Shown here in pieces: positions 1 to 64,000 of a stretch of DNA of 64,000 nucleotides. The notes under the pieces are model-generated. The model was given only the letters and a program-made list of their open reading frames with translations, had not been told where the DNA came from and made no database searches. The DNA lies in the IMG/VR virus record IMGVR_UViG_3300007512_000011, positions 50,968 through 114,967 of that record; one strand, written 5' to 3'. The translations under genes were made by a program, and so were the position numbers. Origin of the DNA: a virus. The stretch's first letter is position 1. Each line of letters begins with the position of its first letter.

Positions 1-1790
1 CCCTTTGTTGTTGAATCCTTGGCACCTATTGAGCCGGAAATAAAGAGATATGTGTCACCTCCACCTGCTGAATTAGCTCCAAGCATGACCTGATCAGAAC
101 CAGCATCTACGAATACAGCATGTGTCTGATTATCTGATTCTACTCTGAAATCGTTTGTGGCATGACCGTCTTCATTGAAAATCACACCAGCTGAACCTAC
201 TGAGATCGCGACATCATTTGTGTTGTGTATCTTAGTGTCAAAATTAGATTCACCGCGATTTACATGGAAAACATTTGCATTCGCATCAACGAATAGTGCC
301 TGTGTCTCTGATGTAGATTCCACCCTAAAGTCGACGTCTACACCGCCGTCATTAATAATAACAGCATCTTGAGTACCGTCTTCCTTGAGGAAGATCATGT
401 CCCGGCCACCTGCGGCAAAGTATACGTTATCATCTGTGAATCTGATGTAAGTGTCAGAATCACCTTCGTGATAAATGTATTGGCTTGCATGGATATTTCC
501 ACTGATAACAGTGTCTCCACCAAATTCTGTAACTCCTTTTGTCGTTGAATCCTTGCCGCCTATAGATCCTGACACAAAGAATGCGGCATCAACACCTGGT
601 GGAGTGCTAGTTGCGCCGCCGCCTGAAAGGATGTATACAGAACCTGTGTTTAGCGCTATGTAAGTGGTTCCACTGTACTGTAGATCAATGCCCGCTGCAC
701 CATCTAATGTGAGAGCTCCTGCTTTTGTTTCAATCTCTGTGGCGACTGAGGATTCGATGACCTTCGATGCTGAGTTCTTGATGGTTCCTGTTAGAGCAAA
801 ATCAGAAATCGATCCTGAAAAATGAACGTTATCCTCGAAAGTCGTACCCGACACAATCTGTGCAACAACATTTGTGTTGATTGCTAGTGTTACTTCATTT
901 CCAGCTCCGCCGTCTGATATTGTTAATCCTGAATCTGCCTTAAGAACTCTTTCATTTGCTAGGGAGCCTGTTGCGGATATCACAACATACGTTGCACCCT
1001 TGTCAGCTCCACCTGATCCTCCACCAGTAGAGTTTATTGTGATCGCACCGCTAGAACCTGTTGACAGTGTAACATTGTCTCCAGCAACAAGATAGGGAGT
1101 ACCGTCTGTTAGCGCTGTAAGTGATCCACTTAGTCCACTGTTAAACTTTGCTGTCCCAGTTGCTATGAATTCAGAAATTGTGCCTGAAAAATGAACACGG
1201 CTATCAAATAGTGTCGACGAAGCAGAGACGTGAAACTTTGGTCCTTTAATTGCTCCTGTGAGAACAAAACTTGAGACATTTCCAGAAATATGCAAATTAC
1301 TGCTAAATTTCACACCAGCTGTGAAATCAGTTCCAGAAACCAGTGAAGGAATGTCGTTATAGTTAATAGCTAGTGTTACATTGCCGCCAGCACCGGCATC
1401 TGTCATTGCTATACCTGATCCGGCTGCAAGAACTCTTTCATTTGTCATCGAAGCGGTTGCTGCCATGACAACGTACTGAGCTTCACGATCAGCATTCCCG
1501 CCGCCTGTTTGAGCACTTATGTGAATGAAACCTGTAGAGCCTGTTGTGATGATGATATTGTCACCACCCTGAATATAGTCTGTTCCATCCTTTAGACTTG
1601 TGAGTGATCCTGTTATTCCGCCCGAAGCTATTAAGACACCCTTTGTGATAAGATCGCTCTTAAATCCTTCACTGTCAAGACCGATCTGGAGCTTGTTTGG
1701 AGAGATTATTCTGTCAATCTTCTCTGTAAGCTTTTTTTGGAGGACTATAAAGTCACTCTTTTCGAGATCTTTTTTCTTTTCAGAAGGCAT
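1..1790 (-). CDS. tail-fibre-like repeat protein (3' end beyond window)
   Basis: The frame is open for 596 codons from the ATG at 1790 to the window edge with no stop, so the C-terminus is missing. After a short charged N-terminus (residues 1-50) the protein is Ser/Thr/Gly-rich beta-repeat sequence. Residues about 57-143 and 218-305 are two copies of one unit, with DGT.Y...GDN near the start and NERVL.A.SG....D.GAG..VTLAIN at the end. From about residue 405 come units with VSGSIG.KDSTTKG and NDFRVESDN..H..FVDAG. Such repeats are common in phage tail-fibre and other virion fibre proteins, so a trimeric fibre subunit is likely; this is inference from composition and repeats, not from a recognised catalytic or receptor domain. 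Residues 443-597 are paralogous to the next gene upstream (1892-3772). A conserved 9-mer lies 47 nt upstream of the start. Confidence 0.75.
   Translation of the reverse strand, partial: MPSEKKKDLEKSDFIVLQKKLTEKIDRIISPNKLQIGLDSEGFKSDLITKGVLIASGGITGSLTSLKDGTDYIQGGDNIIITTGSTGFIHISAQTGGGNADREAQYVVMAATASMTNERVLAAGSGIAMTDAGAGGNVTLAINYNDIPSLVSGTDFTAGVKFSSNLHISGNVSSFVLTGAIKGPKFHVSASSTLFDSRVHFSGTISEFIATGTAKFNSGLSGSLTALTDGTPYLVAGDNVTLSTGSSGAITINSTGGGSGGADKGATYVVISATGSLANERVLKADSGLTISDGGAGNEVTLAINTNVVAQIVSGTTFEDNVHFSGSISDFALTGTIKNSASKVIESSVATEIETKAGALTLDGAAGIDLQYSGTTYIALNTGSVYILSGGGATSTPPGVDAAFFVSGSIGGKDSTTKGVTEFGGDTVISGNIHASQYIYHEGDSDTYIRFTDDNVYFAAGGRDMIFLKEDGTQDAVIINDGGVDVDFRVESTSETQALFVDANANVFHVNRGESNFDTKIHNTNDVAISVGSAGVIFNEDGHATNDFRVESDNQTHAVFVDAGSDQVMLGANSAGGGDTYLFISGSIGAKDSTTK
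876..1139 (-). repeat. fibre repeat unit, copy B
   Basis: Residues about 218-305 of the partial fibre protein, from GSLTALTDGTPY to VTLAIN. It is the second copy of the unit at 1362-1622. Both copies are followed by a short HFSG or HISG strand motif. Confidence 0.7.
1362..1622 (-). repeat. fibre repeat unit, copy A
   Basis: Residues 57-143 of the partial fibre protein. The unit runs from GSLTSLKDGTDY to VTLAIN and matches copy B (876-1139) at most structural positions, with a period of about 161 residues. This is an amino-acid-level repeat with diverged codons, so it is an old internal duplication. Confidence 0.7.
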
Positions 1791-1837
1791 TTAACTTATC
1801 TTAAACTCTGGTATCACGAAGACGGCACACTACCAGC

Positions 1838-1846
1838 AATAAATAT
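1838..1846 (-). promoter_or_regulatory. late-promoter-like 9-mer ATATTTATT
   Basis: On the minus strand this reads ATATTTATT, 47 nt upstream of the ATG at 1790. It sits in the loop of a 6-bp inverted repeat (TACCAG/CTGGTA, 1831-1853). It is a member of the recurring motif family described in the findings, at a greater distance from the start than most. No transcription start is known. Confidence 0.35.
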
Positions 1847-1891
1847 TCTGGTAAGCTGATAAGTCGAATCAGACCTTAAATCATGCTGTAA

Positions 1892-3772
1892 TTAAATGCC
1901 GACATACTTGTCAATAATTGCCCAACCGTTTCCAGCACCGAGACAGATTAAAGTATGGCTAGTTTGATTTTCAATGCTTCCTATATTAGATGCTGCTCCG
2001 TCGATGACTGCACCATTTCTTGCTATTGTCAATGAGTTGCCACCGCCGCTTCCCCCTGAGTCGAGTCTTTTTATGATGTATTTTCTTCCTACAATTGCAT
2101 CTGCTGCTGGTGGTAATGTTAGTGTTACATTGCCTCCATTACAATCTGCAATTGCTACAGTGTGAGTCTCATCAAGTGCATGATTGCTAGCAAAGCTTGA
2201 GACCAGAAAACCAACAGATCCGCTAACCTGGAGTGTTGAACCTGGATTTGGAGCATTGATCCCAACTCTTCCAGATCCTGTGACAACTAAAAGATCAACG
2301 TAGCTATCAGAGCGAAGAGAGAGGAGGTTATCAGTATCTGTGCCAACAATCTGTACAGTCGCTGTTGGACTGTCGGTTCCAAACCCGAATGTTCCTTCAC
2401 TTTCATCAAAATAGAAACCCGTCGTTGTATTGTTACCGTATAGATGAAAGTCTCGATTCGTTGTGTCAAGCTTGTTTTTGCCGGAATGAGCCATCAACGT
2501 CATGAAAGCGTCACTATTCGTGGTAGTGCCCATCATCAGCTTGAGCCCGCCGCCAACCTCGAGATCTATCCGATAGTTACTAGTCGTATCATCAAGACGT
2601 AAAACAGAATCCGCGCCCACTATGTGTAGGATTTCTGCTGGAGAACCTGTTCCAATTCCAAGATTGCCCGATACAACTAGATCTCCGCCAAAGGCTGCGT
2701 GATTAATAGTTCCGCCGATTGCACCAGACACGAACCAGTTCACGTCTGATCCTGGTGTACCTTCCTTAAAGAAGGATACAGTGTCTAAGGTTGGGTCTAT
2801 ATTAAGAACATGAATCTCAGCAGATGTGTCGACTCTCATTCCGTACATAGAGTAAAAAGTTCCACTACTAAATAAATCTCCTCCAAAGACTGATGTTCCT
2901 CTAGCAGTAGTTCCTCGAGACGATATTGAACCTGAGACAAGGAAGTTTGTATCGGTTCCGGAAACTGTGTTGGATGCTATGGAAATCGAATCATTTCCCG
3001 CATCTACAAATAGCATGTGATTATTATTGTCACTTTCTACACGAAAATCATTTGTAGCATGTCCGTCGTCGTTTAAAACTACACCGGCAGAATTTACTGT
3101 AAGTGCTAGATCATTTGTATTGTGAATTTTTGTTTGGAAATTTGACTCACCATGATTAATGTGAAATACTTCATTGCCAGCGTGGAGATATAAAGCTTTT
3201 GTTTCATTAGGCGATTCTACTATAAAATCAACATCGGCGGCATTATCATTAAAAGTAATTTTATCTTGGGAACCATCTTCTACTATCGAAACAAAAGTAA
3301 CGCCGCCAGCAACTAATTCCATTTGATCATTAGCCGGCATTCCAATGTATGTGTCACCATCCCCTCGACGTTTTAGATAATCCCTAAAACTTAAATCACC
3401 ATTAACTGTGAGTGCCTCTACTTGTGTCGGAATTCCACCTGCTGATGTTTCACCGATTGCAACTTTTCCATCACCCCGGACCCTGAACACTGTTGTTATC
3501 CCAGATTCCACATCAAATAAATTTGTTCCAGTTCCACTTCCATCACTGGTTACCTTTAGTCCGTGACCTTGACTATTTTGATCATTGTCAATAACAGCCG
3601 CATATTTGCCTGAAAGACTGGTGTATAAATCTAAAGCCGGGCTAGATTCAGCTCCTGAAACTACCATGCTTCCTGTTACAATTACAGTTCCATTACCACA
3701 ATCAGTACCGCTTACAATAATTCCTTGGTTAAACCGCAGGGTGGTGATACCGAAGTTTCTCTTTGTTGCCAC
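1892..3772 (-). CDS. tail-fibre-like structural protein, 626 aa
   Basis: Starts at GTG 3772 behind GAGG five bases upstream. The protein is beta-rich and repetitive. Residues 138-300 repeat the block seen at the end of the neighbouring fibre gene (DFRVESDNNNHMLFVDAGN, then VSGSI..RGT..GT..FGGDL..SG). Several segments of GI.T.SPAE.L.I type follow at residues 340-520, each resembling the small beta modules of phage fibres. The C-terminal 70 residues (TLPPAADAIVGRKYIIKRLD to the end) resemble a fibre tip. No catalytic motif is visible. It lies directly downstream of the endolysin and is probably a virion fibre or adhesin. The receptor is unknown. Its neighbour at 1-1790 is a diverged paralogue. 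Confidence 0.75.
   Translation of the reverse strand: MATKRNFGITTLRFNQGIIVSGTDCGNGTVIVTGSMVVSGAESSPALDLYTSLSGKYAAVIDNDQNSQGHGLKVTSDGSGTGTNLFDVESGITTVFRVRGDGKVAIGETSAGGIPTQVEALTVNGDLSFRDYLKRRGDGDTYIGMPANDQMELVAGGVTFVSIVEDGSQDKITFNDNAADVDFIVESPNETKALYLHAGNEVFHINHGESNFQTKIHNTNDLALTVNSAGVVLNDDGHATNDFRVESDNNNHMLFVDAGNDSISIASNTVSGTDTNFLVSGSISSRGTTARGTSVFGGDLFSSGTFYSMYGMRVDTSAEIHVLNIDPTLDTVSFFKEGTPGSDVNWFVSGAIGGTINHAAFGGDLVVSGNLGIGTGSPAEILHIVGADSVLRLDDTTSNYRIDLEVGGGLKLMMGTTTNSDAFMTLMAHSGKNKLDTTNRDFHLYGNNTTTGFYFDESEGTFGFGTDSPTATVQIVGTDTDNLLSLRSDSYVDLLVVTGSGRVGINAPNPGSTLQVSGSVGFLVSSFASNHALDETHTVAIADCNGGNVTLTLPPAADAIVGRKYIIKRLDSGGSGGGNSLTIARNGAVIDGAASNIGSIENQTSHTLICLGAGNGWAIIDKYVGI
2873..3361 (-). repeat. 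block paralogous to positions 3-464
   Basis: Residues 138-300 of the 626-aa fibre protein align without large gaps to residues 443-597 of the partial fibre protein. Shared strings include GESNF.TKIHNTND, GHATNDFRVESDN and VDAG. The relation is also visible in the DNA around 3050-3075 and 140-170. It points to duplication of a fibre module between adjacent genes. Confidence 0.7.
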
Positions 3773-3807
3773 AAAAACCTCACAGCGCTATGACACATGC
3801 GCAATAT

Positions 3808-3816
3808 ATTAAATAT
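3808..3816 (-). promoter_or_regulatory. late-promoter-like 9-mer ATATTTAAT
   Basis: The minus strand reads ATATTTAAT, 35 nt upstream of the GTG start at 3772, in the 74-base gap after the endolysin gene. It belongs to the recurring motif family. The gap separates the replication/lysis operon from the fibre genes, which is where a new transcription start would be expected. Confidence 0.4.
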
Positions 3817-3846
3817 CACAGAGGTTATTAATTGGGCCGGCTATTA

Positions 3847-4791
3847 TTATTCAGTGTCCATACAGTATATCGGCTCATTCTTAACAGCATTAAGAAGATT
3901 CGGTAAATCTAAGCCGGCACAATCTTTTTTTGACTTAGTGAAATTATAATGATTACAGAATCCATGAAACTTTCCCCTCTCGCAGTCTTTGTGAACACCT
4001 GTTTCAATATGCCCGTTTGAATTTTTAGGATACTCTAGAGGAATTCCGTGGCCAATGTGGATAGCCTTCCATAGGGCCTTTAACGCTTCAAGTTGCACTG
4101 GGTAAAAATCCAAAAAGGGATCTAATTTCTTTCCGTGAACCCAGGCATTCTCCTGTATCGGCCTCTCCCCGAAGCCATGGTTGACATACCAATCTTGATA
4201 CTTGAGATAGTACGCATTTGATATCTCAACTCCAATCCCTTTTGTGTTTCCTCCTTCAAATCGAGGTATGCCAGCATGCCATGCTTTATGCTGGGTATCT
4301 AGCATCTGAAAGATTGTTCCATCATTATCGATAAGAAAATGAACTGATACCTTGCGGTTATTTAAAACTCTCGCACAAGACTCTGCGCTGAGACATACGT
4401 CCCAGTGGTTTACAAAGAATGTCGGTTTTCGATCGGGTTTCCCAGAATAATCAGTGTAGCAACCTTTTTTCGATTTAAACCCACTGGGCTCATCCCAAAG
4501 AATGACATTATTCCACTCGATCGGAATAAATGATCCGTTGTGGACAATGTGTTTGTCACCAGAAGTAGATACATGTCTTCTTGACTTGTAAGATGAAATA
4601 TTTGCCTCTCTCTCTGTCCAAATCCTTCTGTACGTCGCAGGACCCACTAAGCCATCTGCTGTTAAACCATTTTTTTTCTGCCACTTCTGAACTGCTTTTA
4701 CCAGGTTGACATCAAATTCATCACAGCCGAACCACGCGGGATTCCACCCAAGACTGGCTGCGCTTGAACTATTGTAAAAATCCTTATCCAT
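3847..4791 (-). CDS. endolysin: peptidoglycan-binding domain plus N-acetylmuramoyl-L-alanine amidase
   Basis: 314 aa. Residues about 8-58 form a PG_binding_1-like domain (WNPAWFGCDEFDVNLVKAVQ, then NGLTADGLVGPATYRRIW). Residues about 120-295 form an amidase_2 domain, a zinc amidase that cleaves the lactam-alanine bond of peptidoglycan. Probable zinc ligands are H129 (VNHWD), H281 (CNHYN) and C291 (KKDCAG); H151 and H172 (WHAGI) also lie in conserved segments. No signal peptide or membrane helix is seen, so export would need a holin, none of which I recognise nearby. The gene overlaps the upstream thioesterase gene by 8 bp and is the last gene of the operon that begins at recA. An unusual feature is the long segment between zinc ligands (residues 195-265), larger than in small phage amidases. 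Confidence 0.9.
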   Translation of the reverse strand: MDKDFYNSSSAASLGWNPAWFGCDEFDVNLVKAVQKWQKKNGLTADGLVGPATYRRIWTEREANISSYKSRRHVSTSGDKHIVHNGSFIPIEWNNVILWDEPSGFKSKKGCYTDYSGKPDRKPTFFVNHWDVCLSAESCARVLNNRKVSVHFLIDNDGTIFQMLDTQHKAWHAGIPRFEGGNTKGIGVEISNAYYLKYQDWYVNHGFGERPIQENAWVHGKKLDPFLDFYPVQLEALKALWKAIHIGHGIPLEYPKNSNGHIETGVHKDCERGKFHGFCNHYNFTKSKKDCAGLDLPNLLNAVKNEPIYCMDTE

Positions 4792-5218
4792 CTTTATCTG
4801 ATCCTGTATCCTTGAGAGATGCTAGGGATGACCTGTCTTTATATTTTTTCTTAACTTTGTCACTTATAGGAATGGCTTCTCCGTCGCCGTCGACCCTAAG
4901 GTAGGTTATCTCTGTTTCACAAACTGCTTTTTGTGTGCCATTGTATGGGCTGTGCCTGCGAGCTTCAAGTCTAATAATAATAGATGTGTTTCCAACACTT
5001 AAAACCTTACCATATATCTTGATAAGATGACCGGGTCTAACTGGTTTTTTAAAAATGCATTCTGCCATCTTTAGTGTCACCATTCTAGGTGTGTCACAGC
5101 ACTGGCCTGCATATGCTCCACCTGCTTCATCGAGCCATGAAAGCATCACGCCTCCAAATAAATTACCGTGGACACCAATATTTTGCCCCTTGCATATGTG
5201 AGTTGAAATAAGCTCCAT
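4784..5218 (-). CDS. acyl-CoA thioesterase, hotdog fold (YciA/BACH-like)
   Basis: 144 aa, a complete single hotdog domain of the usual length for the family. The N-terminal helix region reads HGNLFGGVMLSWLDEAGG (residues 17-34), matching the N..G..FGG......D pattern of cytosolic acyl-CoA thioesterases; D30 is the expected catalytic acid. The strands that follow (FKKPVRPGHLIKIYGKVLSV) also fit. The family hydrolyses acyl-CoA to free acid and CoA as a hexamer of hotdog domains. The gene is translationally coupled to the endolysin (8-bp overlap) and lies 8 bp after the ClpP-like gene. A membrane or lipid role during infection or lysis is possible but is inference only. Family assignment is firm; substrate is unknown. 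Confidence 0.85.
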   Translation of the reverse strand: MELISTHICKGQNIGVHGNLFGGVMLSWLDEAGGAYAGQCCDTPRMVTLKMAECIFKKPVRPGHLIKIYGKVLSVGNTSIIIRLEARRHSPYNGTQKAVCETEITYLRVDGDGEAIPISDKVKKKYKDRSSLASLKDTGSDKDG

Positions 5219-5226
5219 TTAAGTAC

Positions 5227-5829
5227 TTATTCAAAGTCTATATCAACAGAAATCTTAATATTGAACTTTGGTACTCTCAGCTGATTTGCAAGACCGTGCT
5301 TTTTAGTCTCGTCGGGATCTAAAAACCAGTCAGCATGTCCTTTTTTATGCACGATTTTCAGAAAATAATCATCTCTCTTGCCACAGTTTCTTGCCATCAT
5401 TGTGTAAACAATGTTGTTTAATCTCTCTGTTTCCTCAGCAGATGCCTTGAGCTCTTCGACCTTTCCCCTTTCCATTGATGATACGTCATGTATCATCACA
5501 GTGGCATTCGGATCCATAAATCTCATTCCATCTGTACCGAAGGAAAACAAGATAGCACCACAAGACATCGCCTTGCCCTCTACAATAGTTGCTATTGGTA
5601 ATTCTGAATGCTTTACTGCGCTAATCATTGACATCAAGCTATAGACTTGACCGCCGTATGAATCAATTACGACTGGAATGACTTTTTGACCAGTGTTGTG
5701 AGCCTGTGCAATCTCCTGGCTAAATGTCTTTGCAGCATCTTCATCGAACTTATTGACTCGAATTATAACAGGATTTTTTCTTAGCTCAACTTCTTTTATT
5801 TCTGGTGATATTTCTGTTGTCCACTTCAC
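5227..5829 (-). CDS. ClpP-like serine protease
   Basis: 200 aa, GTG start at 5829 with GAG about seven bases upstream. ClpP/crotonase-fold landmarks are present: VIDSYGGQVYSLMSMISAV (residues 54-72), the nucleophile in EGKAMSCGAILFSFG (S89), and the histidine in ATVMIHDVS (H114). The later ADWFLDPDETKKHGLAN segment matches the ClpP region before the last helix, but the canonical catalytic Asp position is occupied by Lys (about 163); D167 or D171 might substitute. The family forms barrel-shaped peptidases that normally act with an unfoldase. It is not beside the capsid genes, and a separate gp21-like prohead protease exists at 44436-45050, so a role in head maturation is unlikely. It sits between the ribonucleotide reductase and thioesterase genes. 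Confidence 0.8.
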   Translation of the reverse strand: MKWTTEISPEIKEVELRKNPVIIRVNKFDEDAAKTFSQEIAQAHNTGQKVIPVVIDSYGGQVYSLMSMISAVKHSELPIATIVEGKAMSCGAILFSFGTDGMRFMDPNATVMIHDVSSMERGKVEELKASAEETERLNNIVYTMMARNCGKRDDYFLKIVHKKGHADWFLDPDETKKHGLANQLRVPKFNIKISVDIDFE

Positions 5830-5841
5830 ACTTTTCTCACT

Positions 5842-8307
5842 TTAACCGCACTTAGAAGAACCGCACGATTTACATGTAACACATCCTTCCTGGTAAATAA
5901 GCGAACGTTCAGCATGACAGGTATCACAAACCTTATCCTCATGTGCTCTCTCACCATTCTTAATGTAACTTTTCAACACCCTTGCTACAACCCGAGAAAA
6001 AGAAAATAAATCAGCGTCCTTATCCTTTTGTAGCTGTTCAACAATGTAGTGAATTGGCGCACCGTGGCGTAATGCCAGTGAAATTGTTCTAGTAAACCCA
6101 GCATGATTGGGATTGTCAAAGACAGAAACAACATCTTTAATCACAAACTCATCACCATTTTTTCCAATTCTTAAATCGTATATAGAATTTTTTGTCTTTC
6201 TTGGGTGCTTAACAATAATTCCAAAAGAGTGTTTCTTTGGTATTTCAATGTACTTTTGGAGACCACCAATTACCTCATAAGGTCTTCCGCCGAGCAAGCC
6301 CACAAGGATTGTCCAGGCTTCACCCTTAATTGTGGCATGATGAATATTACAAGGTAGCTCACTGGGCCTGACGGGTGCATCGTGTGTTTTAAATCTAGTT
6401 TTCTTCTTTCGACTTCCTGAGACTAGCACACCAGATCTGCACCCATCTCGATAAACAGTCACACCTTTGCATCCGGATCTCCACCCCGTTATATAGATCT
6501 CCTTAACCGTCTCAACATCAGTATCAGTAGGAATATTTGTGGTATTTGAAATTGCATGACATACCCACTTCTGGGCAGCTGCTTGCATTCTTACCTTATT
6601 GATCCAGTTAATTTCATTGGCAGTAGATTTATGATACGGAGACTTAGATGGATCATCCTCATTTCCTGTGATATTCATCCACTGTTTGTACCCGTGGTGA
6701 TACACATTATACTCCTGCCACTTGTCTCCGACATCATCGATAAAATCTACACTAGCATTGACATCCTGACCAGTTATTTTCTTTCTACGTGTGTAGCTAA
6801 GAAGATATGCAGGTTCAATTCCGCTTGTTGTCTGCGTAAGGGTTGACACAGATCCTGCAGGAGCTGTGGTTGTCAATGCGATATTTCTACGTCCGTGTCG
6901 CTTACACATTTCATAAACGTCAGGTGCTGCCTTCCACACTCTGCGCAAAAACTCATGATCCTCTTCTCGTGAATGGTCATGAACTGGAAATGAACCCCTC
7001 TCTTCTGCAAGATGACATGAAGATCTATATGCATTAATGCACAGCGTCTTATAAATTTTTTCAACAATCTTAATAGACTTATCAGACCCATACTCAACTC
7101 CCAAAGAAGCGAGTGTATCTCCTACAGCAGTTACTCCTAATCCCGTGCGACGACCTTTGAGTGCCATATCCTTAATCTTTACCCAGAGATTTTTCTCAAT
7201 TGCCTTGACCTCGTCGGTCTCCGGATCTGCATCAATCTTAGCCAAAATTTTATCGACCTGCTCAATTTCAAGATCAATCATATCATCCATGAGCCTTTGT
7301 GCTTTTTGAGTTACCTCAGACATACCCTCAAAATCAAATTTTGAATCTGAGCCATATGGATTTAAAACAAACGAAGATAGATTTATTAGCATTAATCTAC
7401 ATGAATCATATGGGCTCAAAATTATTTCACCGCAAGGGTTGGTTGAAGTTGACCCAAATCCAATATCTGCATAGGCATCAGAGGGTGTGAGATTGATTGC
7501 ATTATCCCAAAAGAGCAATCCAGGCTCTGCAGAAGCATGTGCTGACGAAACTATCTCATGCCAGATCTCTCTTGCATCATCCATTACAGTTATTTGTGGA
7601 GAATCTTCATCTACTGGAAAGCGTAACTCAACATCACTTCCCTTTTCCACTGCCTTCATAAATTCATCAGACAGTCTTATCGAAATATTGGCGCCTGTAA
7701 CACGATCAAGTTTTCGCTTAATCTTAATAAAATCTCGAATTTGTGGATGATGGACAGATATTGTCAGCATTAATGCACCGCGTCTTCCACCTTGCGCGAC
7801 TTCTCGACATGAATTAGAATATCTGTCCATAAATACTTCAATTCCATCAGTTGTCTTTGCTGCATTACCAGTCCCAAGACCCTTGGGCCGAATTGTGCTA
7901 AGATCAAAGCCCACGCCGCCGCGGCGCTTTGCAATCTGAACCAGCTCCTGATCTGTCTTTAGTATTCCGCCGTAAGAATCACGTGGCGACTCTATGACAA
8001 AGCAATTGGATAATGATTGAATAAAGTGATCATTTCCAATGCCTGACATCGGACTTCCCTGTGGAACAATATATGTGAAATTCTTGAAGAGGCTGTAGAT
8101 TTCTTCTTCTGTCATTGGGTTGGGATACTTTTTCTCAATTCTGGCAAATTCTGAAGCTAAGCGTCGGTGCATATCATCAGGTGTGACTTCGAGATAATCT
8201 CCCTCCTTGTCACAGAGAGCATACTTTGTCGCAAAAACATTTGCTGCAAGATTATCATCACCAAAATATTCCAAACTTCTTCTGATAACTTCATCAAACT
8301 CTGCCAC
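5842..8307 (-). CDS. nrdJ: adenosylcobalamin-dependent (class II) ribonucleotide reductase
   Basis: 821 aa, GTG start at 8307 with GGAG five bases upstream. Reduces ribonucleotides to deoxyribonucleotides. The catalytic ten-stranded barrel is complete: redox cysteine C102 (LSNCFVIES), the active-site triad N290/C292/E294 in TNPCGEI, and partner C303. Residues about 645-785 form a TSCPD domain, typical of B12-dependent reductases. The C-terminus carries CxxC pairs (CDTC, CVTCKSC, SSKCG) suitable for re-reduction of the active site. No radical-generating small subunit or activase is nearby, which agrees with class II chemistry needing cobalamin but no oxygen. The gene is 23 bp after the helicase gene in the recA operon. 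Family certain; cofactor class is assigned from the TSCPD domain and lack of partners. Confidence 0.92.
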   Translation of the reverse strand: MAEFDEVIRRSLEYFGDDNLAANVFATKYALCDKEGDYLEVTPDDMHRRLASEFARIEKKYPNPMTEEEIYSLFKNFTYIVPQGSPMSGIGNDHFIQSLSNCFVIESPRDSYGGILKTDQELVQIAKRRGGVGFDLSTIRPKGLGTGNAAKTTDGIEVFMDRYSNSCREVAQGGRRGALMLTISVHHPQIRDFIKIKRKLDRVTGANISIRLSDEFMKAVEKGSDVELRFPVDEDSPQITVMDDAREIWHEIVSSAHASAEPGLLFWDNAINLTPSDAYADIGFGSTSTNPCGEIILSPYDSCRLMLINLSSFVLNPYGSDSKFDFEGMSEVTQKAQRLMDDMIDLEIEQVDKILAKIDADPETDEVKAIEKNLWVKIKDMALKGRRTGLGVTAVGDTLASLGVEYGSDKSIKIVEKIYKTLCINAYRSSCHLAEERGSFPVHDHSREEDHEFLRRVWKAAPDVYEMCKRHGRRNIALTTTAPAGSVSTLTQTTSGIEPAYLLSYTRRKKITGQDVNASVDFIDDVGDKWQEYNVYHHGYKQWMNITGNEDDPSKSPYHKSTANEINWINKVRMQAAAQKWVCHAISNTTNIPTDTDVETVKEIYITGWRSGCKGVTVYRDGCRSGVLVSGSRKKKTRFKTHDAPVRPSELPCNIHHATIKGEAWTILVGLLGGRPYEVIGGLQKYIEIPKKHSFGIIVKHPRKTKNSIYDLRIGKNGDEFVIKDVVSVFDNPNHAGFTRTISLALRHGAPIHYIVEQLQKDKDADLFSFSRVVARVLKSYIKNGERAHEDKVCDTCHAERSLIYQEGCVTCKSCGSSKCG

Positions 8308-8330
8308 AATTTCTCCAATTAAAACGGCCT

Positions 8331-9701
8331 TTAGCCTTCATTTATTTCTTTCCATTTGCTTCGCAGCAAACCTTTCATCGCGTCTCGGTCAGATGACATT
8401 ATCTCATTCAAGGACATTTCAGCGTCTTCTTCTAAAATAACTAATTTAGACCTTGACGTATCGAGATTTATCGGAAACAAAATTCCATCTCGGCCCGCTC
8501 TATTTTTTGCAATGAATAGTCGACCAGCTCCCGAGGCCTTTTCTATTGGCTTACGAGAAAGGGATAATACAACATCTGCAACCATTGCCTTGCCATATGC
8601 CTCTGACATGTTCTCTAAACCCACCACTGAAGAATTTGCCGATTCTCGATTTGCCTGTGATGCTGTCCAAATCGGTATATTCATATCCATTGCCAAATTT
8701 CTCAATTCTTCATAAATCAATTTGAGCTCATGCCTTAAATTTTCATACTTTCTGGACGATCTCATGATGTCTGCGTAATCAATAATTATCAAACTTGGAG
8801 CAAAAGACTTGAGTAAAACCTTCTCAATATGGTTTCTCAAAGTCATCACAGAGGCAGACCCGGTTGGAAAGGACTTTATAATTAATCGACCCAAGTCTGA
8901 TCCCTCATATTTCTTTAAAACTTCATCTTTTCGATCAATGACCTCATGGCTAGGAACATCTGTCAAGTTCGAATCATATCTCAATCCAACTGCTGTTTCT
9001 GACAACTCAAATGTGTAGTGAATCACATTCTTACCTACCCTTAATGCTTCACATCCTGTGTGAACCAGAAAGTGAGACTTGCCCACACCAGTGTTGGCAA
9101 TGATCACGCCTATCTCCCCCCTTCCTAGCCCACCATTTAAAACTGTCTTCTTGTCAAGATGAGCTAATCCTGTCGGGCATGTTATTCTTGAAATCGTTTC
9201 AAATCTAGCACTAGCGTCTATAAAAAAATCATGACCAAGGCTCGAGGGAGTTCCTACTGCCAAGGCATCCTTCATTAAATCAACAACACATTCATATTTG
9301 TCTGTAGAAACCATTTCAACCGCTTTTTCAAGTGCTGCTCGAAGTGCCTGTTTCCGACAAAAATCAAGTGTCTTATCTTTTACAAATTGTAAGTCTCCAA
9401 CATCAGGATTCGTCTTAATTCGGTGCAGAAAATCTACGATCTGATCTCGTAAGAGAATGTCTGCACCCTCCTTTAGATCATCTCTCACTATTGTTATAAG
9501 CAGAGAGAGTGTCGGAAATGCCTTGTATTTTAGATAATAGTTGAAATATCTCTCAGTAAGATACCTGAGATATTTTACATCAAAGTACTCCGGAGTCATC
9601 ATCTCAGTCATTTGTGCTGACCATTTTTGATCAGTCAAAAAACACTGAAAAATCTTTTCTTCGAAGCTTTTTCCGTACTGTTTAAAGTGTGCAACAGGCA
9701 T
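8331..9701 (-). CDS. DnaB/gp41-like replicative DNA helicase
   Basis: 456 aa. The N-terminal about 150 residues are helical. The RecA-like motor has Walker A ANTGVGKS at residues 202-209, an acidic residue in FELSETAVG (about 234), Walker B LIIIDYADI (D308) and motif H4 WTASQANRES (Q349, R352). It unwinds DNA 5' to 3' as a hexameric ring at the fork, presumably with the primase at 53538-54500. It starts at an ATG overlapping the nuclease stop codon (TAATG), a coupling arrangement. Length and motif order match T4 gp41 and DnaB. Confidence 0.9.
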   Translation of the reverse strand: MPVAHFKQYGKSFEEKIFQCFLTDQKWSAQMTEMMTPEYFDVKYLRYLTERYFNYYLKYKAFPTLSLLITIVRDDLKEGADILLRDQIVDFLHRIKTNPDVGDLQFVKDKTLDFCRKQALRAALEKAVEMVSTDKYECVVDLMKDALAVGTPSSLGHDFFIDASARFETISRITCPTGLAHLDKKTVLNGGLGRGEIGVIIANTGVGKSHFLVHTGCEALRVGKNVIHYTFELSETAVGLRYDSNLTDVPSHEVIDRKDEVLKKYEGSDLGRLIIKSFPTGSASVMTLRNHIEKVLLKSFAPSLIIIDYADIMRSSRKYENLRHELKLIYEELRNLAMDMNIPIWTASQANRESANSSVVGLENMSEAYGKAMVADVVLSLSRKPIEKASGAGRLFIAKNRAGRDGILFPINLDTSRSKLVILEEDAEMSLNEIMSSDRDAMKGLLRSKWKEINEG

Positions 9702-10672
9702 TAAGATTTCTTTGTGCTGATGTAATTTAGAGCCAAAAATACTCTATCAACATTAAATGTCTGAATGCCTTCGTGCAAAAACATTCTCATCATCTGCATT
9801 TTATTCTTGGCTGGGCTGAAAGTATCAACAGTTTCGTTTATTCTTTTAATTTGCGATGCAGCAAGGTTAGAGGTGTCTAGATAAATTAGCTTCCAGTTTC
9901 TCTCTATTTTCGCCTTCGAACTAATAATTCTTTGAAAAACCTTCACCTTACTACCTTCCTGAATAGCTTTTTCAGCTTGCTCAACTATCTGATTGACATT
10001 TATGCTTTGCTTTCCAGCTAGATCTGGAAATCTCTTGGCCACAGTTTTAAACCCAGCACCTTTTACTCCGTCTATATTGTCTGATGCGTCACCACAGATT
10101 GATTTTGCTAGACAAAAATTGGTAGGTGATATTTTAAACTTTTCTGTAACCTCCTTTGAGGTTACCATCTTTTTCCATGTGGGTGAGTAAATAATAGTCT
10201 TGGAGTCTAGAAGTTGGTAAAAATCATGATCAGATGAAACCACAAGCTTTCTCTTATTTGGAAACTTATATCGACACAGGTACCCTATAACATCGTCTGC
10301 TTCACACTCTGGAACGTAGATCTGGCAAATAGGGATATTTCCAATAAGTGAGACCAGAGTTGAAATTTGATGATTTCTATTTTGGACTGTATCAGGCAGG
10401 TCTTTCTCATAATACCTGTTAAGCTTTGCGGGTCTCCTGTGCTGTTTATACTCTTTAAAAATCGCCCGCTTTCGAGTTGATCCGCCACCTTCCCATACAA
10501 TAATTGTTTGCTCTGGCTTATATCGCTCAATCAGATCAACAACAGCATAGAGAAATCCAACAATTCCACCAACGTGACCACCATTAGCGTTGACAGCAGG
10601 ATGTGCAACATAGTGCCTTGTAAACAAATTCAAGGCATCTACAATTAGAATTACCCGGCCTTCATCGGTCAA
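9701..10672 (-). CDS. 5'-3' exonuclease / flap endonuclease (T4 RNase H-like)
   Basis: 323 aa with PIN/FEN metal-binding acids in order: D12 (LIVDALNLF), E122/E124/D126/D127 (VPECEADDVIGY), D148/D150 (SSDHDFYQL), and D195/D198 in GDASDNIDGVKG, which leads into the helix-hairpin-helix. The basic RKRAIFKEYKQHRR segment (residues 67-80) is the helical-arch region. The role is removal of Okazaki-fragment primers and flaps. The only usable start is TTG at 10672, preceded by GAGG seven bases upstream; the first catalytic Asp is at residue 12 and no ATG or GTG precedes it in frame. It overlaps the RecA stop (TTGA) and the helicase start (TAATG). Confidence 0.9.
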   Translation of the reverse strand: MTDEGRVILIVDALNLFTRHYVAHPAVNANGGHVGGIVGFLYAVVDLIERYKPEQTIIVWEGGGSTRKRAIFKEYKQHRRPAKLNRYYEKDLPDTVQNRNHQISTLVSLIGNIPICQIYVPECEADDVIGYLCRYKFPNKRKLVVSSDHDFYQLLDSKTIIYSPTWKKMVTSKEVTEKFKISPTNFCLAKSICGDASDNIDGVKGAGFKTVAKRFPDLAGKQSINVNQIVEQAEKAIQEGSKVKVFQRIISSKAKIERNWKLIYLDTSNLAASQIKRINETVDTFSPAKNKMQMMRMFLHEGIQTFNVDRVFLALNYISTKKS

Positions 10673-11835
10673 TCTGTTGCCTCGAGACTACACTCACTCA
10701 TAGCATCTGCTAAAGATTTCATCTCTTCATAGGACTCTGTATCTATTTCTAGATTATCTTGATTAAACTTTTTCACCATTGCATATTCTAAGAGATCATC
10801 TATGTAAGCTGTATATTCGGGATTTCTCATTATTTCACCAAACTTTGGCTTATGAAACTTCTTCTCAATAAGAATTTCACCAGTTTGTGTGTCTGTTACG
10901 GTTAGGCGCTTCCAAGAACCTGTTCCTGATACAGAGACCTCCTTTCCCTTGATCACTTCTGGCCCATGCTTTCTTAGCAGATCGAATATCTGCTCATGCT
11001 CCTTAATACCCACACCGAAGTGAATCTCAAAATTAATCTTTCTAAAAGGAGGGGCGACCTTATTCTTAATGGTCTTAGCAGAAACATGAATACCGATCAC
11101 ATCATCACCATCCTTAATCTGCTGGCCAGCTCCTAGCTTGATTCTTGTGGAGGCATGAAATGGAATTGCCTTTCCTCCCGGTGTCGTATCAGGATCACCA
11201 TACATCACTCCGATCTTAGTTCGAATCTGATTAAGGATTACAAATAGAACATTTTGATTTGCAATCACCCCTGTGATCTTTCTCATGCCCTTAGAAATCG
11301 CACGAGCTTGTAATCCGATGGACTCCTTATCATAGTCTCCAATTAGCTCAGCCTTGGGTGATGATGCAGCAACAGAATCCCAGACAATGGTGATTGGCAC
11401 ATCCTTATCCATCGCCTTTGCCTTCATAATAGTCGCCTCTGCAATAGAGAGAACCTCTTCCGTGCAATGAGTGTCAACATACACAAATCTCTTTGACACA
11501 TCAACGCCTAGCATCTTTAAGTTTTCTACAGAAGTCGCATTTTCTGTGTCAATATAAACAACAATTCCACCCATTTTTTGGGTTGTTCTAGCAATCTGTG
11601 TGGCTATGTGAGACTTTCCAATGGACGGTGGTCCAAAAACCTCTACAATTCTCCCTTCAGGAAGACCTCCACCCCTTCTATTAGAGCAAATATAGTCAAG
11701 CAGCTTTGACCCTGTTGAAATCCACCGCTCAACATGAGTCGGTGAAATATCCTGGCTGAGATTGTATGCTACCTGCGTGCCATGCTCCTTGTTTAGAGCA
11801 TTAATTAAGTCTACAGTAAAATCCTGATTTGACAT
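10669..11835 (-). CDS. RecA-type recombinase
   Basis: 388 aa from the ATG at 11835, which has GGAG five bases upstream. A further in-frame ATG at 11850 has no ribosome site and lies at the predicted transcription start, so I prefer the shorter form. Walker A is GPPSIGKS (residues 68-75), Walker B lies in PITIVWDSVAA, and the L2 region reads LNQIRTKIGVMYGDPDTTPG, close to bacterial RecA rather than T4 UvsX. It forms filaments on single-stranded DNA for strand exchange and recombination-dependent replication. The C-terminal 90 residues extend beyond the core and end in acidic sequence. It is the first gene of the operon that runs to the endolysin. A hairpin and a sigma70-like promoter lie just upstream. 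Confidence 0.92.
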   Translation of the reverse strand: MSNQDFTVDLINALNKEHGTQVAYNLSQDISPTHVERWISTGSKLLDYICSNRRGGGLPEGRIVEVFGPPSIGKSHIATQIARTTQKMGGIVVYIDTENATSVENLKMLGVDVSKRFVYVDTHCTEEVLSIAEATIMKAKAMDKDVPITIVWDSVAASSPKAELIGDYDKESIGLQARAISKGMRKITGVIANQNVLFVILNQIRTKIGVMYGDPDTTPGGKAIPFHASTRIKLGAGQQIKDGDDVIGIHVSAKTIKNKVAPPFRKINFEIHFGVGIKEHEQIFDLLRKHGPEVIKGKEVSVSGTGSWKRLTVTDTQTGEILIEKKFHKPKFGEIMRNPEYTAYIDDLLEYAMVKKFNQDNLEIDTESYEEMKSLADAMSECSLEATD

Positions 11836-11851
11836 TCTTTCTCCACTCATT

Positions 11852-11881
11852 ATCTTACAGTGACAGAACAGGTATGTTCAA
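11852..11881 (-). promoter_or_regulatory. sigma70-like promoter for the recA operon
   Basis: On the minus strand, TTGAAC, an 18-base spacer and TAAGAT. The predicted start falls near 11845, just before the GGAG of the preferred RecA start. The -35 box and next two bases (TTGAACAT) are identical to those of the gp32 promoter at 12736-12764. The -10 box matches only four of six consensus bases. Confidence 0.45.
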
Positions 11882-11882
11882 G

Positions 11883-11905
11883 GCGGGGTGCGTGATGCAC
11901 CCCGC
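11883..11905 (-). terminator. GC-rich hairpin after the ssb gene
   Basis: Perfect 9-bp stem GCGGGGTGC/GCACCCCGC with a 5-base loop, 13 bases past the gp32-like stop codon. On the minus strand the T6 run lies before, not after, the stem, so it is not a classical rho-independent terminator. It may attenuate transcription or protect the 3' end of the ssb mRNA, leaving recA to its own promoter. Confidence 0.55.
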
Positions 11906-11917
11906 AAAAAACAGAAA

Positions 11918-12682
11918 CTATTCGTCGTCGATGAGATCAGCAAAGGCCTCATCGATGCTCTTGTAGTTAGATTCAGCTGAAGCCGATGTCTCAGAAAGTG
12001 TGGTGCCCACATCTTCTTCAGCCTCATCATCATCACTCAGCCAGTCATTGATAATCTTTGAGAGCTCATCATAAGACTTGCACTGATATGTCTCGGTTAC
12101 ATCTGGAATACTAGAAGTCCACTCTTTTGCCCGATCTGTATCTTCAGACAGAAGAGATTGCTTGCCTCGTGGGCGAACCTCAGTCATCGACCATTGCCGA
12201 CCAGGCTGCTTGGTGCATGTGACCTTGATATCACGGCCTGTTTGTGGATCTGTGATATCTCCGTAGTCCTCATCAAGCATCAGTCCCAGAAGATTCTGAT
12301 AAACAGTCTTACCAAAACCCCAGATCTGAACACCCTTGTCCTCCTCTCCTCGGACAACAACGGGCGCGTAAGTACGCATCTTAGGATAGAGCTTCTTAGC
12401 GAGCTCATAGGATTCCTTAGAACCTTCCTCACGAAGCTTTGTAATTAGCTCCTGAATCGGATCAGGATCATTGAACTGATAAGGTGCCAAAAGACCCCTC
12501 TCATTTCCAATGTTATAGTAGAACCACAACTCCTTAAATGGTTGGCCATCATTATCTGGGAAAGATAGAAGACGTACTGTGTGCTCCTCTCCCTCTTGTG
12601 GTCGCCACATAAGGGACCTATTTCTATTTGTTCCGCTTAGTCTGTCAAGCTTTTTACGGATTGCATCAAAATCAACTGCCAT
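11918..12682 (-). CDS. single-stranded DNA-binding protein (gp32-like)
   Basis: 254 aa. The basic N-terminus (residues 1-25, with KKLDRLSGTNRNRSL) fits the cooperativity region of T4 gp32. The core region (residues about 26-195, with RLLSFPDNDGQPFKELWFYY) fits the OB-fold family. The last 40 residues form an acidic tail (DDDEAEEDVG, then SIDEAFADLIDDE), which in this family contacts partner replication proteins. It lacks an obvious Cys/His zinc cluster as found in T4 gp32. It coats single-stranded DNA at the fork and in recombination. GGAGG lies five bases before the ATG. It has its own upstream promoter candidate and downstream hairpin, suggesting a separately controlled abundant transcript. 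Confidence 0.85.
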   Translation of the reverse strand: MAVDFDAIRKKLDRLSGTNRNRSLMWRPQEGEEHTVRLLSFPDNDGQPFKELWFYYNIGNERGLLAPYQFNDPDPIQELITKLREEGSKESYELAKKLYPKMRTYAPVVVRGEEDKGVQIWGFGKTVYQNLLGLMLDEDYGDITDPQTGRDIKVTCTKQPGRQWSMTEVRPRGKQSLLSEDTDRAKEWTSSIPDVTETYQCKSYDELSKIINDWLSDDDEAEEDVGTTLSETSASAESNYKSIDEAFADLIDDE

Positions 12683-12735
12683 TGTTCCTCCAATTTTTAA
12701 TGTTCAATGTGTAGTTTTTGCAATATGCAAATAAT

Positions 12736-12764
12736 ATTATGCTTAATTTTAGATCAATGTTCAA
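12736..12764 (-). promoter_or_regulatory. sigma70-like promoter for the ssb gene
   Basis: In an AT-rich 101-base gap the minus strand shows TTGAAC, a 17-base spacer and CATAAT, the best host-type promoter in this window. It lies about 54 bases upstream of the ssb start. The gap holds no other gene. Confidence 0.55.
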
Positions 12765-12783
12765 ATAATTTTATGTTTTATGC

Positions 12784-14526
12784 TTAGTTTTTCTTTTTCT
12801 TTTTTCGCTTGCTGCCAGACTTCTCTGCAATTCCCTTTGCCCACTTTTCTGCCGCTGTATAAATAAGTGCTGGATCCTGTGGGTTTACAAGAGACCCACC
12901 GTAAAATGCTGCATTTTTCTTGGCCTGGGCCATGTATGTCTGCCGAGAAGGACTCTTTCCTTGCGGACCTGTGCCCAAAGGAGTAACTGGACCGCCGCCG
13001 ATGGCGCTGGTGCCGGAGGCCTCTCCTATCTCGTCGTCGGTTTTGCCCTTTTTACTTTTTCTTTTTTTTTTTGCTTCATCGAGCGCTTGACGAATGAGCA
13101 TTCGAATCTCTGACTCTTTTAAGGGCTTCGGATGTGCTGTGATGACCCCGGAATCTGTCTTATATGCGACAGCAAAATCATTGGTATCCGGGACTTTACC
13201 TGTCGAAAGACGAGTGATAATAACATCTTCCTCATCTTCCTCTTCTGAAGTTACCGGAGCGTATTGAAGAAATCCCTGGGGCTCTATCTTTCTTAGTGAA
13301 GGATAAGCACCATAAATGGTCTCTCTAATAAGCTGACGAATCTCTCTCAGTGCTAATGCCTTAAATATGTCTTCAGGTGAAATCTCCATATCAGCTAGCT
13401 GTGTTAAATCTTTATCGAGCTGTGTTATGTCTTTATCCATTTCTATATCCTTTTCCTCTGGTTCTTCAACCCTGGGTTCTTCTGATTCAATTCCTCGACA
13501 GGTTCCGCTATCAGACTTTAAAGCATTAAATATTGCTCCGATCCTTGTAGTGATACCAACCAGAGCAGTCTTTCTGACAGGTATGCCTCCCGGGCGCTTG
13601 AGGAGTAATCCCACATAGGCTGGACCAATTGCAAAGGACGCAATTCTTCTAAGGAGCGGAATCTCGTCAAGTAACTCTGCAAGAAATGTTATCACAGTTG
13701 TTGGCGTGAACTGTAAGACGGCTGCTTGTTTCACGCCGGCCCTACCCAGGCGGGCCTTCATCACAGACTCAGCAACTTTTTGAAGATCACTTATTGCATC
13801 TGTTAGAGCTTCCCGTAATTTTTTCTTATCACTTTCAGGCAGTCTGCAAATTTTCTCAATTGAATCTGAAAATTCGTCCTCTCCATACTCACGATCACCC
13901 AGCTCAGTTAGTGTGATACCAATTTTATCATTTAGCAGCTGGCTAGCATCACCCAGGCTATCGCTAAAGCTACCTGCCTTCCGCAAGGCATCAAATCCCT
14001 CGATAGCCGCAATAGCAACTTGTACGACAGGATGTGGAATAAAATTAAGTGCGGTTGTAAAAATGTCAAGAAGAGCTCCCTCTCCAAGAAGCTCGTCCTC
14101 GCTCATCTGCGAAACTTCCTCAAGTGTTGGGTAGACTCTCATTCTCTCCTCACTAATATATGGAGCCCTAGAGACTAACTTGCGGGTGCGCAAAGGTAAA
14201 ACTTCTGGCTCAGGATAAATATCTAGATCATCAGGTTCTTGTTCTGGGAACATTGACACTTCTAGTGACTCTGGATCCACATGCCCTACATTCTGGCTAA
14301 GTGCTGATGAGAAACCCGCGTCAGCCGAGTGGCTTGGTGTTCCGGTCTCACCCGGGTGATATGGTCTTCGATTTCGACCGATCTTATAGTAATAATCATC
14401 GCCGCCGCCAATTGCACCGCCAACTGGAACACCAATACCGCGGCCTGAGGCAACACCTGCTTCCGGCTTCTTGACGATGTCGCTAACAAGTGCGCGTATG
14501 ATATCCCTTGCAGTAAGATTTGCCAT
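12784..14526 (-). CDS. unknown protein with basic clusters, 580 aa
   Basis: I do not recognise this family. The N-terminus (LTARDIIRALVSDIV) is followed by a Gly-rich segment. Residues about 145-180 (LLDIFTTALNFIPHPVVQVA) and 285-320 contain hydrophobic stretches long enough for membrane insertion but interrupted by Pro. Acidic (EEPRVEEPEEKDIEMDKD) and strongly basic (EAKKKRKSKKGK, and the C-terminal SKRKKKKKN) clusters alternate. Between tail and replication genes, with large size and basic patches, it could be an internal or injected virion protein that contacts DNA; this is speculative. An A11 run occurs in the basic stretch near 13070. The sequence GATATTTATC lies 3 bases before the ATG. 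Confidence 0.7.
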   Translation of the reverse strand: MANLTARDIIRALVSDIVKKPEAGVASGRGIGVPVGGAIGGGDDYYYKIGRNRRPYHPGETGTPSHSADAGFSSALSQNVGHVDPESLEVSMFPEQEPDDLDIYPEPEVLPLRTRKLVSRAPYISEERMRVYPTLEEVSQMSEDELLGEGALLDIFTTALNFIPHPVVQVAIAAIEGFDALRKAGSFSDSLGDASQLLNDKIGITLTELGDREYGEDEFSDSIEKICRLPESDKKKLREALTDAISDLQKVAESVMKARLGRAGVKQAAVLQFTPTTVITFLAELLDEIPLLRRIASFAIGPAYVGLLLKRPGGIPVRKTALVGITTRIGAIFNALKSDSGTCRGIESEEPRVEEPEEKDIEMDKDITQLDKDLTQLADMEISPEDIFKALALREIRQLIRETIYGAYPSLRKIEPQGFLQYAPVTSEEEDEEDVIITRLSTGKVPDTNDFAVAYKTDSGVITAHPKPLKESEIRMLIRQALDEAKKKRKSKKGKTDDEIGEASGTSAIGGGPVTPLGTGPQGKSPSRQTYMAQAKKNAAFYGGSLVNPQDPALIYTAAEKWAKGIAEKSGSKRKKKKKN

Positions 14527-14563
14527 GTAGATAAATATCTACAGTCTGACCAAACGTCACATC

Positions 14564-15136
14564 CTACTGAGACAAGTGAACTGACATCGCCTTTGCTTGC
14601 TGCAGCAGGAGGCCTAGTGTTCCCTCATGACCGACGTAGAATCTATTTTCCTCAAAGTGTGAGCCTCTTGCTAGCTGTATCGCGAGCCACTCCTCTGTGG
14701 AAAGTCTGACACCGAAGTGTTGAAGTAAATGTAGTGCTCGATGAGAAAGTGACATCTTATTGAGGCTTTCATTGAATGTATAGAGCTGTCCTAATTTGTC
14801 ACGGTGCCAGTCCGAATCCTGGTCCACAAAGTAGGACTCTTCCAGGTCTCCGACCTTTCCAATCTCATGAAGCAGTCCTACCTTTAGTATCTGTGATGGA
14901 TGAAGACCCAGATCCATCGCATCATTAAGTGTTCTCATTCTAACTGTGACATCTAAGACATGCTCGACCATTCCGCCAGGATAGCATCCGTAGCTATCTT
15001 GTCTGGGTGACGCTGGGCACACTACAATTCGATCTCCAAGGGTGTCGAGCAGATTATTTAAGCCCTCGTCTGACAGCCTCCGGCACAGCTTGTCAAACTT
15101 TGTCCAATTCTTCTCAAGTGTCTCTACATCAATCAT
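14564..15136 (-). CDS. HD-domain phosphohydrolase-like protein
   Basis: 190 aa. The core GGMVEHVLDVTVRM (H59) and KVGLLHEIGKVGD (H90, E91) matches HD-superfamily spacing. The usual HD dyad is HE here, although Glu could still bind a metal. A later His-rich helix (SHRALHLLQHFG, residues 131-142) may supply the distal ligands. HD proteins in phages often act on nucleotides, but no substrate can be read from the sequence. The gene is 9 bp after the polymerase gene and is probably co-transcribed with it, which fits a nucleotide role. Confidence 0.7.
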   Translation of the reverse strand: MIDVETLEKNWTKFDKLCRRLSDEGLNNLLDTLGDRIVVCPASPRQDSYGCYPGGMVEHVLDVTVRMRTLNDAMDLGLHPSQILKVGLLHEIGKVGDLEESYFVDQDSDWHRDKLGQLYTFNESLNKMSLSHRALHLLQHFGVRLSTEEWLAIQLARGSHFEENRFYVGHEGTLGLLLQQAKAMSVHLSQ

Positions 15137-15145
15137 GAATATATC

Positions 15146-16351
15146 TTACACACCGTGGCAAAAATTTTCAACTTTAACAGGAAATCTCTGTTGCATTCTC
15201 TTGACGTGAAGGCCTTGATCTGTTATATCTCTCAACCTGGAGATCTGGTCCTCCCTCACATCGAGAACAATCGCATCATGAATCACAAATATCGGTCTTA
15301 CGTCCAACTCCTGTAGGCTGCATTGCTCTAAAAGCCAGCCAAAACCCAGTAAAGCTGCATCAACACCTGTGCATTGCAAATAGTGATTCACGTGGGCTGA
15401 ATCTGACTTGATCAGGCGGTTGTAGAAGCTTTGTATGTGACCCGTAGTTGCTGCCTGTTGTCTTAGACTTCTCTCCATGTTTGGTACATCAAAATAGTCT
15501 CTGATGTTGCTTAGAATGCGTCCTGCATCCATTCCTGATGGTATTTTTCCCTGTAGTGTGGAGGCCGTCATGCCATATAGACAGCCTATTGTGGCGATCT
15601 TTGTCTCGTCACGAGAAAGGTTGCCCCCTAGTACCTCATCTTGCACGTGTGTGTATATGTCATAGGGAGCTTCTCTCTGGGCGATGCTCAGAGCAACACG
15701 AGGCTCCAGGCAGATAATATCGACCTGGAGCAACTGTCCATTTTTAAATCCAGACCTGAAAATTTTCCTATGATCCTTTTTAAGAGTCAATATGTTCGGC
15801 CCTGATGTCACAGTTAGCCTGCCGGTGCTCGATGATATCTGGCTATACCTGACAACGTCGGCTTTATCACCATCACTTGGCACACATCTTAAAAGCGACG
15901 TCTTATTGGTGCTATTTCTCTCAACACCAAGCAAGGATTTTAGAACACCTGTGTTAATGCTAGAAGGCTCCATCCTTAACAGCAACTCTCTATTCTCAAC
16001 AAATTCATATCCATAATATCCCTGATTTGCCAGCTCAACAATTTTCTCAGCACGCTCTCGAATGGACTTAATTTTCTTCTTAAACACCTGCGGGGGTAAT
16101 GCTCTCATCCACGGAACTCCGCTTGTGCCAGCCTTTCTAAGCTGCTTCCACATTCGAGACTGCGATTCCGTATCAAATAGTGGCAAAGATTGACCCATAG
16201 CCTGGGCTATCGTCCCGACATCTCGAGCACTCATCTTGTCACCGCAAACCCAGTGATCCTCTGGGACACCATCCTGCCAGGCACACATGTCTTCATCAAG
16301 TAGAAGGTCTAAGTTACCTCCCAAGCACTTTCTTGATATTCCAATCTTCAT
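15146..16351 (-). CDS. family A DNA polymerase, polymerase domain only
   Basis: 401 aa. The palm and fingers of PolA are recognisable: TGRLTVTSGPNILTL (residues 176-190), motif A LLQVDIICLEPR (D211), motif B RDETKIATIGCLYGM (R247, K251, Y259) and motif C IFVIHDAIVLDV (H358, D359). Both metal-binding aspartates are present. Motif C is HDA where most PolA enzymes have HDE. The N-terminal 170 residues are too short for the 3'-5' exonuclease, and no DEDD motifs are seen, so proofreading is absent or supplied by another protein. T4-like phages usually carry a family B polymerase; none is in this window. It may be the replicative enzyme, or a repair enzyme if another polymerase lies elsewhere. Confidence 0.85.
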   Translation of the reverse strand: MKIGISRKCLGGNLDLLLDEDMCAWQDGVPEDHWVCGDKMSARDVGTIAQAMGQSLPLFDTESQSRMWKQLRKAGTSGVPWMRALPPQVFKKKIKSIRERAEKIVELANQGYYGYEFVENRELLLRMEPSSINTGVLKSLLGVERNSTNKTSLLRCVPSDGDKADVVRYSQISSSTGRLTVTSGPNILTLKKDHRKIFRSGFKNGQLLQVDIICLEPRVALSIAQREAPYDIYTHVQDEVLGGNLSRDETKIATIGCLYGMTASTLQGKIPSGMDAGRILSNIRDYFDVPNMERSLRQQAATTGHIQSFYNRLIKSDSAHVNHYLQCTGVDAALLGFGWLLEQCSLQELDVRPIFVIHDAIVLDVREDQISRLRDITDQGLHVKRMQQRFPVKVENFCHGV

Positions 16352-16392
16352 CTAGTATTTTAAGCTACCATAAAAGATTAGAATGTATCTTT

Positions 16393-19300
16393 TTACTTTA
16401 AAGTAGATGCTATATCACCTGCTGCATCGACTGCATCATCAATAAGACTGTCTCTAATCTTTGGAAGGGCTTCAGCAAGAGTGGTTCTGAATGATTCAAC
16501 AGTTCCATTTGAGCAAAATGTCATAGTGAATGAAGTATCAAACTGACCAGCTGACAGAGTATGATTTATGTTAGTTATGGCATACAGGTTATCAGCTGTT
16601 GTTCCTGTCTGTAGATCCATATAGTATTGCTGCCCATATTCGATTAAAGGGCATCCAAACGTTGTGACATTTAAAGAGGCAGGTATTACCTTCACATCCT
16701 CCACTGGTGATGTGACATTTTCACCTGCTGAGTCACCAGCTGTTATCGATCTAAGTAATAGTGCATTAGCTGCCGGACCTTTCGTATTTGCTGATAGACT
16801 TATACTTTTTACACCTGTGTACTGTGTTCCCATTGTGATGCTTGGAACAGTTTGCTTAATTGACTTCTTAATTGTGGCGGGACTTGCTGCTGCTACATAT
16901 TCAGAGAACATACCTGCTACGGCCTGGCCAGCTCTGGTATCAGAAAATCTCTTTCCAAGGTTGCCCAGGGCCGATTTAGGGTCTGTGGTTCCAGGACCTG
17001 CTGAGTCGCTGGGAGCGCCGCGATTTTTAACTGCCTCTGTTATCTGGTTACCGGATCCCTTGACAAGCGATGTAAATTCACTATCATTTAGCATCGATAG
17101 CAAAAAGAGAGAACTCTCATGAGGTGTAGCAGCCTCATCATAAATGTGTATCCTAAGAATAATCTTGCCTGTATCGACACTACTATTACCTCGAAGACCA
17201 GTTGTTTTCGCAGGAAGTGCCTCCATATAGCACTTCAACCTGGGGGGTCTAAACTTAGCAGGTGCAGATCCACAGCCATCACTCGTGTATATGCTAGTCA
17301 GTCGTTCTTGCAATCTGCTATCTATCTGCTTTAAAGACACTTGTAAGTTTTTATCATAATCCTTTAACAGTACTTTCAGATTGTCATCTTTACTATCCAG
17401 CTGTTTCTTGACCTCTGAAACTGCTTCCTCAAATGATTTTCTTGTATCCTTTCGCAACTTATAGAGATCTGTCAGCCCATAGTTCTGATCTTGAGGATCT
17501 GACACAAAATTGTTAATGATAAAGTTAAGAAATGTGAGAGTTGACATATTAGGATTTTCCTGAAGCACAGACAGCATCTCTGATTGAAATTTCTCAATGC
17601 TTATTTGAAACTGCGATATGTCAAACTTCCTTGCTCCCGCAGCCTGGTGATTAAATCGATAAAAGAAAACCTGGGTCTCGTCAAATCGACCTGATGCTGC
17701 CAGGGGAGATCCAACAAATGACATTATCAGCTTACCTAATGAAACCTGGGTGTTTGCCGTTCCGCTTGGTAAGAAGGGGTCAGTTGCATGGGGGCTCTTT
17801 AGTGCTTCGATCTTAGCAGCAATAATATCGAAAAGTGAATCTTTTGTATCCTTTAACTCACCGCCGGTTCCATCTGGGCCGACAAGTCTTGTGATGAGAA
17901 GACCCAGCTGTGACTGTGCAAGCAGTACTCCTCCCGGTTGAGGCTCTAAGATTTTTAAAAATTCATTGAACAGATCACGACTAATAACTGACGAGGGTGA
18001 CCTAGCGTTTCCTAAATTTACAGAGACCTCTTGGCGTATCTCAGCTGCTCTTTCACTTGAATCGCTTACATCGGATAGCTTTTTTGCAAGAATCGACTGT
18101 ATCAAAGGCTTAATTTGCGAAATGGGAACGACCTCTCCAGTTGCAATCGAGACATTTGAAGCATCAGCGGCGCCCCTGGAAGCGAGTCTTAAGTCTATCT
18201 TTACTTTTCCCTCGTTTGTCATGGTGTAATCTGAAGAAACGATGTGAAACATGTTCTTTGATCTTAAATTGTTTAAAAATTTCCCATATGGATTGCTAGA
18301 AAGGTCCCCGCCCTCAGGATGAGACCATCCCCACTCAATCAGGACGTTTGTGAGACCAAAGGTGTCAATTGCAACCAATGGTGCGATATCAGCAAGTCTC
18401 GACCTATCATGTAAAATGAGAGATACGTTTGCTGTCTTTGCTGACAGGAGCGCTCTCCCTAGCCCTGCAATTGAAATTCTTACACTATCTAGAGTCATCA
18501 ATGGCTTAAATGGGTCAAGTACATTTCTAGCTCCATCAGAATTTATATCAGCATTAACGAGTGTTTGCGGTGATGTAAACAGCTCCATCCCAGAAGAAGC
18601 CATTCCAGAAGAAGCCAGTCCTAAATCTGCCCTGAGCGCTGATGCACCTGCGAAATTACTAATGTCACTATCAGCAGGAACAGCGGAGCCTAATCCTGAC
18701 TTGTCATTGTCCGATCCCGCACCTAAAAAGCTTACTATGCTTAATCTTTTCATTCTCTCTTCCAGACCACCTGGCACAGAAGATATGAATCTAATGTTGA
18801 CAAAGGGTGTGCAACGAGAAAGCTCAAGTGTCGGCACTGCATTCAAAAATATCGCTGCCTCAGAAGTTGATCTAGTTGGAATTCCGACCTTTAGACTTGG
18901 AAGGACTATCGCAGAAAGAGTCGGACGTGTAAATCTGCTCGGTGAAGACACGTTGCTATTCACGTTACTAGATTTTAATTTTGAGCTATCTGCTTTTCCG
19001 GAGGCGGCGTTTGTGGGGCATGATGAGATCATCTGTCTGACACTTGATCGACCCGAAACAGATTTCCCTCTTTCAACTTTTTGTCTTATCAGGTTAGTTT
19101 TCTCTTTTAGGGCAACTGCTTTTTCTTCCAGGGTGGCGTTCTCAGGAAGCTCTGGGCTGTCTATTGGAAGGAGATCCTCCGCAGGAGTGACTCCCTTCTC
19201 ATTAACAAAAAAGTCTGGGACTGGGAGTGACCCAAGATCCTCAAAGTAAACTTTAGCAAACTGACGTACATCTTTAACACCCAGCCTGTCAGAGATTCCA

Positions 19301-19635
19301 CCTCCGATGAATCCCAGATCCTTGGCCAGCTCACCAAGGATTTGCTTAGTAAAGTACGCACCCTCAGTGTTGTCTACAAGAACCTGCTGCAATTCATAAA
19401 TTGTTTCTGCATCGTCTCCTGAGAGAATCGGTATGTTCTCATCTACACCTATTTTTGCTGCGTCTAGCACATATCTCGCAATTGAAGAACCGCCGGCTTC
19501 AGCTGTCAACCTTATAATGTCATCACGACCAACTATTGCAAAATACTGGAGAAGAGCCTGGGTTGACTCTGCAAGCTTTGTCTTGGGCGTGCCCAGCTTG
19601 TCTAGGATTCCCTTGATGTCACTCAGTAATCCCAT
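16393..19635 (-). CDS. large baseplate hub-like protein, 1080 aa
   Basis: The C-terminal 200 residues contain CPLIEYGQQYYMDLQTGTTADNLYAIT followed by NHTLSAGQFDTSFTMTF, a pattern I associate with gp27/gpD-like hub proteins that form the ring at the tail tip. Residues 405-440 hold NVLIEWGWSHPEG and a long FHIVSSDY strand segment typical of large phage baseplate proteins. A helical or coiled section lies at about residues 690-760 (EAVSEVKKQLDSKDDNLKVL). Residues 363-374 (DINSDGARNVLD) match a 12-residue EF-hand or dockerin-type calcium loop. A perfect ASSGM tandem duplication occurs at residues 341-350. It follows the gp53-like gene by 3 bp. The protein is much larger than T4 gp27 (391 aa), so it may combine hub and other functions. 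Confidence 0.65.
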   Translation of the reverse strand: MGLLSDIKGILDKLGTPKTKLAESTQALLQYFAIVGRDDIIRLTAEAGGSSIARYVLDAAKIGVDENIPILSGDDAETIYELQQVLVDNTEGAYFTKQILGELAKDLGFIGGGISDRLGVKDVRQFAKVYFEDLGSLPVPDFFVNEKGVTPAEDLLPIDSPELPENATLEEKAVALKEKTNLIRQKVERGKSVSGRSSVRQMISSCPTNAASGKADSSKLKSSNVNSNVSSPSRFTRPTLSAIVLPSLKVGIPTRSTSEAAIFLNAVPTLELSRCTPFVNIRFISSVPGGLEERMKRLSIVSFLGAGSDNDKSGLGSAVPADSDISNFAGASALRADLGLASSGMASSGMELFTSPQTLVNADINSDGARNVLDPFKPLMTLDSVRISIAGLGRALLSAKTANVSLILHDRSRLADIAPLVAIDTFGLTNVLIEWGWSHPEGGDLSSNPYGKFLNNLRSKNMFHIVSSDYTMTNEGKVKIDLRLASRGAADASNVSIATGEVVPISQIKPLIQSILAKKLSDVSDSSERAAEIRQEVSVNLGNARSPSSVISRDLFNEFLKILEPQPGGVLLAQSQLGLLITRLVGPDGTGGELKDTKDSLFDIIAAKIEALKSPHATDPFLPSGTANTQVSLGKLIMSFVGSPLAASGRFDETQVFFYRFNHQAAGARKFDISQFQISIEKFQSEMLSVLQENPNMSTLTFLNFIINNFVSDPQDQNYGLTDLYKLRKDTRKSFEEAVSEVKKQLDSKDDNLKVLLKDYDKNLQVSLKQIDSRLQERLTSIYTSDGCGSAPAKFRPPRLKCYMEALPAKTTGLRGNSSVDTGKIILRIHIYDEAATPHESSLFLLSMLNDSEFTSLVKGSGNQITEAVKNRGAPSDSAGPGTTDPKSALGNLGKRFSDTRAGQAVAGMFSEYVAAASPATIKKSIKQTVPSITMGTQYTGVKSISLSANTKGPAANALLLRSITAGDSAGENVTSPVEDVKVIPASLNVTTFGCPLIEYGQQYYMDLQTGTTADNLYAITNINHTLSAGQFDTSFTMTFCSNGTVESFRTTLAEALPKIRDSLIDDAVDAAGDIASTLK
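18514..18549 (-). other. EF-hand/dockerin-like calcium loop in the hub-like protein
   Basis: Residues D363-I-N-S-D-G-A-R-N-V-L-D374 fit D.[DN].DG.....[DE] with ligands at positions 1, 3, 5 and 12 and Gly at 6. This is a sequence match only; a single loop without a clear second loop could bind calcium or be coincidental. Confidence 0.5.
18586..18615 (-). repeat. 15-bp tandem duplication (ASSGM twice)
   Basis: Two adjacent 15-base units that differ at one position, encoding ASSGM-ASSGM within the hub-like protein. The near identity suggests a recent slippage or duplication event that keeps the frame. Confidence 0.8.
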
Positions 19636-19638
19636 AGC

Positions 19639-19935
19639 TCACCTAATCAGGTCAAAAACTCTGTCGAGGGCTGTCGGAACCTTGACAATTGTTCCCGGTG
19701 GGACCTGCAATGCCCACCCAATACCTGAAGCTGCTGCAAGAATCCACCATAAATCTGAAGATCCGTAGATCTGTCCAGCAAGATGATCGAGACGAACGTT
19801 CTCCTTTATCACAGTTGTGTTATAAGGCAGGTCTCCCTGCAATACTGCATTAAAAATTCGAGATGACGCCTCACTTGTTGCAAACTGCTTTCGACCCAGG
19901 ATTTTAGATGTGTATGCATAACGACTAGTTGCCAT
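19639..19935 (-). CDS. baseplate wedge protein, gp53/LysM-like
   Basis: 98 aa. Residues about 40-90 read VRLDHLAGQIYGSSDLWWIL then PPGTIVKVP, the LysM-like pattern found in T4 gp53 and related wedge proteins, in which a short helix-strand unit with YG....WW binds other baseplate parts rather than peptidoglycan. The small size matches a minimal version (T4 gp53 is 196 aa). It lies between two very large baseplate genes with gaps of only 2-3 bp, so its product is probably made in step with theirs. Confidence 0.75.
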   Translation of the reverse strand: MATSRYAYTSKILGRKQFATSEASSRIFNAVLQGDLPYNTTVIKENVRLDHLAGQIYGSSDLWWILAAASGIGWALQVPPGTIVKVPTALDRVFDLIR

Positions 19936-19937
19936 AT

Positions 19938-22900
19938 CTAATCTCCCCTCTCACTGTCAATAGAGCTAAAAGTGCTAGCTGTACGATTGCCATCATTATA
20001 TTTCGACTTTGAGCCCTCTCCATTATCATCAGCAACATCACCTGCAACATACTCCATAACACTTCCGACGTTATATACCGGTCCTCTGTTGAATCCGCTG
20101 TGATCGATACCAGGTGGCAGATCGTGAATCACATCAAATGCCATCGTAATTTTGCAAGCCATTGGAGCTCGAGAATTCCAGTCAATCTCCCACGGAAACT
20201 CCATCCAGTCAAACTCTAAAGACGTAATTGCGCCAGCCAGGCCCCTGCCTCGAGATGAATTAAATGACTTGACAATTGGATTGTTGTCCTCATCCATAAA
20301 TCTATCCACATTAGAAAGATTTGGTGATATTTGGTCAGCTGGAATTCCGGTAGCCTTAGCAGCAGTATTTACCACTGTGTCAAGAAGGGCCTCAGCAACC
20401 ACCCCTACTCCCAGGGTGGGTAGGACTGTTGTGTTGAACAAAAAGTTTGGATTTGGCATGATATCTGCATGCGTCACAAGTATTGTCTTTCCTAACATTT
20501 GATTTGAAGCATTGAGATCCACTATCTTCACCCTATACAGCGTGCGAAAGCTATTCATACTACTTCTCTTAGGGCCCCTAAATGTTCGATTATCACCACT
20601 CTTATTCACAGGCAGGTCAAGTCTGGACGATCTTTTACCGCCCAGAGAAGAATTTTTAGATTTCTTTTTCGCAGACCTAGACTGACCAAGAATCATAATC
20701 TTCAGAGGTCGCACAACTTTAATTTTTTTAGCTGTATCATCCTCAAGCATATACCCATTTCCCATGGTTGGTCTTAAAAAGTGTGTTTCAAACTTTCGAT
20801 AACCGTATGCAGAATTATTATCAGTTGCATTACTGCTTATGGTGTCTGCCACTGCTTGAACAGCACCGGGAATTGTGGAGCTGAAGTCTGAGGTGTTTCG
20901 AACAGAGTCTGGGTCCATCATTCTATTCAGAATGGTTCCAATTGCAAGTGGATTAACGAATTCATTTCTAAGGAAAGTGGACAAAGCACTACGAGCAATC
21001 TGTGATCTCTGGGTTCCTCCAAGAAGAGGATCAAAAGATAATGCTAAAGGTGAGCCAAACAATGTATAGAAGTAAGTGTTAAGATTTGCACTTATTGCCT
21101 TTTCTGTGGCAGCATCGAAAAAACTAACTGTCTTGTCAATAGCATTGGAAATCTTAGAATTGCCCATGAGCTCAGAAAGAGCGCTTGGTGTCTTAGGTGA
21201 GACACCTGTGTCGCCTATGCCAAACATTCTCGCAAGATTAAATTTTGAATAATTGCTCTTAACAACATCTCCGACACGCAATCTAATGATGGGTGAAGCT
21301 CCAAGCACCTGTGAAAACGGCTGAATAAACTTGCTTGTTTCTCCCACCTTAACCATGTCGCCCTGGGTCCACTTGGGATAGACTAGAGTCACAAGTTTAT
21401 TGATCTTGAACCACATCTCATCAAAATCCTGCTTGGAGGTCGAGACCGCATAAAAGCTTAGGTTTATCCTTCGACGGGTTCCTGCATACATCTTAACAGC
21501 ATCCATCCTTCCGTAGCCCGTCACATCACCTGAATAGTTTGGTGAGTAAGCATCTCTAAGATTACCCAAGAAGGCATGAAATGTCACGATCTCATTTGTT
21601 CTAATATCGTGAAAGTAAAACGGCACGTACTCGGCATCAAGTGTATCTTCCATGCGCTGGACAATGTCTGATGGGATTCTTGCATTGGTGCCCTCCATTG
21701 TGCTATCCAAATAGGTCTTTTCAACAAGACTCGATCCCATCATACCCTTGAGTGGGTTTGTTCCTGCACCAACTGTTCCCATTTCAATAGATGCCTTTAT
21801 AACGTTCTTTGGAACCATATACAGTGCTGGCACCGAATTACCTCGCCAGGCAAGAGACAATGCTGTATTTCCATCCCCTGATCTACTCTTTGAAATACGT
21901 GTGCTTGGGCTATCAGGCAGTCGATCCACGTTCCAAGGACCGACCTGATCGTCGACAAGACTAAAATCGTCGCTGCCGCCGGCCATGCGAAAGCTAACAT
22001 CACCAACTGTTGCTGCCACATTCAAAAGAGAGATAAGCTTATTTTCTTCTAGCTTCTTAACAACATTTTGAACTAGAGCTGAATTTCTTTCTGGTGACTG
22101 TGGAAAGATGGGTGGTGGTCCTTTGATAGCAAGGGATATCTGACCCATATCCTTCGCACCTCGTAGAACAGATCGAGCAATTGCAAGCCAGTATGAGGGT
22201 GCCTCAGCAATGTGCTGACTTTTTGACACCGCCCGCTTATCAGACCCAAGCCCTTCACTAGAAGTGGGACTCTTATTGTCAGTAAAGAAAATCTGCAATC
22301 CCCTTAGAACACACTTATCATATGGATAGTCAGTGGGTGTGATTACAAGTTTCTTTAAAAGATTAAACTTTTCGTTTAGACCTACGCTCGGCCCTTGTCC
22401 AGGAATGTATGGCCCTGGATACAACGCCTGTTCCTCAGCTATACTGGCTGATATCTGGTCAAAAAGCGTCCTCGAGGCCTCCAGCAATGCGACAACAGCA
22501 GCAATGGCCTGCGCCCTTATGACATCGGAATCAAACTGTGATTCTGGTGTGTATGTTGACCCATGTGATTTAGCAGAAGCTGTGATGTCATCGTGTGTTA
22601 GCAGATCACCTCGACCATCTCTTGCTGACACCCCTTTTTGATCACCCACATCAATGGAAGGTGCCCCTAAGGCATTTTGAGCCCTCAAGACCGCGGGATC
22701 GATAAGACGAGGTGAGATTGGTGAATCATTGTTCAGGTCATTATTATTAGAGCTCGCATTTCTCGGTAGACCCGTCTTGCTATCGCCAGGTGATAAAGAG
22801 TCATCCCATCCAGCTGCCTTGAGCATGAGAGAGAGACCCACCTGCTTTAAATCGTCCATCACAACGCTATCCGCTTCCTTGTTATAGGCTCCAAATTCAC

Positions 22901-23594
22901 GCTGCGACGTTGTGGTGCCGAGCCCTAGTGTGCCATCCTCAAGGAGGCTGACCGGTGTTGGATTATTTGCAAATCCGCTTGTCTCTGCACCGCGACGAGG
23001 TGCAAACCTGTTGCGAAACTGGAGAGAGCCCTCTGCAGCTTTTTCAACATCAGACATGTCCCTATTTCCAGCAGGAAGTGTCCTGCCTGTCTGGTCCATG
23101 GGATTCCCTTGCACATTAGAAAGAAGTTGGTGGGCGTCAACTGTCGCCTGGCCATTTCCTGTCTTGTCCACCAGATCGCTTAAAGGTACATCTGTATTGT
23201 CAAATTGTCCGCTATTAGAATACTTGCTCAGTGTAGAGCCCAATGTAGTACCCTGCCTCACGAAGGGCTCATCGACTCCCTGGTCCTCTGCAGGAGATAG
23301 CACATCACCTCGATTTGACGAAGCAGCCTCAACATTTCCTGGGTTAACCTTAAATGCCTGCTCAGGCCTAACGAGATCCACAACAAACCTAAGATAATCA
23401 CCAAGTAATCCTGTCTGGATATTCTGAAGGTCTAATAGCCTGGCGTCGTCAGCATTAGGGACAGCTGGATCACTGCCTAGATCGTCACCCTCTGACATCA
23501 TGCCATCGCCGTCGAGATCATCTAGGACATAACTAATTCTACTCTCTGTCGCACCAATTGAGGCGAGAAAGTCCTTTAAGGTTTGTCTTGCCAC
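19938..23594 (-). CDS. large baseplate/tube-junction protein, 1218 aa
   Basis: GTG start at 23594 with AAGGAG seven bases upstream, inside the end of the preceding small gene. The middle region (FHAFLGNLRDAYSPNYSG, GYGRMDAVKMYAGTRRRINL, then a KINKLVTLVYPKW segment) and the C-terminal EFPWEIDWNSRAPMACKITM with HDLPPGIDHSGFNRGPVYNV resemble gp48/gp54-like tube-initiation proteins of large myoviruses. The N-terminal 400 residues are low in conserved motifs, rich in Asn, Ser and Gly, and begin with a canonical EF-hand loop (residues 26-37). A basic stretch (SRSAKKKSKNSSLGGKRSSR) occurs near residue 970. The protein is several times larger than T4 gp48 (364 aa) or gp54 (320 aa). A role at the baseplate-tube interface is likely by motif and position. 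Confidence 0.65.
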   Translation of the reverse strand: MARQTLKDFLASIGATESRISYVLDDLDGDGMMSEGDDLGSDPAVPNADDARLLDLQNIQTGLLGDYLRFVVDLVRPEQAFKVNPGNVEAASSNRGDVLSPAEDQGVDEPFVRQGTTLGSTLSKYSNSGQFDNTDVPLSDLVDKTGNGQATVDAHQLLSNVQGNPMDQTGRTLPAGNRDMSDVEKAAEGSLQFRNRFAPRRGAETSGFANNPTPVSLLEDGTLGLGTTTSQREFGAYNKEADSVVMDDLKQVGLSLMLKAAGWDDSLSPGDSKTGLPRNASSNNNDLNNDSPISPRLIDPAVLRAQNALGAPSIDVGDQKGVSARDGRGDLLTHDDITASAKSHGSTYTPESQFDSDVIRAQAIAAVVALLEASRTLFDQISASIAEEQALYPGPYIPGQGPSVGLNEKFNLLKKLVITPTDYPYDKCVLRGLQIFFTDNKSPTSSEGLGSDKRAVSKSQHIAEAPSYWLAIARSVLRGAKDMGQISLAIKGPPPIFPQSPERNSALVQNVVKKLEENKLISLLNVAATVGDVSFRMAGGSDDFSLVDDQVGPWNVDRLPDSPSTRISKSRSGDGNTALSLAWRGNSVPALYMVPKNVIKASIEMGTVGAGTNPLKGMMGSSLVEKTYLDSTMEGTNARIPSDIVQRMEDTLDAEYVPFYFHDIRTNEIVTFHAFLGNLRDAYSPNYSGDVTGYGRMDAVKMYAGTRRRINLSFYAVSTSKQDFDEMWFKINKLVTLVYPKWTQGDMVKVGETSKFIQPFSQVLGASPIIRLRVGDVVKSNYSKFNLARMFGIGDTGVSPKTPSALSELMGNSKISNAIDKTVSFFDAATEKAISANLNTYFYTLFGSPLALSFDPLLGGTQRSQIARSALSTFLRNEFVNPLAIGTILNRMMDPDSVRNTSDFSSTIPGAVQAVADTISSNATDNNSAYGYRKFETHFLRPTMGNGYMLEDDTAKKIKVVRPLKIMILGQSRSAKKKSKNSSLGGKRSSRLDLPVNKSGDNRTFRGPKRSSMNSFRTLYRVKIVDLNASNQMLGKTILVTHADIMPNPNFLFNTTVLPTLGVGVVAEALLDTVVNTAAKATGIPADQISPNLSNVDRFMDEDNNPIVKSFNSSRGRGLAGAITSLEFDWMEFPWEIDWNSRAPMACKITMAFDVIHDLPPGIDHSGFNRGPVYNVGSVMEYVAGDVADDNGEGSKSKYNDGNRTASTFSSIDSERGD
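23484..23519 (-). other. EF-hand calcium loop in the 1218-aa baseplate protein
   Basis: Residues D26-L-D-G-D-G-M-M-S-E-G-D37 match the canonical 12-residue loop: acids at 1, 3, 5 and 12, Gly at 6, and a hydrophobic residue at 8. It is preceded by a plausible helix (residues 14-25). Confidence 0.6.
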
Positions 23595-23815
23595 GCCTTG
23601 ACTCCTTCAGGTGTAAGTAGATCGTCTAGCTCATCTAGGACTGATGTCCTGTCATCCTTGCTCATAAGAAGTGACTTCATCCCATCATTTATTTGTTGTA
23701 GCTTCTCTGATAGCCTCTCAATCTCGGTCTCTACAAGCTCCTTGTCAGCAGGTGTCAAATTCTCAAGCACCTCCTGATAAAGATCGTTTGCTTTTACACG
23801 GTCGAATAAGCTCAT
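23576..23815 (-). CDS. small coiled-coil protein, 79 aa
   Basis: Not recognised. Almost entirely helical and charged, with a heptad-like section ELVETEIERLSEKLQQINDG (residues 25-44) and a Leu/Asp-rich end. The start overlaps the tape measure stop (ATGA) and the end overlaps the next gene by 19 bp, so it is translationally coupled on both sides. The position between tape measure and baseplate genes suggests an assembly factor or small hub component. Confidence 0.7.
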   Translation of the reverse strand: MSLFDRVKANDLYQEVLENLTPADKELVETEIERLSEKLQQINDGMKSLLMSKDDRTSVLDELDDLLTPEGVKAWQDKP

Positions 23816-25743
23816 GGTCCAACTCTCTCTGTGCTTATAACTATGTTGTTGCTGCCGGCGGGATTGCTAATAATCCGGTCAATTATGGGCTGACCGTCTA
23901 GCTGAACTGTGACCTGAAGAGGCTCGGATGTCTCACCGGTTGTCGCCATGATCTGAGAGATGAGCTCCTCGATCTTCTCACCCAGGCCTGTTAGCTTTTC
24001 GACTGCATCTGCCTGGCCTAGATGAACAGAATTAAATGCCTCTAGCAAAACTTCTGTGGGACGAACATCAACAGTTATATTCTCCAAGCTCTCGGTCGTT
24101 CCCTTAACAGCAGCTTCTATCGTCTGGGCAGTGCTATTAAGACTTTCTACTGTGCTAGATGCACTGTCTGCAGCGCTGGCGAGATTGTCTTCGCCAACAG
24201 CAAGAGCGTCTGATGCAGCAGTGGCCATGCTGCTATAAAATTCTTTAGTAAAATCCTTACCAGCTTCTAGTAGTTCCTTGAGTCCACCCTCCTTAGTCAA
24301 GTCTCCCAGCTCCTTGATCTTACCCATGAACGCATCAACATCTCCTGTTGTCGCACCTAGCTGTACAGCTGAAGTGGCAAGATTTGAGATCTCTAGTGTG
24401 CCAGTTGCAATTGAGCGTGACATGTCAGCGGTGCCGATCAAAAGCAACTCATTGACAAACTTATTGATTCTGGTGGCAGCATCTGTTATGGGAACAATGT
24501 TGTCCACCATCTGTGTTATGTCCTGCTCGACCTGATCAGCGTCTATCGCACCGCTCATTGCATCCATCGCATCAGCCACAGCATTGGCTCGAGTTGGATC
24601 AATGAGTCTGTCAACAGCACTGATGTCTGTCAGACCTGTTGATTGCATAATCAACTCCTTCTCAGCCCGTGTATAAGACTCCAGTGAGCGACCTGTTGAG
24701 ACGAATCCCTCCCTGAGACGTTCTAGGAATGCACCCTGGTCCTCGTTGGCCAGCTGCATTAGCTCCATCGCATCTAGCTGCATTCCAAACACTGAGGTTA
24801 GATCACCGACGGCGGTGGCGGCTGACTCAAAGCTCTGGAACTTGCCAACTGTGGCATTTAACTCCTGGAAGTTCAAACCCGTCACGTAGAGCGCTGCGGC
24901 GATCTTGGATGCCTCCTCTGGCATTACATTACCAAAGCGTTGTGTGTTGGATATAATCTGCTCTATGTGTCCTGCTATCTCCTTGTCAGAGGCACCCACA
25001 GCTTTCGCCACCTGGCTAGAGAAGACGTTGACCTCCTTCAGCATAGTTCCGGTGGCCTTACCGGTCAGGTCCACCTCACGAGAGATAAATGTTGCCACTT
25101 GCTCTGTCGAGAAGCCTAAATTCTTACCTGTGAGTGCCATGTCTCGTGCCAAATTCTCATTTGACGATCTCATGACTGCGTAGTTTTCTGTGGCGCGATC
25201 CTCGACTAGATATCGAAAATCCTCCATGTACTCATCAACATTTTTAAAGATATCATTTATGGTTATGCCAGTTGACAGAGCAGTCTCTTTACCCAGGTCA
25301 GCATACTGTGAAATCATTCGCTCCGTGACATCAGCTGTCGTCTGCGCACTCTTATTAGATAGATTGGCGTAGTCCTCAAAGCCTCCGCCGAAAGTGTTAA
25401 TCACCCTTAGGTACTGATCGCTGAATGGTTGTGCTGCGCGGATAGCACCCTGCATACCATCAAGTATCTTTGCGAGGGCTCTAGCAGAGGAGCCCTCTGC
25501 TGCATCTGCAAGACCCATCATCTCGGATATGGCCTCAGTCGCTCCTCTGTAGCCTGCTGTTACTGCCCTCGCCTGACCGCTGGGGCGGGCCAGGTCACCT
25601 GTGGCGCGCCTGGAATCCCTTGCCCGACTTTCGGGACTGTCACCTTTTTTCGCGAGCTCCGCCCAGTCCACACCAGCAAGTGTATCTGCGGTACGCTGGG
25701 CGTCCCTGAGCAATTTGTTGATTTGATCGGCAGTCCAGGCCAT
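23812..25743 (-). CDS. putative tail tape measure protein, 643 aa
   Basis: A long, mostly helical, Ala-rich protein between the tube/hub-chaperone genes and the large baseplate genes, the usual tape measure position. The region LNFQELNATVGKFQSFESAA, then DLTSVFGMQLDAMELMQLA, and STGLTDISAVDRLI resembles tape measure proteins of large myoviruses. Residues 500-580 are a low-complexity Ala/Ser helical section (AADSASSTVESLNSTAQTIE). If the usual 1.5 angstrom per residue holds, the tail would be near 95 nm, close to T4. GGAG lies upstream of the ATG, with a late-motif copy 17 nt upstream. Assignment is from position and composition, with partial motif support. Confidence 0.65.
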   Translation of the reverse strand: MAWTADQINKLLRDAQRTADTLAGVDWAELAKKGDSPESRARDSRRATGDLARPSGQARAVTAGYRGATEAISEMMGLADAAEGSSARALAKILDGMQGAIRAAQPFSDQYLRVINTFGGGFEDYANLSNKSAQTTADVTERMISQYADLGKETALSTGITINDIFKNVDEYMEDFRYLVEDRATENYAVMRSSNENLARDMALTGKNLGFSTEQVATFISREVDLTGKATGTMLKEVNVFSSQVAKAVGASDKEIAGHIEQIISNTQRFGNVMPEEASKIAAALYVTGLNFQELNATVGKFQSFESAATAVGDLTSVFGMQLDAMELMQLANEDQGAFLERLREGFVSTGRSLESYTRAEKELIMQSTGLTDISAVDRLIDPTRANAVADAMDAMSGAIDADQVEQDITQMVDNIVPITDAATRINKFVNELLLIGTADMSRSIATGTLEISNLATSAVQLGATTGDVDAFMGKIKELGDLTKEGGLKELLEAGKDFTKEFYSSMATAASDALAVGEDNLASAADSASSTVESLNSTAQTIEAAVKGTTESLENITVDVRPTEVLLEAFNSVHLGQADAVEKLTGLGEKIEELISQIMATTGETSEPLQVTVQLDGQPIIDRIISNPAGSNNIVISTERVGP

Positions 25744-25760
25744 TAATCACTCTCCACTAG

Positions 25761-25769
25761 CATACATAT
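25761..25769 (-). promoter_or_regulatory. late-promoter-like 9-mer ATATGTATG
   Basis: Minus strand ATATGTATG, 17 nt upstream of the tape measure ATG, in a 40-base gap. It is closer to the start than most family members, so a promoter here would give a very short leader. Confidence 0.3.
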
Positions 25770-25783
25770 TGTGCTGCTAGAAA

Positions 25784-26053
25784 TCACTTAAAACGTTTTG
25801 GACCTATCTTTGTGCCTATCTCACCCATTGGCACCTCACGCACTGTCGTGTTAGGACTGCTCTGTGATCTCTTCGCTGCTTTGTTGCGCTTTTCAAATTC
25901 TTCCGACAGTCTCTCGATGAACCAGACCCGATACGGAATGGGTAAGGTTCTCACGTCAGAATAATTCATGCCAAGGTGATACTGCAGCAGAAAGGCCTGC
26001 TCTAGAAACTGGGCCCTGGTGTTATCCTGTGGGCCAAAAAAAATTGGAACCAA
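25784..26053 (-). CDS. gp51-like hub assembly protein, overlaps previous gene
   Basis: 89 codons from a TTG at 26053; the true N-terminus is uncertain. The conserved-looking core is FLEQAFLLQYHLGMNYSDVR followed by LPIPYRVWFIERL, which resembles small chaperone-like proteins coded beside gp26 (gp51 in T4). It overlaps the gp26-like gene by 32 bases in the +1 frame. The TTG has no clear Shine-Dalgarno sequence, and the first internal ATG (25969) has none either and would cut into the conserved core. A T8 run at 26036-26043 lies in the overlap, so production by frameshift or transcript slippage from the upstream gene is a real possibility. Confidence 0.7.
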   Translation of the reverse strand: MVPIFFGPQDNTRAQFLEQAFLLQYHLGMNYSDVRTLPIPYRVWFIERLSEEFEKRNKAAKRSQSSPNTTVREVPMGEIGTKIGPKRFK

Positions 26054-26864
26054 GGGGAAGGGCCACCCGTGAGTCGGCGCTGCAGTGTGGGCAGCTCATC
26101 CAGACCCTCATATCAACACCCGGTTCATGTTCACTAATGTAGTTTCTGAGCTTTCTAGAATCCTGAGCAGGCATGTTTCTCACAAACATTCCTAGCTTAT
26201 TTCTATCAGCCACATTATCAACTGAGATAATCTGGTGGGACAGTCTAGTTGTGACCATGTTTTCAGCACCGCTGTCCATCATCTTTCGACGCCTATCAGC
26301 TGTTGTGGTTATCTCATTCTCATCATAGCCTGTCAAAAACTTAAACTGCACGACCTTTCCTGTGACAGGTAAGCGAAACTCAAAGCGATTCTCACCCGGT
26401 GAAACAGGTTCAAGCTCCAGACGCTTTATCTCCATTAGTGACAGGTCAAAGTCCTGGCTGCTAGATCTAGCGCACTCGGGACAGGACACAGTTGCTCCGT
26501 ATGATGATCCGTATCCGGTGATTCGAACCGACACCATTAAAGCGTTCTTATCCCCCAGCAGGAGCTCATCTACATCCACAGTCTTGTCAAGCAGGCATGA
26601 CTCCAAAAGAGTCTTAATGACGGTGCCCTGTTGAATAAGAGCTCGGGAGGTGAGAATGTCCTCCTCCTGTGCAGTCATCGCCTTTATCTCTAGCACATGT
26701 CTAGCGTGCATCGTTGAATTGGGATGATAGACCTTTCCCTCTGACGGAACTGGAACTGCTTCAACTGGAACCTGCCAGCCAAAGTCACTCTGCATCACGT
26801 CATGTTTTTGTATTCCCTCAGTTAGATCGTCCGGGTGGGACGCGCTCTCTTGCTGATCTGACAC
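26022..26864 (-). CDS. baseplate hub protein, gp26-like with zinc-ribbon cysteines
   Basis: 280 aa from GTG 26864, with AGAGG seven bases upstream. Two CxxC pairs, CPECARSSSQ (residues about 128-137) and SCPHCSADSR near the end, followed by PLGSNFFWPTG, are the signature of the T4 gp26 baseplate family; the four cysteines probably bind one zinc. The middle region is predicted alpha/beta (RLELEPVSPGENRFEFRLP). In T4 the protein is part of the central hub needed to nucleate the baseplate. Location between tube and tape measure, with the gp51-like gene following, matches T4 gene adjacency (26-51). Confidence 0.8.
   Translation of the reverse strand: MSDQQESASHPDDLTEGIQKHDVMQSDFGWQVPVEAVPVPSEGKVYHPNSTMHARHVLEIKAMTAQEEDILTSRALIQQGTVIKTLLESCLLDKTVDVDELLLGDKNALMVSVRITGYGSSYGATVSCPECARSSSQDFDLSLMEIKRLELEPVSPGENRFEFRLPVTGKVVQFKFLTGYDENEITTTADRRRKMMDSGAENMVTTRLSHQIISVDNVADRNKLGMFVRNMPAQDSRKLRNYISEHEPGVDMRVWMSCPHCSADSRVALPLGSNFFWPTG
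26036..26043 (-). other. T8 run in the gp26/gp51 overlap (candidate slippage site)
   Basis: On the minus strand the gp26 frame reads AAT TTT TTT TGG just before its stop; the gp51-like frame is +1. A +1 or -2 ribosomal shift, or RNA polymerase slippage on T8, would fuse the two proteins. No pseudoknot was assessed. Confidence 0.4.
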
Positions 26865-26866
26865 GT

Positions 26867-26898
26867 AAAAACCTCTGTTCTATCTATTCTAGAACAGA
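26867..26898 (-). terminator. terminator-like hairpin after the tail tube gene
   Basis: 9-bp stem (TCTGTTCTA/TAGAACAGA) with a 7-base loop, 43 bases past the tube stop. On the minus strand it is followed by GG and then TTTTT. It may reduce read-through from the abundant tube transcript into the hub genes. The AGAGG ribosome site of the gp26-like gene is at its base, so folding could also limit translation. Confidence 0.5.
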
Positions 26899-26940
26899 AA
26901 AATTCAGCTGTAAACTTGTACTAGCTCTTTCCAGCTTCTT

Positions 26941-27432
26941 TTAGAACTGGAGAACACAATTATCAAAGCGCAGCGTGAGAGAAATCTCAACGGGCTCTGT
27001 GTCATTATCGTATGTCAATGTATTGAAGTTGGCATTCTCAAGAAAGGCTCCCTTCATGTCCCAAAGCTCGACCACTGTTCCAATCGGATCGAGAAGCTTA
27101 AGCTGGACGTCCCTCTTGTAGAAATCCGCATAGCCAGCGCGACCGGAAACACTTTCGTAGTGAGTGCGAATCCATTCCATTACCTGCTGCGCACCGGAAG
27201 GCGCGATGGGATCGTGTAACGTAATTGACATATTTTGAAAAGTGAGACGACCAGCAACGTAGCGCTTTGCATTTATGAAGGGAATCTCCTTCATGGCAAT
27301 GTTCATATTTGGTCTAGCTGCCGTCTTCATTAGAAAGGCATCAACACCCTCAATGGCAAAAACCCATCTAAACTGTCGCTTCGGCTCAAATTTATTAGGA
27401 AGCATATCTGTAACTGATAGTGTTTCAGCCAT
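26941..27432 (-). CDS. tail tube protein (gp19-like)
   Basis: 163 aa, exactly the size of T4 gp19. Features of the family: an N-terminal strand FRWVFAIEGVDAFLMKTAAR, a middle MSITLHDPIAPSGAQQVMEW and a C-terminal TEPVEISLTLRFDNCVLQF. It polymerises into the inner tube through which DNA passes. It lies directly after the two sheath genes, as 18-19 in T4. AAGGAG lies upstream of the ATG, and a late-motif copy is 28 nt upstream. A hairpin follows the gene. Confidence 0.9.
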   Translation of the reverse strand: MAETLSVTDMLPNKFEPKRQFRWVFAIEGVDAFLMKTAARPNMNIAMKEIPFINAKRYVAGRLTFQNMSITLHDPIAPSGAQQVMEWIRTHYESVSGRAGYADFYKRDVQLKLLDPIGTVVELWDMKGAFLENANFNTLTYDNDTEPVEISLTLRFDNCVLQF

Positions 27433-27460
27433 TGGCTCTTCTCCTTAAGGTAAGATCATT

Positions 27461-27469
27461 CTTAAATAT
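27461..27469 (-). promoter_or_regulatory. late-promoter-like 9-mer ATATTTAAG
   Basis: Minus strand ATATTTAAG (GATATTTAAG with the preceding base), 28 nt upstream of the tube ATG. The tube gene also has a strong ribosome site and a downstream hairpin, fitting an independently transcribed abundant late gene. Confidence 0.45.
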
Positions 27470-27493
27470 CTGACTGCACATAATTCTTCTCTA

Positions 27494-30400
27494 CTAAACC
27501 TCCGCACCTGCATTTGTTACCACAAAGTCCAGCGCGATGAATTCTGCGGTTCGTGTAGGCTGTATAAAAATCTTTCCTCGAAGGGTATTATTTTCAACAT
27601 CAGCCTGTGTCGTTGTTGTCGTGTCAATCACCACCTTGTAGCGGTCCACACCGGATCTTTCTTGGATGCTCTGCAGAATCGGTGTTACTAGCGCATTAAA
27701 CCGATCAAGTGTCTCCTGCCTATTCGGCTCAAACAGCAGTGTGTTTGCAATGTTTCGGACAGATCGACGAATATCGATTAGAAGTCGACGAACATTTACT
27801 CGATCCAAGGAGGACTGTGATGCAAGCAGCGTCTTTTGTCCCCAGACCACAAGGCCTGTCCCAGGGAATGATGTTATCGGATTGATATCAGCATCATACA
27901 GATCATCTAGATTCGATCTCTTCAGTGGAAGTGAGGACCTAACTGCATTCAATGCGCCTCTGGAGAATCCAGCCGGTGCATACCAGGGGAATCCAATTGC
28001 ATCATTAAGTGAGAAAGCGCCTAGCACGCTAACAGAAGGGGGTACTTGAACATTGGTATTTGTCGTCGGATCAGTAACAATTGTATCTGGGAAGTATGCT
28101 GCTGCGAACGATGAGTCAAGGGCACGATCCTTAAATGCTGTGACTGTATTGCCCACATGAACCTGCTGCTGTGATCCTGTTACAATTGTGTTTAGTGTAT
28201 CTCTCTCCTCGACATCCATAATGTAGAGCGCATCAAATCTATCCTCTACAGCATCGATGGCAAAATCTGTAACAGCATCGTGCCTAATACCGGGAATTGC
28301 TAGAAGCTTAATGTCTACATCAGCCTTGGTAGCCATAATATCAACAGCCTTTCTGTAAGCTGCGACTGTGGAACCGTCTGTTCCTCCCTGATTTCCGGAG
28401 TCATCCATCTCTCTCTTAGCTGCAACATTAAGCAGATTTGCCTTTTCCTTGTTAAAGATGTTGACACCGTCAAATCCTCCCTGCAGAAAGAACGTGAACT
28501 TCGCGTACTTGCGATTTCCAGGCTTCCTAAGATCATCTGGTTTGAATGCGCGAGTCTTGTCTGCAATACTTGTTGGGATACTACCGTCTCTTGTGTAAGA
28601 AGCACTCACCCACTGCGACGGGTCAGCAAGGCCATCTGAGCCGGTTCGAATCTTAATTCTCTCAAGTGAGAATAGATTGTTATTGAATCTATCAGCATCC
28701 AAAACTGTTCCACCAGAATCTGCCTTTCCTGTATTATTACCAACAGATATATTTCTCACATCATCTCTAAATGATGAGAAATACGTTGTAAAGCTGTCAA
28801 TTGTCCTGTCGCGAACACCAACCCTATTTGGTTCGTCCAGACTGTCCTTTCTTGTGAACTGGACACCCCAATAAAGAGATGTAAGAGCTCGATCGTTCGG
28901 GAAGATTCCCACCTTCACACTCTCACGAAGCGGAACAGGTGGTTCGACGGTTCGCTTTAGAATTGTTAGTGAATCTCCAGCCTTACCCCATGTCGATTCT
29001 GATGCAAATCCAACATCTGTGAGAGGATCACTTCCTGATGTCACTAAGTGATTCGGACCTCTCATTCCCATTGGGAGTGAGTCGTTGGGAATAACTCCAT
29101 TCTTGAGCGCTGTGCTTTGCTCAATTCTTATTAGATTTGACTGCACTGGGTGGTCACCATCAACAACAATCTTTTGTGATCCAGCATTCTTATCAAAATC
29201 ATAAAATGTATTTTGATCTCCAATCACCCTTGCTACAAATCTATCTGATCCGGGATCTAGAGAGAGACCACGATATTGCTCAAGAATAGCCTTCTCATTG
29301 TCTGAGTCATAGTAATCCCGAACAATAAGATCAAAGTTTCCAAACTTATTTGTATCAGCTGTCGATTTCTGAATATTCTCAATAGAGATCTTTACCTTTT
29401 TATTTCCGATAGCACCGTCATCTAGAGAGTGTACCCTAAAGAGGTTGTACTTAGACCCACCAAAATCCTGACTGATGACATATGGTGAAACTGATGCAGC
29501 AAAACGTGTCTCGAAGTTCTCATAATCAGGTTGTGTTGCTGACCCATTGTTTCTTGCAGCACTACCTGTTGTCAGGAAAGCAATTGGCTCCAGGGTGTCA
29601 CCGCTCGGTAGTAGTGTTCCACTTCCGGGATACACAATGCCAACGCCCGTTACAACTGCAAGAGTTGGATGAATATCATAGCTAGAATAGAGAAGGTGTC
29701 CCTTCTTCTCTGCTAATAGCGGATCTGTGTTGAGGACATCAGCAAAGTAATTACTAGACCTAAGGTCAAAGGAGCATGTGATGACATTTGGATTTTCGGC
29801 GGTATTCTTATGCCCATTCAGAAGCATCACAAACTCCTGATTTGACAGGTTGACAGCACCTGTTATGCAGCCTTGAAGACTTGCTCCGTGATTGCCAAGT
29901 ATTGCTGGGCTTGTATTCGAGGGCTGGCCGTTTGATCCTGTGGCACTAACAGAAGATGCAGAAAGTGCGGGTATTACTCCAGAAGGTGCAAAAATCATCC
30001 CTCGAACAATTGGAACGGATCCATTCATACCTGTCCAGAAATGATTTACTCTATTTGATGCCTGATGAATGATACCCGCATCACTAAAGACTGTTGAACC
30101 TGCCGATTCCGACATGTACACACCAAGAATGTGTGTTCTTCCTAGATTTCCTTTATCCACAGCGTAGACATTTTTTCCCACACTGCCATTGTTCTGGGGA
30201 AGCTTCTGTCCAACTATGAACCCAGCATTCGTCACCTTGCCAGATGTTGCATTCTTCTTTTTGCCATCACCCACGCCAAGAACACGAACATATGTCAATG
30301 CTTGCGCATTTCTTAGCCATTCATTCACAGCGATTGGCCCGAACCTCTCACCGTCAGTGTTTCCAAAGGTATTTGCAAAATCTCTATAGCTAGCAACTGT

Positions 30401-30541
30401 TACAGGAACAAAGGCTGGGCCTCTTTCTGCAGTTCCAATCACACCAGCAGGTGTACCAACAGGCCCGCTCGTAGAGCGTCGCCCAGAGACGTCGATTTCT
30501 CTTGTGCTAACTCCAGCACTTCTGAAGACTATTTCGGCCAT
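27494..30541 (-). CDS. tail sheath protein, paralogue 2 (1015 aa)
   Basis: gp18-like contractile sheath. The N-terminal linker-arm region (VFRSAGVSTREIDVSGRRS, GTAERGPAFVPVTVASYRDF) and the C-terminal core domain (VNVRRLLIDIRRSVRNIANT, VDRYKVVIDTTTTTQADVEN, RGKIFIQPTRTAEFIALDFV) are typical of sheath proteins. The middle 600 residues are variable and probably form protruding domains; T4 gp18 is 659 aa, so this form is unusually large. It shares the whole architecture with the preceding gene (30578-33751), but the middle parts differ. GGAG and a late-motif copy lie upstream of the start. Whether both proteins enter the same sheath cannot be read from the sequence. Confidence 0.9.
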   Translation of the reverse strand: MAEIVFRSAGVSTREIDVSGRRSTSGPVGTPAGVIGTAERGPAFVPVTVASYRDFANTFGNTDGERFGPIAVNEWLRNAQALTYVRVLGVGDGKKKNATSGKVTNAGFIVGQKLPQNNGSVGKNVYAVDKGNLGRTHILGVYMSESAGSTVFSDAGIIHQASNRVNHFWTGMNGSVPIVRGMIFAPSGVIPALSASSVSATGSNGQPSNTSPAILGNHGASLQGCITGAVNLSNQEFVMLLNGHKNTAENPNVITCSFDLRSSNYFADVLNTDPLLAEKKGHLLYSSYDIHPTLAVVTGVGIVYPGSGTLLPSGDTLEPIAFLTTGSAARNNGSATQPDYENFETRFAASVSPYVISQDFGGSKYNLFRVHSLDDGAIGNKKVKISIENIQKSTADTNKFGNFDLIVRDYYDSDNEKAILEQYRGLSLDPGSDRFVARVIGDQNTFYDFDKNAGSQKIVVDGDHPVQSNLIRIEQSTALKNGVIPNDSLPMGMRGPNHLVTSGSDPLTDVGFASESTWGKAGDSLTILKRTVEPPVPLRESVKVGIFPNDRALTSLYWGVQFTRKDSLDEPNRVGVRDRTIDSFTTYFSSFRDDVRNISVGNNTGKADSGGTVLDADRFNNNLFSLERIKIRTGSDGLADPSQWVSASYTRDGSIPTSIADKTRAFKPDDLRKPGNRKYAKFTFFLQGGFDGVNIFNKEKANLLNVAAKREMDDSGNQGGTDGSTVAAYRKAVDIMATKADVDIKLLAIPGIRHDAVTDFAIDAVEDRFDALYIMDVEERDTLNTIVTGSQQQVHVGNTVTAFKDRALDSSFAAAYFPDTIVTDPTTNTNVQVPPSVSVLGAFSLNDAIGFPWYAPAGFSRGALNAVRSSLPLKRSNLDDLYDADINPITSFPGTGLVVWGQKTLLASQSSLDRVNVRRLLIDIRRSVRNIANTLLFEPNRQETLDRFNALVTPILQSIQERSGVDRYKVVIDTTTTTQADVENNTLRGKIFIQPTRTAEFIALDFVVTNAGAEV

Positions 30542-30565
30542 TTAGAATTCTCCGATAGTGTCATA

Positions 30566-30574
30566 CATACATAT
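30566..30574 (-). promoter_or_regulatory. late-promoter-like 9-mer ATATGTATG
   Basis: Minus strand ATATGTATG (within AAAATATGTATGTATGAC), 24 nt upstream of the second sheath gene and just after the first sheath stop. Independent initiation would allow the two sheath genes to be made in different amounts. Confidence 0.45.
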
Positions 30575-30577
30575 TTT

Positions 30578-33500
30578 CTACTCAAAACTAACTCCAGAAG
30601 TTGTTATAATGAAGTCAATTGCAATAAATTCAACTGCTCTTGTTGGCACTAAGACTATACGACCGTTAAGTCGATTTTGCTCGACATCATTCTGTGTATT
30701 ATTTGACTCGTCCATAACAACGCTGAATTGATCGATCCCTTGCTGGGATTGAATTAGTGATAACAGCGGTGTTACCTGTGCAACAAATCGCGCTCTTGTT
30801 TCTGGTGTGTTCTGTTCGAAAACTATCTTATTGGCCACATCAGAGATGATTCGCTTAGCTTCAAGAAGCATTCGTCTTACATTAACCCTGTCCAGAGCAG
30901 TCCTTGCCTGTTGGAGAGTTTTCTGACCAAATATCACGAATCCAGCATTGGGAAATGTTGCAATTGGGTTAATTTTTGACTCATAGAGATCATCTCGATC
31001 CCCTGCATTAAGGCGAATCTCTGTGTTTACTACAAAGTCTAAAGATGCTCTATTAAATCCTGCTGGTGCGAACCACGGGTATGAAACATTATCATTAAAC
31101 CCTAAGGCTCCCAAGACGGCGACACTAGCAGGTGTTTGAACAATTCTATTATTGATAGGATCTGTGATAGAAACATCTGGAAAATATGCTGCAGCGTAGT
31201 TTGTATCGAGTGCCCTTCCGTCAAATTGCTCTATAGTCTTTGCAACATCGGGTCGATTTGCACTATCTTCATAAAGCCTATTTCCGTCTCCGTCATAAGC
31301 CGGAACATCCAGAACATAAATTGCTTTGCTGTAATCTTCAGCAAGGTCTGTCACAAAGTCTGTCACCTTCCTATCTCGAATGCCTGGAATGACCAGTATA
31401 TTAATTCGTGATGAGAGCTCATCGGTCAGAATCTCTGCTGCTGCCCTGTAGGATAGAACAGTGCTGTTATTCTTTCCGGCACCTATGCCCATTGATGTAC
31501 TCAAACCGATATTCAAGGCGTTGCCGTCTGTGCTACTAGCATTTGCCTCTGAAGCCTTTCCATTTGTATCAGAAGATGTTGCCCTGTCATTGAGCCGAGC
31601 CATATCCCTATCAAGAACATTGACACCGTCAAATCCCCCGTAGAAGAAATTTGTGAACTTAGCAAAGCTTGTGAACTTATTGAAGAACACAGAGCCTGTC
31701 AGTGAGACAAGTGATGCGAAAGTAAGCCTTCCCTTTGAGACTCCATCACCAACAGTATAGAATGTGGGCAGCGGTGTGCCGTTTCTAATGTATGCTGCGT
31801 CTAGCATGTGCTCAGCAGCTGTTCCCGTTATCCGATCGACAATGCCTCTGTTTAGACCAGGGATTCCACTGCCAGTAAATGTGGTAATTGTATTGCCAAA
31901 AGCAACTCTTGCAAGGGTGAATTTATTATTATTAAACTCATCTCTTCCCGCACCTGTCACAAGTAAGTCCATCTCCTGAATTCCAAGCAGCTTTGTGTAA
32001 TTTGAAATTAGAGGGTTAGGCTGGCTCGAAACATTTGGATTAAAAATAGACTCCTTGAGTGTTCCACTAGATGGAACTATCTCGAATTTTGTTCCCCAGT
32101 AAAATCTAGAATCCACCCTCTCAGAATTTCCCGGAGAGCCGGCGAGTCCGCCTGATGCCACCCTGCCCCTTGTCACCTTAAAGCGATATGGGACTGGTGG
32201 AACAATTGATCCTGAAAGTCCACCTCGTAGCTCTGATGTTCCGGGTATTAACGAAATACCTTCCCATGATAGAGCAAGTCTTGTCCCTGCAAATCCCTCT
32301 GATTGGGCAGAGGTGGCATTGTCTGCTAATGTCTCAGTTGTCTTGAGAGCAGGAATGCCATGGAATCCGAAGGGAAGAGCACTGACGGGTATTTTTCCCT
32401 CCTCCACGTTGGGATGCATTATAATCCTTACTCGGCTTGAAACATTTGGATATTTTCCAGATACCAGTAATCTTCTTTCATCGGATGTTTCTGCATCGAA
32501 ATTATAAGCGACCTTCAGATCTCCAACTTTTCTGGCGACGTAATTTTCATCATTTGGATTAAGTGTACAAAGTGGATATTGCTCGAGGATCTCAGGATTA
32601 GTATCAATATCACTAAAAGATCTTACAAGAACGGTAAATGTACCAAACTTATCTTTTGGATCAGTTGATTTTCTAAGTTCTGCAATGGAAACCTTGTACA
32701 GTGTGTTTGCTTCCGATCCATCTGCTATCGTTTCAAAGTGAAATAGATCGTATTCTCTCTTTCCGTATGGCTGTGAAATAAACTTTGTGGTGCGAGGTGT
32801 GCGATATCTGGTATCAAATCGACCGTATGAATCTCTAAAGGCTTCAGATGCTCCATTTTCAGCTGATGTGGTGTTAGTACCTGACGCCAGCCCAACTGAA
32901 AAATCATAATCACTTACAGGTGCTATCTCATGTTCAACAGGAAAGTGAGCGTATAGCAGGTGCTGTTCTTCCTGGAACCTCTCTGGATCAGTGTTAAGAA
33001 CATTTGCGATGTAGTGCTTATTTTCAGGATCAAGAGACGCTGTGAAGATCTTTATCGAAGTGTGTCCTTCTGCGGTTCCAAATCCTGTTGAGGTTGAAGA
33101 TACAACAAGCTTAAACGTGTTAAAGAGAGGGTTTGATGAACCGGATTCAATTGTTGCAACTGAATTTCTTACATCTGCAGGCGAATAAGAACTTGAAGCG
33201 TTCAGTATTTGCATTCGTGTTCCAGTTGCTGACATTATCATGCCACGAACAAGATACACATAGTCTCCGCCGTTGACAATGTCGTAGCTGTCGTTATCAG
33301 TAAAGACTGGAAAACCTATTGTTTCTGTTGATGCAGACACAAAGTGACGCGCTACAAGAAACTGGACCGCACCATTATGGCCAGCGGATCCTCCTCCAGC
33401 GGCTGTACTCTTGATAATAAACCCAGCATTCTTGACGACTCCCTGGGTTATTGTCTTTTCAAAATCTGTTACAGTCTCATTTGATCCTGCGCCTAGCACA

Positions 33501-33751
33501 CGAACAAATGTAAGTGCTGTTCTGTTCTTTAAGAACTCACGAACAGCATAGGGTCCAAACTTCTTGTGATCAAGGGTTCCAAAACGTGCTTCAAAATCCG
33601 CAAATGATCCAACAGTCACAGGAACAAATGCAGGACCGGTCTTCGAAGTTCCCGCAACACCAGCTGGCACACCAATAATTTCTGATTCTCGTTGCGAAAG
33701 ATCGACTTCACGTTCGAAAAACCCTGGTGATCTAAAGATCTGTTCAGCCAT
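30578..33751 (-). CDS. tail sheath protein, paralogue 1 (1057 aa)
   Basis: gp18-like sheath. N-terminus IFRSPGFFEREVDLSQRES with GTSKTGPAFVPVTVGSFADF and C-terminus VNVRRMLLEAKRIISDVANK, IDQFSVVMDESNNTQNDVEQ, VLVPTRAVEFIAIDFIITT match the neighbouring sheath closely at both ends. The middle carries an extra Ser/Asn-rich segment (residues about 735-780, KASEANASSTDGNALNIGL) absent from the other copy. Contractile sheath proteins surround the tube and shorten on DNA injection. It is the first tail gene after the neck genes. Two related sequences (ATATTTATA and GTATTTATC) lie upstream of the start. Confidence 0.9.
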   Translation of the reverse strand: MAEQIFRSPGFFEREVDLSQRESEIIGVPAGVAGTSKTGPAFVPVTVGSFADFEARFGTLDHKKFGPYAVREFLKNRTALTFVRVLGAGSNETVTDFEKTITQGVVKNAGFIIKSTAAGGGSAGHNGAVQFLVARHFVSASTETIGFPVFTDNDSYDIVNGGDYVYLVRGMIMSATGTRMQILNASSSYSPADVRNSVATIESGSSNPLFNTFKLVVSSTSTGFGTAEGHTSIKIFTASLDPENKHYIANVLNTDPERFQEEQHLLYAHFPVEHEIAPVSDYDFSVGLASGTNTTSAENGASEAFRDSYGRFDTRYRTPRTTKFISQPYGKREYDLFHFETIADGSEANTLYKVSIAELRKSTDPKDKFGTFTVLVRSFSDIDTNPEILEQYPLCTLNPNDENYVARKVGDLKVAYNFDAETSDERRLLVSGKYPNVSSRVRIIMHPNVEEGKIPVSALPFGFHGIPALKTTETLADNATSAQSEGFAGTRLALSWEGISLIPGTSELRGGLSGSIVPPVPYRFKVTRGRVASGGLAGSPGNSERVDSRFYWGTKFEIVPSSGTLKESIFNPNVSSQPNPLISNYTKLLGIQEMDLLVTGAGRDEFNNNKFTLARVAFGNTITTFTGSGIPGLNRGIVDRITGTAAEHMLDAAYIRNGTPLPTFYTVGDGVSKGRLTFASLVSLTGSVFFNKFTSFAKFTNFFYGGFDGVNVLDRDMARLNDRATSSDTNGKASEANASSTDGNALNIGLSTSMGIGAGKNNSTVLSYRAAAEILTDELSSRINILVIPGIRDRKVTDFVTDLAEDYSKAIYVLDVPAYDGDGNRLYEDSANRPDVAKTIEQFDGRALDTNYAAAYFPDVSITDPINNRIVQTPASVAVLGALGFNDNVSYPWFAPAGFNRASLDFVVNTEIRLNAGDRDDLYESKINPIATFPNAGFVIFGQKTLQQARTALDRVNVRRMLLEAKRIISDVANKIVFEQNTPETRARFVAQVTPLLSLIQSQQGIDQFSVVMDESNNTQNDVEQNRLNGRIVLVPTRAVEFIAIDFIITTSGVSFE

Positions 33752-33783
33752 TAATATTCTCCCGTACGCAGTTCACTACTGGC

Positions 33784-33792
33784 TATAAATAT
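33784..33792 (-). promoter_or_regulatory. late-promoter-like 9-mer ATATTTATA
   Basis: Minus strand ATATTTATA, 32 nt upstream of the first sheath ATG; a weaker second copy (GTATTTATC) lies 15 nt further upstream. The reverse complement contains the T4 late consensus TATAAATA, but that would point away from the gene. Confidence 0.45.
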
Positions 33793-33813
33793 GAGATAAA
33801 TACTCAATTGACC

Positions 33814-35031
33814 TCACTCAAATTCACGCATAATTTCCTTCACAACTCGAGCGCTTGCAACAGTTTCTCCCTTTCTCTGGTTGCGAGTAAGAATGGGGAC
33901 TCTTTTCTCAGTTTTCTTCTTCGTAATTGGGTCAATTGTTGTCTCAACAATCATGACATCAGATGCTCCTCTGCGCAAAGGTGTATTGCCCGATTTGTTC
34001 TTAATTTCAACATCTGACAAGATAAACTTATTTATGTCTCCATCTGAATTTGGACGCTGATCTACTTTAACAATGGGTGCATGTGACTCAAAAATTCCAA
34101 AATCAATCTGCGGTGCTGAGAATGTTCTGCGAAACGGTACTGGTAATCCTGGTTGACTTGGTGCCAAAATGTACGCTGGAACAATCATTGAAAATGTATA
34201 TCGAACTATACGTTCCTCAGACGAGAACTCAGTAAAATTATCAGCTGCTGTTAGTGGTGACTGTAGGTAGGCAACAAACTGATATCCTGTATCTGTCTCA
34301 AGCAAGTAATCATGACCCTGACCGCTGAAGTTGGCCATCATTGTCTCTATTAGCTGATTCATCTGAATCATGTACTGTGTCCAGAAGGTTACCTCATACT
34401 CAAGGGTGACAAATGTAGGATAGGGAATTGTTATAACTTCAAAGATATTGTCATTTAAACTACTTCCGAGAAGCTCTCCTGTCGAGGCTACCTCACTATT
34501 TACACCAACCTTGCTGCGTCGAGTTGCAACTGTATCCTCAATACTGCCACTAAAAGGTCTCGATGACTGATTTTCAAAATTTTTATTCGATGATACATTT
34601 TTCTGATTTTTCAGGCCCATCTTATTGATGATATTTTGGTAGTCTCTATCCTTCTTTCCTAGTCTTCTTTTAATGATATAGCTCTCTTGATCCTTGTGCG
34701 AGATGGGTGTTCTATACCCTGCCTGGGCTGGGTCATGAACAATTCGAACCCTTCTAATCGATATGATTGGTAGAATCAATGTATTGTTATTGTCTCGGAT
34801 GGGCTGGCGTCTGCGAGTTAGCGCAAATCTTTCACCTGTTGAAAATACAACGGGGACCTTGGTAGCCTGCTTATCCACCTCGACAACAAAGCTAAGTTTT
34901 CTATCAAAAAGACGAAACACAGACCTATCTGCATCCTCGACACCGACAGGAGGAATGGAAAAGTCCTCAGGAACGCTGGTTCCAGCGTATGGGTCCTGTA
35001 ATCCTCTCTTTACAATAGTTTCATCTGACAT
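33814..35031 (-). CDS. tail terminator / sheath stabiliser (gp15-like)
   Basis: 405 aa. The diagnostic segment is VITIPYPTFVTLEYEVTFWT followed by QMNQLIETMMANFSG (residues about 197-235), characteristic of T4 gp15-type proteins that cap the sheath and tube and join them to the neck. Later strands (QFVAYLQSPLTAADN, EERIVRYTFSMIVPAYILAP) fit the same fold. Position after gp14 and before sheath also agrees. It is longer than T4 gp15 (272 aa), mainly through a polar insertion at residues 130-185 and a basic C-terminus. The gene begins 2 bp after the preceding stop. Confidence 0.75.
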   Translation of the reverse strand: MSDETIVKRGLQDPYAGTSVPEDFSIPPVGVEDADRSVFRLFDRKLSFVVEVDKQATKVPVVFSTGERFALTRRRQPIRDNNNTLILPIISIRRVRIVHDPAQAGYRTPISHKDQESYIIKRRLGKKDRDYQNIINKMGLKNQKNVSSNKNFENQSSRPFSGSIEDTVATRRSKVGVNSEVASTGELLGSSLNDNIFEVITIPYPTFVTLEYEVTFWTQYMIQMNQLIETMMANFSGQGHDYLLETDTGYQFVAYLQSPLTAADNFTEFSSEERIVRYTFSMIVPAYILAPSQPGLPVPFRRTFSAPQIDFGIFESHAPIVKVDQRPNSDGDINKFILSDVEIKNKSGNTPLRRGASDVMIVETTIDPITKKKTEKRVPILTRNQRKGETVASARVVKEIMREFE

Positions 35032-35033
35032 CG

Positions 35034-35699
35034 TTAGCTCTCGTCATAAAAGGAAGATCCCGCACCTGTGGAGTCCCCTCTTTCAGATACCTCTGCTGGA
35101 CCAGAAATAGGCTCTGTGAGAACACCTTTCGTCTGTAGATCTCTCTTATCTGCTGTTTCTCCAAGCCGATTTGCAGAAACACCGCGCTGCTGAACAAATG
35201 TCTTTTGCACTGCATCGCCGTCGGAATTCATCTCGTCGGTTGGGCCAAACACCTGAGACTTGAACTGTCCCTTTCTTGCCTGCTTACCAGTAATTGTTAT
35301 GAAAGAGGTAAATTCGATCTCGCCATATATTGTGTTAGAATCTGGAACTTGAATCACCTCAAAAAATACCTCACCGTAGCTGAAGAAATCACCCTCGAGA
35401 ATCTGAATGCCTCTATCGTTTAGGTCCTTCTTTTGGATGTATACCTCGATTGTATAATATTCCTCGCTTCCAAATGTATTGGTTCGAATCTCTTGAGGCA
35501 TATATTGGACAAGTGCCTCTATCTCGATAGGATTATCAAAGACCTTGTTCACTGACTCCTCATAGACATCATGAACTCGAGACTTTACCTTAGAGATTGG
35601 AAAGTAGTATATCTTCTGTCCAACTACATCCTTTACGATCTCTTTAGAGATATCGTTAATAAAGTCTATTTCTCGCTGTGTAATAAAGAATCTTGACAT
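35034..35699 (-). CDS. neck protein, gp14-like
   Basis: 221 aa. ISKEIVKDVVGQKIYYFPIS (residues about 17-36), EESVNKVFDNPIEIEALVQY, YYTIEVYIQKKDLNDRGIQI and EGDFFSYGEVFFEVIQV form the pattern of T4 gp14-like neck proteins, which close the head with gp13 after packaging. The C-terminal 60 residues are polar and probably disordered. It lies between the gp13-like and gp15-like genes with gaps of 2-3 bp, reproducing the T4 13-14-15 order. Confidence 0.75.
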   Translation of the reverse strand: MSRFFITQREIDFINDISKEIVKDVVGQKIYYFPISKVKSRVHDVYEESVNKVFDNPIEIEALVQYMPQEIRTNTFGSEEYYTIEVYIQKKDLNDRGIQILEGDFFSYGEVFFEVIQVPDSNTIYGEIEFTSFITITGKQARKGQFKSQVFGPTDEMNSDGDAVQKTFVQQRGVSANRLGETADKRDLQTKGVLTEPISGPAEVSERGDSTGAGSSFYDES

Positions 35700-35702
35700 C
35701 TT

Positions 35703-36878
35703 TTACCCCATGAATATGGCTAAGCCGTTTGGCATTGGTACGTACTTTAACTGCTTCTGTATTGACTCTGCACGAGCAGCAGCGACCTCCATCAGCTTAT
35801 CATATGTCATCGTGTCAAGCATTTCCTTAAGCTGTGATATTAGGGTAGTCTTATCCTCTCTTCCCTGTGCCACCAGATCAGTTCCATTTAGAGATAGATT
35901 TGCATTTGGTATCGGTATTGAGGCAAACTTTGACCTGATTAGGCCTAACTGCTCCCTGCTTAGCGCAAGAGAATACTGTCGTATCCATTGTCGACCAATG
36001 CTATTGATCCTGTTATACTGTAAGTTTCCAAAGGGCAGATCACTCAAGTTTGACACTCCGTCGATGGTCTCATCTGTGTATGCAGGATTGAGAGGATCGG
36101 AAAAGAATCTCACTCGAATGAATAGCTTCTTGGGATCATCTTTTGTCGGTTGCGGAAATATTCTGATCTTGGTCCCTATCACCTCATAGGAATAATTCGA
36201 GCGTCTAATTCTATTAGATAGATCTAGCTGGCCTGCTCGAAGAATATCCTCAAACACTGGTAGGACATAGAATATTGTCTCAGGTGTGAAGGATTCAAAG
36301 GAAAACTCATTATTAAGATAGTTGATTGCTGATGTGGTGTCAAAGAATCTGTATGCTGCCTGTGGAGAAAAGTGAAACACCTCATTGATTTGCACCTTCG
36401 TTCGGGGGGCAGAGTTCATGCTTGATGAGACGACAAGATTTCCCTGTTCATCCTTTAGCTCATCATAGATGTCGTAATCCTGTCGCCCTTTCTCTAGATC
36501 AATTGATCCTGACATCATATTATACGAGCCTCCAACCCCAGCTTCAAAGGAGTAAGGTTCGGCGAATCGTGTTAGATAGTCAAGATTTTCTCTTGGGTAC
36601 TTGCCTTCTGATCCCGATAGATTGCTTCCAGTTGGCATTCCTAAAAATTGAACAAGCTGTGACTTGGCCTGGTACTGATTTAATATTGAGCCGTACTCGA
36701 GAGCTGCTTCCTCAAGATTTCCCCAAATCTGCTTTTTTGTCAATTCGACGCTTAATACATCATCACCGAGCTTTCTCTTAACAAATACGACAATATTATC
36801 TGCCTCAGTTTTAAACTCAGACTCATCGTTAAAAAATCCAAAAGGCGTCGGATTTGTCGTATTTGCAAATGTTGCCAC
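35703..36878 (-). CDS. neck protein, gp13-like
   Basis: 391 aa from GTG 36878 with AGGAGA four bases upstream. The N-terminal FVKRKLGDDVLSVELTKKQI followed by LEEAALEYGSILNQYQAKSQ, the central NRIRRSNYSYEVIGTKIRIF and the C-terminal NSIGRQWIRQYSLALSREQL match T4 gp13-like head-completion proteins. They bind the portal and the gp14 protein. It is first of three consecutive neck genes. A late-motif variant (ATACTTATG) lies 28 nt upstream, after a hairpin that separates it from the 113-aa gene. Confidence 0.8.
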   Translation of the reverse strand: MATFANTTNPTPFGFFNDESEFKTEADNIVVFVKRKLGDDVLSVELTKKQIWGNLEEAALEYGSILNQYQAKSQLVQFLGMPTGSNLSGSEGKYPRENLDYLTRFAEPYSFEAGVGGSYNMMSGSIDLEKGRQDYDIYDELKDEQGNLVVSSSMNSAPRTKVQINEVFHFSPQAAYRFFDTTSAINYLNNEFSFESFTPETIFYVLPVFEDILRAGQLDLSNRIRRSNYSYEVIGTKIRIFPQPTKDDPKKLFIRVRFFSDPLNPAYTDETIDGVSNLSDLPFGNLQYNRINSIGRQWIRQYSLALSREQLGLIRSKFASIPIPNANLSLNGTDLVAQGREDKTTLISQLKEMLDTMTYDKLMEVAAARAESIQKQLKYVPMPNGLAIFMG

Positions 36879-36906
36879 GTTATCTCCTGCTAGGTGTAAT
36901 CCTAAA

Positions 36907-36915
36907 CATAAGTAT
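36907..36915 (-). promoter_or_regulatory. late-promoter-like 9-mer variant ATACTTATG
   Basis: Minus strand ATACTTATG, one mismatch from the ATATTTATG form, 28 nt upstream of the gp13-like GTG. It lies downstream of a GC-rich hairpin, as expected for a new transcription unit. Confidence 0.35.
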
Positions 36916-36970
36916 CAAGACAGGACACAACGATTCTATTTACATTCACTTAATAGAACTTAATAGAGAA

Positions 36971-36998
36971 GAGTCCCGGATATAGGATCCGGGCTCTC
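36971..36998 (-). terminator. GC-rich hairpin between the 113-aa gene and the neck genes
   Basis: Stem of 11 pairs (AGAGCCCGGAT/ATCCGGG-A-CTCT with one bulged base) and a 5-base loop. It is followed on the minus strand by TCTCTATTAAG, without a strong T run. The 199-base gap holds this, the second hairpin at 37042-37067 and the motif at 36907-36915, and no convincing ORF. Confidence 0.5.
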
Positions 36999-37041
36999 TT
37001 ATAGCTTCTGTTACCTCTCTAACGCAACATATGATTATCTA

Positions 37042-37067
37042 CTCAGATGTAATAGAAAATACATCTG
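37042..37067 (-). terminator. perfect 9-bp hairpin just after the 113-aa gene
   Basis: TCAGATGTA/TACATCTGA with an 8-base AT-rich loop, 11 bases past the stop at 37078. No T tract follows. With the stronger hairpin 43 bases downstream it makes a double 3' end structure, perhaps to stabilise the transcript. Confidence 0.4.
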
Positions 37068-37077
37068 ACAGTGACTA

Positions 37078-37419
37078 TCAAAGTCTTTTTAGCCTGAATC
37101 TCTCTACAACACGCTGTCCACCGTGGGGTGCAGGTCCTGGAAAAGTAACTTCAACCCAGCTGTGATCGTTTCCGCCCCAGTCCTGTATTACAGTTACCTT
37201 GCCCTTTGAGGTTCCTGTCTTATCACATAGATATTCGCAGACATCTCCCTCATAGTAAATTGTGCAACCGTTTGAGTTTAGCTCGGGTCTTTTTGCCCGT
37301 GATACAGCCGCAGCCTTTGCAGTCGCCTTGGGAGCGGCCTTGGGAGCACGTGTCGCCTTAGCTGGGGATCTTTTCGATTTTGTAGATGAAGATTTTGTTG
37401 ACTTTAATTTTTCTGCCAT
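37078..37419 (-). CDS. small protein with histone H1-like basic tail and C-terminal SH3-like domain
   Basis: 113 aa. Residues 1-45 are Lys/Ala/Ser/Pro-rich (SPAKATRAPKAAPKATAKAA) like the tail of histone H1 or bacterial H1-like proteins. Residues 50-113 form a compact beta-rich unit (YEGDVCEYLCDKTGTSKGKV, then WVEVTFPGPAPHGGQRVVER) resembling SH3/KOW-like barrels, though I cannot name the family. AAGGAG lies six bases before the ATG, and two hairpins follow the gene, suggesting high expression. Next to head genes, it could bind packaged DNA; that is inference from charge and position. Confidence 0.75.
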   Translation of the reverse strand: MAEKLKSTKSSSTKSKRSPAKATRAPKAAPKATAKAAAVSRAKRPELNSNGCTIYYEGDVCEYLCDKTGTSKGKVTVIQDWGGNDHSWVEVTFPGPAPHGGQRVVERFRLKRL

Positions 37420-37478
37420 TGTTTTCTCCTTTGAGCAGCTTTTTGATTGTATCCCTCATGTGAGAGATATTAAAATCA

Positions 37479-37988
37479 CTAGTTAGCTGCTGTATCAACG
37501 AATGTCAGAGTTCCACTGGCAGACAGTGCGTGATACTGGAATCCATCGCACATCAGGGCAACCGCGCAACCTGCAGAAGCGGACAGCTTAAGCTCACCAC
37601 CTGAAGTCTTAGGATTGGCCTGGGCGTCTGTGGCTCCGGCATGCATTGTGCCTGAGACCCCTGTTGGATTCATGCAAAATAGTTTTCCATCACCACCGAC
37701 GGCACCTGGTGCTTCGTCCATGCCTGAACCTGTTAAACAGTGAGACTGATCATGTGTCACCGTGCGGAAAACCCAGAGAGAACCGGGCACTGTTGACGCT
37801 GCTGGTAATGTACCTGTGATGGTTGCAGTTGATGTAAATGTGTAAACACCGCCACGAGATAATGTTGTATTAGCTGTTAGATCAGTGACATCATAGCTAA
37901 CTGACTTCTTGAACTTGCTCTCAATATCTACGCCTGTTCCTGTCTCCTGAACAAGCCCCTTATTGTCGGTTACCTTAATTTTTGGCAT
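37479..37988 (-). CDS. probable head decoration or small virion protein, 169 aa
   Basis: I start it at the ATG 37988 (MPKIKVTDNKGLVQETGTG), which has GGAG seven bases upstream; longer in-frame starts at 37994 or 38018 have worse ribosome sites. The rest is beta-rich and Gly/Thr-rich (LSRGGVYTFTSTATITGTLP, SGGELKLSASAGCAVALMCD) with no catalytic motif. Small beta-rich proteins near the major capsid gene are often capsid decoration or spike proteins, but the final domain also resembles fibre tips, so location on the particle is open. It has a good sigma70-like promoter candidate. Confidence 0.65.
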   Translation of the reverse strand: MPKIKVTDNKGLVQETGTGVDIESKFKKSVSYDVTDLTANTTLSRGGVYTFTSTATITGTLPAASTVPGSLWVFRTVTHDQSHCLTGSGMDEAPGAVGGDGKLFCMNPTGVSGTMHAGATDAQANPKTSGGELKLSASAGCAVALMCDGFQYHALSASGTLTFVDTAAN

Positions 37989-38037
37989 AATCATTCTCCT
38001 TTGGCCGCATGCTTCCAATTCACCGGCGGGTCGGTTG

Positions 38038-38066
38038 ATTATACGAATTGGACCTGTCTATATCTA
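38038..38066 (-). promoter_or_regulatory. sigma70-like promoter before the decoration-like gene
   Basis: TAGATA, 17-base spacer and a perfect TATAAT on the minus strand, ending 49 bases before the start at 37988. The -35 box matches four of six bases. It lies in the 92-base gap after the sulfotransferase gene. Confidence 0.45.
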
Positions 38067-38110
38067 TTGCGCAAAGACTTTATTTGCACTGATAGAGAGC
38101 ATTTTATCAT

Positions 38111-38872
38111 TCATGTCGCAAAAGAGTAGCCAAACCTTGATATCACATCCCTAAATGCCATTTTGACCTGGATTTTACTCCAGTCGCTATAGTAATCTGT
38201 ATAATGAATTTTTGACTTTCTCTGATTGGCTTTTAAGTGAGGTAGCATCTCTTTCGGCAAGCTTATCACGCCGCAGAGCTTTTCATAATCTTCCTGCAAT
38301 GTCTCATACCTTATGATAGTATCAACATTGTCATAGAATTCACACGTCGATCTACTCAGCCAGTCAATGACTCTATGAAATCCCTCATCTCCCCTTGGGC
38401 CGGTATTAAAATGACCTACAGCCTCTATAAATTGCTCAAATTTTGTCCTCAAAGCATCAGCACTATCCTCCTCACTGGGAGTGATTGTAGAAAATTCATT
38501 TATGCTATCTTCACTTGCATCATAGCATTTTGATATCACACTGTTTGTTGGTGAGTAAAAACACCACCAAAAATATGAAACTGTCATCTCCCATGGGTTT
38601 CTAACAATCGTAAATTTAAAGTAATCGTCCCATGTGTTATCTGTCATTGAATACAGCAGTTGAGGAGATGTGTGCATGTGAAAAATGAGGTTTCCTCTTT
38701 TATCAAGATTATTGCGACCCACATAACCAAACTGCTGTCTCTCATCTGCTATATCAGAGCCAGTTAGGACATCCTCATCACCGCAGTATTTTGCAAGGCA
38801 TGCCTCGACGCTAGAGCCTGCAACCTTGAGTGGTTTGAAAAATATGAATTTCTTAGAGTGTGAAATAATCAT
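38111..38872 (-). CDS. sulfotransferase-family protein
   Basis: 253 aa. The 5'-phosphosulfate-binding loop is FFKPLKVAGSSVEACLAKY (residues 11-29, with K16 and S20/S21), and the 3'-phosphate site is FTIVRNPWEMTVSYFWW (R91, S99). A third conserved piece, IIRYETLQEDYEKLCG, precedes the C-terminal YYSDWSKIQVKMAF. The family transfers sulfate from PAPS to hydroxyl or amino groups of sugars or small molecules. No signal peptide is visible, so the target would be cytoplasmic or part of the phage particle. It lies between the capsid terminator and the decoration-like gene, a typical site for an acquired accessory gene. Substrate unknown. Confidence 0.8.
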   Translation of the reverse strand: MIISHSKKFIFFKPLKVAGSSVEACLAKYCGDEDVLTGSDIADERQQFGYVGRNNLDKRGNLIFHMHTSPQLLYSMTDNTWDDYFKFTIVRNPWEMTVSYFWWCFYSPTNSVISKCYDASEDSINEFSTITPSEEDSADALRTKFEQFIEAVGHFNTGPRGDEGFHRVIDWLSRSTCEFYDNVDTIIRYETLQEDYEKLCGVISLPKEMLPHLKANQRKSKIHYTDYYSDWSKIQVKMAFRDVISRFGYSFAT

Positions 38873-38901
38873 AGATTATTGTTAATAGGTCAACACATCC
38901 C

Positions 38902-38937
38902 GTAAAAGCAAAAAGGGCGGCCACAAGGGCCGCCCTT
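38902..38937 (-). terminator. rho-independent terminator after the major capsid gene
   Basis: 10-bp GC-rich stem (AAGGGCGGCC/GGCCGCCCTT) with a 5-base loop, followed on the minus strand by TTTGCTTTT. It lies 27 bases after the capsid stop codon and is the strongest terminator in the window. It isolates the capsid transcript from the sulfotransferase gene. Confidence 0.85.
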
Positions 38938-38963
38938 AAAATTTATTCAGTTAACTTAGTTAA

Positions 38964-40904
38964 CTAAATGACGTCCATGTCTAGGCATGTAACAGTACCG
39001 TAGAAATCATTACGAACCATCTTCTTGCCGTAGCGAGTCATCACGCCCTTACGGGGTGTGAAGTCCTCTGGCGCGAAGATCGTCGGTGTAACGATTAGCG
39101 GCACGTACGGAGCGTAAACGTATCCGGTTTCAAGGTAGCTACCGCCCTTATAACCAACAAGAACCTTGTTGCGTGGGAAGTAAGGGTCCTTGTAGACCGT
39201 GAAACGGTTGCTCAATGTACCAACCGGTGCTGCACCCAGCGAGAATGGCTGGCTGACCTGTCCATCTCCGTCAAGGCTGTACTGCGGCTTGTAAAGAACC
39301 GAAGCCTCGAAGACGGTTGCGACCTCAGGTGAGCAAACAACGAAGTTCGCTGAGCCACGGAGTGTCTTTCTGTGGATCTCATTTGCGACGTCGATGATTG
39401 TCTCAACAAGTGTCTCGTACCATTCACGGACTGTACCTGTGAAGGATGGTCCGCCAGCGAGTGTGCTGGACCTGGTTGCCTCTGCTCCGTTCTGCTTGTT
39501 GACAAACTTACCTGGTGCGCGTGACCAGAAGAAGTTAGTGTCAGCCTGCGTCAGGAGATCGTTCAGGATCTCACGGTCGATCTCAAGAGCAATCTGCTCG
39601 GAGAGAATCTGTGTGAGTTCAACCTCAGCATCCAGTGAGTGGTATGCGTTGAGGTCCTGCGCGAGTTCTGGCGACCAGCGAGCACGTAGCTTACGGGTCT
39701 GTGCTGTAACAGCAATCGACTCAATCTTGATGTCGATCTCAGGGATTGCAGGTGATGGAGAAGTACCAAAGTCCGACTCAAAGGACGGAATTGTAAGTGC
39801 TGAACCATCGGCTGTGTCCACATTTAGACCATCTGCAATTGCGTACGAAGCTGTCAGGTTTGCCACGCCGGCTGGGAACGCCTTGTGTGATCCTGTGACG
39901 ACAACTAGAAGTGCTGCATTAGCAGAAGTTCGCTGTATAAGCGGGTTAGAGGTGAATACGCCACCGGCGAATGTACCGATCTGGTTCAGACGACGAACGT
40001 TGACGAGGTTCTTACCGCCCTGAATTGACTCAGGGACAGCAGCGAGACCCATACCGCCTGCTGCTTGATCAGCACCCATATCAGCATCTGAGTAGAGTGA
40101 AACGTCCTTGACTAGCGATGTGTCCATGTTCGCGAAGTTTGAGGACGCGAGATCAAGAATAAGCAACTGGAATTCACCTGTTGTATTCCCGTTATTTGGA
40201 ACATCATCCTCAATGAGCTTCAGAAGCTGTGGATCGAACTGTAGCAGACGTCCGTCTGTACCTGTAGCAGCGCACTTTCGGCCGTCCTGCAGTGTGGCAT
40301 TGCCCTGGAAGGCACCTGATGCTAGGATATTACCTGTGGTACAGATAATAGAAGAACTGTGAACACGTGTGTAAGATGTTCCAGCGAGATCATACTGACC
40401 ACCTGTTGCTAGAGAACCACTTCTGATACCCTTGCCTGCCGGGTTGTTGTAGATCGACTGACCCAACGCGTAGGTTTGTGCATCAGCACCTGTATTTGCA
40501 GCACCCGTTTGGAGGTTAGTATCACCACCAACGCGAGTTCCATACGTGTAATCCAGGTAGAAGAGCAGTCCGGAGGGAAGGCTCATCGGCTGAATTGAAA
40601 CTAGCTCGTTAGAAACGAGACCACCGAATACACGGCGGACGATTGGGAACGCGATGTTGGTAAAACCGCGAAGGTCACCTGATGAAGACAGCGCTCCAGC
40701 ACCTGTCGACAGTGAGTTAGACTCACGAAGCAGCTGTGCAGCCTGATTTTCCAGGAGACGGGACATGACTTCGCGATTGTGATCGCCAAGCCCACGAAGC
40801 AGTCCTGTTCGGGACCACTTCTCAACGAGTCTTGTGCCTTCGGATCCGACGTGTCGTGCGCGGATACCTTCAGTCAACTGCTCGAGTGTGAATTTCTTAG
40901 ACAT
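38964..40904 (-). CDS. major capsid protein (gp23-like)
   Basis: 646 aa. Family landmarks: FTNIAFPIVRRVFGGLVSNE then QPMSLPSGLLFYLDYTYGT near residues 80-122, ELAQDLNAYHSLDAEVELTQ in the middle, and C-terminal AYVP-type sequence YAPYVPLIVTPTIFAPEDF with KGVMTRYGKKMVRNDFYGT. HK97 fold, forming the icosahedral shell. It is longer than T4 gp23 (521 aa), with an added region at residues 125-330 that may form an insertion domain. The first 65 residues may be removed by the prohead protease, as in T4. AAGGAAA lies upstream, a terminator downstream. Codon choice looks more uniform and GC-rich than in neighbours, as expected for the most abundant protein. Confidence 0.93.
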   Translation of the reverse strand: MSKKFTLEQLTEGIRARHVGSEGTRLVEKWSRTGLLRGLGDHNREVMSRLLENQAAQLLRESNSLSTGAGALSSSGDLRGFTNIAFPIVRRVFGGLVSNELVSIQPMSLPSGLLFYLDYTYGTRVGGDTNLQTGAANTGADAQTYALGQSIYNNPAGKGIRSGSLATGGQYDLAGTSYTRVHSSSIICTTGNILASGAFQGNATLQDGRKCAATGTDGRLLQFDPQLLKLIEDDVPNNGNTTGEFQLLILDLASSNFANMDTSLVKDVSLYSDADMGADQAAGGMGLAAVPESIQGGKNLVNVRRLNQIGTFAGGVFTSNPLIQRTSANAALLVVVTGSHKAFPAGVANLTASYAIADGLNVDTADGSALTIPSFESDFGTSPSPAIPEIDIKIESIAVTAQTRKLRARWSPELAQDLNAYHSLDAEVELTQILSEQIALEIDREILNDLLTQADTNFFWSRAPGKFVNKQNGAEATRSSTLAGGPSFTGTVREWYETLVETIIDVANEIHRKTLRGSANFVVCSPEVATVFEASVLYKPQYSLDGDGQVSQPFSLGAAPVGTLSNRFTVYKDPYFPRNKVLVGYKGGSYLETGYVYAPYVPLIVTPTIFAPEDFTPRKGVMTRYGKKMVRNDFYGTVTCLDMDVI

Positions 40905-40945
40905 AATTGTTTCCTTTTTATGTTATGCTGTTGAATTACTTTACT

Positions 40946-42415
40946 TTACTTTAATCCGGCTAGTTGTGCCCACCGGCTCACCTCAGATGCCTCAGATGTT
41001 TGGGCAGAAGCCCTCTTTGTTGCACGTGATGATGATCCAAGAGTCCGTCTAACCGTTGACTCCGAGAGATTTTCCGACTTGACCGTCGAGAGTGATTCTG
41101 TCAGGCTCTTGTATAGCAACTTCACTTCTCTTAAGCTTCTTGCATTATCTAGCGACTCGATAATCGAGCGTCGCTGGTCTGTGGAGACCTTAGGATTCTG
41201 CAGCAGCTTATTTACGTAGAGTAGCTTAGCATTAAACAAGTTCAAGTCTGTCAACTGCTCACGAAGTGTTTCAACAGCACTTCTGTATTCATTGAGCTTT
41301 TCTGTAAGAGCTCGATTATGACGGCTCTTTTTCTGGAGCTCAGTACGGAGCTCCGATAAAACGTTAAGTTCTTGGTCAAGCGGATCGTTTCCAGCATCTC
41401 CGCCACCAAAATGTGATGCCATCGCTGAGGCATCTCCTTCTGAAAGTTGCGACCGTAAGCGCTTCAGCTCAGCTGCAAGCATCTTCGGATCGATTTCATA
41501 TACTTCTTCAAGGCCGGGAAGTTCTTCAGGAAGCTCTTCAACCGCTTCTGGTTCTTCTGGTTCTTCTGCCTCTTCCTCAGCTTCAACCTCACCTTCCTCT
41601 TCCTCTTCCTCTTCCACCACGGAGACAGTGGGCATAAGGTCTTCGGGAAGCTCAAGATCACCGAGATCAATTTCTAGCTTAGCTTCATAGAGGCTCATGA
41701 TCTCCTCAAGAGTCTCCTCAGATACATGGTAGCCTTCATCTTCTTCCTCTAGGGCATCTGAAGACTCTTCGACGGATTCACCCGCCACCTCTTCGCCGCC
41801 GAGGCCTGCTTCTTCCATTGCATCGTGCTGGGCTTCATCGAGGCCCATCGTCTCTGTCAGTTCGTCGAGATCTATCTCGTAAAGAATTTCATCTGGTTTT
41901 GACATTCCTGTGTTCTCCGTGTGTAGGTTGTCCTCAATATTTATTACGTCAGGGTCAAAAAAATCAGCCCCTTCATTAAATTTACTAGCTATCTGCAGCA
42001 GCTTTTGTCTATCTTCATCACTTAAACTAGAAAATGACTCGCTGAGAGCGTCATTGAGAGCTCCCTCAGTAGATGATGATGAGAGAGCATTTGCTAACTC
42101 TTCTCCACCAATTAACTCAACTAGAGACTTTAACGCACTTTCGTCTAGCGCAACACTTTCCTCATCCATTATTGGAAGAGGGTGGGTAACCTCGTCACTA
42201 TCTTCATCTTGCATCGCGCCCTTAAGCACAGGATCACTATCACTAGGTGTGTCATCTGAGCCATCACGGCTTCCTTCACCAATTAGCTGCTCTTCAATAA
42301 AGCTTCTAATTCTGGGCGTCACGGCCTCGATGATTGCATTTTTCGCATTTTGTTCAGCTACCTGTCTGAGTGTCTTCGCCTCAGCGATAGCTTCGTCATA
42401 AAGTGACTTTGACAT
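40946..42415 (-). CDS. prohead core scaffold protein (gp22-like)
   Basis: 489 aa from ATG 42415, which has GAGGG seven bases upstream; an ATG 15 bases earlier has none. The central part is extremely acidic (EEEEEEGEVEAEEEAEEPEE), and the C-terminal 170 residues are helical, ending in a segment with LNLFNAKLLYVNKLLQNPKV and a VKLLYKSLTESL repeat-like end, the pattern of gp22-like scaffolds. Such proteins fill the prohead and are digested by the protease before packaging. It directly precedes the capsid gene as in T4 (22-23). T4 gp22 is 269 aa, so this scaffold is nearly twice as long. Confidence 0.85.
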   Translation of the reverse strand: MSKSLYDEAIAEAKTLRQVAEQNAKNAIIEAVTPRIRSFIEEQLIGEGSRDGSDDTPSDSDPVLKGAMQDEDSDEVTHPLPIMDEESVALDESALKSLVELIGGEELANALSSSSTEGALNDALSESFSSLSDEDRQKLLQIASKFNEGADFFDPDVINIEDNLHTENTGMSKPDEILYEIDLDELTETMGLDEAQHDAMEEAGLGGEEVAGESVEESSDALEEEDEGYHVSEETLEEIMSLYEAKLEIDLGDLELPEDLMPTVSVVEEEEEEEGEVEAEEEAEEPEEPEAVEELPEELPGLEEVYEIDPKMLAAELKRLRSQLSEGDASAMASHFGGGDAGNDPLDQELNVLSELRTELQKKSRHNRALTEKLNEYRSAVETLREQLTDLNLFNAKLLYVNKLLQNPKVSTDQRRSIIESLDNARSLREVKLLYKSLTESLSTVKSENLSESTVRRTLGSSSRATKRASAQTSEASEVSRWAQLAGLK

Positions 42416-42436
42416 GGTTATCCCTCGCATGATTAA

Positions 42437-43120
42437 TTATTCGGCGTCTTCGGAAATTGCATCATATTCATCACTAGATGCCTCATCGAAATCAAGATCA
42501 GCTAACAATCGCATAATTTTGACCCTCTGTCTTAAAATTGCTCTCTCATCATCATCCAAAATATCGTACAGTGAAAGAGCTGGCATAGTATCTTCTGGCT
42601 GGCCTAATGATAAAGGTGATCGTGATGTTCCGTATTGGGTCCCTGTCCGTCTATAGGGACCAGTAGTTCTAAACGCTTGATTTGCATTTCCAGTGCCAAG
42701 AGGCGGACCATCGAAACCATTTGGGTATAGGACTCTATTTGAAAATGGAGATATTGTATCAGATACTCGGGGAAGACGCTTCTCTGCCATGGGTGCCAGA
42801 TCTAATCTCTGGTTTCTAACAAATGTTGCTCTATCTGCACGTCTACTTGGATCGGATCTACGATAAATCTGGTTTACCTTAGTAACAAATGCATCTAAAT
42901 CATCTAAGTCGCCAAATATCTCATCAAAGAACTCTTCTTGCTCCTCATCATCAAAATGATATTTTGGGGGCTCAGCATAAATTCCATGTGCACCAGTTAA
43001 TGCCCTATCAGATCCCAGGCCTGTTCCAGTGCTAGGCAGCTTTCCCTTAAGTGTACCATAGCCGCCGCCCTGGTTAGCATCATAGCCTCCAGGATTATAG
43101 TAGTGATGCTTAAATGACAT
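42437..43120 (-). CDS. unknown head-cluster protein, 227 aa
   Basis: Not recognised. I choose the ATG at 43120 over the GTG at 43123. It is Gly/Tyr-rich at the start, has an acidic helix (FDDEEQEEFFDEIFGDLDDL, residues about 55-74), a Pro/Gly/Arg-rich middle and an acidic C-terminal helix (DFDEASSDEYDAISEDAE). It lies between assembly genes, with 21 bp to the scaffold, so an assembly or internal head protein is plausible. Confidence 0.65.
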   Translation of the reverse strand: MSFKHHYYNPGGYDANQGGGYGTLKGKLPSTGTGLGSDRALTGAHGIYAEPPKYHFDDEEQEEFFDEIFGDLDDLDAFVTKVNQIYRRSDPSRRADRATFVRNQRLDLAPMAEKRLPRVSDTISPFSNRVLYPNGFDGPPLGTGNANQAFRTTGPYRRTGTQYGTSRSPLSLGQPEDTMPALSLYDILDDDERAILRQRVKIMRLLADLDFDEASSDEYDAISEDAE

Positions 43121-43129
43121 CACTCACCT

Positions 43130-43633
43130 TCAATTTCTACCGTCAGAACCCCTGAAGGATCGTCCTGAGATATAATCACCGATTTTTTGTGATGCTATCT
43201 GCTGTGACGTTTCGATGGGTGTTGTTTGTCCACCTAACCCACTTCCAAACTCAACGCCGGCTTCAGGTAGCTCACCATCAAAAGGTGCTTGATCATTGGG
43301 AAAAATGCTTCCTGGTCCAGGTGATGTTGGGTTGGGAACAAAGGGAGAAGCTGGCAAACCATTACCGCCTGTTTTCACATCATTTAAATCAGGGACAGGA
43401 TTTTGCTCTGTTCCCACAAAGTCACGATTAAATGAGTTTAATCCAAGGCCGCTCTGGACGTTTCCATCCATTGCAAGCCTCTGATAGGTCAAGCGTCTCT
43501 CCTCATCCTTTATCTGATTACTATAGATCGGAGATGCAGAAAATGATTTCTGGAGATTTTTTTCATTCCTTGCACCGAAAGGCTTATCATCTGGAGCAGC
43601 AGGATTGACTGTTATTTGTTTGACTTCTGCCAT
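43130..43633 (-). CDS. unknown head-cluster protein, 167 aa
   Basis: Not recognised. Low complexity, rich in Pro, Gly, Asn and Gln, with no strong helix except near residues 40-55 (QIKDEERRLTYQRLAMDG). Probably largely disordered, as many prohead-internal proteins are. It follows the 85-aa gene by 3 bp and precedes the 227-aa gene by 9 bp, so it is part of the same late transcript. Confidence 0.65.
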   Translation of the reverse strand: MAEVKQITVNPAAPDDKPFGARNEKNLQKSFSASPIYSNQIKDEERRLTYQRLAMDGNVQSGLGLNSFNRDFVGTEQNPVPDLNDVKTGGNGLPASPFVPNPTSPGPGSIFPNDQAPFDGELPEAGVEFGSGLGGQTTPIETSQQIASQKIGDYISGRSFRGSDGRN

Positions 43634-43636
43634 TTA

Positions 43637-43894
43637 TTAGAGATCCTTTAAAATATCACTTTTCAAAGCTTCTCGAATCCTAACGATTCTTTCTAGCTGC
43701 TTTTTAAGATTAGACTCATGAATTCCTAGCTTTTTTGCATGATCAATCTTATGAGAAAGTGTGCTTGCTTGATCTGCTGCGTCAACCTCTTCTGCTTTCT
43801 CAGCTCCTGGAAGACCTGCTTCTTGCATCTTTTGTCTTTCCTCAAGAACGAGTTGTTTTAGAAGTTCTGGTGTTAATTTAGTTACATTAGACAT
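43637..43894 (-). CDS. small helical head-cluster protein, 85 aa
   Basis: Not recognised. Helical throughout (LTPELLKQLVLEERQKMQEA, then LKKQLERIVRIREALKSDIL) with a short polar break. It could be a small core or assembly factor, like T4 gp67 or gp68 in size and composition, but I see no direct motif. AGGAG lies upstream and a late-motif copy 28 nt upstream, making it the first gene of a likely transcript that runs through scaffold and capsid. Confidence 0.65.
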   Translation of the reverse strand: MSNVTKLTPELLKQLVLEERQKMQEAGLPGAEKAEEVDAADQASTLSHKIDHAKKLGIHESNLKKQLERIVRIREALKSDILKDL

Positions 43895-43922
43895 TGTGGG
43901 AAGCTCCTCTATTATGCGCAGT

Positions 43923-43931
43923 TATACATAT
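43923..43931 (-). promoter_or_regulatory. late-promoter-like 9-mer ATATGTATA
   Basis: Minus strand ATATGTATA, 28 nt upstream of the 85-aa gene, inside the only gap above 30 bases in the head module upstream of the scaffold. Transcription from here would cover the small head proteins, scaffold and capsid up to the terminator at 38902-38937. Confidence 0.45.
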
Positions 43932-43962
43932 TCCGCTAGTCTTAAATTGACGCTAAAAGCTT

Positions 43963-44436
43963 TTATCCCTTTTGGGATGACTCTGTAAATGCTAATGCTG
44001 CCCAATTAGTTGCTGACTCTGAAAAGAGTGCCATGGGATCACTGCCTGCTACCTGTCTAGCTGCAGTATCTCCTGCTGCAGATGAGGCCATTGCTGTCCC
44101 GCCGGGTCCAACTCTTTCAACAGATGATTGTTCCTGCAGTGTTGTAAGAGCTGTGTCTGTAAGAATTGAAGCAAGAACAGGATCTTCAGTTATAGATTTT
44201 GCAGCATTCTGCGCGAGCTTTGCTTCTTGCAATCTTTGACGTTTTGGGTTTTGAGGCTTCTTTCCAAACTCAATTTTATCAAGCGCAGACCCTCTACTCG
44301 GGGTAGAAGCACGAGAAGGATTCTTTCTCTCAGAAAGTGAAACACGATTTGTATCTGTATCAATTCCCTCCTGGAGAATCTCTACCAGACATTCCTTAAC
44401 GATTCCTTTGAGAGCACTTCTTGAAATTGTTGACAT
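43963..44436 (-). CDS. unknown head-cluster protein, 157 aa
   Basis: Not recognised. I use the ATG at 44436, which overlaps the protease stop (TAATG) and has AGGA just upstream, over the TTG at 44448. An N-terminal helix (STISRSALKGIVKECLVEIL) is followed by a basic polar stretch (KKPQNPKRQRLQEAKLAQNA) and an Ala-rich end. Coupled translation with the protease suggests a head assembly role. Confidence 0.65.
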   Translation of the reverse strand: MSTISRSALKGIVKECLVEILQEGIDTDTNRVSLSERKNPSRASTPSRGSALDKIEFGKKPQNPKRQRLQEAKLAQNAAKSITEDPVLASILTDTALTTLQEQSSVERVGPGGTAMASSAAGDTAARQVAGSDPMALFSESATNWAALAFTESSQKG

Positions 44437-45050
44437 TATTCCTGCCAAGATAGGATTTCATTAAAGATCCTATCAATACGATCACTTCGAGTAAAAACCT
44501 TATCTAGCTCCTGCTTATTAACAACCTTTCCTTCTCTTAGCATGAAGGCACCTGGTGTTGAGGGTTCGCTAACCATGTCAAAGCATATCAGCTGAAAATC
44601 CTCTTGGACAACCTGGTTGTCTCCTTGACGGCGGGTGGACCCGACGCCCCTCGATGAAATTCCAAGGGTTACACCTGAGGACACTAAGCTCTGTAAGATC
44701 TTTCCGCTTGGAGTATCTAATAACTCGACAGTTCCTACAACAGCATCACCTTCCATTTTAGCATCTCTAATAATATGAGAAGCATTTTTTAATTCGACCA
44801 CAGATGTATCAGGATGATCACACTCACCTAATGCCCTGTTCTCTTTAATAAACTTCTGGTAATTGAGAACTTCTCTTTCAAGAATTGCCCTAGGGTAAAT
44901 TCTGCCATTTTGGTTAAGTGTATCTGCCTTCTGCAAAACACCCCGAAGAACTATTCTTCCTCCGTTTCTATCGATAGACTCCTGTATCATCTCAGCTGTG
45001 TATGAGAGCGGTGTCCACTCTGTTAAAAGTTTCATATCGGAATTATTCAT
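44436..45050 (-). CDS. prohead protease (gp21-like)
   Basis: 204 aa. Contains the motifs of the T4 gp21 family: LNQNGRIYPRAILEREV (residues about 46-62), the His in LGECDHPDTSVV (about residue 78), and the Ser region SGVTLGISSRGVGS (about 128-141). The His/Ser pair fits the herpesvirus-type serine protease fold of this family. It matures scaffold and capsid proteins before packaging. It overlaps the upstream gene by 8 bp and the next gene by TAATG. Length is near T4 gp21 (212 aa). Confidence 0.88.
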   Translation of the reverse strand: MNNSDMKLLTEWTPLSYTAEMIQESIDRNGGRIVLRGVLQKADTLNQNGRIYPRAILEREVLNYQKFIKENRALGECDHPDTSVVELKNASHIIRDAKMEGDAVVGTVELLDTPSGKILQSLVSSGVTLGISSRGVGSTRRQGDNQVVQEDFQLICFDMVSEPSTPGAFMLREGKVVNKQELDKVFTRSDRIDRIFNEILSWQE

Positions 45051-45897
45051 TTAAAGCCTCCGTTATCTCATCTTTTAACTGTGAGATAACTAAAAATCGT
45101 GAAATTGTCGCATCTGTTATATCTTCAACAGATTCTGACACTATTCTCTCTTTAACATCACACATCTTTTCCATCAGGATTTGGTTGTCTGTCTGCTGTT
45201 GTAATCTATCAAGATCAGACAGCACTGTCTCTCGCAATGCTGCAAGAGATTGCTTAATGGATTCTCCCTCGTCGTTTGCGATAGAGAAAACATAGGACTT
45301 TATGAGATCACGCTGTGTTTCATTCAAGCAGCTTCCATATTTCTCGTTAAATTTCTCAGACAAGATCTTGACAACCAAGGTGTCAACATCCGGATTCACA
45401 TCTTGCTCTAGCTGCTTAGCCTCTTTTTCTAATAGCAACCACTCAACCATCTTTCCTTCGAACTCAACAATCTTTGATAAATCTGATCTATCGAGCTCTC
45501 TCCAGCCGTTAAGCAGTGTTTGAATTGTCGCGTACGTCTTATACTCTTCAATACGACGGTGATAAAAAGCTGAATCATCAAGACTGTGATTAATGTCTCG
45601 TATGAGGAGTGATTTTTCTCTATCTAGACGATCTGTATTACATCTTCTAGCTGCATGTTTTGCCTCAGTAAGAATGCTAGCAGCAACTGGGGTATCTGAT
45701 ACAGTTGTCTGTGCGAGAGCATTAAACAGTCTAAATTCTTTATAAAGCTCAGTTGTCTTATGAAATCTGGTCTCTATGATGCTTAGCGCTTTTTGTGCCG
45801 ACTGCTTATCATCTCGGATTAAAGCTTCTGAGATGTGCCTTAGTAGCAGCTCATAGATTATGCCCACGTTTCTCTTTTTGTTGTGACCTCTAGCCAT
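45043..45897 (-). CDS. probable prohead core protein, 284 aa
   Basis: Not matched to a named family. It is helical and charged, with an N-terminal basic segment (MARGHNKKRNVGIIYELLLR) and a C-terminal coiled-coil-like end (DLDRLQQQTDNQILMEKMCD). It lies between portal and protease, where T4 carries the core genes 67 and 68, so a core or portal-associated role is a positional inference. It is coupled to the protease by an 8-bp overlap. Confidence 0.65.
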   Translation of the reverse strand: MARGHNKKRNVGIIYELLLRHISEALIRDDKQSAQKALSIIETRFHKTTELYKEFRLFNALAQTTVSDTPVAASILTEAKHAARRCNTDRLDREKSLLIRDINHSLDDSAFYHRRIEEYKTYATIQTLLNGWRELDRSDLSKIVEFEGKMVEWLLLEKEAKQLEQDVNPDVDTLVVKILSEKFNEKYGSCLNETQRDLIKSYVFSIANDEGESIKQSLAALRETVLSDLDRLQQQTDNQILMEKMCDVKERIVSESVEDITDATISRFLVISQLKDEITEALNE

Positions 45898-45904
45898 GAG
45901 TGAC

Positions 45905-48022
45905 TTAATCCTCCTCTGATGAATTCGTAGTCTCAGAGATTACTTTACTGTTAATACCTATCCGAGACTCAAGTGATTTTAATGCAGAACGCATCTGTCC
46001 TGTCATTTTTGACTGTGTTTCAATTCGATCATCAAGAATCTCTAAAAAGTCCCTGCCTTGAAGCTCGCTCAATTTTGGTAGTTTGTGTGCTCTTGACAGC
46101 GGGTTTATATCAGATTTTCTCTCACTATTTCTCTTATACTTAGTTAATTTTCTAGCATACGGATGGGCAATGGAATCTGACGCATTTTTTGGATCATGAG
46201 ACACGAGGCGAAGATGATCTGTGTCCTGGTTGTTCGAATTACGACGGCGTTTTCTTTTCTCTTCTTCTTCTGATGGCTCTATATCGATATCTACATCGAT
46301 ATCTACATCCACATCTATATCAGAATCATCAATATGCGCGTCAATATCTTCATTCAAGACACCCGCTAATAAGTTAACACGGTTCTGTGCTTTGATCGGC
46401 GAGCCCTCATCCTCAATCGATAATCTACTAAGATCAATAGCATCTTCAAGGTCATCTGATTCATCGATTGAGTCGCCTGCCACTATGTTTAAGTTCAGAC
46501 TGTTTCTATCGTCACCCGCTAGCTCAGTCGGAGGAGCTTCTAGTCCCGCCTCCTCTTCAGGAGCCTCCGGGGGTTCCTCTCCTGGGGCAATAGCAAGACC
46601 AGCCTCAGCTTCCTCTGGAATCTGCACGGCTTCGACCTCTAGATCTCTCTGCTTATCAAGGATTCTACCAGCAAGTATTGCACTAATCTCATCGTCAGTC
46701 ATGCTGAATAGATTCTTTCTAAGCCAAGTCTTATCGACCAGACCCTCGACCTGTGCAGCTGTTCCTGCGATTTCAAATCGAGAGCGATACAGCTCTAGCT
46801 TTTGCTGTTGCGCAATGGTTGAAGGATTAGATAGTTGCAATGTGAAATCAAGAAGATCCTCTCCCTCAAACCCATTACAGTACAGGTGAATAATTGCGAT
46901 CTTATTCATCTCAGCGACAATGGTTCTCTGTATTCTTGCAATGGTTCTTGAAAATCTAATATCTTCCTGGGAGAGAGTTGCCTTTGCACCCAGGCCTTCA
47001 TCATAGCCTAGATATGCCTTTGGTATTTTGAGAGCAGCAAAAAGTTTTTTCTGAATGTACTCTACATCTTCGATAGCTGTTGCATTCTGCCCACCTGCAA
47101 GTGTATCAATCTTCGTGCCTGATTCACCACCTCTAACGGGCAGGTAATAATCCTCATCAACTGATAATGGGTTATATCTAAGATCTACTCGACCAGAGTC
47201 TTTATTAACAACTGACGCCTTTTTAAGGGTTGACTGAACCTGCTCCATGTAATTGGGAATATCCTCAGGGGGAACATTACCCACATCAACGTAGAATACA
47301 CGACGCTCAGGAGACCGAACGACACGATAGACAAGCATTGCGTCCTCAACAAGTATTAGCTGTCGCCAGATACGTCGAGCTGACTCGAGTACAGATGTAC
47401 CATATGGAAGAAATGCATCATTTGCGAGAACACGCATGTGAGTGACCTGCCAGTTCTCAAGCACCTGGTTTCCTTGAGTTACCCACCTATATCTAACTGC
47501 CATAGGATCTTTTGGATCAAATCCTTCCTCACGCTCTACCTCATTCACAGGCATTGGGTATGCGTTTATTACACCGTGCTCTGGACTCACATCGTTAAAA
47601 AGAAAAAAGTCGCCATACTTGCAGAGAGTCCTAACCCAAGCAGACAGATTAAATTCAACATTAATTGTGTCATAAAACAATTCGCTTAAAATCTTTTTAA
47701 TCGTCGGATTCTCTGAGTGTATGTGTAGGACGCTTCCTTTCTCATCTGCTGCAACAGACTCCTCAGAGTATATGTCAAGTGCTGAGCTGATTTCAGGTGT
47801 GTACTCCATCTCACTAAAATCACTATAGCGTGCCATTCGATCATATGTGCCATAAGCCGACATGGCTGTGCTATAAACGTGGCTCTGATTCTTTCGAAAC
47901 ATATCAAAGGCTGAAGATGTTACACCGCCTTTGTCAAAGTCACGAACCCTTCTCTTTATGACAGGACCACTGCGAAATAGCAGGGTTAGTCTCCTGAATA
48001 GTCCTTCTGATTTATCTGCCAT
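45905..48022 (-). CDS. portal protein (gp20-like)
   Basis: 705 aa. The first 480 residues match the T4-type portal: SYSTAM-like helix region, EYTPEISSALDIYSEESVAA, SAWVRTLCKYGDFFLFNDV, NWQVTHMRVLANDAFLPYGT, SVLESARRIWRQLILVEDAM and KIPKAYLGYDEGLGAKATLS. The dodecameric ring is the gate for packaging and the head-tail joint. Residues 480-660 are an extra acidic low-complexity region with an Asp repeat (DSDIDVDVDIDVDIDIEPSE) and then a basic KRKRRRN patch; T4 gp20 is 524 aa, so this tail is additional. The gene starts 8 bp after the terminase stop. Confidence 0.9.
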   Translation of the reverse strand: MADKSEGLFRRLTLLFRSGPVIKRRVRDFDKGGVTSSAFDMFRKNQSHVYSTAMSAYGTYDRMARYSDFSEMEYTPEISSALDIYSEESVAADEKGSVLHIHSENPTIKKILSELFYDTINVEFNLSAWVRTLCKYGDFFLFNDVSPEHGVINAYPMPVNEVEREEGFDPKDPMAVRYRWVTQGNQVLENWQVTHMRVLANDAFLPYGTSVLESARRIWRQLILVEDAMLVYRVVRSPERRVFYVDVGNVPPEDIPNYMEQVQSTLKKASVVNKDSGRVDLRYNPLSVDEDYYLPVRGGESGTKIDTLAGGQNATAIEDVEYIQKKLFAALKIPKAYLGYDEGLGAKATLSQEDIRFSRTIARIQRTIVAEMNKIAIIHLYCNGFEGEDLLDFTLQLSNPSTIAQQQKLELYRSRFEIAGTAAQVEGLVDKTWLRKNLFSMTDDEISAILAGRILDKQRDLEVEAVQIPEEAEAGLAIAPGEEPPEAPEEEAGLEAPPTELAGDDRNSLNLNIVAGDSIDESDDLEDAIDLSRLSIEDEGSPIKAQNRVNLLAGVLNEDIDAHIDDSDIDVDVDIDVDIDIEPSEEEEKRKRRRNSNNQDTDHLRLVSHDPKNASDSIAHPYARKLTKYKRNSERKSDINPLSRAHKLPKLSELQGRDFLEILDDRIETQSKMTGQMRSALKSLESRIGINSKVISETTNSSEED
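46281..46325 (-). repeat. short Asp-Ile/Val codon repeat in the portal tail
   Basis: Degenerate GATATCGATGTA-type units encode alternating Asp and Ile/Val (IDVDVDIDVDIDIE). This is a recent-looking simple repeat in the acidic C-terminal extension of the portal. Confidence 0.6.
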
Positions 48023-48030
48023 TTTCTAGC

Positions 48031-49656
48031 TCACTTATACACCCAGTCAAACTCAGATAGGGCATGCTGCTTTTTATTCCATTCACCTGAGAGCTTGCTT
48101 TTCTTAAAGTCATCGGGTTGCACCTTAGGGTCTCTTGTTGCTGATGAATAAGGCCTTCCTTCTGTTATTGCACCGGGCATATCATCGTAGCTATTACGGG
48201 TCATCTTCATAGCCTTAAGCATGGCATCATTTAGATCTGATGAGGATCGACCGTGATCAGCTGAGGTGTCATATAACCAGGTTCCGATTGCCATGCTCAT
48301 AACAAGATCGTCATTATAGCCTTTCATTGCCTGTGCTTTACTTCCAGACCAGACAAATGTTTTTAGTTCATCATAAAATCTAGAAGAATAAATCTTAATT
48401 TGCTTATTTCTTATTACCTCTTCTAGTTTTGATAAAATTAGATTTCTACTTTTGCCGCTGGTGGTAAATCCAGCAATCTCATTATCATTTTTTGGCACAT
48501 AGTCTCCTATGTAGACACCCTTACGCCTTTTATGGTAGAGATTGGGATACTGCATTTCTTTCAACTTCAGAACTGTTGCATATCCGTAGCTATTATTCTC
48601 AGGACACAGCAATGCCTTATTATATCTGATGCCAAAATCGTGTAAAAGTTCGGCAAATCGGTCTGGGGGGATCTTTCCCTTATACTCTGCAACACACTCA
48701 CCCTCTGTGACATCAATTATGTGGAATGCGGAGTAATCTCTTGAGTCACCCCTTGAAATATCAGCTGAAATGATATAATGATGCTCTGTTAGTGGGTATT
48801 TCCAGATCCACACATTCATGTCAGGACCTGCTCTCTCCTTCGGAGGTATGCACTCCAATCTGATCCACTCGATGTCAGAATCAGACAAAAATGTGTCTCC
48901 TGATGAGGCGAAGTCGCAAAGATACTCTTGAGAGATTTGACGATTTGATAGATTTTTTGTCGTCTTATCAAACCATTCCTGGCCTCTTTCTGGGTGCACA
49001 TCCCAGGGCAACTTTATGGCTGCAAATTCATTAAGCCCTGCTTCAGCGTCTGTATAGAGCTTGTAATACTGACCTCCCACACCATTAGGTGTCGAGAGAA
49101 TAATCACTCGACCACCTGTGCTAATTGTGGGGTATAGTCCTGTCCACAGATCATCAAAGTTTCTAACAAATGCTGCTTCATCGATGATCAACAGAGACAG
49201 AGCTTCAGAACGTCCTGCATCCTCTGATGTTGGGATTGCCTTAATGGATGATCCATGACTAAATTCTAGCAACTGCTTATTATTTGTTACTAGCTCGGGC
49301 AAAACAAGCCACGGCGGCAAGGATCTGACCATTGTCTTCACCTTGCCAATAAAGTTCTGTGCAACACTTAATTTGGTTGCAATAATGAGTATGTTCTTAT
49401 CTTTCTGAAATAGAGCAAGCCACACAGAGTAGGCTGCAACAAGAGTTGACATTCCTAGCTGCCTAGACTTCAATATTATGCTGAATCTATTCTCTATGAA
49501 TTTTTCAACACATTCATCCTGAAATTCATACGTGTCAAATTTAATCAATCCGCGAACAGGGTGTTGAATTTTTAGATAGTTGTTAAAAAAATAAGCTGGA
49601 TCTTTTCCACATTTAACTATCTCTTTTATCTGGTTTGACTTATTAATTTTTGGCAT
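48031..49656 (-). CDS. terminase large subunit (gp17-like)
   Basis: 541 aa. ATPase: Walker A LKSRQLGMST (residues 62-71), Walker B LLIIDEAA (D159, E160), coupling motif STP (188-190). RNase H-like nuclease: D299 (IISADISRGD), E353 (CPENNSYGYA) and D449/D450 (KGYNDDLVMSM). It pumps DNA into the prohead and cuts it. The overlap with the preceding gene (TAATG) suggests coupling. Slightly shorter than T4 gp17 (610 aa), mainly at the N-terminus. No small terminase is recognisable nearby except possibly the next gene upstream. Confidence 0.93.
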   Translation of the reverse strand: MPKINKSNQIKEIVKCGKDPAYFFNNYLKIQHPVRGLIKFDTYEFQDECVEKFIENRFSIILKSRQLGMSTLVAAYSVWLALFQKDKNILIIATKLSVAQNFIGKVKTMVRSLPPWLVLPELVTNNKQLLEFSHGSSIKAIPTSEDAGRSEALSLLIIDEAAFVRNFDDLWTGLYPTISTGGRVIILSTPNGVGGQYYKLYTDAEAGLNEFAAIKLPWDVHPERGQEWFDKTTKNLSNRQISQEYLCDFASSGDTFLSDSDIEWIRLECIPPKERAGPDMNVWIWKYPLTEHHYIISADISRGDSRDYSAFHIIDVTEGECVAEYKGKIPPDRFAELLHDFGIRYNKALLCPENNSYGYATVLKLKEMQYPNLYHKRRKGVYIGDYVPKNDNEIAGFTTSGKSRNLILSKLEEVIRNKQIKIYSSRFYDELKTFVWSGSKAQAMKGYNDDLVMSMAIGTWLYDTSADHGRSSSDLNDAMLKAMKMTRNSYDDMPGAITEGRPYSSATRDPKVQPDDFKKSKLSGEWNKKQHALSEFDWVYK

Positions 49657-50036
49657 TATTCGATGGTGTAATTGGTCGATCGCCTGTAATAGGCCATCTT
49701 CCTTGGTGTATACGGCGACGTCGTAATCATCTCAACACTATCACTTGTACCCAACTGCTTCACCTTTAGCGCACGAGTAGCGCCCTTTTTAAACTCACTA
49801 CGTACATTTTTCATGTAATCGTTAGTAAGCTTGACCGACTCATCAGCAAATCTCTTAATCTGATCCCTTATGTTTCTCTCTGAGGCCAGATTAACAATTG
49901 TAGTATATCTGACAGTTAGTACATCTCCTTGCAATGAGCATTTTATTGACATTGTTGGAGACACTGTGGTCGAGCTATACCCAAAGGTATTGTCTAGAAT
50001 CTGACCAAGTACATTGTTTTCTTCAAAGCTTAGCAT
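49656..50036 (-). CDS. small protein before the terminase, 126 aa
   Basis: Family not recognised by name. A beta-rich first half (SIKCSLQGDVLTVRYTTIVN) leads to a charged helix (DQIKRFADESVKLTNDYMKN) and a C-terminal segment ending YTPRKMAYYRRSTNYTIE. It is coupled to the terminase gene by TAATG. By position it is a candidate terminase partner or small subunit, but it lacks a clear helix-turn-helix or long coiled coil, so this is weak. ATATTTATA lies 12 bases before the ATG. Confidence 0.65.
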   Translation of the reverse strand: MLSFEENNVLGQILDNTFGYSSTTVSPTMSIKCSLQGDVLTVRYTTIVNLASERNIRDQIKRFADESVKLTNDYMKNVRSEFKKGATRALKVKQLGTSDSVEMITTSPYTPRKMAYYRRSTNYTIE

Positions 50037-50066
50037 GTTATCACCCGTTATAAATATCTATCATGC

Positions 50067-50339
50067 TCAAAATTGAATACTGAGAGATGCACGTTTTCTA
50101 ATTTGAACCTCTTTTTCAACATCTTCTTTTTTGGGCCTCCATCCCTGACTCCAGGCTTGTCGCCTAGCTTCAGCCCAACATACTGAGCACGCAGAGCAGC
50201 ACAAATATTTTTCAAATGCAACTATATCTGCTTGTTTATTCATTACTAAATCACAAATAGGACAAAATAAGGGAAACCTACTTTCCCCTTCTGTACTATC
50301 CTTTACGATAATCTTATCAAATCCCGTATAATCAGACAT
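50067..50339 (-). CDS. small zinc-finger protein, 90 aa
   Basis: I start it at ATG 50339 (MSDYTGFDKIIVKD), eight bases inside the end of the SbcCD-like gene, with GAG eight bases upstream; the longer form from 50396 has no better site. Cysteines CPIC (residues 26-29) and CCSACSVC (47-54) form a likely zinc ribbon. It lies between the recombination fusion and the terminase partner. Function unknown; similar short zinc proteins near terminase genes are known to me from other large phages only as hypothetical proteins. Confidence 0.65.
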   Translation of the reverse strand: MSDYTGFDKIIVKDSTEGESRFPLFCPICDLVMNKQADIVAFEKYLCCSACSVCWAEARRQAWSQGWRPKKEDVEKEVQIRKRASLSIQF

Positions 50340-53300
50340 GAATAACTCTTGCATTCTTTTCTTTCTTAATAATATCGAGAGAATTGTCGACAGCATCTTT
50401 TATTGCATCTACATGAGAAATCACGATAATATTTCTAAACCACTTCTTTAAGGATTGTAATAGTCTACTGCATGCCTCTATGTTTGTCTCGTCTAGCGCA
50501 CCAAATCCCTCATCAATAATCAACATATTTGTCTTTGGCAATGATGACACATTTATCAGTGCAACACGAATTGCTAGAGAAGCCATCATTTTCTCCATTC
50601 CAGAGGCAAGCTCAATTATTCTTCTAGAGTCTCCGTAGTTTATGTAAATGTCCATTGCATTTGACTCTGAATCTGCCTCTAGTTCCACAGTGAATCCTGT
50701 CACTCCGTGCAATATTTTTGCAATCTCAACATTAATAAGGGGTAGTTGCGAAGTCATGATCTGGAGCGGGATTCCCTTTTTTGACATTGCCTGCATAAAC
50801 ATGTCATAAAGCTTAAGGTCTTTCTTTATTTGAGAAAATTCTTGCTTCTCCTTTCTAAGCCTGTTTATTTCGACACTGGCCCTACTAATCTTATCTGCAA
50901 TGACTAGTTTATTCTTCTCTAGCTCTTTGATATTCTTGCGGAGATCTAGCACGTTGTTTCTTAATTTAGCATCTGAAGATGTTTCATCATCAATTATTCT
51001 TTCTTGCATGTCACATAGAAGCTTACTGCTCTCATCTAGTTCTCTTCTAGCGTCTTTTGTCTCATTGGATAAATTGTTGATCTTTATCTCTAGTTGTGAT
51101 ATTGAAATTGAAAGAGCAGACTCCTTCTCAACAAGCTTATCATATTTTTGAATCTTTTCTTTAAGCTTTTCATTTATTACTTCGTCAAGAGACTGCCCCA
51201 TCTCTGATAAATTTTCTAACAACTTTTCAACAGTTTTTGTCTGAGTTTCAAGACTCCCTTTGTCTAGATGGGACTGCTTAATAAACTTACAGGTCGGATA
51301 CTCATCTCCGCAGGGCACCTCTTCAAGCCTTCTAGTTGATGCTAATTGACTTTCAAGAAGGGTGGCCTGATTTTGATATTCATGCTCAAGAGTAAGAAGA
51401 GATCTCTCTAGATTTCTTTGAAATTCTATTTGTTCCTTGAGGACATCAATTGGAAAATCATTTTTAACTCTTTTAATCTTAAGAATTTTTTCTCTCTCTT
51501 CATGAATTAGCCTATCGGAGGATTCTCTTTTCTTTACCAGAGATTCCAGATTTTTTCTATCAGCTTCAACAATAATGTTCTGTGAATCAATCTCTTTCTG
51601 TGTAACTGATTCTGTTATTCCTGACACAGCTATTTCAACATTGAGCTTTTCAAGTCTGTCACGTTTGTGCCTGATATCGTCCATGATATCTTTCATCGCT
51701 TGCCTGTTCTCAGATATGACCATATGACAATCATCAATCTCTGTATCCCAGTCGAGAAGGGGTATTATTTTTGACTTGGCCCTAAGATTCTGCGATTCAT
51801 CTTTGGCTAGGTCATACATCTTTTCAAACACATTTAAATCGAGAAAGTTTGTGAGAATCATCTTTCTAGCTGTTGCTCTTTCTCTAATAAAGGTGTTCAT
51901 TTGCCCTTGAGATGCCAAAGATGTCATTAAAAAGTCTTCAGGGGTCCCTATTATATCTCTCACAATTTTTTCAGTGTCTCGTCTCTGCTCACCCGATAAA
52001 TCTGTCACTGGATTTCCACTTTCATCAAGCTCTAGCAGTGAAAGCGATGTTGTTCCATACACAGCACCCTTCTTTGTTTGCTTCTTAATAGTCTTTCTCT
52101 CGAGACAAAGCCTTTTACCATTCATGCTAAAGCTTATCGAAGTCTCACATGCGTTCTTTCTACTATTGATAATATGAACATTTTTTATGGGACCACGATC
52201 AGTTGTATTAAACAAGCCATAAACAAGAGCACCAATTATCGATGACTTGCCCTTAGCATTCTTTCCAAAAATTCCAGTGATTCCCGGTAAATTGTCAAAA
52301 TTTATAACATTCCCTTCTCCATACACAAATGTATTGTCAAATCGAAAGGAATCAATTTGCCATCTAACGTTTCTTAGGCTCTCATCCTGGGATGCGATCT
52401 GAGAAAGGTATCGATCAATTAAGTCATCAAACTTATCGAGTCTTTGCTTATTATTTTTTAAATTGCTGTAATAATCCCTTATCAGCTTCTTGTGCGTGGA
52501 ATTCTCTCTTAAGTTTTCCTTTGTAAAGAGATCACCTGATTTTGTCTGGATTTCTGCTGCATTAAATGATGTCTCTGTCTTAAACACTACCTCTGCGGCA
52601 TCCTTAAAGGTTATTAGCTCATTTTGAATTTGCTTTGTTGTTGCCTGTGTAATGCTCTGGTCAGATCTTATTCTAAAACGAGCACCATTTGGATGCTTTG
52701 CTGACTGTATCAGTGTGTTCTTTATGTTTCCTTGCCAGTCTATCGTTATAAAAGGCTTGCTGTGAGGTATTTCATGAAAATCGACACTAAAATCATCTTT
52801 ATCTCTAATGTCCCAAAACAGAAAGCCCTTCTTTGGATCCTCTCCATAGTTTTGCTGGATGGATGATCCACAGTATGCAATCGTCTTTTTATCATTTAAA
52901 AACTGACAACGGTGGATGTCACCCAGGAGTGAGAAGTCATATTTTTCAAACATGTCAACAGTTACTTCTCCATCTATTTCCCAATCAATATCTGTTGACG
53001 ATCCCCAGACACCTCCATGAAACAATGCAATGCTTATCTGATCCTCGACAGGTTCAACATCTTCCCATGACTCTTCATCGAAGCATGATAAAACACACCA
53101 GTTATAGCCATCGATGCCTGTCGGATAAACACCTGATTGCTTGTACAAAAACAGCCTGTCATTGTCTAGAGCATTAATGATAGGAGAAATTGCATCCTGC
53201 CGATCCTTGTTGTGTTGCAATCCGTCATGGTTCCCTAAGATGATGTGCGTGGGTGCGATTTCTGCTAACTGTGTAAACCACCAAGAAAGATTATCAATAA

Positions 53301-53469
53301 GCTCTGGTGATATCCCTTGCGTCTTAGAGTGAACAATGTCACCGCCCACGTAAATTACATCAGGTCGTAGCTTCTTCGCTTCTACGAAAAAAGATGAAAA
53401 TGACTCTTTATACTCTTCATGACGAGATAGCCCACGCCAGTGAATATCGGCTAGATGGATAATTCTCAT
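50332..53469 (-). CDS. fused SbcD-SbcC (gp47-gp46-like) nuclease-ATPase
   Basis: 1045 aa in one frame. Residues 1-240 form a metallophosphoesterase like SbcD/Mre11/T4 gp47: D8 and H10 (LADIHWRG), D44 (VGGDIV), N80/H81 (LGNHDG), H151 (LFHGG) and GDIH (183-186). Residues about 370-1045 are SbcC/Rad50/gp46-like: Walker A GKNAKGKSS (402-410), long coiled coil, a hook-like pair C720 and C727 (CGDEYPTC, wider than the usual CxxC), signature LASGMEKMMASLAIR, and Walker B NMLIIDEGFGALDE (about 981-994). The pair normally is made as two proteins that process DNA ends for recombination. The fusion is the clearest gene-architecture novelty in the window. Confidence 0.92.
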   Translation of the reverse strand: MRIIHLADIHWRGLSRHEEYKESFSSFFVEAKKLRPDVIYVGGDIVHSKTQGISPELIDNLSWWFTQLAEIAPTHIILGNHDGLQHNKDRQDAISPIINALDNDRLFLYKQSGVYPTGIDGYNWCVLSCFDEESWEDVEPVEDQISIALFHGGVWGSSTDIDWEIDGEVTVDMFEKYDFSLLGDIHRCQFLNDKKTIAYCGSSIQQNYGEDPKKGFLFWDIRDKDDFSVDFHEIPHSKPFITIDWQGNIKNTLIQSAKHPNGARFRIRSDQSITQATTKQIQNELITFKDAAEVVFKTETSFNAAEIQTKSGDLFTKENLRENSTHKKLIRDYYSNLKNNKQRLDKFDDLIDRYLSQIASQDESLRNVRWQIDSFRFDNTFVYGEGNVINFDNLPGITGIFGKNAKGKSSIIGALVYGLFNTTDRGPIKNVHIINSRKNACETSISFSMNGKRLCLERKTIKKQTKKGAVYGTTSLSLLELDESGNPVTDLSGEQRRDTEKIVRDIIGTPEDFLMTSLASQGQMNTFIRERATARKMILTNFLDLNVFEKMYDLAKDESQNLRAKSKIIPLLDWDTEIDDCHMVISENRQAMKDIMDDIRHKRDRLEKLNVEIAVSGITESVTQKEIDSQNIIVEADRKNLESLVKKRESSDRLIHEEREKILKIKRVKNDFPIDVLKEQIEFQRNLERSLLTLEHEYQNQATLLESQLASTRRLEEVPCGDEYPTCKFIKQSHLDKGSLETQTKTVEKLLENLSEMGQSLDEVINEKLKEKIQKYDKLVEKESALSISISQLEIKINNLSNETKDARRELDESSKLLCDMQERIIDDETSSDAKLRNNVLDLRKNIKELEKNKLVIADKISRASVEINRLRKEKQEFSQIKKDLKLYDMFMQAMSKKGIPLQIMTSQLPLINVEIAKILHGVTGFTVELEADSESNAMDIYINYGDSRRIIELASGMEKMMASLAIRVALINVSSLPKTNMLIIDEGFGALDETNIEACSRLLQSLKKWFRNIIVISHVDAIKDAVDNSLDIIKKEKNARVIHV

Positions 53470-53537
53470 ATGATGTTTTGTAATTCTATAACAATTTTAG
53501 ATTTTGTATGGCACATATCTGTAAGAACAAAAAACTT

Positions 53538-54500
53538 CTAAAAAAGAGAACCACTCTGGAGTGAGTTAATTCTGCTCTTTATTGCACTTTGTCTATCATA
53601 ATAGACAGCGCTTTTTCTTAATTCTCTGAACTGATCTCGGTTCATCTCGCCAACATCTTTAAACTCTCCTAAGCTTAATATTCTAACATCGCAACAATAT
53701 TCACTAAACATTTTTGCATATTTGTAGGTCTTTCTTTGCATGTCAGAGTCTAGTGCCAGCAGTATTGGTGTCTTATTTGAGACAATTTTCTTGAAAAGTA
53801 AAGATCTCTCACTTATCCCAGCACCCAACAGGCAGGTCGCATTATAGTTGGCCTTTACCAAATCAAACGGTCCTTCAACAATTGTGAGCTCTCTTGACCA
53901 GTCGATATTGATTTCATTGAAAACAATCGCTGTCTTATCAGTTCTCGCATTCAAGTACTTCAGCTTAGCGTCTGGACCAATTGCTCGAGATGCATAAAAA
54001 TTAAGCTCACCATCACAATCAAAAGAAGGCATGATAACACGCTTGCAGTGTCTCCCTCTTGAGACTGCACCAAATTTAAAGTACCAAAAATCATCAGCTG
54101 ATAGGCCCCTTCTAGTCAGATACCTTATTGCAGATCTCATGTCAGGATCTCTTGTTTTAAAATTGTCCACTAAAAGAGAAAATCCCGCAGGGAGCTTGAG
54201 CTCAACCTCCTCTGGAGTGACAACTAAGTCCCGTGTTGAAGACTTTCCCAGAAATTCTGTCAAAAATTGATTGCATGACTCTTGCCCAAAGTATTTTTTT
54301 AAAATGGGCTCAAGTGTCTTTCCTTTAACACCACACACCCAGCAGTGACACTGCCAAGTCTCCAAATTTATTGAAAACTTCTTCTTAGATGAAGAACTGC
54401 ATGAAGGACACTGAACAGCAACATTTGTACCGTCGTTGGCGACCGAAGGCTTTCCAAACACACTTGTGATAAAAGTTATCTTACTGCTGATGCTCTTCAC
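53538..54500 (-). CDS. DNA primase (CHC2 zinc finger and Toprim)
   Basis: 320 aa from GTG 54500; the ribosome site is weak (GGGTG), so the start is the least certain part. Zinc finger: CPSC (31-34) and CHCWVC (51-56). The Toprim domain has E209 in IVEGPFD and the DxD pair D251/D253 in LLALDSDMQ. This is the size of a minimal DnaG/gp61-like primase, making RNA primers for lagging-strand synthesis with the helicase at 8331-9701. Unlike DnaG it lacks a C-terminal helicase-binding domain of usual length. Flanked by the resolvase and the SbcCD-like gene. Confidence 0.88.
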   Translation of the reverse strand: MKSISSKITFITSVFGKPSVANDGTNVAVQCPSCSSSSKKKFSINLETWQCHCWVCGVKGKTLEPILKKYFGQESCNQFLTEFLGKSSTRDLVVTPEEVELKLPAGFSLLVDNFKTRDPDMRSAIRYLTRRGLSADDFWYFKFGAVSRGRHCKRVIMPSFDCDGELNFYASRAIGPDAKLKYLNARTDKTAIVFNEINIDWSRELTIVEGPFDLVKANYNATCLLGAGISERSLLFKKIVSNKTPILLALDSDMQRKTYKYAKMFSEYCCDVRILSLGEFKDVGEMNRDQFRELRKSAVYYDRQSAIKSRINSLQSGSLF

Positions 54501-54518
54501 TTCACACCCAAAGTAATT

Positions 54519-55088
54519 TTAACAGGCATCTAACCCTGTTTTCAAGCATATATGAGATCTAGCAATAACATATGCATCGGCCATATCATAACAAAATTGT
54601 TCAAGAACAACCTTTCCCTTTCTGGGTCCGCTTTTTAAAACTTTATTGGGCCACTCGTGATCCGAATCTTTTAGTTCATTAGACACCCAGCCTAGCACCT
54701 GCTCCTTGGTCTGACGACCTCCGTCTTTCTTTCTCACAATCTTAATTCCCAGCGAACGACGGGCGACATTGACATTAATAAAGCTAGGTTCAATCTTTAA
54801 AGAATGATAGCAGATGTATGACACAATTCCATTAAATCTAGCTAGCGTCATTAGTGTCTTTGCAGAAGAGAGCCCTGGACGAAAAGCCTGTAAGTTCTCC
54901 TCTATGACTATTTCTGAAATGGGGTGTCTTAGTAGTACGCCCAGAAGTGAATCCGTGATGGAATCCGCCTTTCTGAACATATCCTTGTGCTTTGCCAATG
55001 GTACAAATCCCATTTCTATAAGGGTACCGTTAGAAGTCAATACGCACCATCCAGTGCAGCTTGTAGAAATATCCAGACCCAGAACCAA
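54519..55088 (-). CDS. RuvC-like Holliday junction resolvase
   Basis: 189 aa. RNase H-like fold acids: D6 (VLGLDISTSCTGW), E63/E64 (IVIEENLQAF), D168 and D171 (CYDMADAYVIA). The order fits RuvC-type resolvases, which cut four-way junctions, here probably to debranch DNA before packaging. The only possible start is TTG 55088, immediately after the stop of the 957-aa gene in the same frame; AGGA seven bases upstream supports it. The next gene downstream is the primase. Confidence 0.82.
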   Translation of the reverse strand: MVLGLDISTSCTGWCVLTSNGTLIEMGFVPLAKHKDMFRKADSITDSLLGVLLRHPISEIVIEENLQAFRPGLSSAKTLMTLARFNGIVSYICYHSLKIEPSFINVNVARRSLGIKIVRKKDGGRQTKEQVLGWVSNELKDSDHEWPNKVLKSGPRKGKVVLEQFCYDMADAYVIARSHICLKTGLDAC

Positions 55089-57962
55089 TTAAAAATCCTG
55101 CTTTATCTTAAAGAGAATCCCATCAGAATTTCTCTTCTTAACGGGTTGCGCTAGCTTTGCTTTCATTATAACATTAAGATTGTCGTCATGTAAGTTAACA
55201 CCGTCAATATAGACGAATCTTGGATCAATCTCATTTGGATCAAAAGAGGCTGAGACTAATTGAAATTGTGGGTTAGAGGAAGAATTATGTAATCCTGTCT
55301 CACAGGGCACATTTACTGTTAGCACGTGCGTGCTTTGCTCTCCCTTAAAGCTGATCTTAAACTGATCCTTTCCAAAAAATGGAATGTTGGGAGACTTAAT
55401 GATGACCAAGCCCTCATCATAAAAAATATTACCAACACTAGCTTTTTTTGCATGCGGAGTCAGTGAATCAGCTCGATATAAACTTCCTCGTCCATTATCC
55501 TTTAGTGTAATTTGGACAGCGCCCTTTGATCCTGTGAGGCTGGCGTCTTGAATTTGAAATGTCTCGGGTAGAATTCTGTTTCCAAAATACAAGTTTGATA
55601 TGTCAAAAATCACTATTTCATTAGAACTTAGATCCCTTGTTCTCTGCGCAATTGATAATCCCAGGCCCTCTGGAGCATTAAATGATGGATTTTCAGGAGT
55701 TGCCCTGCTTAGAGGAAGTATATTAGAGGACTGTCCCGGATAAAATAGCGGTGGATTTCCCCCAGACCCAATTAGATTATCAAGGCTAATTATGCTCAAA
55801 TTTAACCCACCTTGAGACTCTTTAAACATTGACAACGGTCCACGCTGTAAGCTCTCTAACCGATCCTCATTTGTGTCAACACCCGATAGTAAAAGCTCAT
55901 AATCTGGAAAAAATCGACCATTATCACACGGTAACACCGTTAGATTTCTCTTTTGAATAGATCCAGAATTAACAGTAGCTGAAAATGTTCCGGCGCCGCC
56001 AGGAAAGCCTGACGCATCAATAGATGATGAACTGTACATGTAGTCATTAAAGCTAAATTCTCTGTTGTCAGCTTTCAGCCGGGGTATTCCCAGTGTGAGC
56101 ATCCCCGTACTATCAGTGCGTGTTGGCCCTTGTGAAGATGTCAGTTTGTACAGTCTAGGTGTCTGACCTGTAGAAAAATCTCGTGTAAAGTTTTCTAGAT
56201 TTATCTCATGGCCTCCGACACCAAAAGATGCAGAGACATTGAAAGGATCATTTGTTGTCTGAGAGCTTGATATAAACGGTGTGATCAGAACATTTCTCTG
56301 CCGTGTCTCCTTCACAAAGAATGGCGGACAATAGAAGAGCAAGCTTCCTGTGGTGCTCTGGCCTAAAAGAGAAGCACTATGCACTCGACTGTCACTGAGG
56401 TATTCCGCAAAGATCTTTACATCATGGATCTCGGCATTGAGCGGATGATCTAGCAAAAATCCAGTTGGGTCTCCCTGGTGAGCATATGATCCAGTTTCAC
56501 CCTGAAATGCGTCGAATAAGCCCTCATTCGTAGCAGCTGTAGGATTGAAAAATCTACGGGAGTCGGTGCTCGAATGCCTGGCATCTGACCCACTGTAATA
56601 GTTTCCGACAAATAATGCTCCAGCATGAGAGGCGCTAAGATGTAATTCAGGCATGCAAGAAGCAGAGGGAATTGTAAAGTCATACTCTTCGTTATCCACC
56701 CTGATGCTTCCCTCACCATTATTGATGAGATTTGTTCCCCATCGGATTGAGATGTGATGCCAGTGATTTCTCTGTAATGTGTTATCAGGCGTGACAAATA
56801 TCAGTCCTGCGGAGCCCGTTGCGGCGCCCAACACGACCTGATTCTTATATGCTGAATTTGATGATGACACCTCACAGGGAATTTGTGAAGGCTCCCAGTA
56901 CCGACAGCTCTCGTTAAGCTGTAGCATGATTCGAAAGCCCTTTGTCAGCCCGTGCTCATCTCTCTCTGATCCCGATACCAGAGATATTGCATAGTGATTT
57001 GGAAGGTGGAGAATTGTTCCTGCCTTGAAATCCCTATCTGCAGCGCCGTTGTGATAGCGAGGGTTGATATAAAAGTCAAAAGTAAATGGACCCCTAAGGG
57101 CATAACGCGGATCACTGCCCAGCTGTACAAATGCAGAATTATCAGATGGAGCAAGACCGGTGGGCAGATTAGGATTTCCAGAATTAGGAATTATCCTATT
57201 CACTGGGTTTGCATCTGTGCCCAGATTACTAGGTAGCTCGGGACTCCCAATAGACAGGATCCTTTCTGGAAACCCACCGGTGTCCTTTTCCGGGAGAACC
57301 GATGCTGAGTTTAGATAGATTAGCGCAGTGTCGCTGGGCACATTTGATGCTGTGAAAAAATTCAAACAATGATAGTTTGTGTATGAGAAGTCACATGAGT
57401 CATAGGTCGATCTGTAAAAAGGCATGAGAGAATTCTTGATAAACTGCTTCTTAAAAGAGGCAGTAGCATAGGCTGTCTCATCATAGGCACGTGCGCTGTC
57501 GTTGTCTGTGAATCCTCGAATCTCGTAAAACATGTTGTCAGAGTCGAATCGCTTGATCGGCAATTCCTTCTGGTTGCGAGGAAGAATTGATGCACTATTG
57601 ACATATGTCAGGTAATCCTCCATGGCTGATTTTATTGCAATATTTATCGGCTTTCCAGACGAATCGGGTCGTGACGCACTGAGTATTTCTCGAGACAGGA
57701 AGTCTAGGCTTATGGTTTCACCTATTTGTGTGCCTTCGAGATTGAATGCGGTCCTAGTCTCTTCGCTTGAATTAAAGTCATTTTGCTCCTTGATAAACGG
57801 ACTTGGTCGGGCAGACACACGAGCGCTTCCAGACATCTGGCTAGTTACAGTGTGCTCTGACTCGTCATTTGGTGCCCGAGATGAGGAGACAAACTTAACC
57901 TCGGGGTGAAGAGAGAGCGTTGAAAGCTCAAAAAGCTGCGGTGAGATCTTTATAAAGGACAC
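55089..57962 (-). CDS. large virion protein with LamG-like domain, 957 aa
   Basis: GTG start at 57962. Residues about 300-430 resemble a concanavalin/LamG-like jelly roll (HLPNHYAISLVSGSERDEHG, NHWHHISIRWGTNLINNGEG), a fold that often binds sugars. A second beta-rich part lies at residues 560-900. The last 36 residues (VNLHDDNLNVIMKAKLAQPV, then KKRNSDG and IKQDF) match the C-terminus of the following 421-aa gene's product. I see no protease or lyase motif. A surface or fibre-associated protein that binds host glycans is plausible, by inference. Large and without close T4 counterpart. Confidence 0.65.
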   Translation of the reverse strand: MSFIKISPQLFELSTLSLHPEVKFVSSSRAPNDESEHTVTSQMSGSARVSARPSPFIKEQNDFNSSEETRTAFNLEGTQIGETISLDFLSREILSASRPDSSGKPINIAIKSAMEDYLTYVNSASILPRNQKELPIKRFDSDNMFYEIRGFTDNDSARAYDETAYATASFKKQFIKNSLMPFYRSTYDSCDFSYTNYHCLNFFTASNVPSDTALIYLNSASVLPEKDTGGFPERILSIGSPELPSNLGTDANPVNRIIPNSGNPNLPTGLAPSDNSAFVQLGSDPRYALRGPFTFDFYINPRYHNGAADRDFKAGTILHLPNHYAISLVSGSERDEHGLTKGFRIMLQLNESCRYWEPSQIPCEVSSSNSAYKNQVVLGAATGSAGLIFVTPDNTLQRNHWHHISIRWGTNLINNGEGSIRVDNEEYDFTIPSASCMPELHLSASHAGALFVGNYYSGSDARHSSTDSRRFFNPTAATNEGLFDAFQGETGSYAHQGDPTGFLLDHPLNAEIHDVKIFAEYLSDSRVHSASLLGQSTTGSLLFYCPPFFVKETRQRNVLITPFISSSQTTNDPFNVSASFGVGGHEINLENFTRDFSTGQTPRLYKLTSSQGPTRTDSTGMLTLGIPRLKADNREFSFNDYMYSSSSIDASGFPGGAGTFSATVNSGSIQKRNLTVLPCDNGRFFPDYELLLSGVDTNEDRLESLQRGPLSMFKESQGGLNLSIISLDNLIGSGGNPPLFYPGQSSNILPLSRATPENPSFNAPEGLGLSIAQRTRDLSSNEIVIFDISNLYFGNRILPETFQIQDASLTGSKGAVQITLKDNGRGSLYRADSLTPHAKKASVGNIFYDEGLVIIKSPNIPFFGKDQFKISFKGEQSTHVLTVNVPCETGLHNSSSNPQFQLVSASFDPNEIDPRFVYIDGVNLHDDNLNVIMKAKLAQPVKKRNSDGILFKIKQDF

Positions 57963-57973
57963 AGCCGCTCTCT

Positions 57974-59239
57974 TTAGAAGTCAAGCCGAACTCTAATTGT
58001 CAGGTCCTTCTCGTTATTCTTCTCAATCGGCCTGCTTACCTTAGCAATTGCCAGGAGGTTATCATTAGCGTCATAGAGACCAACGGATGTAAAGAATGCA
58101 AATGACTTCTGTGTTGCCTCCTGACCCGCCTCAATTACCTCGATATCATTATCAGAGTCGACAAATGTCGGATTACCGGAGTAATTAAATTCATCCGCTG
58201 TTGCCCTGCAGAAAATCAATGTAGAGTTTATGTTGGTGATATTTTGAAATGTAAAAGCTGTCTGTGAACCAGAGCTAAATCTACATGAGCAAAGGTGATT
58301 TAAAATATCATCGATAGAGGCTGAGACCATTAGATCTGGGATGAACTTTGCATCTCGATTTCCACTATTGTCTGCAGAACCACTGCCGCCGCCGATGATC
58401 ATCTTTCCAGTCCCGACTGATCCTGGATTGTTCTCATTCATCGCTGCGATAGCTCCTGATACGTGCTGACCGCCTGACAGGATCTTCTTTAAGTCAAATG
58501 CTGCGATTCCTTGCTGATAGAAAATCACACCAACAGACTCTGCAGTGTTAGCAGCGTTAACAATGTTACCCGCGCTACCTCCAAATGTTGTCTCCTGATT
58601 TGATGCAGCGCCAATATCTGTGAAGATCTTCGATCCTGTGATCGTCGTCCTATTCAGGTTTGTGTAGAAAGTGCCTGTTACTGCACCGCCGCGGGCTGTC
58701 GTGTCCTTATCATCAATACAAGCAGTTGCGAAAAATCGCATCGCAAAGCTCTCACGCTTTATCTGGTCACGTGTGAAGAGACGCTTGAAATTGATAAACA
58801 TTGCCTCATCAATGCCATCCTCACCGCCAGCATTACTGATCGGGGCTGTGAATCGTGCTGTGGCATCACCTAACAGTGTCTTAGCATACTGCCTGTAGAT
58901 GTCAACCTTTTCACGCATCATCACAGACTGTGATGGAAATAGAAGTTTGCCGGCCGAGTCCTGACCTGTTGATGAACCTGTGACAGTCGCACTCCCGCTG
59001 TACAGACCCACTGTTATATCAAAGACTGGGTTAGCTGTCTGCAGTGTAAAATCCTGATCATAAACAGTCTGAAAAAGAGAACTGGTTATTCCTGGGCCAA
59101 TTCCACCTGTAACAAATACCTGATATTTCTTTCGGGTGGTTGAACCAGAAATATCCTCCTGAATGATGTCAACTAGCTGGTTCAGAAATGACCTGCTGGT
59201 CTTGATATCTGAAGCTGCTATCTCCTTAAATGTTGCCAC
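57974..59239 (-). CDS. virion structural protein, 421 aa
   Basis: GTG start at 59239 with GGAG eight bases upstream. Mixed alpha/beta protein without enzyme motifs. Recognisable parts are YQVFVTGGIGPGITSSLFQT (residues about 39-58), RETFG-like helix regions (INFKRLFTRDQIKRESFAMR) and the C-terminus ATADEFNYSGNPTFVDSDND then VGLYDANDNLLAIAKVSRPI and VRLDF. I know this C-terminal pattern from structural proteins of large aquatic phages. It shares that tail with the 957-aa protein downstream, so the two probably use it for the same contact in the particle. Confidence 0.65.
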   Translation of the reverse strand: MATFKEIAASDIKTSRSFLNQLVDIIQEDISGSTTRKKYQVFVTGGIGPGITSSLFQTVYDQDFTLQTANPVFDITVGLYSGSATVTGSSTGQDSAGKLLFPSQSVMMREKVDIYRQYAKTLLGDATARFTAPISNAGGEDGIDEAMFINFKRLFTRDQIKRESFAMRFFATACIDDKDTTARGGAVTGTFYTNLNRTTITGSKIFTDIGAASNQETTFGGSAGNIVNAANTAESVGVIFYQQGIAAFDLKKILSGGQHVSGAIAAMNENNPGSVGTGKMIIGGGSGSADNSGNRDAKFIPDLMVSASIDDILNHLCSCRFSSGSQTAFTFQNITNINSTLIFCRATADEFNYSGNPTFVDSDNDIEVIEAGQEATQKSFAFFTSVGLYDANDNLLAIAKVSRPIEKNNEKDLTIRVRLDF

Positions 59240-59256
59240 TTTTTAAACTCCGACTA

Positions 59257-59958
59257 TTACGAGATCTGCACATTAAAGCTTGTGAAAGCACCTGAGTTCA
59301 TCCCTGAGATCTCAACAACCTTCTGGACAACGGAACCGCCCTTTTGCTTATATGTGGTGTGAACGGCATTTGAAACCGACTTTGCCTGAACTGAGAATGA
59401 TAGAGATCCTAAATTGGATGTATTAGTCACAGGATCGGCGGGTATGATGTAAGTTGCCATATTATCAGCATTCACTGAATCTGGGCCACCGACACCAGGA
59501 ATTGTTAAAAATAAATTATCCATCACAATTTTATAGGAGGCATCTGTCAGCTCAGGTGCAAGAACACCTCCCCCACTAATTTCCTGCTTAACAGTAACTG
59601 ATTTAGAGATATCTCCTGATACAGTTGCCCGTGATAGTGATAGTGTACTATCTGTCACTCCGACAAGAGCTAGATTGGGCAGCTTGCTCAAATTAGGATT
59701 ACTAATGCTGATTAGCCTGTACTTTTGTCCCAGGTTTCCTCTTGTGAGTGCTTCCATCACAGGTGTATTCTTTTCAATCTTTTCCTTGCCGACTGTGCGG
59801 CCGAACTTTTTAATAATGCTATAGTCGATCTCGTCATCGCCTAATGCAAATTTTATAATTGAAAATGATCCGTCATTTCTTGCCAGGAATTGACGTCCGA
59901 TATCTGTAAGCACAGCATCTAAAATAATATTGTTAGTCGAGTGGTCAAGAAACCCCAT
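59257..59958 (-). CDS. virion protein, 233 aa, probably fibre- or baseplate-associated
   Basis: ATG start with GAGGAG upstream. The N-terminus FLDHSTNNIILDAVLTDIGR, then ARNDGSFSIIKFALGDDEID, is a motif I associate with tail-fibre or baseplate-linked proteins in large phages. The rest is beta-rich with a polar C-terminus. No enzymatic signature. It is first in a short run of virion genes with gaps under 20 bp. An upstream 179-base gap contains a motif copy and a small candidate ORF. Confidence 0.65.
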   Translation of the reverse strand: MGFLDHSTNNIILDAVLTDIGRQFLARNDGSFSIIKFALGDDEIDYSIIKKFGRTVGKEKIEKNTPVMEALTRGNLGQKYRLISISNPNLSKLPNLALVGVTDSTLSLSRATVSGDISKSVTVKQEISGGGVLAPELTDASYKIVMDNLFLTIPGVGGPDSVNADNMATYIIPADPVTNTSNLGSLSFSVQAKSVSNAVHTTYKQKGGSVVQKVVEISGMNSGAFTSFNVQIS

Positions 59959-59960
59959 CG

Positions 59961-60059
59961 TTAATTTCTCCTCGTTGTAAGTCTGTGCTGTTTGATCAAT
60001 TCAATACAAGGCTGACAACGTTCTCTGTTTTGTTTCAAGTATGTAATCACTTTTCTCAC
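59961..60059 (-). CDS. candidate 32-aa small protein
   Basis: GTG 60059 to TAA 59963-59961, starting MRKVITYLKQNRERCQPCIE; GAGG lies eight bases before the GTG. The reading frame looks protein-like, with a helix and a CxxC, and stays open upstream to residue-like CEAAEACT. Its stop lies in the spacer between the ribosome site and the ATG of the next gene, a typical coupling layout. A late-motif copy (ATATTTATG) is 31 nt upstream. The evidence is modest; it may be only a leader. Confidence 0.3.
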   Translation of the reverse strand: MRKVITYLKQNRERCQPCIELIKQHRLTTRRN

Positions 60060-60090
60060 GGTGCAAGCCTCAGCAGCTTCACATCCTGTT

Positions 60091-60099
60091 CATAAATAT
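60091..60099 (-). promoter_or_regulatory. late-promoter-like 9-mer ATATTTATG
   Basis: Minus strand ATATTTATG, in the 179-base gap between two virion genes. It is 31 nt upstream of the small GTG ORF and 132 nt upstream of the 233-aa gene. The match is exact. Confidence 0.45.
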
Positions 60100-60137
60100 A
60101 CAAGCTCTAATTATTCACAGTAAATAAAAACTCTGCA

Positions 60138-62285
60138 TTAGGTTGATGAATTAGGTGTTAATTGACCAAAGCCAGAAGATTGCACATCTCCTGTTGATCC
60201 AACTCTTGTTCCGGGTGGTGAAACCCTTAGTAATGGATCTATGGTGCTATCATTAATAAAAATATCTATGATCTCACTGCTTTGCAGATCTGTATTGATG
60301 ATCTGTAGTTTATAATTTGGATTCTCTGATACGCTGTTACCTTCTCCTGGAGATTGTGCTGCGATTAAATTCTCATCAATGACAGTTTCTGTTGCTGCAA
60401 TTCCGCTACCCTGGTCCTCATGAATATGTTTTCTTGTCACCTTTAAAAACTCAGGATCAAAATATAGCTTAATTCTTCTATGACCAGAGTCCCTCATAGT
60501 ATCAATAAATGTGTCACCAGTCATAAGCATATTTGGATAGGCTTTTGGAGCACCAGATCTAGATATCATTGTAATCCTTAGCTTATTCTTAAACCTGTCA
60601 TAACTAACTCTATACTGGATAGAATACTTTGAAGCAAGTCCTCTAGCATCAACTGATGCGACTGCGTAAATAAATGATGAATCCTTAGTAAACTGTCTAT
60701 CCCTATAAAATTTCTTTGGCATTGGCATCTTTGTCACGAGGGTAGGTGGAACAAGCTCCAATGGACGAGATTTTACCTCTGAGTCATCAAAATCATACTC
60801 AGCTAGAATTGTAAACGGTCTTGAAACTGACCGTCTTCTGAACACCTGAAACCTCTTAATGTCTCGTTGTGGATTTTGTGGAAATTCCCAAAATACAAGT
60901 AAGCTGTCAGTCTTAAAGTCATATTTAAATCTGATATCACCCGGAGGCTTGGGTGGAATTTTCTCCTGGCAGATGACAGTTGTCTTTTTTCCAGCAGAAG
61001 CTATCAAAGCAGTTGACATTATTACCTGATCGGGAGTCGAAGAGTCCCAGTCTCCACTATCTGTATCAATTCGAATTGACTCAAATCTTGACAGGGATAC
61101 AGCCCTTATATTATAAACATACGCACCCCCATAGCGGACAGCTGGATCGATAAATGATGTAATGCTAGGGCTATCAAGAATAACTGGAGGAAGAGGTGAT
61201 AGGTTTCCATCAGAAGTTATCTCAAATTTTTCGATGTAGTATCCTATGAGTGATGACCCCTCTTGTGTGCTAGCGTTGCTGTCAACACTGTCGTCTGGGA
61301 TGGCTTCCTGATGAATAACAGTCATTCCAGGCTGATACTCTGATGCTATGAGTGCTCCGGGTATGGCACTGGATGCGGCATCATTCTGGAGCTTGCTTGC
61401 CATCGATATAACTCCTCGCAGCTCATCCTCATAGACATTGACAGTGTCTATCACTGAACCGCTCAAGAGTGTTCCAAAAATTAAATTATTCACATTAAAA
61501 TTATTTTGAAGAATTTTGATGTCTGATAGTGGATTGACAATGGTCTCCTGTCTTGTGTCAGATTTTGCAAAACTAAAACCCATTGCCTGTGGGTTTCTCA
61601 AAGCAGATCGAATTAAGGATCCTTGTGTTGACGGAGTGACGACAGACTGTAGACCTTGTGACTGCTGTGACACAGAGCCTCCCATATCAGAAAAAACTGC
61701 AGATGATGACAGTGAGGTATAGAATGACTGATCAACACCTGTATCCATCAAGCTAACATTGCTGAAATATGCATTCGATATCGCTGATTCAAACATTAGC
61801 TGCGATGTGTGGTTCGACACTCGTACGTCTTTAAACTGGTCAAGTAATCCAAGATTATTGCTTAGAACATGCCCGAAGCCTGTCGAGCTTTGGTCTGCAG
61901 CAAACGTGTTGAAGTCCGGAGGTGTAAATGTTACCCTCACAAACCTTGGAACTCTATCAATATCTGCAAAGAAGTCCAAACCATCTGCAACTAATTGAGT
62001 TATTGTGACTGGAGATGTGGTCGTTCCCTGATTTACTCTCTCATCCGGAGTAAAGTAGACATAGCTAAACTCTGATTGAATGTTTGATGGCTCTGGGATA
62101 TCAATTCTGGTCACTGGTTTTGAGGGATAAGCAATTGGCAGCTCTAATTCGCGCATGAAACGTCGGGTATTTGTGCTCTGAGCTGGGGGTGGGAACTCAG
62201 GAATGGGAATGGTTCCGCCAGATTCTGCAATCTGTTCTGCCATTGCATTCTGCATGGCTGCAAGCATCTGATCAAGTGTTGGCAT
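60138..62285 (-). CDS. virion protein with fibronectin-III-like repeats, 715 aa
   Basis: Residues about 340-560 contain beta-sandwich sequence of FnIII type (IGYYIEKFEITSDGNLSPLP, GGAYVYNIRAVSLSRF; DIRFKYDFKTDSLLVFWEFP; IKRFQVFRRRSVSRPFTILA; FIYAVASVDARGLAS). The first 330 residues are Ser/Gln/Asn-rich without clear domains. FnIII and Ig-like modules decorate many phage virions and may bind host surface polymers. No T4 counterpart is apparent. It follows the 530-aa gene by 81 bp, with a motif variant in the gap. Confidence 0.65.
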   Translation of the reverse strand: MPTLDQMLAAMQNAMAEQIAESGGTIPIPEFPPPAQSTNTRRFMRELELPIAYPSKPVTRIDIPEPSNIQSEFSYVYFTPDERVNQGTTTSPVTITQLVADGLDFFADIDRVPRFVRVTFTPPDFNTFAADQSSTGFGHVLSNNLGLLDQFKDVRVSNHTSQLMFESAISNAYFSNVSLMDTGVDQSFYTSLSSSAVFSDMGGSVSQQSQGLQSVVTPSTQGSLIRSALRNPQAMGFSFAKSDTRQETIVNPLSDIKILQNNFNVNNLIFGTLLSGSVIDTVNVYEDELRGVISMASKLQNDAASSAIPGALIASEYQPGMTVIHQEAIPDDSVDSNASTQEGSSLIGYYIEKFEITSDGNLSPLPPVILDSPSITSFIDPAVRYGGAYVYNIRAVSLSRFESIRIDTDSGDWDSSTPDQVIMSTALIASAGKKTTVICQEKIPPKPPGDIRFKYDFKTDSLLVFWEFPQNPQRDIKRFQVFRRRSVSRPFTILAEYDFDDSEVKSRPLELVPPTLVTKMPMPKKFYRDRQFTKDSSFIYAVASVDARGLASKYSIQYRVSYDRFKNKLRITMISRSGAPKAYPNMLMTGDTFIDTMRDSGHRRIKLYFDPEFLKVTRKHIHEDQGSGIAATETVIDENLIAAQSPGEGNSVSENPNYKLQIINTDLQSSEIIDIFINDSTIDPLLRVSPPGTRVGSTGDVQSSGFGQLTPNSST

Positions 62286-62310
62286 GGTGCAACCACTCTC
62301 TTTGTCTTAA

Positions 62311-62319
62311 GTTAAATAA
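62311..62319 (-). promoter_or_regulatory. late-promoter-like 9-mer variant TTATTTAAC
   Basis: Minus strand TTATTTAAC (GTTATTTAAC), 25 nt upstream of the 715-aa ATG. It differs from the ATATTTAAN form at the first two positions, so it is the weakest listed member. Confidence 0.25.
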
Positions 62320-62366
62320 CTGTCTTCTCATTGTCACAGCCTGACCTGTGTTTTGAATCATGTTTT

Positions 62367-64000
62367 TCAAAATTCTTCATCTCCCCTCGCCAACACTTCC
62401 TCTCCCGTGCTGCTTATTCGAGTATCTGGCCCACCGGTGACCTGCTGGCCGGGAACATCAAAGCTTTTTACGAGGTCGGCCGTAACAAAGAACTGATAGT
62501 ATGTCGGCTCGTTGGGGTCTATTACTGGAGATGTGCTGGCTGCTATTCCAGTTGATGTTTCGACTCCGTCTCCAGAGCCTCCGGCATCGCTAGATTGACC
62601 CAGCTCAAAAGTTGGGTCATTCTCATCTATTAGGATGCAGAAGACTCGGTCGAAGATCTTCGTTCCTGTGATCTGATTTTTGTATCTCTGTGAATTAAAC
62701 AATGCAGATCGAGAGATCTCGCCTGAGAGACGTGAAAACTCTAGATGGGCTGACTGTGACTTTCCCTTGAATGCACTAAACTTCTTAGCCCTATTCAAGA
62801 GATCAGAGAATTGTGACATAGACTCAGGATCAGGCCCATTGTAAAGGGATGTATCAGGTGTTAGCATAAAGGTTCCTTCTGACACATCTATTCCCATTAG
62901 CAGCTTGAGATACATCTTCAGGTAGTAATCACCCATATTATTATTTGTTATATGATTAACTGTTGCACGTGGTCCACCTACAGGCAGGGCTGTCAGGGCT
63001 GAGAGGCCGCCTTGTGGGTACATGTAATCCTTCCTGGGATCTATCACAGTGCTGATAATTCCTGTCCCTGACGGGTCTGGCTTCATCGAGAAATTTAGAA
63101 AATATGTGTGCCCTCGGAGAGCGGAGGCAGTTTGGGGGATGGGGGGTGACACAGTAGGATCTGACGATACAATATTTCTATTACCTTGAATTATGTGTGC
63201 TGACATGTCGAGTGGGAAAATCAGGGGACGAGACTGGACATATGAATTGACCAAGTTGCGACGGTGGACGTGTAACCTGATCATCGTTGTATCAGAATAG
63301 AATGAATCACCGGTATTGTTAACAGTCTTCTGTCGGAGACCCTCCACCATTCCTGCTGGAAGGCCTACAACTAAAATTCTGTACTTTTTTTCCGGATCTG
63401 TGAATCCTGACGTGCTGAAGAATGCCATAAGATTATCAACCATTCCCTGGTTTATCACCTGAGTTGTCGGAATATAAGGATACTTTTCAGAAAGGTGCTT
63501 TAATCCATACCTCATAGCTCCACTGAGTGCTATCTGGTCCCTTGTCATTGTTTGTAGCAGGTCTGCACCCTCCTGTGTGTCCCTTAGCTTTCTAATAAAT
63601 GCGTCCTGCGGAGTAGAATGAGGATGATTGGCGGGATAGGGTGATGTTAACGAGCTAAGGATCTGTGGGAGCTTTCCAGCAGCACTCTTTGTTATTAAAT
63701 TTAGGTAGTGGAGAATGTTAAACACAGCCATATCCTCCTCAAGAAGCTTCTTTTTTATACCTCCTATCAGAGAGATCATCCTCTCTGCATCTGCCTTGGA
63801 TCCTGAGGCTGTCCCTCCTGTTGCATCTGTATTTGTCAGCACAGCAGTGAGCACCAGATCGAGTATTTCCTCCGAACCCTCCACTGTTCCTATCTTGGTA
63901 AAATTGTCCAAAGCTGTGGTGAAGCCGATGCCATTGAGGACATTATAGTTGAATATCATGTAGCCGCTGCCGGTGTTGGTCGCTTGATCTGACTCGCCAG
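62367..64000 (-). CDS. large virion protein, 5' end probably beyond window
   Basis: 530 aa from ATG 63959, but the frame stays open for 13 further codons to the window edge (ending GSGY before the Met), and there is no Shine-Dalgarno sequence before 63959, so the gene probably starts outside. Helical N-terminal part (residues 1-180) and a beta-rich C-terminal part (HTYFLNFSMKPDPSGTGIIS, FDRVFCILIDENDPTFELGQ). No enzyme motif. It lies first in a cluster of virion proteins. Family unknown to me; structural role inferred from size and neighbours. Confidence 0.65.
   Translation of the reverse strand, partial: GESDQATNTGSGYMIFNYNVLNGIGFTTALDNFTKIGTVEGSEEILDLVLTAVLTNTDATGGTASGSKADAERMISLIGGIKKKLLEEDMAVFNILHYLNLITKSAAGKLPQILSSLTSPYPANHPHSTPQDAFIRKLRDTQEGADLLQTMTRDQIALSGAMRYGLKHLSEKYPYIPTTQVINQGMVDNLMAFFSTSGFTDPEKKYRILVVGLPAGMVEGLRQKTVNNTGDSFYSDTTMIRLHVHRRNLVNSYVQSRPLIFPLDMSAHIIQGNRNIVSSDPTVSPPIPQTASALRGHTYFLNFSMKPDPSGTGIISTVIDPRKDYMYPQGGLSALTALPVGGPRATVNHITNNNMGDYYLKMYLKLLMGIDVSEGTFMLTPDTSLYNGPDPESMSQFSDLLNRAKKFSAFKGKSQSAHLEFSRLSGEISRSALFNSQRYKNQITGTKIFDRVFCILIDENDPTFELGQSSDAGGSGDGVETSTGIAASTSPVIDPNEPTYYQFFVTADLVKSFDVPGQQVTGGPDTRISSTGEEVLARGDEEF

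Follow-up and report, generated by a model that had tools for sequence, protein, structure and literature searches.

We found a short element, R-ATA-N-T-TA-W, in front of virion genes of this uncultured marine phage, and we propose it as the -10-type core of late promoters, most likely read by a divergent sigma factor of the gp55 family that the phage itself encodes. From the comparisons below we infer promoter activity, its timing, reading by a gp55-like protein and a gene for that protein in the missing part of this phage. The window, which is the whole 64,000-base stretch analysed, covers bases 50968-114967 of a linear 114,967-base IMG/VR record. PHROG matches of the record indicated a myovirus of the T4 superfamily, with genes for portal, terminase, prohead protease, capsid, sheath, tube and a gp13-like adaptor as well as gp46-, DnaB-, UvsX- and ssb-like genes. 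All long genes of the window are on the minus strand. By sheath, the closest cultured phages are Microcystis phage Mel-JY01 and Flavobacterium phages of the immuto group. The sheath itself is encoded by two tandem genes of about 1.0 kaa each (window 27494-33751), a pair that is kept in many relatives.

The sites in the window are listed below. Scores in bits were obtained with a weight matrix built only from relatives, and the orthologue counts are upstream regions with ATANNTAW.

33785..33793, minus strand: CATATTTAT before sheath 1 (30578-33751), 11.3 bits; 31/38 sheath-1 orthologues
30567..30575, minus strand: AATATGTAT before sheath 2 (27494-30541), 9.4 bits; 33/40 orthologues
27462..27470, minus strand: GATATTTAA before the tail tube gene (26941-27432), 10.8 bits; 20/25 orthologues
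36908..36916, minus strand: GATACTTAT before the gp13-like head-tail gene (35703-36878), 11.5 bits; 15/21 orthologues
43924..43932, minus strand: AATATGTAT before the 85-aa head gene (43637-43894), 9.4 bits; 12/15 orthologues
50050..50058, minus strand: GATATTTAT before the 126-aa gene preceding terminase, 11.8 bits; 16/27 orthologues; newly added
25762..25770, minus strand: AATATGTAT before the 643-aa gene (23812-25743), 9.4 bits, 27 nt to the start; newly added
3809..3817, minus strand: GATATTTAA before fibre 2 (1892-3772), 10.8 bits; no orthologues recovered
1839..1847, minus strand: AATATTTAT before fibre 1 (start 1790), 11.7 bits; no orthologues recovered
60091..60099, minus strand: ATATTTATG ahead of a small ORF in the gap that follows the 715-aa gene; exact match, next long gene about 140 nt away, uncertain
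23837..23845, minus strand: possible CATAGTTAT 30 nt ahead of the 79-aa gene, within the last part of the gene before it, 10.7 bits; in coding sequence, weak
62311..62319, minus strand: TTATTTAAC before the 715-aa gene, judged not an instance

The original prediction had named nine strings of the form ATAT(T/G)TA(T/A) as a phage-specific late promoter, and all nine were found on the minus strand where it had placed them. Two good sites, 25762-25770 and 50050-50058, had been overlooked. The exact pattern ATAT[TG]TA[TA] lies 10-65 nt upstream of 8 of the 48 genes in the window, and the predicted enrichment before genes was borne out, as 1000 dinucleotide shuffles gave a mean of 0.53 genes and a maximum of 4. 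Over the 115-kb record, this word is found 22 times on the coding strand against 3 on the opposite one, and 14 of the 22 coding-strand occurrences fall in intergenic DNA, which makes up 4.5% of the record. With the weight matrix from relatives, 11 of the 48 window genes were positive (shuffles 2.12 ± 1.32, maximum 8). No element was present upstream of ssb, recA or the capsid gene, in agreement with the original prediction. An exact ATATTTAT also occurs at window 14531-14538. It is only 5-12 nt upstream of the 580-aa gene, a distance that would suit a promoter only if the true start of that gene lay downstream. In motif discovery, the element was the dominant motif only once relatives were added; in the 115-kb record alone, de novo EM returned a different, TCTAACAGCA-like motif first.

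Relatives were collected as about 190 loci from IMG/VR scans with a terminase, sheath 1 and a sigma, and the orthologue upstream regions were gathered and thinned to <72% identity. Prior-free motif discovery on these regions yielded one motif, [A/G]ATANTTA[T/A], with 153 sites in 160 virion upstreams and an EM score of 335 compared with 31-43 in shuffles. The frequencies in the 153 sites are A.99, T 1.0, A 1.0, N, T.78, T.99, A.99 and W, giving the consensus R-ATA-N-T-TA-W with five columns at 98-100% and one at 78%. The word ATAT(T/G)TA(T/A) was therefore too narrow, because relatives take any base at the fourth position of ATAnTTAW. The string at 62311 fails this consensus, since in TTATTTAAC the first A of the ATA core, conserved in 98% of sites, is missing.

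The strict pattern was present in 107 of the 160 virion upstreams (tube, sheath, gp13-like and neighbouring genes), a set of seven genes of which two, p494 and p126, were added after the data had been seen, whereas shuffles gave 10.4 ± 3.0. Only 1 of 59 upstreams of replication genes carried it (Fisher p 1e-20), and on the opposite strand of the virion upstreams the same pattern occurred in 12 of 160. The five genes named in the original prediction (tube, both sheaths, gp13 and the 85-aa gene) stand without p494 and p126, as ATANNTAW was found in 71-83% of each of their orthologue sets. No -35 element was present in the 153 aligned sites, and the information in the flanks was near background, with small bumps that probably come from the preceding coding sequence. 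The portal, terminase, protease and capsid genes of relatives, which are mostly internal to operons, were without the element, and capsid, portal and terminase would rely on read-through. The element was found before 1 of 26 capsid orthologues and before 13 of 19 copies of p494, the gene directly preceding capsid. In the capsid gene region (window 40905-40945), words of the CAACTGCA/AACAGCA type stand before the start in 8 of 26 orthologues instead; a word of this type also topped motif discovery in the 115-kb record.

T4 late promoters consist of TATAAATA at -13 to -6 and depend on gp55 (PMC2988020, PMC7892883). When the two are aligned unflipped, the element shares A-12, T-11, A-10, T-7 and A-6 with the T4 promoter, which is five of eight positions. 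It differs at -13, where A or G is found and not T, at -9, which is free here (T in immuto), and at -8, which is T and not A. The proposal that the T4 element is present as its reverse complement on the sense strand is therefore not favoured; the flip is only apparent because the outer letters ATA..TA(T) are near-palindromic. In register, the element is probably T4's TATAAATA with only -13, -9 and -8 changed, rather than T4's element reversed. By its letters alone it would fit either orientation, since ATA..TAT is its own reverse complement, but the unflipped reading requires no new geometry, and the distance to the start codon supports it: with the same script, the median from core to ATG was 33 nt in the far-T4 clade, 34 nt in T4 and 28 nt in the late class of immuto. 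As a control, the same pipeline recovered TATAAATA in T4 unprompted, and TATAAATA itself was present in 1 of 160 virion upstreams of the relatives.

A candidate reader was found in larger relatives, which encode a 243-253-aa protein with a weak match to PHROG 234 (gp55). It is present in seven clade contigs, Mel-JY01 and immuto (9 proteins; the immuto member is immuto35A_152, QQO92070.1), and is annotated as hypothetical in the cultured phages. When the nine far-T4 proteins were compared with six gp55 proteins by hhalign, the probability was 94.1% (E 1.3e-7) over 117 columns of sigma region 2. Single members matched the gp55 profile with E 1.8e-4 or not at all, and T4 gp55 taken alone gave no significant hhalign match, so that the match to the gp55 family is remote. 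The gene lies 33-47 kb upstream of terL in 7/7 contigs extending that far (G007, G009, G010, G015, G017, G018 and G020; on the opposite strand in G018), while the seven contigs that have the terminase but not this gene extend no more than 2-29 kb upstream of terL. The 115-kb record has no gp55-like gene, but it stops 14 kb upstream of terL, and hence this absence says nothing.

Both the motif and the gp55-like protein are present in the complete records of immuto (160 kb), which is in culture together with its host Flavobacterium sp. LMO8, and Mel-JY01 (190 kb). In immuto, the motif is (A/C)TATTTATA before sheath, tube, hub, tape measure and other genes, and in Mel-JY01 it is ATATTTATA before tube and other genes. 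The immuto matrix scanned over Mel-JY01 gave 11 of 88 positives versus 2.0 in shuffles (maximum 6); EM on Mel-JY01 itself returned a top motif unrelated to the element.

The first candidate reader was a split sigma, made up of the SigA-like sigma of the clade and its abutting 94-aa partner, which together would form a two-protein sigma analogous to gp55/gp33. The sigma lies outside the window (C1:6462-7232) and has regions 1.2-4.1 with region 4.2 missing, which would suit promoters without a -35 element, and sigma and partner stand head to tail in 28/28 nearer relatives. However, the SigA-like sigma is absent from the complete records of immuto and Mel-JY01, which argues that the motif goes with the gp55-like protein. 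Its region 2.4 is also that of an ordinary SigA-like protein, and the partner failed its tests, with no fold match and a profile probability of 0.35 against sigma region 4. This candidate was demoted for these reasons, and we consider it improbable. The partner, of 83-98 aa in the 28 relatives (directly after the sigma in L009:6177-7232, L012-L038 and L045), is of the form MSMPKGHK...GLGYREIAE.MT..G.KMNHSTARN, and comparison with 50,697 phage records, Pfam, PHROGs and PDB folds gave no match to it. Larger relatives also encode small Cys-rich proteins (74-81 aa) in which sigma region 4.2 is clearly recognised (Pfam Sigma70_r4 E 2.8e-10) and which are a candidate region-4 partner for some phage sigma:

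L216:854-1078, minus strand: Cys-rich region-4.2 protein
L215:968-1213, plus strand: Cys-rich region-4.2 protein

It is still less probable that the element is the -10 of a host promoter (sigma-70 / group 1) recognised by the host polymerase without modification. Four positions of RATANT are like those of TATAAT and the intergenic DNA of the window is AT-rich, but the first-position T that TATAAT needs is almost absent (7-8%), virion upstreams seldom contain TATAAT itself and there is no -35. The same word is also used by phages of Flavobacterium and of Microcystis, and immuto has a separate class of host-type promoters with TTG. The EM motif of immuto at first mixed this class with the late class. 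In the host-type class, TTG-N20-TATnTTTAG, 14 of 18 sites carry the TTG at a constant position, but sites of the late class share no TTG at a constant distance upstream, and hence phage-type and host-type promoters are separated within one genome. The Bacteroidota house-keeping promoter is TTG / TAnnTTTG; it shares the T-rich -7 element and is represented in immuto by the separate class, while the late class is without TTG and ends in TTTATA, not in TTTAG or TTTG. A cluster of host-type promoters, TTG-N20-TATnTTTAGG, was observed before short genes at 20-79 kb of immuto (L234, L236).

A signal for mRNA processing or translation in late leaders would keep the distance to the start codon within a limited range, as is seen, but this explanation is the least credible of all, because the spacing varies over 18-61 nt with a distribution like that of T4 late promoters by the same measurement, the element is limited to some of the virion genes, where there are gaps, and five of its eight bases are common to the proven promoter of T4.

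The phage-specific late promoter of the original prediction is thus well supported by conservation, class specificity, the absence of a -35 element, T4-like spacing and hosts of different phyla. Its expectation that the recognition protein would differ from T4's probably holds as well, but the change would be conservative and points to a divergent gp55 rather than an unrelated factor. In the mechanism that we propose and consider probable, host RNA polymerase would carry the phage-encoded, divergent gp55-family sigma, and this holoenzyme would be directed to R(-13) A T A N(-9) T(-8) T A(-6). DNA would be opened at the element, with the start a few bases downstream, and late mRNAs would get leaders of roughly 10-30 nt with a ribosome site. 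No -35 would be needed, as in T4, and compared with T4 TATAAATA the specificity would have moved at -9 and -8 (and -13).

In the cryo-EM structure of T4 gp55 on a promoter, Y97 stacks on A-12, N13 and H95 touch A-9, and T99 forms a hydrogen bond with A-8 (PMC7892883). In an alignment that was judged after the motif had been seen, the equivalent of Y97 is Tyr in 9/9 far-T4 proteins, and A-12 is 98% conserved in the sites. The equivalent of H95 is Phe in 9/9, and -9 is free in the marine clade; the equivalent of T99 is Asn, Gln or Ser, and -8 is T. Hence, the shift in specificity at -9/-8 appears to match the replaced pocket residues. This would make the clade a natural experiment in sigma specificity, in which the changed base and the changed pocket residue are testable one against the other.

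The T4 system also includes a clamp-binding tail on gp55 and gp33 (PMC2988020), and the tails of marine gp55-like proteins resemble it: five of seven end in a hydrophobic/acidic tail of the YDIFF, YDIF/FDIFF type. Such a tail is not evident in the gp55-like proteins of immuto and Mel-JY01. T4-type gp33 and gp45 (PHROG 254, 223) had no convincing match in 17 clade contigs, while the T4 control was found; many of the contigs are partial, and clamps diverge. After the gp55-like gene, L218-L224 encode a conserved 111-125-aa protein with a tail of (D/N)DIF or DIY type, which is possibly a candidate late coactivator or a virion protein. A tentative scenario, to which we give fairly low credence, is that far-T4 phages kept a gp55-type sigma, re-tuned the promoter at -9/-8 and swapped the gp33/gp45 module for other partners, such as this protein.

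A survey of far-T4 phages published in 2015 did not detect the T4 core genes that regulate transcription and suggested that transcription patterns might differ (PMC4360716). The candidate late promoter and its probable reader would fill this gap. The literature searched, which covered few subscription papers, contained no description of the motif or of a gp55 in far-T4 phages. The element can also be used to mark late operons in many phage contigs from marine metagenomes.

Compared with known systems, the element shares with T4 late promoters the -10 position, the lack of a -35 and the specificity for virion genes, but unlike them it has sites on one strand only in this window. The late consensus of Aeromonas phage Aeh1, a member of the T4 family, departs from that of T4 at -13/-12 (PMC2988020). 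Its -13 is a/g, a departure from T4 like that of the element, whereas the element keeps -12 and alters -9/-8. The far-T4 proteins share with the gp55 family (PHROG 234) the homology in sigma region 2 and the Tyr at the -12 pocket, but they are longer (232-256 aa versus 185), the equivalents of H95 and T99 are replaced and some members fall below ordinary HMM detection. We class the element and the gp55-like protein together as a variant of the T4 late promoter / gp55 system.
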